The notes under the pieces: model-generated
Told to the model about the DNA's origin: nothing
Databases searched by the model: none
The model's input: the letters and a program-made list of their open reading frames with translations, nothing else
Shown: positions 1 through 64,000 of the stretch, piece by piece
How the letters are laid out: every line of letters starts with the position of its first letter
Position numbering within the stretch: position 1 is the first letter of the stretch
Translations under genes and position numbers: made by a program
Assembly: GCF_000219915.2 (NCBI RefSeq)
Contig: NC_017964.1
Coordinates: 2,728,001-2,792,000, forward strand
Direction of reading: 5' to 3'
DNA: 64,000 bases
Origin: Advenella kashmirensis WT001
Lineage (GTDB): Bacteria > Pseudomonadota > Gammaproteobacteria > Burkholderiales > Burkholderiaceae_B

Positions 1-290
1 TCAACTCTCAGGGCCAGGTTGAAGAGTACGAGCTGACGCTGCGCCTGACTTTTCAGCTGGTTTCCAATAGCGGTCAATTGCTGATCCCGCCGTCCACCCT
101 CACCTCCACACGTACGCTGCCTTATGACGAAGCCAACTCCCAGGCCAAAGCCCAGGAAATGGTTACGCTATATCAGGACATGGAAGCGCAAATGGTGGGA
201 CAACTGGTCCGGCGCATCAGTTCTGATGACGTGATCCAGGGCTATCAGCAGGGTGCCGGCACGCAAGGTGAAGCGCAGTTCGTTCGATAA
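1..290 (+). CDS. lptE: LPS-assembly lipoprotein LptE, 3' part
   Basis: This is the C-terminal end of LptE (RlpB), the outer-membrane lipoprotein that plugs the LptD barrel in lipopolysaccharide export. The reading frame is open from base 3, so the start codon and lipobox lie upstream of the window. The visible part has the beta-strand pattern of the family, followed by a helix (EMVTLYQDMEAQMVGQLVRR) that is typical just before the LptE C terminus. It lies 5 bp upstream of holA, the usual lptE-holA order after leuS. The identification rests on this order and on the C-terminal helix. Confidence 0.8.
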   Translation, partial: NSQGQVEEYELTLRLTFQLVSNSGQLLIPPSTLTSTRTLPYDEANSQAKAQEMVTLYQDMEAQMVGQLVRRISSDDVIQGYQQGAGTQGEAQFVR

Positions 291-295
291 GCGCG

Positions 296-1357
296 ATGGC
301 AGGACAAACCCCAAACTACGAACGCTTCATTGCCGATCTGGGTAAGCCGGATGTGCAGTTGCACCCGCTGTATGTGATCAGCGGCGACGAATTACTGTTG
401 CGCAACGAAGCGCTGGACGCATTGCGCGCAGCCTGTCGGCTTCAGGGCTATACCGAAAGGGTCACACTCAGCCTGACGGCCACCGGCCCATGGAATGCCA
501 TAGAAGAGAACACCCAGTCCATTTCCCTGTTCGGCGATCGCAAGCTGATGGAACTTGAACTGCCCACCGGCAAGCCCGGCAAAACCGGCGGCGACGCACT
601 GGTCTCGCTGGCCAATCGCGCCGCAAGGCAGGAATTGACCGATATTTCCGTTGTCCTGATTCTGCCACGGGCAGACAGGACCATATCCTCTGCAAAATGG
701 TATACCGCCGTAACGCAGCACGCTGTGCTGGTCAATACGCCAGTCATCAGCCGCGAGCAATTGCCCGCCTGGATTCAGGGCCGGCTCAAGCGCCAGAAGC
801 AGCACGCCGATCCAGCAACCCTGGCGTGGATTACCGATAAGGTCGAAGGCAATCTGCTGGCGGCGCATCAGGAAATCCTCAAGCTGGGCTTGCAATATCC
901 TGAAGGCGAATTGACGCTGGAAGAAGTGGAAAGTGCCGTTCTGGACGTGAGCCGCTATAATGTCTTTGACATGAGTCATGCCATTTTGCGCGGCGATGGT
1001 CAGCGCGCGCTCAAGGTGCTGCATGGGTTGCAGGCCGAGGGCGAGGCGTTGCCAATGGTGCTGGGCCTGCTTACTTATGACATTCGTAATCTTTATACAC
1101 TTGCTCAGGCAAGGCAGAACGGACACAATCCCAGGAACCTGACGCGCAAGCTCGGTCTGTTTCCGCCCAAGGATCAGCTGATCCTCAATACGCTGGACCG
1201 GCTGCCCTTTTCGCAGATTATGGGCTTGATCCAGCACGCCCACGACATTGATCGTCTGTTCAAGGGTTTTCCTGCTGACGGAAGACTGACCGACGCCTGG
1301 CAGGAAATGGCCCGACTCGTTCTGCGTATGGCAGACACGACCGCATCCTCTCACTGA
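296..1357 (+). CDS. holA: DNA polymerase III subunit delta
   Basis: HolA is the delta subunit of the clamp-loader complex. It opens the beta sliding clamp so that it can be loaded on primed DNA. The protein has 353 residues, close to the usual ~340. The N-terminal stretch [19 protein letters not shown] is the characteristic start of the AAA+-like domain, which lacks a true Walker motif as is normal for delta. The C-terminal helical collar is present. The ATG follows the lptE stop by 5 bp and proA starts 7 bp after its stop, so the three genes are probably co-transcribed. Confidence 0.93.
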
Positions 1358-1364
1358 TTCAATC

Positions 1365-2645
1365 ATGACAACCGAAACCAGTAAAAATCTCGATATCGAT
1401 ACGCAAATGCTGACCTATGGCCAGCAAGCCAAAGCCGCCGCCCGCCTGCTAATGCGCGCAGACGACAAACAGAAGTCGGCCGCCCTGCTGCATATTGCCC
1501 GTACGCTGGAAACCCAGGCAGAGCAATTGCAGGCCGAAAACGCACTGGATCTGCAAAAAGCGCGCGACAACGGTCTGGAGGCGGCCATGCTCGATCGCCT
1601 GACGCTATCGGATAAAGCACTGGGCCTGATGGCAACCGGCCTGCGCCAGATCGCAGCGCTGGAAGACCCGGTAGGCAGCCGCAGTGAAACCCGCATCCGG
1701 CCAAACGGCATGCAAGTCTCGAAAATGCGCATCCCGCTGGGGGTCATCGGCATCATTTATGAATCTCGCCCCAATGTCACGATCGATGCAGCTGCGCTGT
1801 GTCTGAAATCGGGCAATGCCGCCATTTTGCGCGGCGGCAGCGAGGCCTTTCGCTCCAATCAGGCTTTGGGCAAAATTATTCAGGAAGGGCTGGCTTTCGC
1901 CGGCCTGCCCGCGCATGCGGTGCAAACCATCAATACCACAGACCGCGCCGCTGTAGGCCGGCTCATTACCCTGAGCGATTACGTCGACGTAATTATTCCC
2001 CGGGGTGGTAAGGGCCTGATCCGACGCCTGGAAGCAGAGGCGACGGTACCGATGATCCGCCATCTTGACGGCAACTGCCATGTGTATATAGACCGCGCAG
2101 CCGATCTTGAGATGGCCCACGCCATTGCCTTTCAGGCCAAAACCTATCGCTACGGCGTGTGCGGCTCAATGGAAACACTGCTGGTGCATCAGGACATTGC
2201 AGAACAGGTTCTGCCCCGGCTTGCCGCAGCCTATGTGGAAAAAGGCGTGGCGCTCCGCGGCTGTCCCCGTACCCTGAAACTGGTGCCGCAGGCCACTGCC
2301 GCCACCGATGAAGACTGGGCAACAGAGTACCTGGCGCCCATTCTGGCCATTCGTATTGTCGACTCCATCGATGACGCCATGACGCATATCGCCACCTGGA
2401 GTTCGGGGCATACGGAAGCGATTGTCACCGACAGCGTGTCCGCCGCCAATCGCTTCCAGCGGGAAGTCGATTCGAGCTCCGTTTATGTGAACCTGCCTAC
2501 CGTCTTTGCCGACGGTTTCGAGTACGGGCTGGGTGCAGAGATCGGCATTTCAACCAATCGTCTGCACGCGCGCGGCCCTGTCGGCCTGGAGGGCCTGACA
2601 ACCTATAAATGGGTCCTCGAAGGCAACGGCCAATTGCGCGGGTAA
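1365..2645 (+). CDS. proA: Glutamate-5-semialdehyde dehydrogenase (gamma-glutamyl phosphate reductase)
   Basis: ProA reduces gamma-glutamyl phosphate to glutamate-5-semialdehyde with NADPH, the second step of proline synthesis, in the cytoplasm. At 426 residues it has full family length. The aldehyde-dehydrogenase-like fold is clear: [16 protein letters not shown] near the N-terminal third, the RGGKGLIRR nucleotide-binding segment, and the catalytic cysteine in HLDGNCHVY. No proB is nearby; proA placed after holA is common in Bordetella-like genomes. Confidence 0.96.
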
Positions 2646-2652
2646 CGATAAA

Positions 2653-3072
2653 ATGCTTTGGATCAAATCCCTTCATATCGTCTTTGTGACAGCCTGGTTC
2701 GCCGGACTGTTCTATCTGCCACGCATTTTTGTCAATCTGGCCCAACAGCCCCAGGATGGTCCGGTGTATCCGGTCCTGCTGGGCATGGCCCGGCGGCTGC
2801 TGCGCTTTACCACCATGCTGGCCGTGCCGGCTGTCGCTTTCGGCCTGGTACTCATGCTGTATTACCGAATCGGCCTTGCCAATGGCTGGCTGCATGCGAA
2901 ACTGCTTTTTGTGCTGCTGATTATCGGCTACCATCACGCCTGTTTTCGCATTTATAAAAAATTTGTACAGGGCCGCAACCAGCGCGACCATGTCTTTTAT
3001 CGCTGGTTCAATGAAATACCGGTATTGCTACTGCTGGCGGTGGTCATTCTTGTGGTCACCAAACCCTTCTGA
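2653..3072 (+). CDS. CopD/HemJ-like membrane protein
   Basis: A 139-residue protein with four predicted membrane helices. It begins WIKSLHIVFVTAWFAGLFYL, the pattern of the UPF0093/HemJ and CopD families with an intramembrane His near residue 8, and it keeps a Lys in LHAKLLFVLL. HemJ converts protoporphyrinogen IX to protoporphyrin IX in bacteria lacking HemG/HemY; family members with other roles exist. It lies 7 bp after proA and 11 bp before the RNA methyltransferase gene. HemJ activity is plausible but not proved by the sequence. Confidence 0.7.
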   Translation: MLWIKSLHIVFVTAWFAGLFYLPRIFVNLAQQPQDGPVYPVLLGMARRLLRFTTMLAVPAVAFGLVLMLYYRIGLANGWLHAKLLFVLLIIGYHHACFRIYKKFVQGRNQRDHVFYRWFNEIPVLLLLAVVILVVTKPF

Positions 3073-3083
3073 CAGGCTTAGCC

Positions 3084-4654
3084 ATGACCGATGACAATAC
3101 ACCCCCAAGCCGCAAGAAACTCAGTCTTAGCGGTGCGCCTCGAAAAGTCGACGATAGCGACGAAAAACCCAGGGTACGCTCTGGTGCACGGGCGCGCGCC
3201 GTAGCCCAGAGCCAGCTGCGTTCCGGCCAGGGCAAAGCAACGCCTGCCAAACCGGGACGCCCATTGCCCACAGATCGCGCCGGCGCACGCAGCAACGCGT
3301 CAGATCAAACCCATGACATGCGCGAACCGCGCCGCACGGCGTCTGATCGCCCCGCGCGCACGGAACGCACCAGGCCAGCGGCCGGCAAACGCGACTTTAA
3401 CCCTGGCGCTCCCCTGGCAAGCAAAAGGCCCCAGGCCAGGCCAGCGGATCGCGCTGCCCGTACGTCGCAGCAAGCCGAACAAGCGCGGCCGCGCCCCTCT
3501 TCGCGCCTGACCGAGACGTTCAGGGTATTTGCGCCGTGCCCGCAGGGTCTGGAGGAAATTCTTTGCGAGGAAATGCAGGCGCTGGGCTTTGAGCAGGTAG
3601 AAAAAGGACGCGCCGGCTGTGCCTTCGAAACGGACTGGGCAGGCATTTTGCGGGCCAACCTGTACTCCCGCCTGGCCACCCGGATTCTGGTGCAGGTGGC
3701 ACATGGCCTGGTGCTCAAGGAAGACGATATCTACGAACTGGCTTACGACGCCCCATGGGAGCGCTGGTTTGGCGCGGAACATTCTCTGCGGGTTGATACT
3801 TCGGCCATCCAAAGTCCCATGAAAAGCCTGATGTTCTGCAATCTGAAGGCAAAAGACGGCATCTGCGACCGCCTGCGTGACCGCGAAGGCGAGCGCCCAA
3901 GCATCGACACGGTCCGCCCCGACGCCGGGTGCATCTTTTTCTGACGCGGGATTCAGGCACGTTATATCTTGACACCTCCGGCGAATCCCTGTTCAAACGC
4001 GGCTGGCGTCTGGACAAGGGTGAAGCGCCGCTGCGCGAGAATCTGGCCGCCGGCATTCTGGCGCTCTCGGGCTGGGATCCTTCTCAGCCCCTGCTGGACC
4101 CTTTTTGCGGCAGCGGCACAATTTTGATCGAAGCGGCCTGGATCGCGCAAGGCGTGCCGCCGGGCATCTCCCGCCCCTTTGGTTTTGAGCGGCTGCGCAA
4201 TGCCGACGCCCGCCAATGGACAGCTCTGAAAGAAGATGCCTTCAGCCGCATTGCCCCGGAGCTGGAAACCCCGTTATACGGCTGCGATCTGAACCCGCAT
4301 GCGCTGGAGGCTGCACGCGAAAACATGCAGCGTGCCAATCTGGCGCCAGACTCCATTCAGTTCGCCCGGGCCAATGCCCTGGACCTGCAACCGCCGACAA
4401 ACAGCGGCTGGCTGGTCACCAACCCCCCTTATGGGGAACGAATGGACGAACAGGACGACGGTTTCTGGCGAGACTGGTCCGCCTGCCTTAAACAGCAATT
4501 TGCCGGATGGCAGGTTCATGTGATTTCCAGCGATCTGGAACTGCCCGGAAAACTGCGCCTGAAACCGCGCCGTCGTACACCCCTGTACAATGGAGCGCTT
4601 GACTGCCGCCTGTTTTCATTTGAAATGGTTGCTGAAAGCTACCGTAAACCCTGA
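3084..4654 (+). CDS. THUMP-domain RlmL-type 23S rRNA methyltransferase, one frameshift
   Basis: A class I SAM-dependent RNA methyltransferase of the RlmL/YcbY N-terminal-half type (guanine N2 methylation of rRNA in the family). Residues 1-140 are a basic, Arg/Ala/Pro-rich, probably disordered extension. A THUMP region follows (from FRVFAPCPQGLEEILCEEM), then the catalytic domain with LLDPFCGSGTILIEAAWIA and the NPPYGER motif. The frame breaks near 3925-3930, where one base is missing (after RPDA the text should continue RVHLFLTRDS in the second frame). Restored length is about 523 residues. Both halves are otherwise perfect, so sequencing error is more likely than decay. Confidence 0.85.
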
Positions 4655-4665
4655 TAGCCCACTGC

Positions 4666-5198
4666 ATGAAACCTTCTGCTTCTCCTGACGCGGCGCTGTT
4701 GTCGCGCCGTTCTCCTTCCCGTTTGCGTCTGTTTGCCTGCATGATGTACGAGGCCGTGCTCCTGTTCGGCGTTGTCTTCTTTGCCGATTACATTTTCGAC
4801 ACGCTCACGCAAAGCCGCAGCGGCCTGACCCTGCTGGGCACCCGCCAGGCGGTGCTGTTTGTTGCCATAGGCCTGTACTTTGTGCTCTGTTGGCGAAAAC
4901 ACGGACAGACGTTGCCCATGAAAACCTGGAATATCAGGCTCGTCAGCCGCCAAGCGCCCGTCCTTCCCTGGGCAAACTCGTGCTGCGCTATGCGCTGTGC
5001 TGGCCCATCCCGCTGCTGGGCGCCTATCTGGTGTACCTTGCCTCCAACGCGCTGGGCTGGCCGTCCATCACCCTGTTTATTGTATTTACGCCCTTTCTCA
5101 ACTTTGTCTATAGCTGGTTTGACCGGGACGGCCTGATGTTGCATGACAGGCTGGCCGGCACCCGTCTGGTCGACCTATCGCCGGCGGCGATTCAATGA
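4666..5198 (+). CDS. RDD family membrane protein, one frameshift
   Basis: A small RDD-domain membrane protein of about 177 residues after repair. The name-giving Arg-Asp-Asp pattern is only loosely kept, but the layout fits: a first helix (YEAVLLFGVVFFADYIF), a second (AVLFVAIGLYFVLCW), a TWNIRLV linker, and after the break LRYALCWPIPLLGAYLVYL followed by the terminal LMLHDRLAGTRLV that is diagnostic of RDD proteins. The two frames join near 4945-4955, where one base is missing. RDD proteins are poorly characterised; some have been linked to ion exchange. Confidence 0.72.
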
Positions 5199-5287
5199 TA
5201 GAATCAGAAGTCCACGGGCAGCAGGCAGGATCATTTTTGCACTCACTGCCCTATTTCTTTAGCGCCCCCGATTCTTTACGCCACCTT

Positions 5288-6634
5288 ATGACCGATCATT
5301 ATTCGTCACTCTATAAATCATTTGAATGGCTGGTTCCCACGGTATTCAATATAGCGGATGCCTGCTGTCACCGTTGGGCCTCCAGCCCGCACGAAGCACG
5401 CCAGGTCGCCATTTATTTCGAAGATCAGGTCGGGCAGCTCACATTACTGACTTACGGGCAACTGTCCGAAAAGGTCAATAAACTGGCCAACGGCTTTATC
5501 CGCATGGGTGTGCAGCCGCAGGACCGCGTCGCGGTCGCGCTGCAGCACTCGGCTGAAAGCGCGATTACCCAGCTGGCCGTCCTGACCGTGGGTGCGATTG
5601 TGGTGCCCCTGACCGCCTCCCTGAGCAACGCTGAATATGCAGAAAGACTGCATGATTCGCAGGCACGGGTCGCGGTGGTCGACAAGCACTCCATTACAGC
5701 GCTTATTTCAGCGGTTGACAATCATTCGCCAGTCAAACAGATCATCGGCATCCATACCGATGATGATCGAATCATTTCCTGGCGGACCCTGCTGGCGCGC
5801 CAACCGTCCACCTTCACCCCGCATGTCGTGAGCGCCTCCACGCCGGCCATTCTGGTATATCCAGCAACGACCGAAAACGAACCGTTGCGGGGCGTGCTGC
5901 TGGATCACAGCTCACTCATTGGCACCCTGCCCGGCTTTGTCGCTTCACAGAACTGGTTTCCGAAAGCAAACGATATATTCTGGACTTCCTACGACTGGAA
6001 CAGCCCCAACGGTCTGCTCAATGCCCTGTTGCCCACACTTTATTTCGGTAAATCCATTGTCGGCTGCCCGGCCGGACGCACCATACCGCGCCTGTTTACG
6101 CTGCTCGAACACTATCAGATTACCAATATTCACGCATCCGGCCAGGATTTGCGCCGTATCCGCGAATATCCCGATACGCTGGAAGAATTCGAACTGGCCA
6201 TCCGCAGCATCAGCTGCCTGGACACCGATTACGACCCATCGCTGGGCCAATGGGCCAAAGAGCGCTTTAACGTTGACATCAACGTCGTTGCGGCGCCGCT
6301 GGGCTTTGGCTACATCATTGGCGAAAGTCAGGAAAAATGGGCGCCTCGCCAGGGTAGCATGGGCCGTGTGTACCCGGGCCATCGGATTACTGTTATCGAC
6401 CAGGCCGGCAAGCCCCTGAAAACGGGCCAGAAGGGTTTCATCGCAGTCAACAGGACCGACCAGAACGACTATCCCGATCCGGCGGTTGCCTTGCACTACT
6501 GGTCTGGCGCCCAGATCCATCCGCTGCAGGCTGAGCCACAAGAATGGATCCCAACCGCCATTCGCGGCCACATCGACAAGGATGGCTACGTCTGGCGTGA
6601 TGCCGACACTGACGCCGATAGCGTAACCAGCTAG
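5288..6634 (+). CDS. Degenerate AMP-forming acyl-CoA synthetase-like protein (probable pseudoenzyme)
   Basis: An ANL-superfamily (acyl-CoA synthetase) fold of 448 residues. I chose the ATG at 5288 because MTDHYSSLYKSFEWLVPTVF matches the usual start of short-chain acyl-CoA synthetases; an upstream ATG at 5195 is possible. The large N-terminal domain is recognisable (LTYGQLSEKVNKLANGF). The catalytic motifs are not kept: the ATP-binding loop (SGTTGxPKG in active members) reads YPATTENEPLRG, the YGQTE motif region reads GFGYIIGES, and the TGD motif reads TAIRG. The ~110-residue C-terminal lid domain is absent; the ORF ends shortly after GYVW. The frame is intact, so this looks like a maintained non-catalytic protein rather than a broken gene. 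Confidence 0.7.
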   Translation: MTDHYSSLYKSFEWLVPTVFNIADACCHRWASSPHEARQVAIYFEDQVGQLTLLTYGQLSEKVNKLANGFIRMGVQPQDRVAVALQHSAESAITQLAVLTVGAIVVPLTASLSNAEYAERLHDSQARVAVVDKHSITALISAVDNHSPVKQIIGIHTDDDRIISWRTLLARQPSTFTPHVVSASTPAILVYPATTENEPLRGVLLDHSSLIGTLPGFVASQNWFPKANDIFWTSYDWNSPNGLLNALLPTLYFGKSIVGCPAGRTIPRLFTLLEHYQITNIHASGQDLRRIREYPDTLEEFELAIRSISCLDTDYDPSLGQWAKERFNVDINVVAAPLGFGYIIGESQEKWAPRQGSMGRVYPGHRITVIDQAGKPLKTGQKGFIAVNRTDQNDYPDPAVALHYWSGAQIHPLQAEPQEWIPTAIRGHIDKDGYVWRDADTDADSVTS

Positions 6635-6655
6635 GAAATAGGAGAAATAGTCAAT

Positions 6656-7177
6656 ATGGCTGTGTATCAGATCGATGAACTGGCGCCAAATATCGATGCC
6701 ACCGCTTTTGTCTTTGACAGCGCGACGGTCATTGGCAACGTCACCCTGGAAAAAAATGTCAGCGTCTGGGCCAATGTGGCCATTCGCGGCGACAACGCGC
6801 CTATCCTGATCCAGGAAGGCAGCAACGTACAGGAAGGCAGCGTACTGCATGTAGACGAAGGCGTTCCCCTGACCATTGAAAGGAACGTCACCGTGGGCCA
6901 TCAGGCCATGCTGCACGGCTGCACCATCGGCCAAGGGTCTCTGATCGGCATGCAGGCCATTGTCCTGAACAACGCCCGCATTGGCAAAAACTGCATCATC
7001 GGCGCCGGCGCCATCGTTACCGAAGGCAAAGTCATCCCCGATGGCTCGCTTGTTATCGGTATCGGCAAAATTGCACGTACGCTGAGCGAAGACGAAATTG
7101 CCAACATTCACAAAAATACTGCTCATTACGTATGGCAGGGGCAGCGCTATCGCAGCGGCCTTAAACGCCTGACGTAA
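6656..7177 (+). CDS. Gamma-carbonic anhydrase family protein (left-handed beta-helix)
   Basis: A 173-residue protein of the PaaY/YrdA/CaiE gamma-class carbonic anhydrase group. Hexapeptide repeats run through the central region (IGNVTLEKNVSVWANVAIRG; IGQGSLIGMQAIVLNN; IGKNCIIGAGAIV). Metal-ligand histidines are visible in VLHVDEG, TVGHQAMLHGC. A clear ribosome-binding site (GGAGA) lies before the ATG at 6656. It follows the synthetase-like gene by 21 bp, and PaaY-type thioesterase activity on acyl-CoA would fit such a neighbour, but true carbonic anhydrase activity is equally possible. Confidence 0.88.
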   Translation: MAVYQIDELAPNIDATAFVFDSATVIGNVTLEKNVSVWANVAIRGDNAPILIQEGSNVQEGSVLHVDEGVPLTIERNVTVGHQAMLHGCTIGQGSLIGMQAIVLNNARIGKNCIIGAGAIVTEGKVIPDGSLVIGIGKIARTLSEDEIANIHKNTAHYVWQGQRYRSGLKRLT

Positions 7178-7200
7178 TTTCGGCCCTGCGCCACTCTGCC

Positions 7201-8124
7201 ATGACGACTGACCAATTACAGAAATACCTGCTTGACGATCGCAGCACCCGCATCCAGACCGTCGATCTGACCGAGACCTGGCATACCGGTCTGGCGCATC
7301 AGAGCTACCCGCCAGTCGTTCGCGACCTGCTTGGGCAACTATGTGCCGCCTCGGTACTGCTTGCCTCGAACATTAAATTCGATGGTTCACTCGTGCTGCA
7401 ACTGCAGGGCGACGGGCCGCTGGCCCTGATCGTGGTCGAGTGCCAATCCGACCTGAGCCTGCGCGCCACCGTGCAGTTGCGCCAGGAGTTTGTGGTACCC
7501 GACAATGCCACATTCCAGTCGCTGCTCAACAGCAATGGCAATGGTCGGTTTATTGTCATTCTGGATCCGACAGACCGGCAGGAAGGCCAGCAACCCTATC
7601 AGGGCGTGGTTCCCATGGAAGGCGATTCGGTCGCCAAGGTCCTGGAACATTATATGAAGCAGTCGGAACAGCTCGATACGCACATCTGGCTGGCCGCCAA
7701 CGAGCAACGCGCTGCGGGTCTGCTGCTGCAGCGACTGCCCGACCACGGCGGTACGGCCGATGATGCCGAAGCGCACCAGGAATCGTGGCAGCGCACCCGC
7801 ATTCTGGCGCAGACCCTGACGCAGGAGGAAATGCTTAGCGAGTCTCCAGAAACACTGATTCACCGCCTGTTCTGGGAAGAGCCCTTACTCACTTTCGAGC
7901 CACAACCGGTGCGCTGGTTTTGTCCATGCACACGTGAACGCGTCGGCAATATGCTCAAAATGCTCGGTCGGGATGAAATAGAGAGCATTCTGAGCGAACA
8001 GGAACAAATTGACATCGCCTGCAATTTCTGCGGCAAGCCGTATACCTTCGATGCGATCGATTGCGCCCGTCTGTTTATCGATGGCCAGTCGCCCGAAGAT
8101 CCGCCCGAACCCATTGCGCATTAA
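7201..8124 (+). CDS. hslO: Hsp33 redox-regulated holdase chaperone
   Basis: Hsp33 is a cytoplasmic chaperone switched on by oxidation. The protein has 307 residues. The N-terminal domain shows the LLGQLCAASVLLASNIKFDG and LALIVVECQ segments of the family. The C-terminal zinc switch has the four cysteines as CPC (in WFCPCTRERV) and CNFC (in ACNFCGKPYTF), which is the CxC-x(n)-CxxC pattern. The start at 7201 follows the gamma-CA gene by 23 bp. Confidence 0.95.
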   Translation: MTTDQLQKYLLDDRSTRIQTVDLTETWHTGLAHQSYPPVVRDLLGQLCAASVLLASNIKFDGSLVLQLQGDGPLALIVVECQSDLSLRATVQLRQEFVVPDNATFQSLLNSNGNGRFIVILDPTDRQEGQQPYQGVVPMEGDSVAKVLEHYMKQSEQLDTHIWLAANEQRAAGLLLQRLPDHGGTADDAEAHQESWQRTRILAQTLTQEEMLSESPETLIHRLFWEEPLLTFEPQPVRWFCPCTRERVGNMLKMLGRDEIESILSEQEQIDIACNFCGKPYTFDAIDCARLFIDGQSPEDPPEPIAH

Positions 8125-8125
8125 A

Positions 8126-8161
8126 CTGAGCAGCAACGGGCAGACATGCCTGCTGGCTCAG
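8126..8161. repeat. Inverted repeat after hslO, possible terminator
   Basis: CTGAG-CAGCA-acg-GGCA-gaca-TGCC-TGCTG-g-CTCAG forms a long hairpin starting 2 bp after the hslO stop. It has no U-tract, so it is either a Rho-assisted end or an mRNA-stabilising structure. Confidence 0.4.
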
Positions 8162-8356
8162 CTGCAGCACACGGAGCACCGCTATACTGGCGGCTGCTTT
8201 CCTCCCATCCCGCGCTTCACAGACCAGCAAACACGGGTTGTACTAAACGGTTGTTAGCATTAGCTTGCGCAGCACACCCCGGTTACCGCAGCACTTACTT
8301 ATCCAGCGTAGAAACCCACACTATACATTTGCCCTCGTTTTGCGCACACTGCGGGG

Positions 8357-9401
8357 ATGCAATACACCTTCCCGCCCATTCTTTTTTTGTTCTGCGCCCG
8401 CCGCCATCCTGCTTTCGTCCATACATCCCGTCCTGGCTGCCTACAAGCGAAAACAGCGGCCGTCTGGCTGGCACGCCAGCATGGCTTTGCGATCGTGGAA
8501 TTTCTCGTTGTCGCCCTCCCCCTGCTGCTTGCGGCCATGGCCAGCTACGAAGCGTCGCGCTGGTACATGACGCGCGAAGCAGTCAGCCTTGCATTGCTTG
8601 AAGCCGGCCGCGCCGGCAGTGTGAACCACGCCAGGCCGCGGGCCATCGAAGACGCATTCCTGGATGCACTGACTCCGCTATATGCACCAGCGGGCGATTT
8701 TCGCGACCCACGGGAGCGGATGATCCACCAACACAAACGAGTCGAGCAAAACAGCAACCAGCTCGCATGGGACATCATTATTACTCATCCAAACATCGCC
8801 GAATTTGCCGACTTCATGCAAAAGGATCTTCCCATTGCTGTGCAAACCGGCAATCCGGCCATCAATAACAATTATCAGCAAAGGCAACATCAACAATTTC
8901 CGCGCGCCCCACCTCGGGTAGCACGATCTACGATGCCAACACCCTGCAATTGCAGCACGCTATTTGTATGTGCCCGTCGTGCCGGGCATGCGAGCGCTAT
9001 TGCGTACGGTGTTCGGCGCCATCGGTGCTTCCGGATCGCCACTGGCCACCGAGGGTGCGCTACCGATCAGCGCATCAATTACAATTGAAATGCAATCGCA
9101 TCCGGTGCTCTGGCTGTCCGAGCAAACAACACACGTTCGCTATAGGCAGCGCGATGCATTTGCCAACTCACCGGCACCGCTACGCAAGCCGACCAGATCC
9201 AGCAATCGCGGCGGCGACCCGGCGGGCAGCATTGCCAGGCGGCCTGCACCGGCCGACGCAACGCTTCCCAGCGACAGGCCTGCCTCGCAGACCAGGCCTG
9301 ATGCCGATCAAGCAATGAGACAACGCGCGCCGGATGCACCGCCTACAACGACTGAACTGCCCGAAAATGCGCTGCCAGCCGAGTCGGCTTGCCTGCCTTA
9401 A
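8357..9401 (+). CDS. Orphan TadE-like pseudopilin-type protein, two frameshifts
   Basis: The segment RQHGFAIVEFLVVALPLLLA has the layout of TadE/TadF-type proteins: a prepilin-like cleavage site with Glu at +5 of the mature sequence (G|FAIVE), then a single hydrophobic helix. The rest reads as an exported domain once two single-base losses are repaired, near 8877-8882 and near 8955-8962. The joined text runs ...TIYDANTLQLQ / ARYLYVPVVPGMRALLR / ...ITIEMQSHPVLW. The C terminus is Pro/Ala/Arg-rich. No other tad genes are in the window. The start at 8357 is uncertain because a 5' stretch before the helix is long and weakly coding. Confidence 0.55.
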
Positions 9402-9574
9402 GGATTGCCGATAAGCACGCACGACAACCGGTAAACGGTTGTTCGTCGAAATTATATTAATTTGGGCTTGATTCGCCCGGATTGGATCTGGTTCCGGGTG
9501 GCTTCTGATCTGGCTCTGTCCTGATCCAGCCGGCTCAGCATGAGCGACGCCTGCAGGATAAGCCTAGCCGACGG

Positions 9575-10030
9575 TTATTGCTGTGCCGGTTTTGAAGATC
9601 TGGCTGGCTTGCCGCTCTCAGGCTTTGCGCGTGTGCCAGTTGTCGCTTTTGCCTGGGCTTTGCCCGAGGCCTGAGGCTTGGCTGCCGCAGCGGGAGCTGC
9701 CTTGGCCTTGGGTGCTCCTGGTACTTCGTAGCTTACCGGCACATCCGGCTGCGGCTCGTTCGGCGTCAGGATCTGCACATAGGTTTCGTCTTTTTTGATC
9801 ATGCGCATTTCAATACGGGCGCGATCTTCAAGCGCATCGGTACCGGTTTTCAGATCATGAACTTCAGCATCCATCGCATTATTACGTGCCAGCAACGCCT
9901 TGTTTTTCTCTTCCTGGGCTTCCAGTTGCTGCTTGAGCACTGTCACGCGCGCCCACCCTTCTTCCCCCCACCACAGCGGATATTGTATGGCTACGCAGGC
10001 AACCATCAGGGCAAGGTATAGTAAGCGCAT
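9575..10030 (-). CDS. ftsB: Cell division protein FtsB
   Basis: FtsB is a bitopic inner-membrane protein that forms the FtsQ-FtsB-FtsL complex of the divisome. The 151-residue protein begins with one membrane helix (YLALMVACVAIQYPLWWG), followed by the coiled coil (LKQQLEAQEEKNKALLARN) and the conserved ALEDRARIEMRMIKKDE box. E. coli FtsB is about 103 residues; the extra ~45 here are an Ala/Lys/Pro-rich tail. It follows eno by 30 bp, the common eno-ftsB order. Confidence 0.93.
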   Translation of the reverse strand: MRLLYLALMVACVAIQYPLWWGEEGWARVTVLKQQLEAQEEKNKALLARNNAMDAEVHDLKTGTDALEDRARIEMRMIKKDETYVQILTPNEPQPDVPVSYEVPGAPKAKAAPAAAAKPQASGKAQAKATTGTRAKPESGKPARSSKPAQQ

Positions 10031-10060
10031 GACAAATGCTCAATACTCGCGCCGCAGCGC

Positions 10061-11682
<1,622 letters not shown>

Positions 11683-13328
11683 CTAATCGTTGCCCCTGCC
11701 CCGCCGCCGCCACCGGCGCCTGCCGGCAGGTGGCTCGGCCACGGTGTTGCCCAGGCTGGCAAAGCGGATCAGCGGCAGCCTGTAGAGCCACAACAGAGCG
11801 ATCACATTCACAGCAAACACCACCATCAGGCCCGATTCGATCGCACCGACCATGTGTTCGCGTGCCACCTCCAACCAAGGCAAGGCATTCTGTCCCAGAC
11901 TGGCCATTTCCGTAATCAGCCCCGCCTGACTGTCTGTCCTGACCAGCAGTTGAGGATCGGACAAGGCCAGAACCAGCTCCGGGGAGTCGATTCTTTTTGC
12001 ATCGGCCTGAATGCCGGCCAGATAATAGTAATTGACCATCGTGCCGATAATGGCTGTTCCCAGCATACCGCCAATCATGCGGATAGACTGCACCAGCGCC
12101 GTCACAATGCCCAGATTATTGCGACCGGACAACTCCTGGCTAAAGATCGTCAGGTTGGGCATAATAAAACCCAGGCCAACACCGCCTAGGGTCATGTACA
12201 GCAAAAAGACCAGCTGCGACATATCACGATCATAAAAAACAACGCCAGCCACGGCGATTGCCGTCAATACAAAGCCGATATACAGAATCCAGTTGGGCCG
12301 GGCCAGGCGAATAACGATGCGACCGCTCAGGATACTGCCCACGGTAATGCATACCACCAGCGGCGTGACCAGCATACCAGCGTCATTTGGAGAATAGCCG
12401 AAACCGCCCTGAAGCAGTAGCGGAATATAAAACAGCATGCCGAACATCACAAAACCGGTCAATAACGACAAGGTAAACATGGTGCCCAGGCTGCGATCGC
12501 GAAAGACCTCCAGCGGCAATAGCGGAAAAGCACAACGTCGCTCCCAGCGTATCAGAACAACAAACGCCACAACGGACACGATGGAAAACACGCCTACCTG
12601 CCAGGAAACGCCATGCGTGGCAAACAGTTCCACCGCCAGTTGCAGACAGCCCAGAAACAGTGCGATTAGCACCGCCCCCTGCCAGTCCAGGCGGATTGTC
12701 TGTTCACGCTTGTAACGGATCAGCGGCAAATATTGCCAGATAAAGAACAGGCTGATCAGACCTACCGGCAGATTGACATAGAACACCGAACGCCAGCCAT
12801 AGTATTCGGTCAGAAACCTCCCAGTGAGGGACCGACGGCCGAGGCAATGCCAAAAGATGAACTGAGCAGAATCTGCCAGCGCAGGCGTACTTTGGCGTCA
12901 GGAAACAAGTCCGGTACACAGGCAAAGGCGGTGCCTACCAGCATCCCGCCACCAATGCCCTGCAAGGCCCTGGCCAGCACCAGTTGTGTCATGCTGCCGG
13001 CCATCCCGCAAAGCACTGAAGCAATGGTGAAAATAATAACGGACGCAACCACGAATGGCTTGCGTCCGTAATAGTCGCTCAAGCGACCACAGATAGGAAC
13101 AGTAATAACCGAGGCCAGCAGATAGGAAGTGCCAACCCACGCGTATAGCTCAAAACCATTGAGCTCGGCCACGATGGTAGGCAAGGCGGTGCCGACAATG
13201 GTTTGATCCAGCCCCACCAGCATGCCGACAAAACAGATGCCCAGCACCGCCATTAAAGATTGTCGAAACGGCAGCAGTCGTCCCGATGCCGATTTTTCCT
13301 CATTCACTTCGATTGTTCTGGTAACCAT
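11683..13328 (-). CDS. DHA2/EmrB-type MFS drug exporter, one frameshift
   Basis: A 14-helix major facilitator exporter of the EmrB/QacA family, about 548 residues after repair. The N-terminal half shows MLVGLDQTIVGTALPTIVAE (motif D1 of the DHA2 family) and the loop motif GRLSDYYGRKP. The frame breaks near 12812-12818, where one base is missing after PSLGG; the second frame goes on with LTEYYGWRSVFYVNLPVGL, the classic sequence at this point. The C terminus is Arg-rich. It sits between eno and kdsA, a pair usually adjacent in beta- and gammaproteobacteria, which suggests a local insertion. Substrate unknown. Confidence 0.85.
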
Positions 13329-13439
13329 ACTTCCCGTTCAAAGTAAACGCCGGCATCAACGCTCACCGGGCTATGTGTGCCGCCTGCCTGACAACGCCGC
13401 CGACCGGACAAATACTAATGTCGATGGCCAACGATGCAA

Positions 13440-14295
13440 TCAGGCGCTGAACTGGTCTTCGATAAAGCCTTGACCTTTAACAATACGATCAATATCAGTG
13501 AGTGAACGCAGCAGGCTTCCATATGCGCCAGGGGGACGGCATTGGGGCCGTCCGAGAGCGCCACGGCCGGATCCGGATGCGTTTCCATAAACAGACCGGA
13601 CACCCCCACCGCGACCGCAGCCCGCGCCAGCACAGGCACAAATTCACGCTGACCACCAGAGGACGTACCCTGCCCGCCAGGCAACTGCACCGAATGCGTC
13701 GCATCGAAAACCACCGGACATTCTGTGGCGCGCATAATGGCTAATGAACGCATATCCGAGACCAGATTGTTATAGCCGAAAGAGGCCCCGCGTTCGCAGA
13801 CCATGATATTGGCGCCATCGCCGCCAGCCGCAATGGCGGCGGCCTTGGCTTTGGCCACAACTTGCAGCATGTCGGCCGGCGCCAGAAACTGCCCTTTCTT
13901 GATATTTACCGGCTTGCCCGTAGCAGCACAGGCCGAAATAAAATCGGTCTGGCGGCACAGAAAAGCCGGCGTCTGCAATACATCAACAACGGCTGCAACG
14001 CGCTCTACCTGGGTAATATCGTGAACATCGGTCAGGACAGGCACATTCAGCTGCGCCCGGATATCGGCCAGAATCTGCAGGCCTTCGTCCATTCCCGGTC
14101 CGCGATAAGAGGTGCCCGAGCTACGATTGGCCTTGTCAAACGAACTTTTGTAGATAAATGGAATACCAAGCGTCCGGCAATATCCTGCAACGCACTTGCG
14201 GTATCGAACGCCATCTGGCGTGATTCGATCACGCATGGGCCGGCAATCAGAAAAAACGGTTTGGTCAGACCAACGTCGAAGCCGCAAAGATTCAT
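13440..14295 (-). CDS. kdsA: 3-deoxy-8-phosphooctulonate synthase (KDO8P synthase), two frameshifts
   Basis: KdsA condenses phosphoenolpyruvate with arabinose-5-phosphate to KDO-8-phosphate for lipid A-core synthesis, an essential step. The real start is the ATG at 14295 ([19 protein letters not shown]). Core motifs are intact: [44 protein letters not shown]. One base is missing near 14173 (after DIAGRL) and another near 13516 (after HMEAC), beyond which the second frame gives [19 protein letters not shown] and a stop at 13440. Restored length is 285 residues, as in E. coli. Breaks in an essential gene point to sequencing error. Confidence 0.92.
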
Positions 14296-14305
14296 GGTGA
14301 TTTCC

Positions 14306-16048
<1,743 letters not shown>

Positions 16049-16094
16049 TCAAAACAGGTCGTATAATGACTGATGTAAATATCAAGAAAAGATC

Positions 16095-16199
16095 ATGGAC
16101 CGAAAACGAAAAACCCTGCTTATGCTGCTTTGCTACGTTATTGCCTTTTTTGTGACCATTGGCCTGCTGTCCCTGTGGGCAACCACCCTATACATGTAG
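16095..16199 (+). CDS. Small single-helix membrane protein, unrecognised
   Basis: A 34-residue ORF divergent from pyrG: a basic N terminus (MDRKRK), one long hydrophobic segment (LLMLLCYVIAFFVTIGLLSL) and a short tail. An AAGAAAAG stretch precedes the ATG, only weakly like a ribosome-binding site. I do not recognise it. The charge and hydrophobicity pattern is that of a real membrane miniprotein, but the size leaves chance possible. Confidence 0.35.
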   Translation: MDRKRKTLLMLLCYVIAFFVTIGLLSLWATTLYM

Positions 16200-16216
16200 C
16201 ATTCGCGGGCAATCCG

Positions 16217-17142
16217 CTACAGGACATCTCGAATACGATTTGCCCCTGAGTTTTCCCATAGGGGTCTGCTATACCGCTGCCAGCCGATCCCGGCAAGCCC
16301 GTCAGCCTCTGAAGAGACCTGTGCCAGAACGGTGTCAAGCGCAGTCAGCAGCGGAGCACAAGCGGCATTCAGTTTGAGTGTAAGCACTGCATCAGCACGT
16401 GTTTTGCCCAACGTGATGGCCGCCACCGGCTTGCCCTGCCTGGCAGCGTCGCGCACAAAACGGTAGCCCGAATAAACCATCAGCGAGGAGCCCACCACCA
16501 GAACGGCGCTGGCCTGCGCCAGGGCCTGATAGACCGCATCAACACGGGCGCGCGGAACCGCTTCACCAAAAAACACCACGTCCGGTTTCAGGATGCCGCC
16601 ACACCGGCCGCAAGCCGGAATACGAAAGGAAGAAAAATCTGTTTCGAGATCCACGTCGCCATCCGGCGCCATGACAGCCGTCATATCCGCCCAGGCGGGA
16701 TTCTCATTGAGCAGTTGCTGCTGATAATTCAGGCGATCAAGCCTGTTGTTGCAATGCATACAGACCACACTTGCCAGAGATCCATGCAACTCCAGCAGCC
16801 GGGACTGACCAGCCTGCCGGTGCAACCCGTCAACATTCTGCGTCACCAGCAAACCTGTGTAGCCCTTGGCCTCAAGCGATCGCAAGGCCTGATGCGCCGC
16901 ATTCGGCTTACCGCCGGAAAACATCGACCATCCCACCATACTGCGTGCCCAATAGCGCTGGCGCGCCGCCTCGGTGCCATGAACTGCTGAAATGTCATGG
17001 GTGGCGGCCGCATCCACGCACCCTCAGTATCGCGGTAGGCCGGAATGCCAGAATCGGTACTGCAACCGGCGCCGGTAATCACCAACAGGCCCGCATGCTG
17101 CTGCACGAAGGCCTGCAGATCGGCAATAGCCGGCGCTTTCAT
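16217..17142 (-). CDS. Sirtuin-family NAD-dependent protein deacylase, one frameshift
   Basis: A sirtuin that would remove acyl groups from protein lysines using NAD+. N-terminal motif VITGAGCSTDSGIPAYRD, the TQNVDGLH catalytic-His motif, and the zinc site with two Cys pairs (CMHC and CGRCGG), followed by LKPDVVFFGE and VVGSSLMV. The frame breaks near 16978 (one base missing, after MTFQQFM), and the second frame continues TEAARQRYWARSMVGW. Restored length is about 308 residues; the C-terminal ~40 residues look like an extension. It shares a strand with the cupin gene 9 bp upstream. Confidence 0.88.
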
Positions 17143-17151
17143 AGGCCTGGC

Positions 17152-17541
17152 CTACTCTGTGGTCTTACCGTCAAAATGCTCTTCCTGCTCATCCTGCTTG
17201 GTGGCATGCACGACGCCATCACGGTGCTCAGGCGGGCCGTAAATGGTGTACAGACGCAGGGGCTGATCGCCGCTATTGATCACATTGTGACGCGCACCGG
17301 CAGGAACGATCACCGCGTCGTCATCCTCGATGGCATGGGTTTGTCCGTCGATCACGACTTTGCCCTTGCCCTCTTCGATGCGAAAGAACTGATCATGGCC
17401 TTCATGAACCTCTTCCCCGATTTCTTCACCCGGCTGCAGCGTCATCAAGACCAATTGCAGGTTTTTCCCCGTGTAAAGCACCTTGCGGTAAAGATCATTA
17501 TTCACGGTCAATTCTTCGATATCATCGACAAAACCTTTCAT
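17152..17541 (-). CDS. Cupin-domain protein
   Basis: A 129-residue single-domain cupin. The two metal-binding motifs are visible: GEEIGEEVHEGHDQFFRIEEG (motif 1 with His, His, Glu pattern) and PAGARHNVINSG (motif 2 His). It is annotated in many genomes simply as a cupin; the substrate is unknown. It stops 9 bp before the sirtuin start on the same strand, so the two are likely co-transcribed. Confidence 0.85.
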   Translation of the reverse strand: MKGFVDDIEELTVNNDLYRKVLYTGKNLQLVLMTLQPGEEIGEEVHEGHDQFFRIEEGKGKVVIDGQTHAIEDDDAVIVPAGARHNVINSGDQPLRLYTIYGPPEHRDGVVHATKQDEQEEHFDGKTTE

Positions 17542-17598
17542 ACGGCTTACTCCATAAAGTGAACGGATCCGAAATACGGACCCCTATCGGCCCGGGAT

Positions 17599-17997
17599 TT
17601 ACATTTCCCAGGATTGAAAAACATCGTTGACAAACTTAATTTCCAAAACCTGCTTGCCCACATCCGCCTTACCGGGGCTTAGCAGCCGGCCCGCCGAATC
17701 CACCATGGGCCCGACCACCGGCACAGCGCCAACCATATTGCCGGCCATGCTGCCAGACGACTTGCGCGCATATTTGAGTGTGGTTTCGTTATTGGAATTG
17801 CGAGTCGTGCGATCGGGTTCGCCAAAAACCTGGATGGCCTGGGCCACGGTTGTCTTGTCTTTGATCAGACTTTTATTAAGAAAGGCCGGATCAAAATAAT
17901 CGGCGTTGCCCATCAGATCGGTTTTACTGGGAACCGTGCACGCCACCAGCCCTGCACTAATCAGGCAGCCCAGCAACAACCATCGCATTCTCTTCAT
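17599..17997 (-). CDS. Putative lipoprotein with BamE/SmpA-like region
   Basis: A 132-residue lipoprotein: basic N terminus, hydrophobic stretch and a lipobox ending in Cys (SAGLVAC). A segment (VAQAIQVFGEPDRTTRNSN...TTLKYAR) resembles the BamE/SmpA-OmlA repeat in which a short helix is followed by G-x-P. A Gly/Val-rich patch (MVGAVPVVGPMVDSAG) follows. An AGGAG ribosome-binding site precedes the start. The role is not known. Confidence 0.75.
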   Translation of the reverse strand: MKRMRWLLLGCLISAGLVACTVPSKTDLMGNADYFDPAFLNKSLIKDKTTVAQAIQVFGEPDRTTRNSNNETTLKYARKSSGSMAGNMVGAVPVVGPMVDSAGRLLSPGKADVGKQVLEIKFVNDVFQSWEM

Positions 17998-18000
17998 TAT

Positions 18001-18497
18001 TTACTCCTGAACACGGCATGAACCAATCGCAGAAATCATACACCGCCTGACAATTTCTGCCATAACGGCTGCTCTTGCACCCTGTTTCTACCCAATTTAA
18101 TAAGCAGATTATCCCACAGATTTTTTACATTGACTGACAACTATGGCCACCGCCTCCTGGTATGCCATCAAATGCCTCTGGTGTGTCATAACCCACCTGT
18201 CACCAGTCGCAAGCGCTCTGGCTTCTTTCGTCCGGCAACAGGCGCTTTGCAACCAGCGACGCGCAGCGCGCTCGCAACGGCCGAGCAAAAATTTTCTGCA
18301 TGTTCGTCGGCAGCTGTGACTTTTTGCGTCGGCTTGTATCCAGGGCTTTGCCTTGCATCCAGGCAACTACTCGTAGCACAACACTCTGATTACCCAATAG
18401 CTATTGCCCCCTTCCGATATATTTTGTAACAACTATCCTTATCGAGCATGTTACATTTTAAGCTCTACTTCGTTAACAACTCGAATAAGGAGCACGT
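18001..18497. other. Intergenic region between the lipoprotein gene and the small ORF
   Basis: About 500 bp between divergent genes. Promoters for the lipoprotein (minus strand) and for the small ORF (plus strand) should lie here. I find no ORF with coding character and no convincing structure. Confidence 0.4.
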
Positions 18498-18695
18498 ATG
18501 AACATGCCATTTCGCAGACGTAAACGCAGTGTAGACCTGTCAAAAAAAGAAGGTCCGGAGTTTGACCATTGGTTAAAATCGAACGTAACGGACAAAGGAT
18601 ACAGGGATTGGTATCGAGCGGACAGATTCGCTCGTGACAAATGGCTGGACCAGATAGAAATGCAAATCCACGACGGCAAAAACACTCGCCGCTGA
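18498..18695 (+). CDS. Small basic hypothetical protein
   Basis: A 65-residue protein rich in Arg, Lys, Asp and Trp, without a signal peptide or membrane helix. The start is well supported: AAGGAG lies 7-8 bases before the ATG. The C-terminal half (DWYRADRFARDKWLDQIEMQ) looks helical and amphipathic. I do not recognise a family. It stands alone between the lipoprotein gene and tRNA-Asn. Confidence 0.55.
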   Translation: MNMPFRRRKRSVDLSKKEGPEFDHWLKSNVTDKGYRDWYRADRFARDKWLDQIEMQIHDGKNTRR

Positions 18696-18808
18696 CGAAC
18701 TGCAAACGCATACCGGGGGCGATATCAGCGCTGCAAGACATTCGGCGTGACATCGCCCCTCTTATTTCGAATCCACCCTGAGCCGCAGCGCACAAAAGCA
18801 ACCCACGC

Positions 18809-18833
18809 AAAAAAGCCACCTAAAAAGGTGGCT
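18809..18833 (-). terminator. Rho-independent terminator of tRNA-Asn
   Basis: On the minus strand AGCCACC-ttttta-GGTGGCT is followed by a run of six Ts. It lies about 30 bp beyond the 3' end of the tRNA gene. Confidence 0.8.
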
Positions 18834-18862
18834 AATTCGTTGATATTACTACAAAATTTTTG

Positions 18863-18938
18863 TGGCTCCCCGAACTGGGTTCGAACCAGTGACCTGCGGA
18901 TTAACAGTCCGTCGCTCTACCGACTGAGCTATCGGGGA
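18863..18938 (-). tRNA. tRNA-Asn (GTT)
   Basis: A 76-nt tRNA read on the minus strand with a complete cloverleaf: acceptor TCCCCGA pairing with TCGGGGA, D arm with AGCTCAGTCGGTAGAGC, anticodon GTT in CTGTTAA, T arm GGTTCGAACC and an encoded CCA end. The discriminator is G. Confidence 0.97.
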
Positions 18939-18953
18939 TCAATTAAGAAAATG

Positions 18954-18983
18954 ATTATAGCCAGAAACCGGATAGTAATGCAA
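18954..18983 (-). promoter_or_regulatory. Sigma-70 promoter of tRNA-Asn
   Basis: On the minus strand a perfect TATAAT (18954-18959) is preceded, 18 bp away, by TTGCAT (18978-18983). The predicted start lies about 10 bp before the tRNA 5' end. Confidence 0.7.
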
Positions 18984-19042
18984 GCCCTTGCCTCCTCCCC
19001 CTCTTCTTTTTTACGGAAATGTTGCATTTAGCTGACGCCCAT

Positions 19043-19072
19043 AAAAAAACACGCGACCGAAGTCGCGTGTTT
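19043..19072 (-). terminator. Rho-independent terminator of actP
   Basis: On the minus strand AAACACGCGAC-ttcg-GTCGCGTGTTT is followed by further Ts. It has an 11-bp perfect stem with a stable UUCG loop and sits 20 bp after the actP stop. Confidence 0.9.
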
Positions 19073-19092
19073 ACCGGCAATTAGCGCGATCG

Positions 19093-20809
19093 TTAATGCG
19101 CAGATGCCTTGCTGCTGCCAATACCGGTTTCCGCACGTACGCGCTGGGCGTCATATGCAGCGATATCGACTGCGGCACGCTTGCTCTTGTCGGTGACAGA
19201 GAAGAACCAGATGCCAACAAAGGCAATGACCATGGAGAACAGCGCTGGTGACTTATAAGGGAACAGCGCACTGCCCACGGGGTTGCCCAACGTCACTTCC
19301 CATACATCGGGCGAGACGATGGTCAGCGCGACCGAGGAGATCAATCCCAGGAAGCCGCCAATCACAGCGCCGCGTGTGGTCATTTTCTTCCACATAATTG
19401 ACAGGAAAAGCACCGGGAAATTGGCCGATGCCGCAATGGCAAACGCCAGCGATACCATGAAGGCCACGTTCTGTTTCTCAAACAGGATGCCCAGCAAAAT
19501 GGCCAGCACACCCAGCACGAACGTTGTGATACGCGATACCCGCAGTTCGGTGGCCGAATCGACATTACCCTTGCGGAACACCGAAGCATACAGATCATGA
19601 GACACCGCAGATGCGCCCGACAAGGTCAGCCCTGCCACCACGGCCAAAATGGTGGCAAACGCCACTGCCGAGATAAAGCCCAGGAAAATATGTCCGCCCA
19701 CGGCATCGGCCAGATGCACCGCCGCCATGTTGGCGCCGCCTATCAGGCCGCCTTTCGCATCAAGAAAATCAGGATTGGTAGACACGAAGATAATCGCACC
19801 AAAACCGATAATGAAGGTCAGCACGTAGAAGTAACCAATCCAGGTAGTGGCCCAGAATACCGATTTACGCGCTTCCTTGGCATTGGGCACCGTGAAGAAA
19901 CGCATCAGAATATGTGGCAGACCGGCAGTACCGAACATCAGGGCCATACCAAAGGAAATGGCAGAAATCGGATCCTTGATGAACGAACCCGGCCCATGAT
20001 GGATTTGCCTGCTGCTGCCGCCTCCTCTGCCGTTTTACCGGCAGCCAGTGCGCCCGCCGTCTTGACCTCGATAGCCTTGGAAAACAGCGCCTCAAAAGAG
20101 AAATTGTTCAGCTTCATTACCATGAAGGCCATGAACGACGCACCCGCGAGCAACATGACCGCCTTGATAATCTGCACCCACGTCGTAGCCGTCATCCCGC
20201 CAAACAGCACGTAGACCATCATCAGCACACCCACGATCACGACTGCGATCCAGTAATCCAGGCCGAACAGCAGTTTGATCAACTGCCCTGCACCTACCAT
20301 TTGGGCAATCAGATAAAACAACACGACGACGATGGTGCCGCAAGCGGCAAAGGTACGTACCGGCATCTGCGCAAAGCGATAGCTGGCAACATCGGCAAAG
20401 GTGAACCTGCCAGGTTGCGCAGGCGTTCAGCCATCAGGAACATAATGATAGGCCAGCCTACCAGAAAACCGATAGAGTAGATCAGGCCGTCATAACCGCT
20501 GGCCATGACCTGTGCAGCAATCCCCAGAAAAGACGCAGCAGACATATAGTCGCCCGCAATGGCCAACCCATTCTGAAAGCCGGTAATGCCGCCGCCAGCC
20601 GTATAAAAGTCCGAGGCAGATTTGGTACGGGCAGCGGCCCATTTGGTGATAAAAAGCGTCAGTCCAACAAAAACGACGAACATAATGATCGCCGTTATAT
20701 TGACCTGCTGCTTGGTGGTTTCACCAATGGCATCTGCACCATAGGCAAGAGATAAAAACAGACCGGTAAATGCAATACCGATCAGAAACCGCGACACGCC
20801 TTTATTCAT
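19093..20809 (-). CDS. actP: Cation/acetate symporter, two frameshifts
   Basis: ActP is a sodium:solute symporter (SSS family) that imports acetate and other short carboxylates. After repair it has about 572 residues. The first helices and [30 protein letters not shown] are the SSS signature; [16 protein letters not shown] follows in the third piece. One base is missing near 20410 (after ERLRNLA) and one near 19985 (after GKSIMG). The upstream DUF485 gene overlaps its start by 8 bp, the standard yjcH-actP pair; the usual acs partner is not adjacent here. Confidence 0.93.
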
Positions 20810-21122
20810 GAGTGGCCCCTACGTCGTTCAGCAAGCTGCGTTCCATTGCGTCGAATTTGGAGTTCGCAATCCAAATATAGATGCCGGTGAGTGCGATGAT
20901 CAGAATCATCAAACCAAAGCCTACGGGAATGCCCCAGGTCATGGCGCCACCGCTGATGGACTGAGCGAACAGTTGCTTGTCAAACGCAATAATGCCGATA
21001 AAGCCGACATAATAGGCAACCAGAATGATGGCGGAAAAGACCCAACCATACGTGCTGCGCATTCGCGTCATTTCCTTATACTTCGGGTTCGCCATCACCC
21101 GCTGAACGATATCCTCACTCAT
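20802..21122 (-). CDS. yjcH: DUF485 membrane protein (YjcH type)
   Basis: A 106-residue protein with two membrane helices ([17 protein letters not shown] and [20 protein letters not shown]) and the conserved [16 protein letters not shown] entry. DUF485 proteins are encoded directly before actP and are thought to assist the symporter. The 8-bp overlap with actP supports translational coupling. Confidence 0.9.
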
Positions 21123-21213
21123 ATCTTTCCTCCCAGAAAGTATCGTTAAATTTTGATCGTTGTTTTCAAATGCTTATCATTTATGCAGCAAACATGACCG
21201 TTTTACCTGTAGC

Positions 21214-21256
21214 CCTATGTTTCTGCAATTAGTGATATACCCTAGCAATACATAGG
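21214..21256. repeat. Spaced inverted repeat upstream of yjcH-actP
   Basis: CCTATGT (21214-21220) and ACATAGG (21250-21256) are perfect inverted heptamers about 100 bp before the yjcH start. They could be paired activator half-sites. No factor can be named from sequence alone. Confidence 0.3.
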
Positions 21257-21343
21257 TAAAGCTCATTTAAAACAGTGTCCAAATATATGTCTGCAGTTGC
21301 AGTTTATTGGCGCAATCGGCTCAGGGCGGGCCCGTCAACCGAT

Positions 21344-21361
21344 CTCACACACTATTGTGAG
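21344..21361. repeat. Perfect palindrome CTCACA-N6-TGTGAG
   Basis: Two 6-bp arms separated by 6 bp, an operator-like spacing, between actP's leader region and the small exported-protein gene. Its owner is unclear. Confidence 0.3.
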
Positions 21362-21523
21362 TATGCTCCGGGTAAAGCCAGTCGGGGTACACGGCATGAA
21401 CGCATGGCAGAATGAATTTTCAAGAGTGCAGACTTCTGACAACATTTATGACATGCCGAGCCAGCATGACCGTTACGGCCACGGCAAGCGCCGAGTATAT
21501 GAATCAGCTAATCAGTCTGGACC

Positions 21524-21904
21524 TCAATCATCATCATCGACCGGTGCTTTCACAAAGCAGGCTTTATTGGCATTGGCCTCCAGCGTCTTATATTTTTTAC
21601 TCATGCGCTTGACGTCTTTCGGATCGCGAAAGACACTGCCGCGCTCGCCTCCCAGGCGGGCATAACGGGCTGCAGTCGATATCTCGTTGAACTCGTTATA
21701 GTTTACGTTTTTGGCAATATCATCGATCACACATGAACATTTATAAAAATATTCATAATCACGATTATGTTTCTGCATGCACTCCAGCACGTACTCTACT
21801 CTGGTCGTGGTAGGAAAATCATTAGCCTGGGCGCTGGCCGGTGCTGCGCCCAGAACGGCCAGGGGTAACAGGGCGGAGAATATTTTTTTAATGGGAAATT
21901 TCAT
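21524..21904 (-). CDS. Small exported Cys-rich protein with poly-Asp tail
   Basis: A 126-residue protein with a clear Sec signal peptide (KKIFSALLPLAVLGAAPASAQA). The mature part has four cysteines (in VLECMQK, YKCSCVID and KACFVK), a RYARLGGERGSVFRD segment, and ends in four aspartates. I recall similar small proteins near PQQ-dependent alcohol dehydrogenase genes but know no assigned function. It is transcribed away from the xoxF cluster and has a very good -24/-12 promoter about 100 bp upstream (22015-22031), like xoxF and gfa. A periplasmic accessory role in methanol oxidation is an inference. Confidence 0.7.
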   Translation of the reverse strand: MKFPIKKIFSALLPLAVLGAAPASAQANDFPTTTRVEYVLECMQKHNRDYEYFYKCSCVIDDIAKNVNYNEFNEISTAARYARLGGERGSVFRDPKDVKRMSKKYKTLEANANKACFVKAPVDDDD

Positions 21905-22304
21905 GTCGTCCTACAAATCGAATAAAGCAGACTATGCACATCAAAGACGGCGCAAGCGAACCGCTGCCTGTTTTTGTTCGCTCCTCCTATTGCGCCCTCT
22001 TCCATTCTGTTGCAAGCAATTATTGTGCCACGCTCAGCCCTGAGCATTGTCCAGCGCCCTGCCCACGGATATCGCCTGCAAGGCGGCGTTGCACATCATG
22101 ACACCCGGCCGGCGACCGACGACACTGAACAACATAGACAGTCGCAGCCTTAGTAGCTTTCGACACAACAATGTCACACACTGTGCCGGTTCCTGAGCAC
22201 TACTGCAACCACGATCCACCCGTGGTTCCAGAGGCAGCGTCGCTCGCTCGGCACCAGCGCGCTGGCCTGAACTATCCAGGCGCTGCAAGCCCGGTGGGAA
22301 ATCA
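21905..22304. other. Intergenic region with a sigma-54 promoter
   Basis: 400 bp between the small exported-protein gene and the AhpD-like gene (both minus strand). It holds the -24/-12 element at 22015-22031 and an inverted repeat GACA-N6-TGTC at 22162-22175, about 130-145 bp upstream of that promoter, a fitting distance for an activator site. No ORF is convincing. Confidence 0.45.
22015..22031 (-). promoter_or_regulatory. Sigma-54 (-24/-12) promoter of the small exported protein
   Basis: Minus strand reads GTGGCACAATAATTGCT. Against the consensus TGGCACG-N4-TTGCW it matches TGGCAC and TTGCT; the GG and GC pairs are separated by exactly 10 bp. Predicted start about 100 bp before the ATG at 21904. 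Confidence 0.7.
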
Positions 22305-22605
22305 TCAGAACATATGTGTTGCGTGCGTCACCGCCCCGCCGGCACGGATCGCTGCAGCAACCAGTGCAGCTTCGGCTAGCTGGGCATCGGTTGCACCGGC
22401 CTCGCGCGCCTGCTTGGTATGTATTGCGATGCAATAAGGACATTGCGTGGTAACGGCAACAGCAAGCGCGATAATCTGTTTTTGCATGTGCACTCAAGGC
22501 GCCATCGGCAAACGCAGCCTCATCAAATGCGCGAAACGCCTGCATGGCTTGCGGCGCTGCGGCATCAAGGTCTTTCATGTGGGCAAGATGTTTCATATCA
22601 TACAT
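22305..22605 (-). CDS. AhpD-like / carboxymuconolactone decarboxylase family protein, one frameshift
   Basis: A 99-residue all-helical AhpD-like protein. The signature is complete: KQIIALAVAVTTQCPYCIAIHTKQA with the CxxC redox pair and following His. One extra A in a run of five near 22492 shifts the frame after ADGALSAHA; without it the protein is continuous. Such proteins reduce peroxides or act as general thiol-disulfide enzymes. It lies between the small exported-protein gene and xoxF. Confidence 0.8.
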
Positions 22606-22664
22606 GTCATTATCTCCCTGGGAATTTTATTTACTATTCAGACCCATCCGGGCGTGGCAGCAAC

Positions 22665-22677
22665 TGTTGCCACAACA
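22665..22677. repeat. Palindrome TGTTG-CCA-CAACA
   Basis: A perfect 5-bp inverted repeat with a 3-bp centre, 60 bp upstream of the AhpD-like start and ~380 bp upstream of the xoxF -24 box. It is operator-like, but its role is unknown. Confidence 0.3.
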
Positions 22678-23057
22678 ATGGGTCGCAATTTCAGTTGTGA
22701 TATTGATCATGTCTGTCCATTCATGCCCGGGCACTCGCAACAGTCTCGGGTTTTCAACACACACGCCATTCAAATACAACCGAGTGCTCATCATGCCAAA
22801 CACCGGCTTTGATTTCAATGAATGTTTTTCTGAGCACCGCTCATTGTCCGCTCCGCCCGTTCGCAGCCCTTCGACCCTGCGCAAAAGGCGCCTGTCCTAA
22901 AACGACACATAATGTCCTGACCTTGTTCTGCTTGCGGTACATTTGCGCACGTGTATATATGCACATGGCGACCGGTATGCGCTGCCACATCAAACCGATC
23001 GTGCCCGATACGTCGATACGCCGCCATTTACGCATGTACCGGTCATCCTCCCAAAGA

Positions 23058-23074
23058 TTGGCATGAATTGTGCT
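23058..23074 (+). promoter_or_regulatory. Sigma-54 (-24/-12) promoter of xoxF
   Basis: TTGGCATGAATTGTGCT: GG and GC are 10 bp apart, and 11 of 13 specified consensus positions match (T for C in the -24 box, G for T in the -12 box). Start would be near 23085, about 90 bp before the xoxF ATG. The -24 box TTGGCATG is identical to that before gfa. Confidence 0.65.
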
Positions 23075-23173
23075 TATAGCTCTCTATGACCATACGCATG
23101 CTGCGCGTGCTATGTTCGCGTAAGACCTTTAATTCGTGTTCTGAAATATATAACGATAACCCCGGAGGAAGAC

Positions 23174-25021
23174 ATGTCTTTTAAGATAACCCTTAAACAG
23201 ATGCTATGTGTCGCAGGTGCGCTGGCCATTACCGGCACGGCACAGGCGGATCCACAATTGCAGGAAGCAATGAAAAACCCGGATAACTGGGCAGTTCAGG
23301 CAGGCGACTTCGCCAACCAGCGCTACAGTAAGCTGGATCAGATCAACAAGGACAACGTGAAGAACCTTCAGGTGGCCTGGACCTTCTCCACCGGGGTACT
23401 GCGTGGACACGAGGGCGGACCACTGGTTATTGGGGACGTCATGTACGTTCACAGTCCCTTTCCCAATAAGGTATATGCCATCAGTCTGAAGGATCAGAGT
23501 CTGCTCTGGAAATACGAGCCTACCCAGGATCCCAACGTCATAACCATCATGTGTTGTGATACTGTCAACCGTGGCCTGGCGTTCGGCGACGGCAAAATTA
23601 TTCTGCAACAGGCCGACACCACCATGGTGGCCCTGGATGCCAAAACCGGCAAGGAAGTATGGAAGGTCAAGAACGGCGACTTCAAGGTAGGTGAAAGCAA
23701 TACCAACGCGCCACATATTTTCAAGGATAAAGTGATCACCGGCATTTCCGGCGGTGAGTTCGGTGTCCGCGGGCGTCTGATTGCCTACAACCTGAAAGAC
23801 GGCAAGGAAGCCTGGAAAGCCTATTCGACAGGCCCGGATAACGAGATGCTGTTTGATCCCGAAAAAACCATGACCTGGACCGACGGCAAAATGGCTGCTG
23901 TGGGCAAAGACTCTTCGCTCAAATCATGGAAAGGCGATCAGTGGAAAATTGGCGGCGGCACCACCTGGGGCTGGTTCAGTTACGACCCTGCCCTGAATCT
24001 GGTGTATTACGGTACCGGCAACCCCGGCACCTGGAATCCATCGCAACGCCCAGGCGACAACAAATGGTCCATGTCCATCATCGCACGTGATCTGGATACC
24101 GGTGTAGCCAAGTGGGTTTACCAGATGACACCGCATGACGAATGGGATTATGACGGCGTTAACGAAAATATCCTTGCCGACATCAAGGTCGGTGGCAAGG
24201 ACCGCAAGGCACTGGTTCACTTCGACCGCAACGGCTTTGGCTATACGCTTGACCGCGAATCCGGAGAATTGCTGGTTGCCGAGAAATACGATCCGACCAT
24301 CAACTGGGCCGATAAAATCGACATGAAGTCCGGCCGTCCTGTTGTTAACAGCAAGTACAGCCCGGCCAAGGGCGGTGAAGACGTCAACGTCAAGGGAATT
24401 TGTCCTTCTGCACTGGGCACCAAAGATCAGCAACCCGCTGCATTCTCGCCCAAAACCGGCGTATTCTACGTTCCCACCAACCACGTCTGCATGGATTATG
24501 AACCATTTGCAGTCGACTACGTAGCCGGTCAGCCGTACGTTGGCGCGACCGTGTCCATGTTCCCAACCCCCAACAGCCATGGCGGCATGGGTAACTTCAT
24601 TGCCTGGGACGCTGATAAAGGCAAAATCCTGTGGAGTATTCCTGAAAGATTCTCCGTATGGAGCGGCGCCCTTGCGACAGCAGGCGATGTCGTGTTCTAC
24701 GGAACGCTTGAAGGCTACATCAAGGCCATTGATACCAGCGGCAAGGAACTGTGGAAGTTCAAAACACCGTCTGGCGTGATTGGCAACGTCACCACCTGGA
24801 AGTACGAAGGCAAACAGTACATTGGCGTATTGTCCGGTATTGGCGGCTGGGCCGGCATTGGTCTGGCAGCAGGTCTTGAAAAATCCACCGACGGCCTGGG
24901 TGCGGTTGGCGGATACAAGGATCTGGCCAAATACACCGAACTTGGCGGTGCGCTGATGGTCTTCGCATTGCCTGACAATGTCGCTACCGCAGCGGCAGAA
25001 AAAACCACCAAAACGCAATAA
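23174..25021 (+). CDS. xoxF: Lanthanide-type PQQ methanol dehydrogenase XoxF
   Basis: A periplasmic PQQ-dependent methanol dehydrogenase of 615 residues with a signal peptide ending near ADPQ. It oxidises methanol (and possibly formaldehyde) and passes electrons to a cytochrome c. The vicinal disulfide is Cys127-Cys128 (MCCDTVNRG). The catalytic Asp is D325 and the second Asp two residues on, D327 ([12 protein letters not shown]), is the mark of lanthanide-binding XoxF; calcium-type MxaF has Ala there. Probable metal ligands E195 and N283 are present. The beta-propeller tryptophan motifs recur throughout. No mxaI small subunit is nearby. A strong GGAGGAAG ribosome-binding site and a -24/-12 promoter lie upstream. 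Confidence 0.96.
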
Positions 25022-25030
25022 ATAGCGTCA

Positions 25031-25064
25031 TGCAGGGTGACCGGTTCGCGCCGTTCACCCTGCA
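25031..25064 (+). repeat. Stem-loop between xoxF and the cytochrome gene
   Basis: TGCAGGGTGA (25031-25040) pairs perfectly with TCACCCTGCA (25055-25064) around a 14-nt loop, 9 bp after the xoxF stop. It has no U-tract, so it is more likely an mRNA-stabilising or attenuating element than a terminator. Confidence 0.6.
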
Positions 25065-25141
25065 ATATCAAGGCATTAAAAGAAACACAAATTCATGTGG
25101 GGCATGCAATGCCTGCATGATAAATCTGGGACAAACTCAAT

Positions 25142-25777
25142 ATGACTTTACGTTTACGCACAATCGGAGCAGGACTCGCTATCGCTGGAATCTGTACCTT
25201 CTCTGCGCAAGCCGCAGATATCACCCCTGGAAAGCAATTGCTGGCCACAATGCTGGCAGCAACGACAACCACTTTTGGTGACGGGGGCGCAGAAACAACA
25301 CAAGGCACCCTCAAGGCGGAATCGACAGAAAAACGGCAAGTGCCGGCCGGCGCCGCTGCGCCGACCCCCGCGACTGCAGCCGAAAAGCCGGCGGCCGCCG
25401 ACAAACCAGCAGCTGACAAGGCCGCAGACGCGCCAGCAGCCTCCGATAGCGGCAAAGTAAAATATGTGGTCAAGGAAGGCAACAAGGCCGATGACCATGT
25501 ATTGCAAGGCTGGAAAACCTGGCGGGCACTCGATTGCGCGCGCTGTCACGGCGCCAAGCAGGAAGGGCTTGTCGGACCCTCACTGATCGTGGCGATGAGC
25601 AAGTTGTCGGAAGAAGAGTTCAAGACAACTGTGCTCAAGGGACGCCTGCCTCAGGGTATGCCCCCATTTGAAAGCGTACCGCGCCTGGTAAAGAATATTG
25701 ATAATCTATACACCTATTTGAAAGCACGTGCCGACGGCAAACTGGAACCCGGGCATGTGTACCCGCTGGATAAATAA
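25142..25777 (+). CDS. xoxG: c-type cytochrome, probable XoxF electron acceptor (XoxG)
   Basis: An exported monohaem cytochrome c of 211 residues that would take electrons from XoxF. It has a signal peptide (IGAGLAIAGICTFSAQA), a ~60-residue Ala/Pro/Lys-rich linker, and the haem domain with CARCH at residues 132-136 and a probable Met ligand in GMPPF. This order (xoxF, xoxG, xoxJ) is standard. The long low-complexity linker before the haem is unusual for a cytochrome cL. An inverted repeat CATGCA-N5-TGCATG (25103-25119) lies just before the start. Confidence 0.85.
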   Translation: MTLRLRTIGAGLAIAGICTFSAQAADITPGKQLLATMLAATTTTFGDGGAETTQGTLKAESTEKRQVPAGAAAPTPATAAEKPAAADKPAADKAADAPAASDSGKVKYVVKEGNKADDHVLQGWKTWRALDCARCHGAKQEGLVGPSLIVAMSKLSEEEFKTTVLKGRLPQGMPPFESVPRLVKNIDNLYTYLKARADGKLEPGHVYPLDK

Positions 25778-25789
25778 AAGCGTTACTAT

Positions 25790-25833
25790 AGGCAGGTGCT
25801 CATCCTTGAGCCCTGCCTGCGTTGCCGTTTTTT
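25790..25833 (+). terminator. Terminator/attenuator after xoxG
   Basis: AGGCAGG-t-GCTCA pairs with TGAGC-CCTGCCT, followed within 10 bp by six Ts. It lies inside the xox operon before xoxJ, so it probably lowers expression of the distal genes. Confidence 0.65.
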
Positions 25834-25872
25834 ATTTCAATTGTTATTATCGTTGTCGGAAGGACGTATTCC

Positions 25873-26784
25873 ATGCTGTCAGATAAATTACTGCCCATCC
25901 CACGCGCTGCATTGCTGCTCACATTCACGTTGAGCGCAGGCCTGCTTGCAGCAACTGCACTGGCGCAGGAACCAAAAAAGCAAGACAAGGACGGTGAAAA
26001 GGTCCTGCGGGTGTGCCAGGATCCCAATAATATGCCCATGTCCCGGCAGGATGAAAGCGGCTACGAAAACAAAATCGCCGCCCTGTTCGCAAAAAAACTG
26101 GGTTGGAAGCTGGAGCACACCTGGTATCCGCAGCGTATGGGTTTTACGCGAGCAACGTTAACGGCCAAGGATCCAAAGACCGACCGCTTTAAATGCGATG
26201 TGGTCACAGGCGTATCGCCCGGCTTTGAACGCGGCATTCCCACCAAGCGCTACATGACATCAACCTACGCGATTGTCTACGTCAAGGGCAAGGGCCTGGA
26301 TGGCATCAAGAAACCGGAGGACATCATGTCGCTGGATCAGGCGACACTGTCCAAAATCAAGATCGGCGCCTTCTCCGGCACACCACCGGTGAACTGGCTG
26401 TTGTCGCACAGCCTGCTGGAACGCATGGTACCGTATCAGTTGCAAACCGGGGACCCGGAACAATATCCAGGACAGATTATCGAGCATGATCTGGCCAACG
26501 GAAAAATCGACATTGCCATTGCCTGGGGCCCTATTGCCGGCTACTACGCCAAGCATGGTGATGGCGGCGTGCCCATGACCGTCGTACCCTTTGACACCCA
26601 GATCGGCCCGCATCGTTTTGCATTCAATATCGCCATGGGCGTGCGACATGACAGCAAAAAACTGCGTGACAAGCTCAATGAGTTAATCGACTCCAGTGGA
26701 CCGGAGATTGCCGCTATCCTCAAAGAATACGATGTTCCGCCGGCCACAGCCCCCGTGGACCGCATTGAAGATGACGACGACTGA
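25873..26784 (+). CDS. xoxJ: XoxJ/MoxJ-type periplasmic binding protein
   Basis: A quinoprotein-dehydrogenase-associated solute-binding protein of 303 residues. I chose the ATG at 25873 because GGAAGGA precedes it and a normal signal peptide follows (LLLTFTLSAGLLAATALAQ); an upstream ATG at 25822 would lie in the terminator. Family landmarks are LRVCQDPNNMPMS near the mature N terminus and IAIAWGPIAGYYA. XoxJ is thought to help activate XoxF. The C terminus ends in Glu and four Asp, a tail shared with the small exported protein at 21524-21904. Confidence 0.88.
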   Translation: MLSDKLLPIPRAALLLTFTLSAGLLAATALAQEPKKQDKDGEKVLRVCQDPNNMPMSRQDESGYENKIAALFAKKLGWKLEHTWYPQRMGFTRATLTAKDPKTDRFKCDVVTGVSPGFERGIPTKRYMTSTYAIVYVKGKGLDGIKKPEDIMSLDQATLSKIKIGAFSGTPPVNWLLSHSLLERMVPYQLQTGDPEQYPGQIIEHDLANGKIDIAIAWGPIAGYYAKHGDGGVPMTVVPFDTQIGPHRFAFNIAMGVRHDSKKLRDKLNELIDSSGPEIAAILKEYDVPPATAPVDRIEDDDD

Positions 26785-26831
26785 ACAGCGTCGTTGACAC
26801 TGCTGCGGATCGACAAGACAGGAGACCAAAC

Positions 26832-27566
26832 ATGATTGACCGCCCTATTTTCAGATCCGGCGCCATTGCGCTACTGCTGGCGCTATCGTGCCAGGCGACG
26901 CCCGTGCTGGCGGCCAATACCGACCAGCCCGCCGCAACCGCGGCCGAATCCAGGCCCGAAACAGATCCCATTACCGAAGCTGAACGCAAGCTGTTTCTGG
27001 ACAAGCATTTTGCCAACACGACCCGCCAGTCCATTGACTACACGTACCGTCAGGCGGGTCCCAGCATGGTGACGCTCAATGACAAGGTCAAAGTGGATGT
27101 TCGCCAACGGCACAAAGACGGCACAGCATCGGTCGACGTGTATTTTCTTTCCGGCCCGAACCATACGCCGATCGCGCCTGTTGAGCATGCCGAAGGAAAC
27201 CCTGCCCTGCTGGGATTTCTGGAGCGCGATATTGCCGAAATGAAGCGATTTACCGGCGGCTCCACCGTTTACTTTCGCAAGCGTATCAGGCTGGCGCTGG
27301 CCGACAGCAACGTGAAAGTAGATAAGGTCAATGTCAAGTTTGAGAACAAGCAGGTTGCGGCCGATCGCATTGTGATCCAGCCGTATATCAATGATCCGAT
27401 GAAGGAAAAGATTGGCAAGTATGCCGCCAAGCGCTATATCTTCGTGATCAGTCCGAATATACCGGGTGGTCTGTATCAGGTATATACAAGTGAAAAATTT
27501 GCTGAAAACCAGCCAGCTCAGGTCGATACGTCCATGACGATTTCCGGGGGCGAAATACCGGGATAG
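26832..27566 (+). CDS. Exported protein of the xox cluster, unknown function
   Basis: A 244-residue exported protein (signal peptide IALLLALSCQATPVLA). The body is mixed alpha/beta with no cofactor motif: SVDVYFLSGPNH, STVYFRKRIRLALAD, RIVIQPYINDPMKEKIGKYA and a terminal KRYIFVISPNIPGGLYQVYT. I recall similar proteins in methanol/PQQ dehydrogenase clusters but not a function. It follows xoxJ by 47 bp with an AGGAG site, and its stop codon lies inside the operon terminator. A periplasmic assembly or folding role for XoxF is only an inference. Confidence 0.75.
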   Translation: MIDRPIFRSGAIALLLALSCQATPVLAANTDQPAATAAESRPETDPITEAERKLFLDKHFANTTRQSIDYTYRQAGPSMVTLNDKVKVDVRQRHKDGTASVDVYFLSGPNHTPIAPVEHAEGNPALLGFLERDIAEMKRFTGGSTVYFRKRIRLALADSNVKVDKVNVKFENKQVAADRIVIQPYINDPMKEKIGKYAAKRYIFVISPNIPGGLYQVYTSEKFAENQPAQVDTSMTISGGEIPG

Positions 27567-27582
27567 CAAGCATCCCGGTTTT
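27558..27582 (+). terminator. Rho-independent terminator of the xox operon
   Basis: CCGGGAT-agcaagc-ATCCCGG followed by TTTT. The stem includes the last bases and stop codon of the upstream gene. Confidence 0.7.
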
Positions 27583-27591
27583 GTGCCAGCA

Positions 27592-27619
27592 AAGGGCCCG
27601 TTCTATACAATGGGCCCTT
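27592..27619. repeat. Inverted repeat between convergent genes
   Basis: AAGGGCCC-N12-GGGCCCTT lies between the xox operon and the convergent beta-propeller gene. A strong stem without a U-tract; possibly a shared transcription end. Confidence 0.45.
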
Positions 27620-27675
27620 CGGCCGTCATAAGGCCAACAATCACTGTCCGGCCAGCCAAGCCGCCGGTATAGCGA

Positions 27676-28622
27676 TCAGTGGATATACACCCCCCATGGA
27701 CGTTCGCCCACTGCAATATCGCTAATCTTCGTATTTTTTTCAGTGTCGATCACAGATACGCTGTTGGAGCGGCCGTTGGCCACATACAGTTTTTTGCCGT
27801 CGGGCGAAATGGCCATGTTCCACGGGCGCTGACCCACTTTGACAGTGGCAACGATTTCATCTTTGGCCGTATCAATCACCGATACACTCCCATCCCCGCC
27901 GTTGGAGATATACACGCGGCTGCCATCGGGGCTGACCGTCACGCCGTTGGCACGTACGCCGCCAGCCAGTTTTTTCAGTACTTTATTGTTCGGCAAATCA
28001 ATTACATAGACTTCGTTACTGTTTTCGGAAGCGACATAAGCCTTGCTATTGTCAGGAAGATAGCCTATTCCGCGAGGACGTTTACCCACCTCGATTTCGG
28101 CAACTGCCTTGCGAGCCGGAAAATCGATGACATCAACCGTATTTCCATCTTCTGCGCTCACCAGCAGCTTTTTACCGTCCGGCGAAAAGACCGCGTGCTC
28201 TGGATTATCTCCTTTTACCTTGATCTCATCGACCATTTTATTGGTCTGGGTATCAATGATGGCAACGGTATTATTCTCTTCAATCGCCGCGGCAATCCAG
28301 CGGCCATCGGCCGAGACGTATACCCCCTCAGGCGAGTCACCCAGGCTCACGCTGCCAATCACCTTGCGTTGTTTCAAATCCACAATATTGAGCTGGTTAT
28401 TGGTTTTCTGGCTCACATACAGATTATCTCCACTGGCCGCCAGCCCCTGGGCTTTTCCCCCAGATCCTTGATCGTATCCACGACCTTGTCGGTCGCGACA
28501 TCGATGACAGAAATACTGGCACCGCCTTCATTAGGCACATACGCAAATGGTTCGGCTGTGGCTGCGGTGCCGAACGAAAGCACTGCCGCGGCAAGTGTTG
28601 TAATTAGTATTTTTTGTCTCAT
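27676..28622 (-). CDS. PQQ-associated YVTN beta-propeller protein, one frameshift
   Basis: An exported protein of about 315 residues (signal peptide up to ATAEPF) made of YVTN-type beta-propeller repeats; blocks such as VSPDGSRVYISNGGDGSVSVID and AISPDGKKLYVANGRSNSVSVID (shortened here) recur about seven times. The family is found beside PQQ-dependent alcohol oxidation genes. One G is missing from a run near 28450, so DLGGKAQGLAASG is split between frames. It follows cytochrome b561 by 30 bp and converges on the xox operon. Confidence 0.85.
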
Positions 28623-28652
28623 CCTTAAGTCTCCTTTAACAACATAGTGGTG

Positions 28653-29210
28653 CTACCGGCCTGATGAGGAGCCAGGCAGCATTCGATGAATTACCTCCCG
28701 ATGCCCCGACACGAGGTGCGAGACAGCGGCCAGCACATGCAGAATGATCAGACACAGCAGTATCCAGGAAATCAACCCATGCAACTGATTGAAAAACGCA
28801 TAAATCGCTTTATCTTCCACGCCCCAGGGAGGCATTTCAATAGTGTTGAAAAACTTGACGCCCCATTTGCTGAAGTTGGATGCGATATAGCCGGTGAGCG
28901 GCAGCATCAGCATGAAAAAATAAAGCAGAAAATGAGTGGTGGAAGCGGCCTTTTGCTGCCACGTGGGGATGGACCTGGGCAAGGCGGGAGGGCGATGGGT
29001 AAGGCGCCAGCCAATACGCGCCAGAATCAGCAGGCCGATCAGCATCCCTGTGCTTTTATGTATATTCACAAAATAGCTGCGATCGGGCACACCCCGCGGT
29101 ATGCTTTCCAGATACCAGCCCAGAACGAACTGCCCTACCAGGCACAGTGCGATCAGCCAATGCAGCAGCATTGCCACTCGTGTATAACGAGGTGCATCCA
29201 TGTATGTCAT
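28653..29210 (-). CDS. Cytochrome b561 family protein
   Basis: A 185-residue membrane b-type cytochrome with four helices. It starts with RYTRVAMLLHWLIALCLVGQFVLGW, containing the first haem His; further His ligands are in FVNIHKSTGMLIGL, FNQLHGLISW and LIILHVLAAVSH. It would move electrons between the quinone pool and periplasmic partners. It lies 30 bp before the beta-propeller gene on the same strand, so it could serve the PQQ respiratory chain. Confidence 0.88.
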   Translation of the reverse strand: MTYMDAPRYTRVAMLLHWLIALCLVGQFVLGWYLESIPRGVPDRSYFVNIHKSTGMLIGLLILARIGWRLTHRPPALPRSIPTWQQKAASTTHFLLYFFMLMLPLTGYIASNFSKWGVKFFNTIEMPPWGVEDKAIYAFFNQLHGLISWILLCLIILHVLAAVSHLVSGHREVIHRMLPGSSSGR

Positions 29211-29371
29211 CCCCTTCGGCTATGTGTGCCGGTTTTATTGATTAAATCCGCCGGTCTAAAAAAACCGGCTGTCTGCCTGAACTCTAACACGACTAACCAC
29301 CTATGTCATTGCCGGCAACCGCCTTCATTTACGCGAAAAGAAAATGCATGCGCTGATATGGCAATTGTCAT

Positions 29372-29998
29372 TCATCCCCTGATTGTTTCTCCTGCACGAT
29401 CCAGCAAATCCGAACTGCTGCCATTGAGCAGCATCAAATGAAAACGCGACAGCTCGCTTTTATGCAGCAACGTAACCGGGCAGGCCAGCTGATCTGCGTA
29501 CTTGCGGAATCCTTCATCCAGTACGCCGTCGCGGATATGCTGCGCCACATTCACGTTCGAAAAAAACGGCCGCGTTTTTACCAAAATCAACCTTTCTGCA
29601 TTCAAATGTGTCGCCAGCCATGCTGCGATACTATCGGATGAAATCGTGGAGTCGGTCAGATCATCCGGTATATCTCGCATCAGCGACAGCGGCATCCATA
29701 GCGCGACGCCGCCCCGTTGCAGCGTCTGGCGCACATGCCGCGCATCCAGCACCGGACTGATCTGCGGCGCCATGCTGCTGATCAATAATCCGTACTGCGC
29801 GCCCGTAAGCAGCAACATATTATGCGTTACCAGGCGATCCAGCGACCAGCGTGCCTTCATCTCCCTTACAAAATCTGCGCCATGCCAGCGACCAGGCACG
29901 ATAATGACCCGTCCCCCGCCGACAGTACTCAGTTCTTCAACCCAATCCTGTAATGTGTCATCATGAGCCAGAGCACCGTCAAGCTTGACTACCCACAT
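29372..29998 (-). CDS. Amino-acid-kinase-fold protein (MfnE-like), altered glycine motifs
   Basis: A 208-residue protein of the amino acid kinase fold, closest in my reading to the COG2054/MfnE-like kinases found in methylotrophs with methanofuran or tetrahydromethanopterin pathways. The core DSIAAWLATHLNAERLILVK is well kept. The phosphate-binding motifs are altered: KLGGS reads KLDGA and the VVPGGG loop reads IVPGRWHG. No fae, mch, fhc or mtd gene is in the window, where formaldehyde oxidation is glutathione-linked instead. It is either a kinase with changed nucleotide binding or a repurposed protein. Confidence 0.6.
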   Translation of the reverse strand: MWVVKLDGALAHDDTLQDWVEELSTVGGGRVIIVPGRWHGADFVREMKARWSLDRLVTHNMLLLTGAQYGLLISSMAPQISPVLDARHVRQTLQRGGVALWMPLSLMRDIPDDLTDSTISSDSIAAWLATHLNAERLILVKTRPFFSNVNVAQHIRDGVLDEGFRKYADQLACPVTLLHKSELSRFHLMLLNGSSSDLLDRAGETIRG

Positions 29999-29999
29999 G

Positions 30000-30291
30000 T
30001 CCCTCTCCTGGTCTTATCTTTTTATAATGGCTCCAGGTTAACAAAAGCAATATTCATACCAGAATTGTCAGGCAACCAGGCTTTTGCGGACATATTACTT
30101 GCCGACCCCGTGGCCCTTGCCTGCGGGCATTAGCGCGCCTGTGAGAAATACGCAGCGCACTCTTGCAGATCCGGTGCGCATTGCTGCGGCTTAACAGGCG
30201 CCGCTGCCAACCAAGACTGCTACGCATGCGTGACAATGTGTACCGTTACGCACTCAGGCCCAGACGTTGATCAGGGCGGCGCCATCACTGA
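30000..30291. other. Intergenic region between cbbR and the kinase-like gene
   Basis: About 290 bp downstream of cbbR (minus strand). An A/T-rich patch (TTTTTATAAT near 30020) lies just before the kinase-like gene. No coding signal seen. Confidence 0.35.
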
Positions 30292-31163
30292 TCAAAAACG
30301 CTTTGAGCCCCAGGCAGCGGGCGCCAGCTTTTTGGTACGCAAATGCGCCACGCGCCACTGTCGCAAAATAGGGGTTCCCTGGATATCCAGCAATGCCAGA
30401 TGGCCTGCGGCAAGCTCGTGCCGCACCGTGCGCAAGGACAGAAAGGTCAGCCCCATGCCTGCCATCACCGCCTGCTTGATGGATTCATTACTGGGCATCT
30501 CCATCACAATACGCGGGCTGATGTTGTTTTGGGCAAATATACTTTCCATGGTCGCCGTGTTCCCGAACCGGCCTCTCTGACCACAAAATCGATATCATTG
30601 AAAATGGATAGCGGTGCCTGACGACGTCGGGACAGCGGATGCTCCGGTGCACTCACAAACCCGAGTGGGTTGGTGGCAAAGGCTTCAGACAGACAATCAA
30701 GCCTTTCGGGCACCCTGCCTGTAATAGCCAGATCCAGTTCATTACGCTCGAGCATATTGAAAATCTGATCACGATTCTGAATCTGCAGCGAAATTTCGAT
30801 GCCAGGGAAACGCTTGCGAAAATGCACCAGCAGCATGGGAACAAAATACTTTGCGGTGCCCACGATACCCAGGTTGATGCGTCCGCGCTGCAAGCCCTTC
30901 AACCCTTCAACCGCATCATCAAGCTGACTGAGCTGCGACGTTGCCGCAATTGCATATTGCTCAACCTCGCGCCCGGCTGCGGTCAGGCGGATCTGCCTGC
31001 CATTGGCTTCCACCAGCGCGACGCCCAGGCGTCTTCCAGTTGTCGCAGTTGCGTGGAGACAGCCGGCTGCGTCACATGCAGTTTCTCTGCTGCCTTGGAT
31101 ACAGACTCGGCACGAGCCACTTCCAGAAAAGTGTCTTGGCAGTCTCAGTGTGTAACGTCGCAT
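30292..31163 (-). CDS. cbbR: LysR-type regulator CbbR, three frameshifts
   Basis: CbbR activates the Calvin-cycle operon in response to metabolites such as ribulose bisphosphate or phosphoenolpyruvate. It is divergent from cbbL. After repair the N terminus reads HFLEVARAESVSKAAEKLH then VTQPAVSTQLRQLE, the classic LysR helix-turn-helix. The breaks are an extra T near 31124, a missing base near 31033 (QLE-RLGVALVE) and a missing base near 30560 (AGSGTR-ATMESIF). The effector domain (INLGIVGTAKYFVPMLLV) fits CbbR. Length is about 290 residues. A perfect inverted repeat lies 9 bp upstream of its start. Confidence 0.88.
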
Positions 31164-31171
31164 ATTGATCT

Positions 31172-31187
31172 ATAAGCCTGTGCTTAT
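31172..31187. promoter_or_regulatory. Probable CbbR operator in the cbbR-cbbL intergenic region
   Basis: ATAAG-CCTGTG-CTTAT is a perfect palindrome next to the cbbR start and includes TAA-N8-TTA, like the TNA-N7/8-TNA pattern reported for CbbR. It would serve autoregulation and cbbL activation. The only other gene-free space between the two genes is about 115 bp on the cbbL side. Confidence 0.55.
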
Positions 31188-31300
31188 GTTTTCTTCGATA
31201 TTTATTATTAGACCTGAAGCATGGCCATTTGTATAGTTTGTTCATACCGGTCAGACGCAGCATCCTGCCGGCTTGATCATGCAAGGCACTCAGGAGATAG

Positions 31301-32766
<1,466 letters not shown>

Positions 32767-32832
32767 AATCACAAATGCAATAGATAAACAAGCAGGCCAC
32801 GGCCACTGAACTTCACGACAAGAGAGAACATC

Positions 32833-33252
32833 ATGCGAATTACACAAGGCACCTTCTCGTTTCTACCTGATCTGACCAACGAACAGATCACCAAACAACT
32901 GCAGTATTGCCTGGACAACGGCTGGGCCGTCGGCATTGAATATACCGATGATCCGCATCCGCGCAACACTTTCTGGGAAATGTTCGGCAATCCCATGTTC
33001 GATCTGCGCGATGCCGCCGGCATATTGCAGGAGATCGAACAGGCACGCAATACCTTCCCCAATCACTATATCCGGGTCACCGCGTTCGATTCCACTCATA
33101 CCGTAGAGTCTGTGGTGATGTCATTCATCGTCAACCGTCCCGCCCATGAACCAGGCTTTCGTCTGGTTCGCCAGGAAATCGACGGACGACGCATGCGCTA
33201 CACGATTGAAAGCTATGCCGTTGCGGCAGCTCCAGAAGGCAGCCGCTATTGA
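32833..33252 (+). CDS. cbbS: RuBisCO small subunit, red-type
   Basis: The small subunit of form I RuBisCO, 139 residues. It begins MRITQGTFSFLPDLTNEQI and carries GWAVGIEYTDDPHPRNTFWEMFG. The C-terminal extension beyond ~110 residues (RPAHEPGFRLVRQEIDGRR) marks the red-type subunit, whose tails form a beta-barrel in the holoenzyme. It follows cbbL by 66 bp, with AAGAGAG before the ATG. Confidence 0.96.
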   Translation: MRITQGTFSFLPDLTNEQITKQLQYCLDNGWAVGIEYTDDPHPRNTFWEMFGNPMFDLRDAAGILQEIEQARNTFPNHYIRVTAFDSTHTVESVVMSFIVNRPAHEPGFRLVRQEIDGRRMRYTIESYAVAAAPEGSRY

Positions 33253-33318
33253 TCCGTTGATCCGGCCTGACGGGGCCCGTATTGCCCCGGCGTTACACCC
33301 ACGCTAAAGGAGAAAACC

Positions 33319-34287
33319 ATGGCTCAAACCACACTGGACGCAGCAACACCGGAAAAAGTGCAGGCAGCACGCAACAGCACGGCATCTGAAGACCGTCAGG
33401 CGATTGCCGCCACCTTGCAGCAGCTCGATCGCGAACTAGTGGGTTTGGTGCCGGTCAAGCAACGTATCCAGGATATTGCCGCACTGCTTCTGGTTGACAA
33501 ACTGCGCGCCGAACGCGGACTGCGTACCGGCGCGCCCAGCCTGCATATGAGTTTCACTGGCAATCCCGGAACGGGTAAAACCACGGTTGCAATGCGTATG
33601 GCGCAAATACTGCATCAACTGGGCTACCTGCGGCGCGGCCATCTGGTGGCGGTAACGCGAGACGATCTGGTCGGGCAATACATCGGGCATACGGCGCCGA
33701 AAACCAAGGAGGTACTGAAAAAAGCCATGGGCGGCGTACTGTTCATTGACGAGGCCTACTACCTTTACCGTCCTGAAAACGAACGTGACTATGGCCAGGA
33801 ATCCATTGAAATCCTGCTTCAGGTCATGGAAAACAACCGTGACGATCTCGTGGTTATCTTTGCCGGCTACAAAGACAGAATGGATCGTTTTTTCTCTTCC
33901 AATCCCGGCATGTCCTCGCGTGTGGCCCACCATATTGATTTTCCTGACTACGCACCCGAAGAATTGGAAAAGATTGCAGACATCATGCTTGAGGACATGC
34001 AGTATCGCTTTGATGAACCGGCGCAGCAGGCGTTTTCCCAATACATCGCCAAGCGCATGCAGCAGCCTTATTTTGCCAACGCCCGCAGCGTGCGCAATGC
34101 ACTGGAGCGTGCCCGCCTGCGCCACGCGTCCAGACTGATGCGCGACCCCGACAATGTCAGCGACGCCGCCCTGCAAACGATTGGTGCGCAGGATATTCGG
34201 GCCAGCCGAGTCTTTTCTGATGCATCGTCTGCCAATCCTCAGGCCAGCAACCAGCATGACCGGCAGCAAGACAACGGGGAGACATAA
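33319..34287 (+). CDS. cbbX: Red-type RuBisCO activase CbbX
   Basis: An AAA+ ATPase of 322 residues that removes inhibitory sugar phosphates from red-type RuBisCO. Walker A is GNPGTGKT (residues 81-88) and Walker B LFIDEA (141-146); the pore-loop [12 protein letters not shown] and the sensor/arginine-finger segment [14 protein letters not shown] follow. Its presence confirms the red lineage of the large subunit. It starts 66 bp after cbbS with an AGGAG site. Confidence 0.95.
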
Positions 34288-34288
34288 C

Positions 34289-35052
34289 ATGCTTAAAGCA
34301 CTGATCTTTGATGTAGACGGGACACTGGCCGATACTGAAACCGTACATCTGCGCGCATTCAATACCGCCTTTATCCTGGCCGGACTCGACTGGTACTGGG
34401 ACGAAGACCTGTACACCCAATTGCTGGCAATTAGCGGTGGCAAGGAGCGCATGGCGCACTACTGGCTTTCCGTAGATCCTGAAGGCGCCAGCACGCTACA
34501 GGCCGCAAGAAAGATCCGTGAGGTTCATGCGATCAAGACCGAGGAATATGCGCGCCTGGTCGATAACGGCCAGATCACCTTGCGTCCGGGTATTCACCGG
34601 CTGATTATCGATGCTTATTGCGCCGGTATACCGCTAGCCATTGCCACCACCACTACTGCAGCCAACGTACAGGCCTTGTTGCATCACTGCCTGGGATCGG
34701 ACTGGAGGAAATTTTTCGTGGCAATTTGCGATGCCAGCACACCTGGCAAGAAAAAACCTGAGCCCGACGTGTATCTGCAGGCGCTGGCCGAACTGGACGT
34801 GGAAGCGACCAACTGCATTGCTTTTGAGGACTCGGAAAACGGCTTGCGCGCAGCGGCCCGCGCCGGTATTTCAACCATCATCACGCCCACCCATTACACC
34901 GCAGGCCAGGATTTTGCCGGCGCCATGCTGGTGCTGCCGCACCTGGCGATCCGGATCTGCCAGTGCCGCCAGGCAACGGCATCCACCAGTCCATGGTGGA
35001 TCTGTTCACGCTCAAATGCCTGCACGCAGATCCCCTGCTCAAGGCCGGCTGA
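34289..35052 (+). CDS. cbbY: HAD-family sugar-phosphate phosphatase CbbY, one frameshift
   Basis: CbbY hydrolyses xylulose-1,5-bisphosphate, a misfire product that inhibits RuBisCO; some members act on phosphoglycolate. The start is [14 protein letters not shown] (HAD motif I). Motif II is IATTTT (for the usual S/T), motif III the Lys in [10 protein letters not shown], and motif [12 protein letters not shown]. One G is missing near 34945; the second frame restores [10 protein letters not shown]...[15 protein letters not shown] and a stop at 35052, giving 254 residues. It starts 1 bp after cbbX stops. Confidence 0.9.
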
Positions 35053-35123
35053 AAGCGGACGCAAGGCGGATCCAAGGCCAACCGAAGACGCGCCAGCAAA
35101 TGATTCAACTCGAGGAGACACTC

Positions 35124-36206
35124 ATGCAAACACCGCAACGACCTACCCTGACCCAGTTCCTGATCGACGAGCGGCGCCGCTTTCCCGAAGCAGGAGGAGA
35201 CTTCAATAGCGTGATCCTCAATATCGCACTGGTCTGTCGCAGAATTTCACATGCCATCGCCTGCGGCGCTCTGGCCGGCGTCAATGGCAGTGCCGATTCG
35301 ACCAACGTGCAGGGCGAGGATCAGAAAAAGCTGGATATTCTGAGCAACGATCTGTTTATCGAAGGAAATCAGTGGGGCGGACAATTGGCCGGCATGGTGT
35401 CCGAAGAGCTGGACGAACCGTACAGCATTCCCAAGCCATATAGCCGCGGGCGTTATCTACTGCTGTTTGACCCGCTTGATGGTTCGTCCAATATTGACGT
35501 AAATGTGGCGGTCGGCAGTATTTTCTCCGTGCTGCGCACGCCTGACTCTCGGCGCACGACCACGGTCAAAGACTATTTGCAGCCTGGCGTCAAACAAGTG
35601 GCCGCAGGCTATGCCATTTACGGCCCGTCGACGATGCTTGTGCTGTCAGTGGGCAACGGCGTACACGCTTTCACGCTTTGTCCGCTGGTGGGCGAGTTCA
35701 TGCTGACCCACCCCAATCTGCAAGTGCCGGAAGACACCAACGAGTTTGCCATCAATACTTCCAACAGTCGCTTCTGGGATGAACCAGTGCGCCGTTATGT
35801 GGACGAATGCATTGCCGGTAAAACCGGTGAGCGTGGCAAGGATTTCAACATGCGCTGGATCGCGTCGCTGGTTGCCGAAGCGCACCGGATCCTGATGCGT
35901 GGCGGCGTGTTTCTGTATCCGCGAGACAATAAACTGCCGGCTCGTAATGGCAGGCTGCGGCTGTTATATGAAGCCAATCCTATCGGATTTATCATGGAGC
36001 AGGCAGGTGGCCGCGCCAGTACCGGACATGAACCGGTATTGCAGGTTGTACCCACTGAAATTCACCAGCGTATTGGTTTTATCTTCGGATCAAAGAACGA
36101 AGTGGAGCGGATCGAAGAGTATCACAAGCATCCGCGCAGGGTCGACTCGCCCAATCCGCTTTTCCATGAACGCAGCTTGTTCACCGAATCGCCAAACATG
36201 CTGTGA
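35124..36206 (+). CDS. cbbF: Fructose-1,6-bisphosphatase class 1
   Basis: CbbF dephosphorylates fructose-1,6-bisphosphate (and commonly sedoheptulose-1,7-bisphosphate in Calvin-cycle operons). 360 residues. The start at 35124 follows GAGGAGA. Motifs: [13 protein letters not shown] and the metal site [17 protein letters not shown], then the sugar-phosphate region [20 protein letters not shown]. Between cbbY and prk in the operon. Confidence 0.95.
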
Positions 36207-36311
36207 AACCGCCATGCGCGCAAGACATCGGCAGCTTGTATTGCCGTTGCATAACGTCTTTGCACCATGCCGGCAATAACGCCATCTTTCATTTATCAAA
36301 GGGCCAGAATC

Positions 36312-37193
36312 ATGTCAGAACGCCACCCGATCATTTCCATTACCGGTTCTTCAGGCGCAGGAACCACGTCGGTGACCCGAACCTTCGAAAATATATTCCG
36401 TCGCGAAGGGGTGACCGCCGCTTCCATTGAAGGCGACAGCTTTCATCGCTACGACCGTGCGCAAATGAAAGAGCGGCTGGCTGCCGCAGAAAAAAACGGT
36501 AACGCCAATTTCAGCCATTTCGGGCCGGATACCAATCTGTTTGCCGAACTCGAAACCCTGTTTCGCACCTACAGCGAAAATGGTTCGGGCAAGCGGCGCA
36601 AGTACCTGCATGATGCGCGCGAGGCGGCGCCCTATAAACAGGAGCCTGGTACGTTTACCGAATGGGAAGACATTCCGCCCGATACCGACCTGCTATTTTA
36701 TGAAGGCCTGCACGGCGCGGTCGTGCATGACAAGGTCAATATTGCGCAATATCCCGATTTGCTGGTTGGCGTGGTGCCGGTGATTAATCTGGAATGGATT
36801 CAGAAACTGTGGCGTGACAAATCCACCCGGGGCTATTCGGCCGAAGCGGTCACGGACACCATCTTGCGCCGCATGCCCGACTATGTGAATCATATTTGTC
36901 CGCAGTTCTCACTGACCCACGTCAATTTTCAGCGCGTGCCTTGCGTCGATACGTCCAATCCGTTTATTGCAAGAGACATACCGGCGCCGGACGAGAGCTT
37001 TGTGGTCATTCGCTTTGCCAATCCCAAGGGCATCGATTTTCAGTATCTGCTCAATATGGTTCACGACTCGTTCATGTCGCGGGCCAACACGATCGTGGTA
37101 CCCGGCGGCAAGATGGAGCTAGCCATGCAACTGATCTTTACCCCATTTATCTGGCGCATGATGGAACGCAAGAAGCGCGCTGCACAGACCTGA
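36312..37193 (+). CDS. cbbP: Phosphoribulokinase
   Basis: Makes ribulose-1,5-bisphosphate from ribulose-5-phosphate and ATP, the substrate-forming step for RuBisCO. 293 residues from the ATG at 36312. The P-loop is GSSGAGTTS (residues 12-20), with GDSFHRYDR and the catalytic region [11 protein letters not shown]. Length and the N-terminal [16 protein letters not shown] are typical of the class I (proteobacterial, octameric) enzyme. It ends 10 bp before the transketolase gene. Confidence 0.96.
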
Positions 37194-37203
37194 GGAGACC
37201 CTG

Positions 37204-39227
37204 ATGAATCTTGCCGAAAAAATAACCCTAGAAGACACCCGCCATGCAGATGCATTGCGCTTTCTGGCTGCTGATGCGGTCGAGCAGGCGCAATCGGGGC
37301 ATCCGGGTGCCCCCATGGGCATGGCCGACATCGCCCAGGTGCTGTGGCGTCGCCATCTATCCCATAACCCCGCTGACCCTGGCTGGTTCAATCGCGACCG
37401 CTTTGTGCTGTCCAATGGCCATGGGTCCATGCTGCTGTACGCTTTACTGCACCTGACTGGTTACGATCTGCCGCTCGATGAAATCCGGCAATTTCGCCAA
37501 CTGCATTCGCGCACCCCTGGCCACCCCGAAGTGGGCATCACGCCCGGCGTAGAGACCACCACCGGCCCGCTGGGGCAAGGCCTGGCCAACGCCGTGGGCA
37601 TGGCGCTTGCCGAAAAACTGCTGGCGTGCCGATACAATCACCCCGGCCATATGATTGTGGACCATTACACCTACGTCTTTGTCGGCGACGGTTGCCTGAT
37701 GGAGGGCATCAGCCATGAAGCCTGCTCGCTGGCCGGCACGCTCGGGCTGGGCAAGCTGATCTGCTTTTACGATGATAATGGCATTTCCATTGACGGCGAC
37801 GTGGCCGGCTGGTTCGGCGACGACACCGTCGCACGCTTTGCTGCATATAACTGGAATGTGATTGCCAATGTCGACGGACATGACCCGGCGGCGATTGATG
37901 CAGCCATCTTTCAGGCCAAATCGCAGCCAGCCGCGCAAGCGCGCCCGACGCTGATCTGCTGCCGTACACATATCGGCCACGGCGCGCCAACCAAGGCTGG
38001 CAGCCATTCGGTCCACGGCGCCCCGCTGGGTGCCGATGAAATTGCAGCCATGCGAGCCGCAAGAAACTGGCCTTATGCAGAATTCGAACTGCCACAGGAT
38101 GTGGTGGACGACTGGAGCGCCACCGAGCAAGGTGCGGCCCGGCAGTTGCTCTGGCAACAGCAGTTTGATCGCTGGCAGGCGCGCTACCCTGAAGACGCGC
38201 GGGAGCTGGCGCAACGATTGGCTGGCGACATTCCCGATAACGCGCTGCTGGCCCTGGAAAACTTGCTGGACGCCAGCGAAGCGCTGCATGGCAACATTGC
38301 TACCCGCAAGGCGTCGCAGATTGTGCTTGAGGCCATCACGCCCGAACTGCCAGGCTTATTCGGTGGTTCGGCAGATCTGAGCGGCTCAAATCTGACTAAT
38401 GTCAAATCCTCGGTGTGGGTCAATCATCAGGCCAGGGTAATTATCTAAGCTACGGGGTGCGCGAATTCGGCATGGCCGCAGTCATGAACGGCCTTGCCCT
38501 GCACGGTGGATTCATTCCCTATGGGGGCACCTTCCTGACCTTCTCGGATTACTCGCGCAATGCGATTCGCATGGCCGCACTCATGAAACAACGCGTGATT
38601 CATGTGTTTACCCACGACTCCATCGGGCTGGGCGAAGACGGTCCCACACATCAACCGGTGGAGCACCTGAGTGCGCTGCGTGTTATACCCAATAACCGTG
38701 TATGGCGCCCCTGCGACGGCGAAGAAACGGCCATTGCATGGCAGCAGGCATTGAAGCGACAAGATGGCCCGACCTGCCTGATATTGTCACGCCAGAACCT
38801 GACACCGTTCACCCGCGAGAAAACCCAGCGCGAGCAGATTGCGCGTGGCGGCTACATTCTGCAGGACGCTGACCATGCACAGGCGGTCCTCATTGCGACC
38901 GGATCAGAAGTGGGTATCGCAGTCAAAGCGGCAACGGCCTTGCGCGAGGACGGCATTGCGGTGCGCGTCGTATCCATGCCATGCGTGGAACTGTTCTTTG
39001 CCCAGCCACAAGCGTGGCGTGATCAGATCCTGCCCCCGGAGATGCCGCGCGTCAGCATTGAAGCCGGCTCCAGCTGGTTCTGGCGTGGTGTGGTCAACAA
39101 CGGTACCGCCATCGGCATTGACACCTTTGGGGAATCAGCACCGGCGGGTCAGCTCTATGACTATTTCGGCATCACCCCCCAGGCAGCATGCAAGGCAGTT
39201 CATGCATTGCTTAACCAGGCTTCATAA
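37204..39227 (+). CDS. cbbT: Transketolase, one frameshift
   Basis: A thiamine-diphosphate transketolase of about 674 residues serving regeneration of ribulose bisphosphate. The TPP fold shows [19 protein letters not shown], the [13 protein letters not shown] and [10 protein letters not shown] cofactor loop, and the C-terminal [19 protein letters not shown]. One base is missing near 38430; the join reads SSVWVNHQ / [16 protein letters not shown]. It lies between prk and the aldolase gene. Confidence 0.94.
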
Positions 39228-39288
39228 CACGATTCGTTCGCAGGGTTTCTCGTGCTTAATGCCCCCTGCTTTACCCAAGGAGATTTAC

Positions 39289-40343
39289 ATGGCCCTCGTT
39301 TCTTTACGTCAACTATTGGATCACGCTGCCGAGCATGGTTACGGCATTCCCGCCTTCAACGTCAACAATCTGGAACAGATCCAGGCGATCATGCAGGCCG
39401 CATCAAGCACCGACAGCCCGGTCATCCTGCAGGCTTCTGCCGGCGCCCGAAAATATGCCGGCGAAGCTTCCTGCGCCGGCTGGTCGAGGCAGCCATTGAA
39501 TCCTACCCCGACATTCCGGTATGCATGCATCAGGATCATGGCGCCAGTCCGGCAGTTTGCCAGGCGTCAATCCGCTCCGGCTTTTCAAGTGTGATGATGG
39601 ATGGTTCTCTGTTGGCCGATATGAAAACGCCCTCAAGCTATGAATATAATGTGGCTGTAACGCGACAGGTCGCCGATATGGCGCACTGCGTCGGTGTTTC
39701 GGTCGAAGGTGAACTTGGCTGCCTGGGCTCACTTGAATCGGGCCAGGCGGGCGAAGAAGATGGCTCCGGTGCGCAAGGGATATTGTCGCACGAGCAACTG
39801 CTGACCGATCCGGAACAGGCCGCCGACTTTGTTGCCCGAACCGGCGTAGATGCGCTGGCCATTGCCATTGGCACCAGCCACGGCGCCTATAAATTTACCC
39901 GCAAACCCACCGGCGATATTCTGGCCATTGAGCGTATCCGCGCCATCCACGAGCGCATTCCCAATACGCATCTGGTCATGCACGGCTCCTCTTCAGTTCC
40001 TCAGGAATGGCTGGACGTTATTCGCCAGCATGGGGGCAACATCCGTGAGACGTACGGCGTGCCTGTAGAGGAAATTTGTGAAGGCATCAAAAATGGCGTG
40101 CGCAAAGTCAATATCGATACCGACATCCGACTGGCAATGACAGGTGCAATGCGTCGCAGCATGATGCAGGACACGGCGGAATTTGATCCGCGCAAGTTCT
40201 TCAAGGACGCAACCGCGGCGGCACGGCAGATTTGCCAGGAGCGTTTCGAAGCGTTTGGCTGTGCGGGCCAGGCTTCGGTCATCAAGCCGATCGCGCTGGA
40301 AAAGATGGCCGGCATCTATGCGCAGCAGGCCGCTGCCGCCTGA
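39289..40343 (+). CDS. cbbA: Class II fructose-bisphosphate aldolase, one frameshift
   Basis: A zinc-dependent aldolase joining triose phosphates to fructose-1,6-bisphosphate or sedoheptulose-1,7-bisphosphate. About 351 residues. The start [19 protein letters not shown] has AAGGAG upstream. Zinc-site histidines are in CMHQDHGAS and [11 protein letters not shown]; the catalytic DG segment is MMDGSL. One base is missing near 39462, after ARKYAGEA; the second frame gives [18 protein letters not shown]. Last gene of the cbb operon, followed by a strong terminator. Confidence 0.94.
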
Positions 40344-40381
40344 GGTCTGTCGATCGCGCTTTACCATTCACTGCAATGACG

Positions 40382-40414
40382 AAGGGGCTCAATATAGAGA
40401 GCCCCTTCTTTTTG
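40382..40414 (+). terminator. Rho-independent terminator of the cbb operon
   Basis: AAGGGGCTC-aatataga-GAGCCCCTT followed by CTTTTT, 40 bp after the aldolase stop. A 9-bp perfect stem. Confidence 0.9.
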
Positions 40415-40495
40415 GCTGTTGTGCCATACCGACACAGCAGGTATACCGCTAATGAGCACCAGGCACGCCACTTAAGCAGCATGCCTGGCGCCGCA

Positions 40496-41608
40496 TCAAT
40501 CGAAAGTAACCACGGAACGGATCGAGGTACCCGCATGCATCAGATCAAATGCCTCGTTGATCTTCTCGATTGGCATGACATGTGTGATCAGGTCATCAAT
40601 ATTGATCTTGCCTTCCATGTACCAGTCAACAATTTTTGGCACATCGGTACGACCGCGTGCGCCGCCAAATGCCGAACCCTGCCAGACGCGGCCGGTAACC
40701 AGCTGGAATGGTCGTGTCGAGATTTCCTGGCCCGCACCGGCCACGCCGATAATCGTGCTCTTGCCCCAGCCTTTATGGCAGGACTCCAGCGCCTGGCGCA
40801 TCAGATTCACATTGCCGATACATTCAAAGGTATGATCGGCGCCGCCCTTGGTCAGACTCACCAGGTAGGGAACGATATCGCCTTCGACTTCTTTCGGATT
40901 GACAAAATGCGTCATGCCGAACTTGCGAGCCAGCTCTTCGCGTGCCGGATTGATGTCTACGCCGATAATCATATCGGCACCGGCCATGCGCGCACCCTGA
41001 ACGACATTTAAACCAATGCCGCCCAGACCAAATACAATCACCTTATCGCCGGGCTGTACCTTCGCTGTATAGATGACTGCACCAACACCGGTTGTGACGC
41101 CGCAGCCGATGTAGCAGACCTTTTCAAAAGGCGCATCTTCGCGGATTTTGGCAAGTGCAATCTCCGGCACCACCGTGTAATTGGAAAACGTGGACGTACC
41201 CATGTAGTGAAATACATCCTTGCCATTCAATTTGAAGCGGCTGGTGCCATCGGGCATCAGGCCCTTGCCCTGGGTTTCGCGAATGGCACCGCACAAATTG
41301 GTCTTGCGCGACAGGCAGAATACGCAATTGCGGCACTCTGGCGTATAAAGCGGAATCACGTGATCGCCAGGTTTGAGCGTGGTGACGCCAGAGCCCACCT
41401 CTACGACCACACCGGCGCCTTCGTGGCCCAGAATAGCTGGAAAAATGCCCTCCGGATCATCACCGGACAGCGTGAACATATCTGTATGACACACACCCGA
41501 TGCCTTGATTTCCACCAGCACTTCGAATGCACGCGGGCCGTCCAGCTGGACAGTCTCGATCGTCAGTGGCGCCCCGGCTTTGGTGGCAACAGCGGCTTTT
41601 GTTTCCAT
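40496..41608 (-). CDS. frmA: S-(hydroxymethyl)glutathione dehydrogenase (class III alcohol dehydrogenase)
   Basis: A zinc-dependent dehydrogenase of 370 residues that oxidises S-hydroxymethylglutathione to S-formylglutathione, the main step of glutathione-linked formaldehyde oxidation. Catalytic zinc ligands are in [16 protein letters not shown] and the structural zinc Cys cluster in CRNCVFC. The nucleotide fold is [20 protein letters not shown]. It follows gfa by 15 bp on the minus strand and probably shares its -24/-12 promoter. Confidence 0.97.
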
Positions 41609-41623
41609 TACTTCAACTCCTGC

Positions 41624-42193
41624 TTAAGATGCATTTTTCGATTTTGCAACGTGTGTTGCGATAACGTCCATCAACGCTGGCGACAGCGCATCATAGGGCG
41701 GCAATCCCAGTTCGTTCAGTCTTGCACGAATGCCATCCATTTCCGCAGGATCGGTACCTGTTTCAATAATGGACGAGACAAAAGCGGCAAAGGTGGGCGC
41801 AGACCAGCCGGTCTGGGGAGAACGCTCTGTATGAATGAAATCGAGCCCATAGAATGGATGCTGCGTGTTTTCAATACGGCCATACATGTGAACGCCGCAG
41901 CCGCTGCACGCATAACGCTGAATGGCTGCCGATTCGTCGACCACCTTGAGCTTGTCGCCATGAGCTGTGACCTGCACAGACTCTTTTGGCACCACGGCAA
42001 CCTGCGAAAACAGGGCGCCGGCGGGCCGCCAGCATTTGGAACAACCACAAAGGTGATTGTGGGCCGATTGCGAGTTCACTGTTACTTCGACCCTGTCTGT
42101 CTCGCAATTACAAACCAGTTTGCCACCGGTAAAGTTATTGTCTGTACTAGCCTGAACGCCATTGTTAACGGCTGGATGGATATTGTAACTCAT
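41624..42193 (-). CDS. gfa: S-(hydroxymethyl)glutathione synthase (Gfa)
   Basis: Gfa speeds the condensation of formaldehyde with glutathione. 189 residues from the ATG at 42193 ([12 protein letters not shown]), the usual length; an in-frame start at 42250 is less likely. The zinc-binding cysteines are visible in [16 protein letters not shown] and [13 protein letters not shown]. It is the first gene of gfa-frmA and has a very good sigma-54-type promoter 70-90 bp upstream. Confidence 0.95.
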
Positions 42194-42263
42194 ATGTGTC
42201 TCCGGATTGGTTATGACTGCTTCTGACTTGATCGGGCATCTCCCCCGCAATAACCATCACTCA

Positions 42264-42280
42264 AGCAACTTCCATGCCAA
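42264..42280 (-). promoter_or_regulatory. Sigma-54 (-24/-12) promoter of gfa-frmA
   Basis: Minus strand reads TTGGCATGGAAGTTGCT; GG and GC are exactly 10 bp apart and 12 of 13 specified consensus positions match. The start would be near 42253, giving a 60-nt leader before gfa. Confidence 0.75.
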
Positions 42281-42360
42281 TCATCGGAAACAATTGCCTG
42301 CCTGGCGAAAACTACAGTGAATAGAAGCAGAACCATTCCCCTTTGGCAACAGCCCGGCAT

Positions 42361-42378
42361 CGCTCGCTGGAACGAGCG
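42361..42378. promoter_or_regulatory. Palindrome upstream of the gfa promoter
   Basis: CGCTCG-CTGGAA-CGAGCG, perfect 6-bp arms, about 85-100 bp upstream of the -24 box. The position suits an enhancer-binding protein, but I do not see the same sequence before xoxF. Confidence 0.35.
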
Positions 42379-42595
42379 CGTCTGCAGTTGTTCAGAATAC
42401 GATACAGGCTGTGCCATGCTCGCCGCAGATGCACGCGGTGCGATACAGATACTGCATCAGCAGGCGATGCCGCGCCTGGTCTGTTGCCCCGCTCTGCCGC
42501 AATATGCAAGCTTGCCAGACCGCGGCATCGCAGGGACAATCAGACAAATAAACCACGCAGGCAAACCTGTCCAGATGCCCGGGCGTGCGATTGTG

Positions 42596-43635
42596 TCAGG
42601 ACGCGTCCGAGAGCTGCGCCATGGTCTGAGTCAGCGCCGCAAGAATGAGTGGATCCGACGGCGTATGGGTGCCACCCGGTACCCAGTGCACATCGGCGCC
42701 GGGAAGGAAGCGCTGCAGCAAATGCACATTGGCGGCCGGACATATCCAGTCATGCGTGCCATGCAGCAAAGTAGCCTTCATCGGCACCTCGCGCAGTTGC
42801 GCCAGTAGCGCAGGCAGGTCGATAAACCCCATGTGGCGCAAATAGTGTGCCTGGATACGATATTTATGGATAATGCGCTGCGCCGCCTTAGCCCGATCGG
42901 GTTCGTCTTGGCCACTGTCAGCCTGGAGACTGCCGTGCCGACAGCCGTCTGGTCTGTCGCGCTCTGATCCTGGACTTGCTTTTTTGCGGCCTGCTGCCCC
43001 TTAGGTGCTTGCTGCGTGACTTTACCCTGCATCATGCTGACCATAATCTTGCTTTCATAGCTGCTCCAGCGCTCGGCTGCATCCGATATTTTCTCGCGAT
43101 CACTGCCCAGCAGCCGGTCCGCCAGCGTCTGCAAGACTGATTCTTTTTCACTATTGCTCATGGTCTCGGTCAGGCTGTCCCAGGCTTGCGGCACCAATGC
43201 CTGCAATTGCTGGAAGAACCAGTCCAGCTGCAACCGGGAAGGCAGGAACGTGCCGCGCAGCACGAGATGACGAATGTGTTTTGCATGCCTGGCCGCATAG
43301 GCCAGGGCCAGGTATGCTCCCCAAGATCCGCCCACGACGGTCCACGCCGAAATGGCCAGATGCTGTCGCAACCGTTCAATATCGTCTACCAAATGCGCCG
43401 TTGTATTATGTTCCAGACTTCCGGTGGGCAGGCTTTTGCCGCTGCCGCGCTGGTCAAACAGGACGACCCGCCAGCGATTCAGGTCAAACCACTCCAGCAT
43501 GGCCAGATTACTGCTACTGCCCGGCCCGCCATGCAGAACGACTGCGGCAGGCGCCCGGACATTGCCGAATTCGGCGTAATACAACTGGTGCCCATCGGGG
43601 GTCTGCAGATAACCTTGGGACAATGGCATGCTCAT
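42596..43635 (-). CDS. pip: Proline iminopeptidase-like alpha/beta hydrolase, one frameshift
   Basis: An alpha/beta hydrolase of the prolyl aminopeptidase (S33) family, about 346 residues after repair. The start is set at 43635 (MSMPLSQGYLQTPDG). Motifs: VLHGGPGSS (oxyanion loop), FDQRGSGKS, and the nucleophile GGSWGAYLALAYA. The second frame brings LHGTHDWICPAANV (acid) and VPGGTH (His). One base is missing near 42895. The cap region holds an unusual Gln/Lys/Ala-rich insert of about 35 residues (from KVTQQAPKGQQAAKK on). Confidence 0.82.
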
Positions 43636-43734
43636 AAAAACAAGTTCCGGACAGAAGATGAAAACAGGATCGCACATTACAACTGATATAATGGCCAAGG
43701 CATAAACCGGAAATTTTTTGCAGGTTAAAGCGCC

Positions 43735-43762
43735 TTGACAAATATGCGAGTCATGCTACCAT
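43735..43762 (+). promoter_or_regulatory. Sigma-70 promoter candidate of pqqA
   Basis: TTGACA (43735-43740), 16 bp spacer, TACCAT (43757-43762). The start would give a leader of about 125 nt before pqqA. No -24/-12 element is seen here. Confidence 0.5.
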
Positions 43763-43894
43763 TAATTTGACTGCGCATCGTTTTACAGTCATGCGGGGCA
43801 GTAGCCATATTCAATTATCAGTATCATGCTGGTAGCTGGCTCATACACCTTCTGCCTGCCACTTCGACATTTTCCATCTGAACAGGAGATATTT

Positions 43895-43969
43895 ATGAAA
43901 TGGACAACACCTGAGTTTTGCGATCTGCGTTTTGGCTTTGAAATCACGATGTACATTGCCAACCGTTAA
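43895..43969 (+). CDS. pqqA: PQQ precursor peptide PqqA
   Basis: A 24-residue ribosomal peptide, the source of PQQ. The sequence around the conserved pair is DLRFGFEITMYIANR, with the Glu and Tyr (E-x3-Y) that become cross-linked by PqqE. An AGGAGA ribosome-binding site precedes the ATG. It is 63 bp before pqqB. Confidence 0.96.
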   Translation: MKWTTPEFCDLRFGFEITMYIANR

Positions 43970-44032
43970 TCTGCATCCTACGCTCATACCATGCGGCGCT
44001 GGCGAGAGCCAGTGCCGTTTTACTTGCTACCT

Positions 44033-44962
44033 ATGAAAATTCTTGTGCTTGGCTCTGCCGCCGGTGGCGGATTCCCGCAGTGGAACTGCAACTGTCCCAA
44101 TTGTGATGGTGTGCGCCGACAAAGCATCCGCGCCATCCCCCGTACCCAGTCATCCATTGCGATATCGGCCGACGGTATTCAGTGGCTGCTGGTCAATGCT
44201 TCTCCCGATATTCTCAAACAAATCCAGGCTAACCCTGCCCTGCAGCCCGCGCGCAGCGTGCGTGATACCGGTATCACATCTGTAATATTAATGGATGCCC
44301 AGATCGATCATGTGACCGGCCTGCTGATGCTGCGCGAAAGCGGCAGCCCCATCCCCTTGTATTGCACTGAGCCGGTATGGAACGACCTGAGCACCGGCCT
44401 ACCGCTCACCCAGGTCCTGTCGCATTATTGCGGCCTGACGCACCGGCACATCACCGTTGAAGAAAATCGCTTCAGCCCGCCTTTGCAACTGGTCGAGCTG
44501 CCGGGCATTACCATTACCCCGTTTCCGCTCACCAGCAAGGCCCCGCCCTATTCGCCCAACCGCAATAATCCGCAGGTGGGCGACAATATCGGCCTGCTTA
44601 TTACCAGCGAGCGCTCCGGCAAAAGTCTTTTTTATGCACCCGGTCTGGGCCAGATCGAACCGCTGGTCCTGGAGGCCATGTCCCGCGCTGATTGCGTCAT
44701 GGTAGACGGCACGGTGTGGACCGAAGACGAGATGATCCGTCTTGGCCTGTCACGCAAGACTGCCGCCCAGATGGGCCATCTGCCGCAATCGGGACCTAAC
44801 GGCATGATCAGCGTTCTGGACTCGCTGGGCGACAATAAACGCAAAATTCTTATTCATATTAACAACAGCAATCCGATTCTGAATCAGGATTCGGAAGAAG
44901 CTGCAGTGCTGCAACGGCATAATATTGAAATCGCCGTTGACGGCATGGAGATCACATTGTGA
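44033..44962 (+). CDS. pqqB: PQQ biosynthesis protein PqqB
   Basis: A metallo-beta-lactamase-fold protein of 309 residues needed for PQQ formation (proposed hydroxylase of the tyrosine part). The ATG at 44033 is chosen because [19 protein letters not shown] is the canonical start; a further upstream ATG exists. The zinc-site Cys pair NCNCPNC and the [13 protein letters not shown] motif (in place of HxHxDH) are visible. Its stop overlaps the pqqC start by 2-4 bases. Confidence 0.96.
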
Positions 44963-45717
44963 GCATCGTTCTGTCGAATCTTGCTGGATATAACCAGAAA
45001 CAAACCGACCCCCAGGCCTGGGACCGGGCCGAATTTGAACGGCAGCTGCGCGCCAAGGGCGCCAGCTACCACATCCACCATCCATTCAATATCCGAATGA
45101 ATAGTGGCCAGTTGAGTCAGGACGATATCCGCTGCTGGGTCGCCAACCGCTTCTATTACCAGATCAATATTCCGCTCAAAGATGCTGCGGTCATGTCCAA
45201 CTGCCCCGACAGGGAAACCCGCCGCCGCTGGATTCTGCGCATGCTGGACCATGATGGTTTTGGCGATAATGAGGGCGGCATTGAAGCCTGGACGCGTCTG
45301 GGCCTGGCGGTGGGTATCAGCCGCGAGGATTTATGGTCTTTGAAGCTGGTCGCACCCGGCGTACGTTTCGCCGTAGATGCGTATGTTAATTTTGCGCGCC
45401 AGGTGCCATGGCAGGAAGCGGTTTGTTCATCACTGACCGAAATGTTTGCACCGAAGATTCATAAAGACAGGCTGGCAAACTGGCCCGGCCATTATCAGTG
45501 GATCGAGCCAGAAGGACTGGAATATTTCCGTAGTCGGATCTCTCTGGCGGAACGGGATGTCGAACACGGGCTGCAGGTCACGCTCGATTACTTTACCACC
45601 CGCCAGCAGCAAGCGCGGGCACTGGAAATACTGCAATTTAAACTGGACATTCTATGGTCCATGCTGGACGCCATTGAAAAAGCCTGCCAGCACAACAGCG
45701 AGACAACCCATGCCTGA
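44959..45717 (+). CDS. pqqC: Pyrroloquinoline-quinone synthase PqqC
   Basis: A cofactorless oxidase of 252 residues that makes the last ring closure and oxidation giving PQQ. The start codon is GTG inside the pqqB stop (GTGA). Motifs: [14 protein letters not shown] with active-site His residues, and [14 protein letters not shown]. It overlaps pqqD by 8 bp, so the genes are translationally coupled. Confidence 0.97.
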
Positions 45718-45973
45718 CTTGCCCGAAAAGCCCCTGTTGTCGCGCCTGTTCCGGCTGCAGTACGAAAAGGCGCAAAACGCCTATGTACTGCTGTATCCGG
45801 AAGGCATGGTCAAGCTCAATGACAGCGCCGCCGAAATTCTACGTCGCTGTGATGGCGAACGAAATATTGCCCAGATCGTTGCCGATCTGGAACAAAGCTT
45901 TGCCACGACAGGATTGCAGAAGGATGTTGAATCATTTCTGCAGGCTGCGCAGGAGCGTGGCTGGATCAAATAG
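45710..45973 (+). CDS. pqqD: PQQ peptide chaperone PqqD
   Basis: An 87-residue protein that binds PqqA and delivers it to PqqE. It shows [20 protein letters not shown] and [19 protein letters not shown], the standard PqqD fold with winged-helix character. It starts within the end of pqqC and ends 8 bp before pqqE. Confidence 0.95.
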
Positions 45974-45981
45974 AGGTCACC

Positions 45982-47172
45982 ATGGATATGCCCCAAGTTG
46001 CTGAGCAAAAGCAGAAACCGACCATTGCGCCCCCGCTGTGGCTGCTGGCCGAACTGACCTATCGCTGTCCGCTGCACTGCGTGTTCTGCTATAACCCGGT
46101 GGATTATGCCAGCAACCTGAACGAGCTTACTACCGACCAGTGGATCAGCGTTATGCGCCAGGCGCGGGAAATGGGCGCGGCACAACTGGGGTTTTCCGGC
46201 GGCGAGCCTTTGCTGCGCGATGACCTGGAAATACTTGTGGCAGAAGGTCGCCAACTGGGTTTCTATACCAATCTTATTACGTCCGGCGTTGGCTTGAAGC
46301 GCGAACGGCTTGCCGCCCTGCGGGAAGCCGGGCTCGATCATATTCAACTGTCCTTCCAGGACTCCACGCGGGAAATGAACGATTTCCTGACCCACACCAA
46401 AACCTTTGATTTGAAATCTCGCGTTGCCTCCATGATTCGCGAATTCGAATATCCCATGGTGCTGAATGTGGTCCTGCATCGCTATAACCTGGACCATATC
46501 GAACGCATTATCGAGATGGCCGACAAAATGGGTGTGGAGTATCTTGAACTGGCCAACACACAGTATTACGGCTGGGGTCTGATCAACCGCGAACAGTTGT
46601 TGCCTGATCGGGAGCAATTGCAGCGCGCCGAAGCCGCCGTTGCGCGCTATCGCGAGAAAATCGGCAATCGGATGCGTATTCTGTTTGTGGTGCCGGATTA
46701 TTTTGAAAAGCGACCAAAAGCCTGTATGAACGGCTGGGGATCCGTTTTCCTGGCCATCTCTGCCGATGGCAGCGCCCTGCCCTGTCATGCCGCAAAAACC
46801 ATTCCTGGCTTGCAGTTCCCGCAGGTAACCGATACCGCCCTGCATGATATCTGGTACCACAGCGACGCATTCAACAAGTTCCGCGGTGATGCCTGGATGC
46901 AGGAGCCTTGTCGCACCTGTCCGGAAAAGGAACGGGATTTCGGCGGCTGCCGCTGCCAGGCGCTGGCCCTGACCGGCAATGCCGCCAACGCCGATCCGGT
47001 TTGCGATAAATCACCCTATCACCATGTTATTACGGATATGATCGGCCGTAAGCCGACAGTCGCCGTCCAGGAAAAACCGCTGGTGTTTCGCAACGACGCC
47101 AACTCGCGCCGGCTGTCTGCCGACATGGCCACCGGCGTGCCGGCAAGCGAAGACAAAATGTCGCCCTTATAG
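45982..47172 (+). CDS. pqqE: PqqA peptide cyclase PqqE
   Basis: A radical SAM enzyme of 396 residues that cross-links Glu and Tyr of PqqA. The [4Fe-4S] motif is C29-x3-C33-x2-C36 (TYRCPLHCVFC). A C-terminal SPASM-type cysteine set is visible (AKACMNGWGS in the protein as KACMNG, then LPCHAAK, CRTCPEKE, FGGCRCQA). It closes the pqqABCDE operon; pqqF is not present. Confidence 0.96.
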   Translation: MDMPQVAEQKQKPTIAPPLWLLAELTYRCPLHCVFCYNPVDYASNLNELTTDQWISVMRQAREMGAAQLGFSGGEPLLRDDLEILVAEGRQLGFYTNLITSGVGLKRERLAALREAGLDHIQLSFQDSTREMNDFLTHTKTFDLKSRVASMIREFEYPMVLNVVLHRYNLDHIERIIEMADKMGVEYLELANTQYYGWGLINREQLLPDREQLQRAEAAVARYREKIGNRMRILFVVPDYFEKRPKACMNGWGSVFLAISADGSALPCHAAKTIPGLQFPQVTDTALHDIWYHSDAFNKFRGDAWMQEPCRTCPEKERDFGGCRCQALALTGNAANADPVCDKSPYHHVITDMIGRKPTVAVQEKPLVFRNDANSRRLSADMATGVPASEDKMSPL

Positions 47173-47193
47173 GGAAAACGAGGCACGCATAAC

Positions 47194-47207
47194 ATATCAT
47201 GTGATAT
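47194..47207. repeat. Palindrome ATATCA-TG-TGATAT after pqqE
   Basis: A perfect 6-bp inverted repeat, ~190 bp before the sigma-54 regulator gene. It could be an operator for that gene. Confidence 0.35.
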
Positions 47208-47395
47208 ACAATTGGGTGAGTATGGACAGGTTCCCCGGCCACTAACGGGTCACCGATATGTTCGCAGTTTAATGTTGCGCAGACAACATCAATATGTAGC
47301 GGGCATACAACCCGTATACAAGCACCGAGACAGATTACAAAAATCGGCATCAGCCACCGAAAGGACAAGCGCTGATGTACATAGCAGGAGGAGAC

Positions 47396-49427
47396 ATGTA
47401 CTCGTTGGAGGTCAGCAACCACATTGAGCGGATTAACCAGATTGTGCATCGCGGCGTCATGGTTCCGGACATTGATCCGGCGGTCGCCAGTTCCTGGGGG
47501 CGTTGCGTCAACGATTATGGCCTGGACCCGGAAAGCCGTCGCCTGCCTCCCGTTCTGACCCACGCCGAGCGGATCGCACGCTCGGAACAGAAGCGGGTCC
47601 TGATTACCGAAGCCAAACATGAAATGAATATTCTGTATCAGCAACTGGCTGATCCGGAGTTGGCCGTTGTGCTCGTGGATACCGACGGTTGTATTTTGCA
47701 CATGGTGGCCGCTGATCACCTGGAAAGTGATCTTTCCGGGCTGGGTTTGCGCCTGGGGGCAATCTGGAGTGAAGAGGAAGTGGGCACCAACGGGATGGGC
47801 ACCTGCCTGGTCGTAGGCGAGCCCATTGCCATCCGTCAGACCGACCACTTTTTATACAAACATATTTTGCTTACCTGTTCCGCAGTTCCGGTCATGGATC
47901 ACACCGGAAAAATGATTGCAGTACTGGATGTGACCAGCCGCTCGTCGCTGCTGCAACAGCATTCGCTGGTGCTCATCGGCATGACCGCCCGCATGATTGA
48001 AAACCGCCTGCTTACCGTCAATTGCAAGCAAGCGCATCCGGTGCATTTCCACAGCCGGCCCGAAAGCATCAATACCGTGCATGACGGCAAGCTGATGGTC
48101 GAAGAGGACGGCACTATTGTTGCAGCCAACCAGAGTGCGCTGTTCCAGTTGGGCTTTCCCGACATGCAGGCGCTGCGCCGTTATCGCTTCGATGAAATTT
48201 TCCAGCTGACGCTTGAATCGCTCTTGCAACGCAGTATGCAAAGCTCGTTTCACCCTGTACCGATCTATCGGGCCGGGGCGTCCAGTCGTTTTTTTGCCGT
48301 GGCCCAATTGCCTCCTGCCGGCTCCACCCATTTGACCTTTCACAGCGCACCATCCAAAACATCCGGTCTGCCCGCACAGGACAAAGCGTCCGAGCCGGCC
48401 AGCCTGCCTGCCAGAACCGTCAAGCCGGGCAACGTTGCTGCGTTGAACTTGGCGATCCTGTCTTGCGCGACCAATTCGAACTGGCACAACGCGTCGTGAG
48501 CAAAGGAGTTCCGGTGTTGCTGTATGGCGAGACAGGATCCGGCAAGGAAGTGCTCGCCCGCGCGGTTCATGATCGCAGCCCCCGTCGCGATGGCCCCTTC
48601 GTCGCCGTCAACTGTGCATCGCTGCCCGAAAGCCTGATCGAAAGTGAATTGTTCGGCTATCGAGCAGGTGCTTTTACCGGCGCCCAGCGCCAGGGTCGCA
48701 GCGGCAAAATACTGCAGGCCCATGGCGGCACGCTTTTGCTTGATGAAATTGGCGACATGCCTTTGGCATTGCAGGCACGCCTGCTACGCGTGCTTGATGA
48801 GCGCAAGGTTACCCCGCTCGGTGCTGACGCTTCGGTCGATGTAGACATTCAACTGATCAGCGCCAGCCACCGGAATCTGACCGATCTGGTTGCCAAGGGT
48901 CAATTCAGGGAAGACTTGTACTACCGCCTCAACGGCGTAGAAATACGCCTGCCACCGCTGCGCGAACGCCAGGACAAACGCCAGCTTATCGAGGCCATCC
49001 TCCAGGAAGAAGCCGGCAAACCGGTAGTACTCAGCGATCAGGCGCTGAAGATTCTCATGCAATACGTCTGGCCTGGCAATTTGCGCCAGATGCGCCATGT
49101 GTTGCGCACCATGGCCGTCCTGGCCGAAGGCACAATCATTGGTGTGGAGCACTTGCCCGGGCCGCTGGCAGATCAGCATTCACAACCGACAGGCAATGGC
49201 GTTGCGTCAATTGGGTTGACAGACTGTATGGCTGTGAGCGACGAACACGAACCGGTTAACCCTTTGCAGGAAAGTGAAAGAATTACCCTGATCCAGCTGC
49301 TGGAGACCCATCGCTGGAATATCAGCGATGTGCGCGAACGCTGGGTGTCAGCCGCAATACCCTGTATCGCAAACTGCACCGGCACAACATTACCCTGTCC
49401 ACGCAGGGTAACCCCACCACCATCTGA
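47396..49427 (+). CDS. Sigma-54-dependent activator of AcoR type, two frameshifts
   Basis: An enhancer-binding protein of about 677 residues. The ATG at 47396 is preceded by AGGAGGAGA. The N-terminal half has a GAF sensor domain (SEEEVGTNGMGTCLVVGEPIAI, abridged to EVGTNGMGTCLVVGEP), typical of AcoR/AdhR-like regulators, and a PAS-like segment. The AAA+ domain has Walker A YGETGSGKE, the sigma-54 contact loop FGYRAGAFTGAQ and Walker B GGTLLLDEIGDM. The C-terminal Fis helix-turn-helix (LGVSRNTLYRKLHRHNI) is in a third frame. One base is missing near 48445 and one near 49335. Its place after pqqE and the three -24/-12 sites nearby suggest it controls methanol and formaldehyde oxidation. Confidence 0.88.
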
Positions 49428-49457
49428 AAAGCGGTACAATCAATTTACTGCACCGCA

Positions 49458-49489
49458 ACACCGGCCCCAAAGGCCGGTGTCTTTGTTTT
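49458..49489 (+). terminator. Rho-independent terminator of the regulator gene
   Basis: ACACCGGCC-ccaaa-GGCCGGTGT followed by CTTTGTTTT, 30 bp after the regulator stop. Confidence 0.85.
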
Positions 49490-49663
49490 CCGCATGATCT
49501 GCACTACAAACCGGTCCCGGGCTTACCTGCCTGTCGGGCCCTCAGTCGGTAGCACACCCTACATTATTCTTACACTGCTTTGCCGTGGCCGGCCGGCGAC
49601 GCGCGCCTGTACATATGTGGCGCGGCGACCGATGCCGCACGTTCATTATCTCAAGGACTATTC

Positions 49664-50660
49664 ATGATGCAGGCCATCGCCCGCCTGAGCCAATTCGTTG
49701 GCAAGACATTTGTCATATGGGTATTGCTGTTTGCAATACTGGCTTTTTTCAATCCTGCCAGCTACGCCTGGTTAGGCAAATATATTGTCCCCCTGCTTGG
49801 CATCATCATGTTCGGCATGGGCCTGACCATTTCCAAAAACGACTTCGCCGAGGTATTCAAGCGCCTGGCACGGTTGCCATTGGCGTACTTGGTCAATTCA
49901 TTATCATGCCAGGACTGGCCTGGCTGCTGGCTACCGGACTGAACCTGAGCCCTGAAGTCGCCGTGGGCGTGATTCTGGTTGGCTGCTGCCCGGGCGGCAC
50001 CGCTTCGAACGTCATGACGTTTCTGGCACGCGGAGACATCGCCCTTTCCGTGGCGATTACTTCTGTCACCACCTTGCTGGCGCCAATCGTCACGCCCGGG
50101 TTGATCTATCTAATGGCCAGCCAGTGGCTGGATGTGAGCGCTGCAGCCATGTTCTGGTCCATCGTACAGGTCGTGATTCTGCCCATCGCTCTGGGACTGA
50201 TTGCGCAAATGGTGCTCAAGGAAAAAGTGCAGGCCGGCGTAGCGTATTACCTCTGGTGTCGGTCGTAGCCATTGTTGCCATTGTTGCGGCTGTGGTCGCC
50301 GGCAACCAGGAAAAGATCGCAAGCAGTGGCCTGGAGATTTTTGCTGTCGTGATCCTGCATAATGGCCTGGGCCTGCTGCTGGGCTACTGGCTGGCAAAAT
50401 TGTCGGGCCTGAGTGTCGCACAGCGCAAGACCCTGTCTATTGAAGTGGGCATGCAAAACTCCGGCCTGGGCGCCGCACTGGCAACGGCCCACTTCTCACC
50501 GGCAGCTGCCGTGCCAAGCGCGATTTTCAGCGTCTGGCACAACATTACCGGCCCGCTGGTCGCCACCCTGTACCAGCGTTTCAAAAACGATGACGCGACC
50601 TCTACGGCGCAAGACAAGGAACATCCGGTGTCAGACGCCACCGCAGCGCTACGCGATTAA
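49664..50660 (+). CDS. BASS-family (bile acid:sodium symporter type) transporter, two frameshifts
   Basis: A ten-helix sodium-coupled transporter of the BASS family, about 332 residues after repair. The family motifs [41 protein letters not shown] and [15 protein letters not shown] are clear. One base is missing near 49870 and one near 50255. Bacterial BASS members carry small organic acids such as pantoate or keto-acids; the substrate here is unknown. It is not clearly linked to the C1 island. Confidence 0.88.
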
Positions 50661-50994
50661 GCGGTTAAGCAACCAGGCAACGAGTAACGAGCAATAGACC
50701 GGCCATGCCGGTCTATCGGCCCGGGCCGACAATAGCTCGTCGCGATACACCCAACCCAGACAGCACACATTATGCCCAGCCTGGGCATTTTCAGGCAACT
50801 TACCGCTGCCAATTCACTGCACTTTGTACCACGACAGTGGCCAGGCGCCCGCCAGCAATATTCAAACAGCTCTGTCAACCAAGTCGCCCGGCTTGCATGG
50901 TCAGCATGCACAATGCACACCATAATCACAACTGTGATTACGCCTTCCCTGCGCACGCCGTGCATTGCGCCGCTTTCTGCTTACAGCGCTTTTC
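50661..50994. other. Intergenic region between convergent genes
   Basis: 334 bp between the BASS gene and the GNAT gene, which converge. It holds one hairpin (50694-50716). No coding signal. Confidence 0.4.
50694..50716. repeat. Hairpin after the BASS transporter gene
   Basis: ATAGACCGGC-cat-GCCGGTCTAT is a perfect 10-bp stem about 35 bp after the stop. No U-tract is present. Confidence 0.5.
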
Positions 50995-51420
50995 CTACAC
51001 GTCTTCTATCAAACGCTTGCCCAGCACCACAACCTCTGCGCTCTCGTAGCCCAGCGTGCGATAGAAATCCTGCACGCCGCTGTTGTCGTGCCTGATCATT
51101 AGCTGGATTTTCGGACAGCCTTTGCTGCGCAGCCTTTGCTCTGCCTGCAGCACCAGGCTTTTGCCCAGGCCTTGCGACTGATACTGCGGCAATACGGAAA
51201 GATAATAAATCCAGCCGCGATGCCCATCATAGCCTGCCATCACCGAGCCCAAAAGCTGCCCGTTGTGTTCGGCCACGATAAACAGCTCGGGCTCCTGCTG
51301 CAACTTGCGTTCGATATCCTTATGCGGATCGTTCCAGGGTCGAGTCAGTCCACAAGCCTGCCATAGTGCCACCGTCGCTTCGGTATCATCGGGATGAAAC
51401 TGTCTGAATTGAATCTGCAT
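50995..51420 (-). CDS. GNAT acetyltransferase, YpeA type
   Basis: A 141-residue N-acetyltransferase from the internal ATG at 51420 (MQIQFRQFHPDDTEATVALW), the usual YpeA length. The acetyl-CoA-binding motif A is LSVLPQYQSQGLGKSLV, and the motif B region LGYESAEVVVLGKRL ends the protein. A longer start at 51480 is open but has no family support. Substrate unknown. Confidence 0.85.
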   Translation of the reverse strand: MQIQFRQFHPDDTEATVALWQACGLTRPWNDPHKDIERKLQQEPELFIVAEHNGQLLGSVMAGYDGHRGWIYYLSVLPQYQSQGLGKSLVLQAEQRLRSKGCPKIQLMIRHDNSGVQDFYRTLGYESAEVVVLGKRLIEDV

Positions 51421-51665
51421 CTGCCTTGCGCTCACGAGTATGGGTTTGTTCCGGACACAAAAGAATAGCACAGGCGCCAATGCGGGCAGTATCTATTATC
51501 GACCACAAGCGCAATCCGCTGATACCGGATTGTTAACCACAAGCGCCGCAGCCAAACCGTTAACGGATAAGTATATTTCCAAGCAAGCAATTAAATCATG
51601 CTTATCTTTTATTTCCCTCGGGACGATACCTTGCTTAACATCGTCAGACACTTGGGAGAATAAAC

Positions 51666-52646
51666 ATGAGCAACAATCAGACAGAAAACGTTGAAGCACC
51701 CTATGCATCGTTCACCTTACGGCGCGTTGCCGGCCATATCGGTGCCGAAATCGAAGGGCTGCGTATCTCGGGCGATCTGCAGCAAAACGTCATTGATGAT
51801 ATCGAGCGGGCTTTACTCACGCACAAGGTGATTTTTTTCCGCGGGCAGGCGCACTTGAACGATGATATCCACCAGGCGTTTGGTGCGCGCTTTGGCGTAA
51901 CCGAAGCCCATCCGACCGTCCCGTCCCGCAAAGGAACCCGACTGTTCGAACTTGATGCCTCCAAGGGCGGTGGCCGCGCTGACTCCTGGCATACGGACGT
52001 CACGTTCAAGGCACACTACCCTAAAATCGGTATTTTGCGCGCCGTTACTGTGCCTGCATACGGCGGCGACACGGTATGGGCCAATACAGTTCGTGCTTAT
52101 GACAAGTTGCCACCCGAACTGAAGGCGCTTGCCGAACAGCTATGGGCGGTTCACAGCAACGACTATGACTATGCCAAAGACCGTCAGGAGCTTGATAAGG
52201 CCAGACTTGAACACCATAAGAAGGTGTTTATTTCTGATCTGTACGAAGCTGAACATCCGGTCGTCCATGTCCATCCTGTCACCGGAGAACGGGCCCTGCT
52301 TCTGGGCCACTTCATCAAATCGCTGAAAATTTTCAAGCAGTGAATCGGCCCGCATGTTCGACTTGCTGCAAAGCCGTGTCACACGGCTGGACAATACCGT
52401 TCGCTGGCGATGGCGCCAACACGATGTTGCCATGTGGGATAACCGCGCCACGCAGCATTATGCAGTCAATGACTACGGGAATCAGCCAGGGTTGTACGAC
52501 GCGTGACGGTTCAGGGGGCAGTAGCCACGTCAGTCCAGGGGCAACACAGCCGCACAAAAACTGCGCCACAAGACAGTGCACATCCCGAGCAAGCCAGCGG
52601 CGTTGTAGCGCCTGGATCATCGCCTGAGCCGGCCCTGGCATTCTGA
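51666..52646 (+). CDS. TauD/TfdA-type alpha-ketoglutarate dioxygenase, two frameshifts
   Basis: A non-haem iron, 2-oxoglutarate-dependent dioxygenase. The iron triad is visible as H-x-D in SWHTDVTFK and the distal His in NRATQHYAVNDYG; the 2-oxoglutarate Arg is in RVVRRVT. One extra base near 52330 (in AAAATTTT) and one missing base near 52487 break the frame. The repaired protein has about 326 residues, with an Ala/Pro-rich tail beyond the usual end. The family includes taurine and 2,4-D dioxygenases. It is directly followed by a sugar-type ABC transporter, not a sulfonate one, so the substrate is open. Confidence 0.85.
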
Positions 52647-52661
52647 CTCAAGTGAGCGACA

Positions 52662-54017
52662 ATGAACAACGTACCCAATAAATACCGCCACACCAGACGC
52701 CAGGCATTGCGTAAAATCGCAGCAACCGGACTTTCGCTGGCCGTGCCATCCTGGGCCATCGCATCCGGCAAAAAGCCGCTGGACGGCATTACCCTGAATG
52801 TTTCCACGTTCAGTGCAGCATACCCTGTCTTATTACGTCAGTGGATTGGCGAATTTGAGTCGCTGACCGGCGCCCGGATCAATTTTGACACGCCGTCCTT
52901 TCCGGTATACAACCAGCGCACCGATCTGGAACTATCAACGAAAGGCGCGGCCTATGATGTTGTCAACGTCACCTTCATCTACTCCAGCAGATGGATTAAT
53001 TCGGGCTGGCTGACCCCGCTTGACGACTATATCGCCGATCCCAATCGCACACCCGCCGAGTGGGATCTCAATGATTTTGTGAAGGGTGCGCGCGAAGCAG
53101 AAACCGGCATAGACGGCAAGCTTTACGGTGTGCCCTGGACCTCGGAAGCGCTACTGCACGTTTCTTCAAGATTCGACCTGGTACAGGAGGCCGGTCTTGA
53201 TTTTCCGGACACCACCGATGATCTGGTCAAGGTGCTGCGCGCGGTAAACAAAAAAGACAAAGTGGCCGGCTTTGTTGCGGACAATCATTATGGCTGGTCT
53301 TTTGTTCCTTATCTGCATGCTTTCGGCGCTGACATTTTCCGCAAGGTACCCGACGACCTGATGCCAACGCTTACCACCCCGGAAGCGGTTGCCGCTGTCG
53401 AATACTATGCGGGCCTGATCCGTGAGTTCGGCCCCAACGGCGCCCTCAGCTATACGCCTGACCAGGTAACGCAGGCGCTCAAGCAGGGGCGGGTCAATTT
53501 TTCGGATCATGGGCAACTGCATCTGGCGCAGTTGGGCGATCCGAAATCAAGTCGTACCTTGCACACAGTCAAGTTTGGCTTGGCGCCAAAAGGACCGGCC
53601 GGACGTTTTCCCGGCACCAGCGTACATGGCCTGGGTATACCGGCGGGTTCGAAAAACAAGGAGGCTGCCTGGACATTTATCCAATGGGCCCTGTCAAAAG
53701 AGATAACAGCCAAAGCAGTGGCCGCCGGCTATGGCTCGCCTGCACGATTGTCAGATATCAAGTCTGCAGCATTTCGCAAACGCCAGTTGATAAATGGTTC
53801 GGATCTGGCGCAATTGGCCCTTGAGAGTATTGACATGGCGTCAGCCAGCGGCCATATGAAATATCGTACCGTTTCCGTCTATCCCCAGATCGATCAGCAA
53901 ATCAACAAAGTGATTCCTTTGGTCGTCACCGGCCAGTTGTCTGCAAAGCAGGCACTGGAACAGGCCCAGAACCAGGCGGTCGCCCAGTTGCGCCGCTCAG
54001 GTATCAAACTGTCATGA
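52662..54017 (+). CDS. ABC transporter substrate-binding protein, CUT1 (sugar) type
   Basis: A periplasmic binding protein of 451 residues in the MalE/UgpB-like cluster. The N terminus has twin Arg and a hydrophobic stretch (RRQALRKIAATGLSLAVPSW), which suggests Tat or Sec export. Core segments include YDVVNVTFIYSSRWINSGWL and IDGKLYGVPWTSEALL. It starts 15 bp after the dioxygenase gene and overlaps the first permease by 4 bp. Confidence 0.88.
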   Translation: MNNVPNKYRHTRRQALRKIAATGLSLAVPSWAIASGKKPLDGITLNVSTFSAAYPVLLRQWIGEFESLTGARINFDTPSFPVYNQRTDLELSTKGAAYDVVNVTFIYSSRWINSGWLTPLDDYIADPNRTPAEWDLNDFVKGAREAETGIDGKLYGVPWTSEALLHVSSRFDLVQEAGLDFPDTTDDLVKVLRAVNKKDKVAGFVADNHYGWSFVPYLHAFGADIFRKVPDDLMPTLTTPEAVAAVEYYAGLIREFGPNGALSYTPDQVTQALKQGRVNFSDHGQLHLAQLGDPKSSRTLHTVKFGLAPKGPAGRFPGTSVHGLGIPAGSKNKEAAWTFIQWALSKEITAKAVAAGYGSPARLSDIKSAAFRKRQLINGSDLAQLALESIDMASASGHMKYRTVSVYPQIDQQINKVIPLVVTGQLSAKQALEQAQNQAVAQLRRSGIKLS

Positions 54018-54949
54018 GATCAACAGCGCGTGGCAACGCCTCTTGCATACCGGTGTCGTGGGAGCAGTCTCGCAACAGATCATTTCTGCTGGGCCTGCTG
54101 CCTGCGCTCGCCGTGCTTCTGGTGATCACGCTGGCACCTGCTTTAGCGCTTTTTGTGACGAGCCTGACGCCGCTCAGTCTTGTGGATCCGACAGTTTCAT
54201 TCAATTTTTCAGATCCACTGGTTAATTTTCGCCAACTCATGCAGGACGAGCGATTTCTTGATTCGGCCATCACCCAGTGCAAGCTCTCGCTCCTTACGGT
54301 CGCCATGCAACTGACGGCAGGCACAAGCCTGGCCTTGCTGCTTAACGGCAAATCCTCTGTCCTGCAATATGCACGCAGCGTCTTTTTGATTCCCATGCTG
54401 ATTCCTCCTGTGGTGGTGGCGTTGATATGGAAGATCATCTACTCGCCGGACATCAGCCCCCTGCACCGGCTACTTGAGTTTTCGGGATTGACACTTGAGG
54501 CGCTCACGACCAACCCGCACACCGCATTATGGGCAATTGCGGTTGCGGACACCTGGCAGTGGTTCCCATTTACGCTATTGATGATACTGGCGTCGCTGCA
54601 TATGCTGCCGGCCGATCCCGTAGAAGCGGCAAGAATGGACGGCGCAAGCCGGATACAGGTTCTGAGATACATTGTATTGCCGCACGTCCGGCCCGTGCTT
54701 GTCGTTTGCGGACTGTTCCGCCTGATAGACAGTTTCAAGGCTTTCCCGCTCATCTATATTCTGACAGATGGCGGCCCCGGTAATGTCACCGAAGTCAGCA
54801 ACTATTACGGATTCACCCAAGCCTTTAATTTTTCATATTGGGGATACGGGAGTGCGATCGCCGTACTTATTCTTGCCGGCGTGTTCTTTTTGAGTCTGAT
54901 TGTCACCCAATTTACCCGGAATTCACATGACCCAATCAAAAACACTTGA
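54014..54949 (+). CDS. ABC transporter permease, MalF/UgpA type
   Basis: A 311-residue inner-membrane permease with six helices. The ATP-ase-docking EAA loop is EAARMDGASRIQVLRYIVLP. The start (ATG) overlaps the stop of the binding-protein gene by 4 bp, so the two are coupled. Its end overlaps the next permease gene by 23 bp. Confidence 0.92.
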   Translation: MRSTARGNASCIPVSWEQSRNRSFLLGLLPALAVLLVITLAPALALFVTSLTPLSLVDPTVSFNFSDPLVNFRQLMQDERFLDSAITQCKLSLLTVAMQLTAGTSLALLLNGKSSVLQYARSVFLIPMLIPPVVVALIWKIIYSPDISPLHRLLEFSGLTLEALTTNPHTALWAIAVADTWQWFPFTLLMILASLHMLPADPVEAARMDGASRIQVLRYIVLPHVRPVLVVCGLFRLIDSFKAFPLIYILTDGGPGNVTEVSNYYGFTQAFNFSYWGYGSAIAVLILAGVFFLSLIVTQFTRNSHDPIKNT

Positions 54950-55841
54950 GCAGTACACGCAGCCGCTGGCAAGCCATGGTTTGGCTTACTCTGGCCTGCG
55001 TCATTGGGCAAGAAGCCTGGCCCGCAGCGTTCAGGTACTGCGGCGCTATGCCCGCACCATCACTGTGCTGCTTGTGATGCTTGTGATTATGCTGCCTGTC
55101 ATATGGACAATTCACCTGGCATTCAAACCGGCACTGGAGATTTTTGACACAACACTCGGGTTCGTACCTACGCTGGAGAATTTTCAAAGCCTGCTCGCCG
55201 ATGGCAGCTTTCTAACAGCACTGGGCAACAGTGTGTTGGTGAGCGTACTGTCCACCACATTTTCCATGCTGCTGGGTGTGCCGGCGGCATATGTGCTGAC
55301 TCGTTGGAAATTCAAGGTGCGTAAACAGATCGCCCTGTGGATTCTGGTTACCAGGATGGCGCCACCTATCGCATTTACGATTCCATTTTTCCTGGCCTTT
55401 CGCTGGCTGGGTCTGCAAGACACGCTTGCCGGACTCACATTGATCTACATGACCTTCAACCTGGCCATCGTTATCTGGCTGATGCAGTCCTTTTTCGCGT
55501 CGGTTCCGGCCAGCCTGGAGGAGGCAGCCTGGCTGGACGGCTGTGGTGTATGGTCAGGGTTCTTGCGCATTACCCTGCCCCTTGCAGCACCTGGTCTTGC
55601 CTCTACAGCGATCCTGTGCTTTATCTTTGCATGGAGCGATTTTTTCTACGCCTTGGTGCTGACCCGGACACAAGCGGTTACGGCTACGGTTGCCATTGTC
55701 AATTTCCTTCAGTATGAAGGCTGGGAATGGGGAAAAATCTCAGCTGCAGGCACGCTGGTCATGCTGCCGGTATTGCTGTTCATGGTGATTATCCGGCGCT
55801 ATTTGGTACATGGCCTGACCGCAGGCGGAATCAAGGACTGA
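54927..55841 (+). CDS. ABC transporter permease, MalG/UgpE type
   Basis: A 304-residue permease; I chose the ATG at 54927. It has six membrane helices and the EAA loop EEAAWLDGCGVWSGFLRITL. It is the partner of the preceding permease in a CUT1 importer. Confidence 0.92.
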   Translation: MTQSKTLEQYTQPLASHGLAYSGLRHWARSLARSVQVLRRYARTITVLLVMLVIMLPVIWTIHLAFKPALEIFDTTLGFVPTLENFQSLLADGSFLTALGNSVLVSVLSTTFSMLLGVPAAYVLTRWKFKVRKQIALWILVTRMAPPIAFTIPFFLAFRWLGLQDTLAGLTLIYMTFNLAIVIWLMQSFFASVPASLEEAAWLDGCGVWSGFLRITLPLAAPGLASTAILCFIFAWSDFFYALVLTRTQAVTATVAIVNFLQYEGWEWGKISAAGTLVMLPVLLFMVIIRRYLVHGLTAGGIKD

Positions 55842-55856
55842 CTTTGGAAACACATT

Positions 55857-56928
55857 ATGTCTGCTATTAAATTACAGAAGCTGGTAAAGCACTACGAGAA
55901 CCGCGAGATCCTGCACGGCATTGATCTTGACATAGAAGATGGGGAGTTTGTCGCGTTGGTGGGCCCCTCCGGTTGTGGAAAATCCACGCTGTTGCGCACC
56001 ATCGCCGGCCTGGAACCATTGTCGACCGGTACGATCACGCTTGGCCAGCGAGTGCTGAACGATGTAGCGCCGAAAGACCGTGATATGGCCATGGTATTTC
56101 AGAACTACGCGCTCTATCCTCATTTGAGCGTACGCGACAATTTGGGGTTTGCCCTTAAGATAAAAGGCGTTGACCGGCAGACACGATTTGCTCGGGTGAC
56201 ACAGGTTGCAGCAACGCTGGGACTGGAGCAGCAACTGGATCGCTTTCCGCGCCACTTGTCCGGCGGACAACGCCAGCGCGTGGCCATGGGCCGAGCAATT
56301 ATTCGGCGCCCGCCGCCTTTCTGTTTGATGAGCCATTGTCTAATCTGGATGCAAAACTGCGCATACAAATGCGCACAGAGATCAAGGCGCTGCATCAGGA
56401 GCTGCGCACCACCACCATTTATGTCACCCACGATCAGGTCGAAGCAATGACCATGGCCGATCGCATCGTTGTTTTGCGAGACGGTCGGATCGAACAGATC
56501 GGTACACCCTTGCAGTTATATGATCGCCCGATCAATGCATTTGTTGCCGGTTTTATCGGATCGCCATCGATGAACCTGATCAGGGGAAGTCTGCATATAG
56601 GCCGACATGCTTCTTACGTGCTTACCGAAGAGGGATTTCAATTGCCCATACAGAACATCTCAGCTCATGCCCGGCCGCGCAATCGGTCATTTATGGCGTC
56701 AGGCCCGAACATGTGCGCACCGTAAAGGACGCGGGTCTTAAGGCCCAGGTGCTTGTCATTGAGCCGACCGGTAGCGAAACCCATGTCGCCGCCAGGCTGG
56801 GCAACAGCGATATTCTTATTTCACAAAGGGAGCGTTTATCCCTGAACGTCGGCAGTCCGATCCGGATTTTACCGATCATCGAACAGGCTCATCTGTTCGA
56901 TGCCGACACCGGGCAACGTTTAAATTGA
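55857..56928 (+). CDS. ABC transporter ATP-binding protein, UgpC/MalK type, two frameshifts
   Basis: The ATPase of the CUT1 importer, about 357 residues after repair. Walker A is GPSGCGKST, the signature [15 protein letters not shown], Walker [12 protein letters not shown], and the switch His [19 protein letters not shown]-terminal TOBE-like regulatory domain follows. One base is missing near 56312 and one near 56670. It is the last gene of the dioxygenase-transporter set. Confidence 0.92.
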
Positions 56929-57740
56929 GGAACTGCCACTGGTGATTCAACAGGATGCGGCTTCAACCGCAATGGTGACCAGGATCATCACCATTGCATT
57001 TTGGCTACCAACGCACGCGCGGCGGGTCTTTCCATTCGCTGGTCAAACCCAGTCTGACCGACTGGGTCGCAGACAATTTCAACTGCTTGAACAACGCCAG
57101 GGAAGCGCGTTCAAAGTCAAAAGAGCGATTTACAATTCGGGTTCTGATACGTTGAGATTTATTTGAATCCGACACTGTCTTTCTCCTGTTCAACGTTATA
57201 CAGTTACGGGGGAAACCAGCAGCAGCCCACAAGGAACTGCCAAGAGCTATCTTGGCTATCGCCGGCATTCGGATGCTGCTTAAGTTTGGTCAATATAGCA
57301 TTGTCAGCATCAGGGCATCAAGTGCGCAGCTGATAGAATTTAGTCATTATTCTTATATCGTTATTCGTAATTTTTATCGCTTGTCATCAAGGCTTTTGCC
57401 TGTATCCGGCGACCGGAATGTATTGACCAATACCGTAGGCCGGATCCACATAGATATTGCGAATGCAGGCCTCTTTATCGCTGCGATGCAGCAAGTCTTC
57501 AACGCCCACTGATTGGCGTTATGGCCCTGATATTGAACGCGCAAAAAGCCAATCACAAGCGCGATAACGCTGCACAGCAAGATAATCACAGTTGTTATAT
57601 TGAAGACTCTGTTTCAAAACAGTGATCCGCCGATGCTGTGCCATTAGCAGGAATACATGGCCAGTTAATCCTGACACAAGTCACGAATACAAGCCGGCCT
57701 GAGTGCCGGCTGCGAGACCGCCGAGAGCAAACGCAGGCCA
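56929..57740. other. 812-bp gap without a convincing gene
   Basis: Between the ABC ATPase gene and ppk2 (convergent). Short ORFs on both strands show no domain. A short open stretch near 56960-57050 (with DHHHC on the plus strand) may be a remnant but cannot be assigned. An inverted repeat AGCCGGC-N6-GCCGGCT lies at 57692-57711. Otherwise nothing clear. Confidence 0.4.
57692..57711. repeat. Inverted repeat downstream of ppk2
   Basis: AGCCGGC-ctgagt-GCCGGCT, 30 bp beyond the ppk2 stop. A short stem without a U-tract, perhaps a Rho-assisted end. Confidence 0.4.
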
Positions 57741-58634
57741 TTATCCTTGTGCTTCCAGCTCCAGTTGGGTTTTGTAACCCGCAAGATTCTTCTGCTCTTC
57801 CTTTTCCAGCGTCGGATAGCTCAAGTCCAGCGATTGCAATGTCTGCAGCACGGCGTCGGCCACGGCAAGACGTGCGTAAGGTTTATCGTTGCCTGGGATC
57901 ACATACCAGGGTCCGGCTTCGCTCGCCGTGTTTTTAATCGTTTCCTCGTAAGCATGCATATACTCGTTCCAGAATTTTCGTTCCTCCAGATCGGCGCTTT
58001 CAAACTTCCAGTTTTTTGCCGGGTTATCAAGCCGCTCCAGAAAACGCTTTTTCTGTTCTTCCAGGGAAATGTGCAGGAAAAATTTCAGCACCTTGGTGCC
58101 ATTGCGGTCCATGTGCTTTTCGAAATGACGAATATCTTCAAACCGCTCGTCCCAGATATTTTCTGTCAGGCAGGCTTTGGGTAGATGCTGGCCATCAAGT
58201 ATGGTGGGATGAACACGCACCACCAGTGTTTCCTCATAATAAGAACGATTGAAAACACCGATATTGCCGCGCTGGGGCAGGCATTTGCTGGTGCGCCACA
58301 AAAAATCGTGCCCCAACTCCTCTTCCGAGGGGCGCTTGAACGAATAGACTTCGCAGCCCTGGGGGTTGACGCCGGACAGCAGGTTCTTGATTGTCGAATC
58401 CTTTCCGGCTGCATCCATTGCCTGAAAAACCAATAGCAATGACCAGCGATTATCGGCGTAAAGAACATTCTGTAAATCCGCTATGCCTGCCACATATTCC
58501 TGCAATTTCTTTTGGGCATCTTTTTTATCGGGCTCGACGTCCGGATCTGTGAGGCATTTTTTCAAACTGAATTTTTTTCCATTAGTAATACGAAAGTGAT
58601 CAGAGAAACCGGTTTCGGGCAATGCAGCCATCAA
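57741..58634 (-). CDS. ppk2: Polyphosphate kinase 2 family protein
   Basis: A PPK2-type nucleotide kinase of 297 residues, using polyphosphate to phosphorylate nucleotides in the cytoplasm. Walker A is FQAMDAAGKDSTIK and Walker B is GVFNRSYYEETLVVRVHP. The HMDRNGTKVLKFFLHISLEEQ segment is typical of the one-domain class. Whether it prefers NMP or NDP cannot be read from sequence. Confidence 0.92.
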   Translation of the reverse strand: MMAALPETGFSDHFRITNGKKFSLKKCLTDPDVEPDKKDAQKKLQEYVAGIADLQNVLYADNRWSLLLVFQAMDAAGKDSTIKNLLSGVNPQGCEVYSFKRPSEEELGHDFLWRTSKCLPQRGNIGVFNRSYYEETLVVRVHPTILDGQHLPKACLTENIWDERFEDIRHFEKHMDRNGTKVLKFFLHISLEEQKKRFLERLDNPAKNWKFESADLEERKFWNEYMHAYEETIKNTASEAGPWYVIPGNDKPYARLAVADAVLQTLQSLDLSYPTLEKEEQKNLAGYKTQLELEAQG

Positions 58635-58964
58635 ATGCTCCTGAGTGTTAGGCGGATATGCAAGCTATGGGATGAAATCCGATTCTACTGTAACATCGCT
58701 TGCGCCACAGCGGGGTTCACAAACCTGAGCAAGAACGCCCGGTGCTGGCGCTCTGGCTACCATGTGTATAAGTGCCGTTGATCAAATAGTGATCAGAAAT
58801 CGAAAACACTTTCAATATCATGCACTTGTCGATGTTTTACAGAATTATTAAAATCCTATCCACATCATTCTCAACATATTCTGTTGATAAGCGAGACTTC
58901 TGTCCACATAAGGATAAAGTTGTGGGTAAGATGTGGTCAACATGTGATTAAGTATTGAATAACT
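58635..58964. other. A/T-rich intergenic region with DnaA-box-like motifs
   Basis: 330 bp between divergent genes. Near-matches to TTATCCACA occur: CTATCCACA (58856-58864) and TTACCCACA on the minus strand (58920-58928), with a weaker CTGTCCACA near 58900. It also serves as leader for the small membrane protein. Confidence 0.4.
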
Positions 58965-59168
58965 ATGGCAACCGTCATTAAGCTGCTTTTGATCGTTATC
59001 ATCCTCTGGTGGATTGGACGATTTTTCAGCCCGGCCCTGAACCAGTTATGGTCTCGCAGTGTCGGTGCAAGTTTTGTATGGATCAGGCAGAACGGATCAC
59101 TAATGATGCGCTGGATCGTGATCGCGGGCCTGTTATTGGCAGTGGTTATTATTTATCAATGGCAGTAA
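58965..59168 (+). CDS. Small two-helix membrane protein, unknown
   Basis: A 67-residue protein with two hydrophobic segments (VIKLLLIVIILWWIGRFF and MRWIVIAGLLLAVVIIYQW) and basic residues between. The composition is unlike a random ORF. I do not recognise the family. It stands alone between ppk2 and the typA terminator. Confidence 0.55.
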   Translation: MATVIKLLLIVIILWWIGRFFSPALNQLWSRSVGASFVWIRQNGSLMMRWIVIAGLLLAVVIIYQWQ

Positions 59169-59381
59169 GCCATCCTGCTCTGTTGATATTGGCTCTACGA
59201 TTACGCAGCCGCGGCATCAGCCACAGACACTGATAATGGGCTACATATCCCAACCGCAGCTGCTGTTGCTATTGCAGGCGGCAGCTCGAGTACGATAAAA
59301 CAAATCGGAAGAGGTGCTCAGCAACACGGAGAGAGCGACAAGCCCGGTACATTCATTGCGCCTTGCTGCGCCATACCTGGC
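59169..59381. other. Intergenic region before the typA terminator
   Basis: About 210 bp between the small membrane protein and the terminator of the typA operon. No coding signal. Confidence 0.4.
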
Positions 59382-59415
59382 AAAAAAAACCGTGCACCGG
59401 TTAAACCGGGCACGG
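59382..59415 (-). terminator. Rho-independent terminator of the infB-rbfA-truB-typA operon
   Basis: On the minus strand CCGTGC-CCGGTT-taACCGG-t-GCACGG is followed by eight Ts (A-run 59382-59389). It lies 60 bp after the typA stop. Confidence 0.9.
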
Positions 59416-59475
59416 CTTTCTACTTATCAACAAGGTCAGCGCTTATAAAGGCTTTATGACCTGTCGGTAATACTA

Positions 59476-61289
59476 TCAAACACCACGTGAGGCACGTTTG
59501 CGTTCGTGCTCCAGCAGATGACGCTTACGCAAACGGATATTTTTGGGCGTCACTTCCACCAGTTCGTCTTCGTCGATGAACTCCACCGAGTATTCCAGGT
59601 TCAGCTTGATTGGCGGCACCAGGCGCACGGCCTCATCGGTGCCCGAAGCGCGCACGTTGGTCAGCTGTTTACCCTTGATTGGATTAACCACCAGATCATT
59701 ATCACGACTGTGAATACCAATGATCATGCCTTCGTACAGGGCTTCACCCGGCGACACAAACATGCGGCCACGATCCTGCAATTTCCACAAGGCATAGGCA
59801 ACCGCGTCACCATTATCCTGACTGATCAGTACACCGTTGCGACGCTCGCCGATACTGCCTTCACGCACAGGCGCGTAGTCGTCGAAAATATGGCTCATCA
59901 GACCGGTACCGCGGGTCATGGATAGAAACTCGCTCTGGAAGCCGATCAGGCCACGCGCAGGAATGCGATATTCCATACGGGTGCGACCACGACCGTCCGA
60001 TTGCATGTCCAGCAGTTCGCCCTTGCGACGACCCAGCTCTTCCATCACGCCGCCTGGTGATCATCTTCCAGGTCAACTGTCAGCAGCTCCATCGGTTCAT
60101 GACGAACGCCATCAATTTCCTTGTAAACCACGCGCGGTCGCGACACGGCCAGCTCAAAGCCTTCACGCCGCATGTTTTCAATCAGAATCGTCAGATGCAG
60201 CTCGCCTCGGCCCGATACTTCAAAGACGGTGTCGTCTCCGGTATCCCGTACACGCAGCGCCACATTGGATTTGAGCTCCAGGTTCAGGCGATCGCGGATC
60301 TGGCGGCTTGTCACGAATTTGCCTTCACGGCCGGCCAGCGGCGATGTGTTGACCATGAAATTCATGTTCAGGTTGGTTCGTCAATCTTGAGCATAGGCAA
60401 TGGCTCAGGATGGTTGGGATCGCACAAGGTGCAGCCAATACCAATCTCTTCGATGCCATTGATCAGGACGATGTCGCCGGCGTCGGCGCTTTCAACCTGC
60501 TCACGTTCCAGGCCCTTGAATTTCAATACCTGGTTGACGCGGCCCTTGCTCTGCTCACCGTCTTCACCAAAACGAACCATCACTTCCTGGCCAGGACGAA
60601 TCCGACCACGGTTGATACGGCCTACACCGATCTTGCCGACGTAGCTGTTGTAGTCAAGCGAAATGATCTGCAACTGCAGGGGCGCCTCTTTGTCATCGTT
60701 ACGCTGAGGTACATATTGCAAAATCGCATCAAACAGCGGACGCATATCGCCTTCGCGAACATCATCAGTCAGACCCGCATAACCGCTCAGCCCGGAAGCA
60801 TATACGATTGGGAAATCAAGCTGTTCTTCGGTCGCGCCAAGTTTGTCAAACAGATCAAACGTGGTATCGATGGCAAAATCAGGCGTGCGCCAGGGCGGTC
60901 AATCTTATTGACAACCACAATCGGCTTTAAGCCAGGGCCAGTGCTTTTTTGGTCACGAAACGGGTCTGCGGCATCGGGCCTTCGACCGCATCTACCAGCA
61001 GCAGCACGCCATCAACCATGGACAGTACTCGCTCTACCTCACCGCCAAAGTCGGCATGTCCCGGAGTGTCAATAATATTGATGTGTGTGCCTTCATATTC
61101 CACGGCACAGTTTTTGGACAGAATCGTGATACCACGTTCTTTTTCAATATCGTTCGAGTCCATGACACGCTCAACCATCGCCTGGTTGTCCCGGAATGTA
61201 CCGGACTGACGTAAAAGCTGATCAACCAGCGTTGTTTTCCCATGGTCAACGTGCGCAATAATCGCAACGTTACGGAGCGCTCGGCTCAT
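59476..61289 (-). CDS. typA: Ribosome-associated GTPase TypA/BipA, four frameshifts
   Basis: A translational GTPase of about 605 residues after repair, involved in ribosome assembly and stress responses. G1 is [10 protein letters not shown]3 [16 protein letters not shown]4 NKID. The C-terminal part has [20 protein letters not shown] and [19 protein letters not shown]. Missing bases near 60935, 60888, 60376 and 60052 split it into five pieces, all of which read perfectly in their own frames. It overlaps the truB stop by 4 bp. Confidence 0.93.
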
Positions 61290-62044
61290 AATGTATCTTC
61301 CTTTTGTCGTATATTGGACGGCAGCAGGCCGTCCGGTATTTCATTTAGCGGTATCAGGGGTGTCAGCCTGTTTTCCATCTGTTCGAGCTGGTCTATCGTC
61401 GTGGCACCGGTCAGATCGAAAGGACCGACACGCGTTCTGCGCAAAGCGGTCAAGTGAGCGAAACAGCCCAGCGCCCGACCAATATCCTGGGCCAGTGTCC
61501 TGATATATGTACCCTTGCTGCAATCGACAGCCAGCACCATCGAGGTTTCGTCCAGGGCCTGCACCTGCAGGTCATGGATCACTACCGCGCGCGGCTCTCT
61601 TTCCAGTACTATTCCCTGACGGGCATATTCATAAAGCGGGCGCCCGTCACGCTTGAGCGCCGAATGCATTGGCGGAATCTGTAGTATTGAACCGCGAAAC
61701 TGTGGCAATACCATGTCGATTTTTTCACGGGTTACCGATTCGGCTGTCAGTTGTGCCTGTTGTACAACAGTGCCGGTCAAGTCGCCTGAATCGGTTTCCG
61801 TGCCAAACTGCAATGTCGCAATGTAGGACTTGTCGGCATCCAGCATGGTCCCGCAAATTTTTGTTGCCTTGCCAAAACAGCAAACCAGCAAGCCGGTCGC
61901 AAATGGATCCAGCGTGCCGGTATGGCCCCCTTTTTTCGCATCCAGCATGCGACGCACGCGTTGCAGCGACTGGTTGCTGGAATATCCGAACTGCTTGTCC
62001 AGCAAAAGGACGCCGTCGATCTCCTGCCCGCGTTTTCTTCCCAT
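61286..62044 (-). CDS. truB: tRNA pseudouridine-55 synthase TruB
   Basis: TruB makes pseudouridine 55 in the T arm of tRNAs. 252 residues: [19 protein letters not shown] then [18 protein letters not shown] with the catalytic Asp. Shorter than E. coli TruB (314) because the C-terminal PUA domain is reduced. It stops within the typA start (ATGA). Confidence 0.96.
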
Positions 62045-62058
62045 CGCCTGCCCTGATG

Positions 62059-62469
62059 TTACTTGCGATCGTCTTTGGTGTCCGGTAGCGGATCGACGCT
62101 TTCCGGATAGTCTTCCGGCCGGTTGGCGCGGTCGATCAGTTGTGTCATTTCAATACCGCGCGCCAGCTGATCGTCATGGAAAAAACGCAGCGTAGGAACA
62201 GTGTGGATATGCAACATCTTGAACAACAGGGAATGCAGCCAGCCTGCTTTCTCATTAAGCAGGGCAGCCGCCGTTTCCGGTTCAGCGCCAAGTACGGTGA
62301 ACCATACCTTGGCGTGCGCGTAATCGGCCGACAAATCCACGCCTGTCAGAGTAATCAGGCCCGAGCGCGACATATCGAGCTCGCGCTGAATCAGCACTGC
62401 CAGATCTTTCTGGATCTGCTCGGCCAGACGGACGTTCCGGTTTGCACCGGAGGATTTATGACGGTTCAT
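62059..62469 (-). CDS. rbfA: 30S ribosome-binding factor RbfA
   Basis: RbfA assists late maturation of the 30S subunit. 136 residues with the KH-like fold: [39 protein letters not shown], and [23 protein letters not shown] abridged as [12 protein letters not shown]. It lies between infB and truB, 14 bp before truB. Confidence 0.96.
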
Positions 62470-62475
62470 AATAAT

Positions 62476-64000
62476 TTACAGTGTGCGGGCAATTTCTTTG
62501 ATTTCAAAAATTTCAAGCTGATCGCCAACTTCGATATCGGAATTGCCACGCAAGGTGATACCGCAATCGAAGCCGGACTTGACTTCCTTGACGTCATCCT
62601 TGAAGCGCTTGAGAGAATCGAGCGAACCGGTCCAGTGCACCACGTTGTTACGCAACAAGCGCACTTGTGAATCACGACGGACCACGCCTTCGGTGACCAT
62701 ACAACCGGCCACTTTACCGATACGGGAAATACTGTAGACCTCGCGGATTTCAACCATACCGATCACTTCTTCACGCTCTTCAGGCGCCAGCATGCCGGAC
62801 ATGGCATTGCGAACGTCATCGACCGCATCGTAAATGATGTTGTAGTAACGCACATCAATACCGTTAGTCTCAGCCAGTTTCTTGGTGCTCTGGTCTGCAC
62901 GGACATTGAACCCGATCACAACAGCATTGGAGGCAATAGCCAGGTTGATGTCGCTCTCGGTAATGCCGCCGACTGCCGCGTGCACAACCTGGACACGCAC
63001 TTCGTCGGTTGACAGTTTGGTCAGGGACTGCACCAGCGCTTCCTGGGAACCCTGCACGTCGGTCTTGACGATCAGCGACAATGTCTGCATGCCTTCGCCA
63101 ATGTTGTCGAACATGGATTCGAGTTTTGCTGCCTGCTGTCTGGCCAGTTTGACGTCACGGAACTTGCCTTGACGGAACAGCGCGATCTCGCGCGCCTTGC
63201 GCTCGTCAACCAGCACCAGCACCTCGTCACCTGCCTGAGGCACTTCTGTCAGACCCTGGATTTCAACAGGAATAGCCGGACCGGCTTTGGTAATCGGTTT
63301 ACCGTTTTCATCAAGCATGGCACGCACGCGGCCAAAGCTTGCGCCGGCCAGCAATGCATCGCCACGATTGAGCGTACCGCTTTGCACCAGAATGGTGGCC
63401 ACCGGACCGCGACCCTTATCAAGGCGCGCTTCGATCACGATACCCTTGGCTGGTGCGTCTACCGGCGCTTTCAGCTCAAGAATTTCGGCCTGAAGCAACA
63501 CGTTTTCCAGCAATTCATCGATGCCCTTCCCTGTCTTGGCCGAAACCGGCACAAAGGGAACGTCACCGCCATATTCTTCGGGAACCACTTCTTCAGTAAC
63601 CAGTTCCTGCTTAACGCGTTCCGGATTGGCTTCGGGTTTATCGATCTTGTTGACTGCCACAACCATGGGCACACCAGCCGCTTTCGCGTGATGGATCGCC
63701 TCTTTGGTTTGTGGCATCACGCCGTCATCGGCCGCCACAACGAGAATGACAATGTCGGTAGCCTTGGCGCCACGGGCACGCATGGCGGTAAACGCCTCGT
63801 GGCCCGGGGTATCCAGGAACGTCACCATGCCGCCTTCGGTCTGAACGTGGTAGGCACCAATATGTTGCGTAATGCCGCCGGCTTCGCCCGAGGCCACTTT
63901 GGCACGGCGAATGTAATCGAGCAGCGAGGTTTTACCGTGGTCAACGTGACCCATGACAGTCACCACCGGTGCACGTGGCAGCAACTCTGCGTCTGCACCT
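62476..64000 (-). CDS. infB: Translation initiation factor IF-2, C-terminal part
   Basis: IF-2 brings initiator tRNA to the ribosome. The last ~508 residues are visible; the N-terminal domain lies beyond the window edge. The G domain shows [19 protein letters not shown] (G1), [17 protein letters not shown] (G3) and [18 protein letters not shown] (G4). Domains III and IV follow, with the C-terminal [19 protein letters not shown] close to the stop. It ends 6 bp before rbfA. Confidence 0.96.

Follow-up and report, generated by a model that had tools for sequence, protein, structure and literature searches.

A predicted sigma-54 regulon for XoxF methanol oxidation, with a linked activator and a common upstream palindrome, in Advenella kashmirensis WT001

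We are fairly confident that a 64,000-nucleotide stretch of the Advenella kashmirensis WT001 genome (GCF_000219915.2, NC_017964.1, positions 2,728,001–2,792,000 of the forward strand; hereafter the window) holds an RpoN regulon for methanol oxidation, consisting of a dedicated linked activator, a palindrome and four promoters. Because these promoters have the same sigma-54 element and the same palindrome, the pathway is probably turned on as a unit by a single nearby activator. It is very likely that XoxF methanol oxidation is under an RpoN/activator regulon, and that such regulons are widespread in the relatives examined. A preliminary description of this DNA had interpreted it as a common sigma-54 promoter set with a linked activator, and comparison with related genomes supports that interpretation. 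The genes of the set are as follows.

21524–21904, minus strand: asp, an open reading frame for a small secreted four-cysteine protein, companion of xoxF (126 residues, ending PVDDDD)
23174–25021, plus strand: xoxF, lanthanide-type methanol dehydrogenase (615 residues, HDEWDYDG)
25142–25777, plus strand: xoxG-like cytochrome c (Pfam Cytochrome_CBB3)
25822–26784, plus strand: xoxJ-like periplasmic protein (NCBIfam TIGR03871, 264.2 bits, cut-off 212.15)
27676–28416, minus strand: frame-broken beta-propeller gene of the kinase run (PQQ_ABC_repeats, 233.1 bits, cut-off 287.3)
28653–29210, minus strand: cytochrome b561-like gene of the kinase run, named from its translation
29372–29998, minus strand: MfnE-like kinase gene, first of this minus-strand run (NCBIfam MfnE, a distant match of 37 bits, cut-off 300)
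40496–41608, minus strand: frmA, S-(hydroxymethyl)glutathione dehydrogenase-type alcohol dehydrogenase (Pfam ADH_N and ADH_zinc_N; named from sequence and context)
41624–42193, minus strand: gfa, S-(hydroxymethyl)glutathione synthase (TIGR02820, 324.6 bits, cut-off 234.55)
47375–49424, plus strand: GAF-AAA+-Fis sigma-54 activator, directly after pqqE, its frame interrupted in the deposited sequence

The xoxF product matched TIGR03075 with 747.2 bits (cut-off 480.05), and its best PDB matches, 6oc5 and 6dam, are both named lanthanide-dependent XoxF. Its HDEWDxDG motif aligned with that of 6oc5; as in lanthanide-type methanol dehydrogenases, a further Asp stands two positions beyond the catalytic one. 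The asp protein had no Pfam or NCBIfam match; its AlphaFold model has four helices (mean pLDDT 76.8), for which no similar PDB fold was found at E <= 0.001. No Rfam family matched within 21000–50000 at gathering thresholds.

The three -24/-12 elements that had been proposed upstream of asp, xoxF and gfa-frmA were all found, each with the exact GG-N10-GC spacing, and the -24 box said to be common to the xoxF and gfa elements is indeed present in both as TTGGCATG. The set as first drawn was incomplete, as a fourth promoter precedes the kinase gene. The elements, which have GG and GC ten bases apart in a TGGCAC-N5-TTGC-like sequence, are listed with their state in two congeners, G001 and G007.

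22015–22031, minus strand: sigma-54 -24/-12 element of asp, GTGGCACAATAATTGCT, identical in G001 and G007
23058–23074, plus strand: sigma-54 -24/-12 element of xoxF, TTGGCATGAATTGTGCT, identical in G001 and G007
30046–30062, minus strand: fourth -24/-12 element, 47 bp upstream of the kinase gene, CTGGTATGAATATTGCT, which in G001 and G007 reads CTGGTACGAATATTGCT
42264–42280, minus strand: sigma-54 -24/-12 element of gfa-frmA, TTGGCATGGAAGTTGCT, identical in G001, one base changed in G007

Loss of the proposed elements in close relatives, named beforehand as evidence against the proposal, was not seen: both congeners keep them save for that single base, a T to C change towards the consensus. Between the elements and the palindromes, by contrast, the sequence diverges among the three genomes. 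When all GG-N10-GC sites of the window were ranked using weights that we chose on the consensus, the gfa, asp and xoxF elements came first, second and fourth. Seven window sites scored at least 20 and two at least 21, against 2.65 and 0.3 expected from 40 first-order Markov simulations. Two other good-looking sites were set aside: 50501–50517, among the seven scoring at least 20, is not conserved in G007, and 20830–20846 falls within an open reading frame. In the 4.4-Mb genome as a whole the pattern TGGCAYNNNNNKTGCW had 46 matches compared with 12 for a reversed control, so -24/-12 sites taken alone have an appreciable false rate. The case for the promoters rests on conservation and the common palindrome, not on -24/-12 matches alone.

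A second conserved block, a palindrome near GACACA-N3-TGTGTC, lies upstream of the asp, xoxF and gfa elements with its centre 130–151 bp away. The preliminary description had suggested looking for a common upstream palindrome, and one was identified at all four promoters by a matrix scan and three-species alignments.

22173–22187, minus strand: asp palindrome, GGCACAGTGTGTGAC, 151 bp from its centre to GG, rank 2 of 63,986; identical in G001, one spacer base changed in G007
22904–22918, plus strand: xoxF palindrome, GACACATAATGTCCT, 149 bp from its centre to GG, rank 4 of 63,986; inside an unbroken run of 33 columns that do not vary among the three aligned species
30230–30244, minus strand: kinase-gene palindrome, GGTACACATTGTCAC, 177 bp from its centre to GG, rank 7 of 63,986; identical in G007, one spacer base changed in G001
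42401–42415, minus strand: gfa-frmA palindrome, GGCACAGCCTGTATC, 130 bp from its centre to GG, rank 1 of 63,986; identical in G001, one base changed in G007

The ranks refer to the 63,986 window positions scanned with a matrix whose letters came solely from 27 Burkholderia-group xoxF promoters (those of loci L015–L053 with a -24/-12 score of at least 18, minus six loci of other lineages); the core of the training sites was picked after the window's genus had been viewed too, so that the letters are independent and the register is not. Among 47 -24/-12 sites genome-wide (the 46 pattern matches and a TGGTAT site), the four top-scoring upstream palindromes were those of the four window promoters (16.4, 14.8, 12.4 and 9.7; the next scored 7.8). 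A composite pattern of palindrome, spacer and sigma-54 element matched only three times in the whole genome, at xoxF, asp and gfa; it matched the same three in G001, xoxF and asp in G007, and two isolated places in 17 other genomes, the reversed control giving three matches in 20 genomes. An inverted-dyad search recovered CACA-N3-TGTG in 23 of 37 promoters (nine of the 37 from the window's genus) against 0.2 expected. Our first guess at the palindrome, GNACA-N3-TGTNC, had no exact match in 77 promoters because its register was wrong. No CACA-N3-TGTG-type dyad was detected in 23 promoters of a group with a distant form of the activator (Pollutimonas, Candidimonas, Noviherbaspirillum, Massilia and relatives), in which GGAACA-N15-TGTTC occurred in four (xoxF of L002–L005) and another repeat in four more (xoxF of L010–L013); in L002–L005 a -24/-12 of score 19.8–21.0 also lies upstream of asp.

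The activator is split in the window into two open reading frames, 47375–48499 and 48463–49497. Sigma54_activat is present, the translation of 48463–49497 contains GAFTGA, and HTH_8 lies in another frame, so that the AAA+ domain with GAFTGA loop and the Fis-type helix-turn-helix of bacterial enhancer-binding proteins are both encoded; open homologues of 738 (G001) and 719 (G007) residues have GAF, Sigma54_activat and HTH_8. A profile search of the genome gave no other Sigma54_activat match inside the window, in agreement with the claim that this is its sole enhancer-binding protein; the genome has four strong Sigma54_activat genes, the other three of comparable strength. Sigma-54 itself is encoded by rpoN (PF04552, 192.7 bits at C1:407828–408295). 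The label AcoR-type, given earlier to the activator, holds for its domain plan. It resembles DhaR/AcoR-like activators in the GAF-AAA+-Fis plan and a weak PAS, and its N-terminal half matches the DhaR sensor structure 4lrx (42.1 bits) and NCBIfam DhaR at 93.3 bits, far below the cut-off of 551, but it falls in a separate, xoxF-linked clade (54 leaves, FastTree support 0.983), every leaf of which except L225 has the GAFTGA loop. The other full-length homologue in the genome (C1:219776–221695), which adjoins an aldehyde dehydrogenase-like gene, is 38% identical to the window activator and lies outside that clade.

Across 300 genomes of the order, the activator (E <= 1e-140) was found in 15; xoxF (E <= 1e-240) was present in 11 of these 15 and in 20 of the remaining 285 (Fisher P 2.4e-9, a value that, like the other P values here, is too small, as the genomes are related). 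Thus xoxF was not matched at this cut-off in four of the activator genomes, and the activator was missing from 20 genomes with xoxF. In ten of the 11 genomes with both, the two genes share a contig and lie within about 34 kb. The xoxF promoters of activator genomes scored higher for -24/-12 (10 versus 18 regions, P 0.0003, likewise too small; excluded were the window's own genome, L255 for want of upstream DNA and G197 for want of a locus). In a set of 78 xoxF loci, the best 80 of a longer list minus L009 and L070, in which xoxF lacks upstream sequence, the best -24/-12 site within 500 bp scored at least 18 in 53. The palindrome (score of at least 9) stood upstream of xoxF in eight of 13 genomes with a close-form activator outside the matrix training and in four of 25 others (P 0.011, also too small), with the close, distant and no-activator classes set by score after the scores had been viewed and L009 left out. 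No -24/-12 of score 18 or more lay within 330 bp of xoxF in six of 23 close-form and five of 15 distant-form genomes; two of ten genomes without activator had one. An asp homologue was found once each in all 25 searched genomes having xoxF and a close-form activator. In 23 close-form genomes outside the genus, asp had no palindrome above a score of 5.9, and regulon membership therefore varies. The gfa gene (E <= 1e-30) is present in G001 and G007 and in none of those 23 genomes.

Based on these comparisons, we propose that the GAF-AAA+-Fis protein encoded after pqqE would bind the palindromes centred 130–177 bp upstream of the four promoters, loop to the RNA polymerase-sigma-54 held closed at -24/-12, and spend ATP to open the closed complex. 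Sigma-54 would thereby transcribe xoxF(GJ), asp, the glutathione-dependent formaldehyde route gfa-frmA and the kinase-led gene run. With both xoxF and gfa-frmA as targets, formaldehyde production and removal would be switched on together. The N-terminal GAF region presumably senses a signal, for which methanol, formaldehyde or another pathway product are candidates.

We found no published description of sigma-54/activator control of xoxF in the literature open to search. Passages of one paper describe the mmoX (soluble methane monooxygenase) operon of methanotrophs as RpoN-dependent, with the promoter YTGGCACGrNNNTTGCW and a nearby GAF-type activator, MmoR (PMC5874634). By that description, the MmoR system resembles that of the window in being an RpoN-dependent C1-oxidation operon with a nearby activator, but the MmoR target is methane monooxygenase, and those in the window are XoxF and formaldehyde oxidation. 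MxbDM, MxcQE, MxaY/MxaB and PedS2/PedR2, which like the window activator govern lanthanide-type alcohol dehydrogenases (XoxF and PedH types), are two-component systems or orphan members according to a review whose regulation passages do not name sigma-54 (PMC11845868).

Compatible with the regulon that we propose, albeit unlikely, is that it is real in the genus and dead or decaying in WT001, as would follow from a true frameshift in the activator gene. The deposited sequence interrupts the frame, the WT001 genome paper treats such frameshifts as real, and of 70 indels of one or two bases relative to G001 just 20 touch a run of at least three equal bases. However, 11 of 25 matched G001 frames span more than one frame in WT001 (though two of these are perhaps not single genes), including those that we interpret as encoding transketolase and the large subunit of RuBisCO in a strain that the abstract of its genome paper calls a chemolithoautotroph, and the promoters and palindromes are still intact. 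We consider it improbable that the promoters are sigma-54-dependent and have the palindrome but are bound by another activator, such as the C1:219776–221695 homologue or an NtrC-like protein. Four strong Sigma54_activat genes, any of which might bind the palindrome, leave room for this, but it is the clade of the window activator that tracks xoxF across genomes, and the -24/-12 site beside C1:220298 (L112) has no good palindrome (score 1.0). A conserved palindrome by itself names no protein, and it could be the site of a different regulator, e.g., a repressor, with palindrome and sigma-54 sites conserved for separate reasons. This is quite improbable, as the palindrome is paired with -24/-12 at 130–177 bp, a usual enhancer distance, and accompanies the close-form activator. 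Lastly, chance -24/-12 matches with transcription from sigma-70 promoters, suggested by the 2.65 sites expected and by the unconserved 50501–50517, are hardly credible and were rejected as the origin of the elements on the strength of the simulations, conservation, composite pattern and order-wide test.

In the regulon, if real, one activator would couple formaldehyde production to removal. Control of xoxF is largely open in many non-model bacteria, for which these results offer a candidate regulator together with its putative DNA site and targets, and the relatives concerned include common soil and plant bacteria. More tentatively, we speculate that the xoxF-linked clade is possibly a master switch of rare-earth methanol oxidation in Burkholderiales that kept xoxF, swapped its formaldehyde-removal target and senses a C1 intermediate directly through GAF, which would make it a switch for a lanthanide enzyme without a two-component system. 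The swapped target would be gfa-frmA in glutathione-route lineages and fae in H4MPT lineages. Fae had no match in five glutathione-route genomes; in H4MPT lineages the activator adjoins fae, upstream of which a sigma-54-like element of the form GG-N10-GT (GA in one) is conserved in eight aligned sequences.

All three -24/-12 elements that the preliminary description had claimed were found at their places in the sequence, and a fourth, absent from its list, precedes an MfnE-like kinase gene. The features concerned are as follows.

22015-22031, minus strand: -24/-12 element before asp, the gene of a small secreted four-cysteine protein
23058-23074, plus strand: -24/-12 element before xoxF, the lanthanide-type methanol dehydrogenase gene
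42264-42280, minus strand: -24/-12 element before the formaldehyde oxidation genes gfa-frmA
30046-30062, minus strand: fourth -24/-12 element, before the MfnE-like kinase gene
30230-30244, minus strand: palindrome of the kinase gene, matrix rank 7 (matrix described below), 177 bp above 30046-30062

Sites were scored with our own weights on the consensus YTGGCACGRNNNTTGCW, quoted for sigma-54 promoters in the part available of PMC5874634. The asp, xoxF and gfa elements were the second, fourth and first best GG-N10-GC sites of the window, and TGGCAYNNNNNKTGCW had 46 matches in the genome versus 12 for the reversed pattern. Since similar-looking sites also occur by chance, the elements alone are insufficient for the claim of shared control. 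Some other genomic -24/-12 sites precede ORFs that, read from their translations, are glutamine synthetase-like, PII-like or aldehyde dehydrogenase-like.

The same cluster is present in two genomes of the genus, G001 (xoxF 99% identical) and G007 (97%). The search of relatives' upstream regions for the elements and a common palindrome, which the preliminary description had proposed, yielded both in these species. In the three-species alignment the elements were kept amid drifting sequence, the sole change being a T-to-C substitution in gfa's element in G007; a second conserved block lay upstream of each. Every block holds a palindrome, (C)ACA-N3-TGT, centered 149 bp (xoxF), 151 bp (asp) or 130 bp (gfa) from the -24 GG. 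Between G001 and the window all three palindrome 15-mers are identical; G007 matches them at xoxF and departs by a single spacer base at asp and a single base at gfa. The kinase element and palindrome are likewise conserved, save one -24 box base in the window and one spacer base in G001. The leaders between -12 box and start codon of asp (21905-22010, minus strand) and xoxF (23085-23173, plus strand) were also nearly invariant, a conservation that, judged from the alignment, exceeds what the promoters would need. A hairpin is possible in the asp leader but is not significant (z -1.55), and folding of the xoxF leader is not outstanding (z 0.47).

A palindrome matrix was built from 27 xoxF loci of the Burkholderia, Paraburkholderia and Caballeronia groups, picked for a -24/-12 score of at least 18. 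GACACA-N3-TGTNNC occurred upstream of xoxF in 27 of 27 (best 15-mer versus the core GACACA-N3-TGTGTC). The nine distinct sites were symmetrised and the letters came solely from these loci; the register is not independent, because the core was picked after viewing the training loci and the window's genus alike. Among 63,986 window positions, the gfa, asp and xoxF blocks ranked 1, 2 and 4; rank 3 (55847-55861) has none of the window's 40 best -24/-12 sites within several kb. Across the genome, scoring up to 300 bp upstream of the 46 pattern matches and a TGGTAT site, the top palindrome scores all fell at the four window promoters (16.4, 14.8, 12.4 and 9.7; fifth best 7.8). The composite pattern CACANNNTGT-N{118,148}-TGGYAYNNNNNKTGC, searched in 20 genomes, matched three times in the window's own genome (xoxF, asp, gfa), at the same three in G001 and twice in G007 (xoxF, asp), with two isolated matches in the 17 further genomes and three for the reversed control across all 20. 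It missed the kinase promoter because of TACA and a longer spacer, and gfa of G007 because of GACA.

The candidate regulator is the GAF-AAA+-Fis activator encoded after pqqE (47375-49424, plus strand), one of four strong Sigma54_activat genes in the genome and the only one in the window. Of 300 genomes sampled evenly across the order, 15 had the activator (E <= 1e-140), 31 had xoxF (E <= 1e-240) and 11, including the window's genome, had both (Fisher P 2.4e-9). The two genes shared a contig, within about 34 kb, in 10 of the 11, and were on different contigs in G099. Scores of -24/-12 sites upstream of xoxF (28 regions) were higher in the 10 with an activator in the genome than in the 18 without (P 0.0003), and 7 of the 10, compared with 2 of the 18, outscored 95% of shuffled versions of themselves. 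Because the genomes are related, these P values are too small. The two exceptions without an activator, G240 and G145, are genomes 85% and 87% complete.

The activator was also searched in 50 genomes (the window's own, plus those holding 49 of the 80 named loci) and split post hoc by score into a close form (at least 670 bits, 23 genomes), a distant form (490-590, 16) and none (at most 430, 10). A -24/-12 score of at least 18 within 330 bp of xoxF was seen in 17/23, 10/15 (L009 is without upstream DNA) and 2/10, respectively (Fisher P 0.008, either form versus none). The palindrome score reached 9 in 8 of 13 close-form genomes outside training versus 4 of 25 in the distant-form and no-activator sets (P 0.011 by rank test). 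In a FastTree of 60 sequences, some from one genome, xoxF-linked activators grouped in a single 54-leaf clade (support 0.983), two of whose members, L220 and L223, belong to genomes in which no xoxF passed the cut-off; close-form activators formed a clade of 28 (0.998). Other repeats precede xoxF in distant-form loci L002-L005 and L010-L013 (GGAACA-N15-TGTTC; TGTCACGAAT..TGaACA), which suggests from sequence that activator and predicted site changed together. The window genome's homologue at C1:220298 falls outside the xoxF-linked clade. A second sigma-54 regulon for alcohols, separate from the proposed first one, possibly lies at C1:219776-231456, where an activator gene adjoins a gene of aldehyde dehydrogenase type; the region also has a -24/-12 site at 221902 and, at 229798, a gene resembling those of PQQ alcohol dehydrogenases.

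The activator is a single open frame in G001 (738 aa) and G007 (719 aa), both lengths counted from the listed starts, with GAF, Sigma54_activat and HTH_8 domains; the deposited sequence of this strain breaks its conserved part at two points. Many genes in 19000-50500 lie in two or three frames relative to G001. Matched stop-to-stop frames are split between two or more frames here for 11 of 25 of G001, two of which (L164:13502-14794, L165:13223-13801) may not be single genes, and 10 of 29 of G007; by our reading they include an apparent RuBisCO large subunit and transketolase. Relative to G001 there are 70 one- or two-base indels, coding and non-coding, and 20 of them touch runs of at least three equal bases. 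Split genes of this strain were published as real pseudogenes (PMC3669393, in the part available); we think the multi-frame genes of this region at least partly sequence-suspect. If the frameshifts are true, the strain may have lost a control kept by its relatives.

No sigma-54 control of xoxF was found described in the open literature searched, most subscription papers and preprints being outside its reach, nor in the available parts of PMC12997753, PMC8879981 and PMC8427195. As far as the accessible text of each goes, sigma-54 regulators are listed with nitrogen (PMC5623727), sox (PMC11237559) and nif genes (PMC6754898), RpoN motifs are placed at nitrogen genes (PMC12403871), sMMO is under RpoN/MmoR control (PMC5874634), and the legend to a review figure includes, among the genes on maps of dehydrogenase clusters, one for a GAF-modulated sigma-54 regulator (PMC11845868).

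The xoxF product has two XoxF enzymes as closest PDB entries and retains HDEWDxDG. The asp product (21524-21904), predicted to be a secreted four-helix protein with four cysteines, had no Pfam, NCBIfam or PDB fold match. A single homologue, often close to the xoxF genes, was present in all 25 genomes searched, namely G001, G007 and the 23 named ones of the close-form group, all carrying xoxF and the close form of the activator; the protein is likely a new XoxF accessory protein. Upstream of asp in those 23, the best -24/-12 scores were 13.7-19.5 and palindrome scores at most 5.9. Gfa scores above its NCBIfam cut-off; outside the genus, none of the 23 close-form genomes gave a gfa match. In L006, L007, L008, L010 and L071, loci of Massilia type, frmA of a frmA-gfa cluster is preceded by -24/-12 sites of 20.5-22.0, and L008 and L010 have one before xoxF as well. 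The kinase gene with its promoter region (29372-30244, minus strand) is followed by cytochrome b561-like and beta-propeller genes. Fae had no match in the window's genome, which leaves no obvious H4MPT role for the kinase; G001, G007 and the L002 and L004 genomes gave no match either, and Fae is present in the L016 and L060 genomes. In L016 and other loci of the Burkholderia group, fae, asp and the activator gene stand in a row. A TTGGCACGGAACcTGTTAG-like element is conserved before fae in L016, L034, L048, L024, L042, L018, L032 and L015; these eight aligned regions, of about 30 loci with fae, retain [CT]TGGCA[CT]G then TGTTAG (TGATAG in one). Its GG-N10-GT form (GA in one) is excluded by the GG-N10-GC scan, and it is suggestive of a possible variant sigma-54 promoter. 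In L285, a second gene resembling fae carries a GG-N10-GC site scoring 20.2 and a weak palindrome (7.6).
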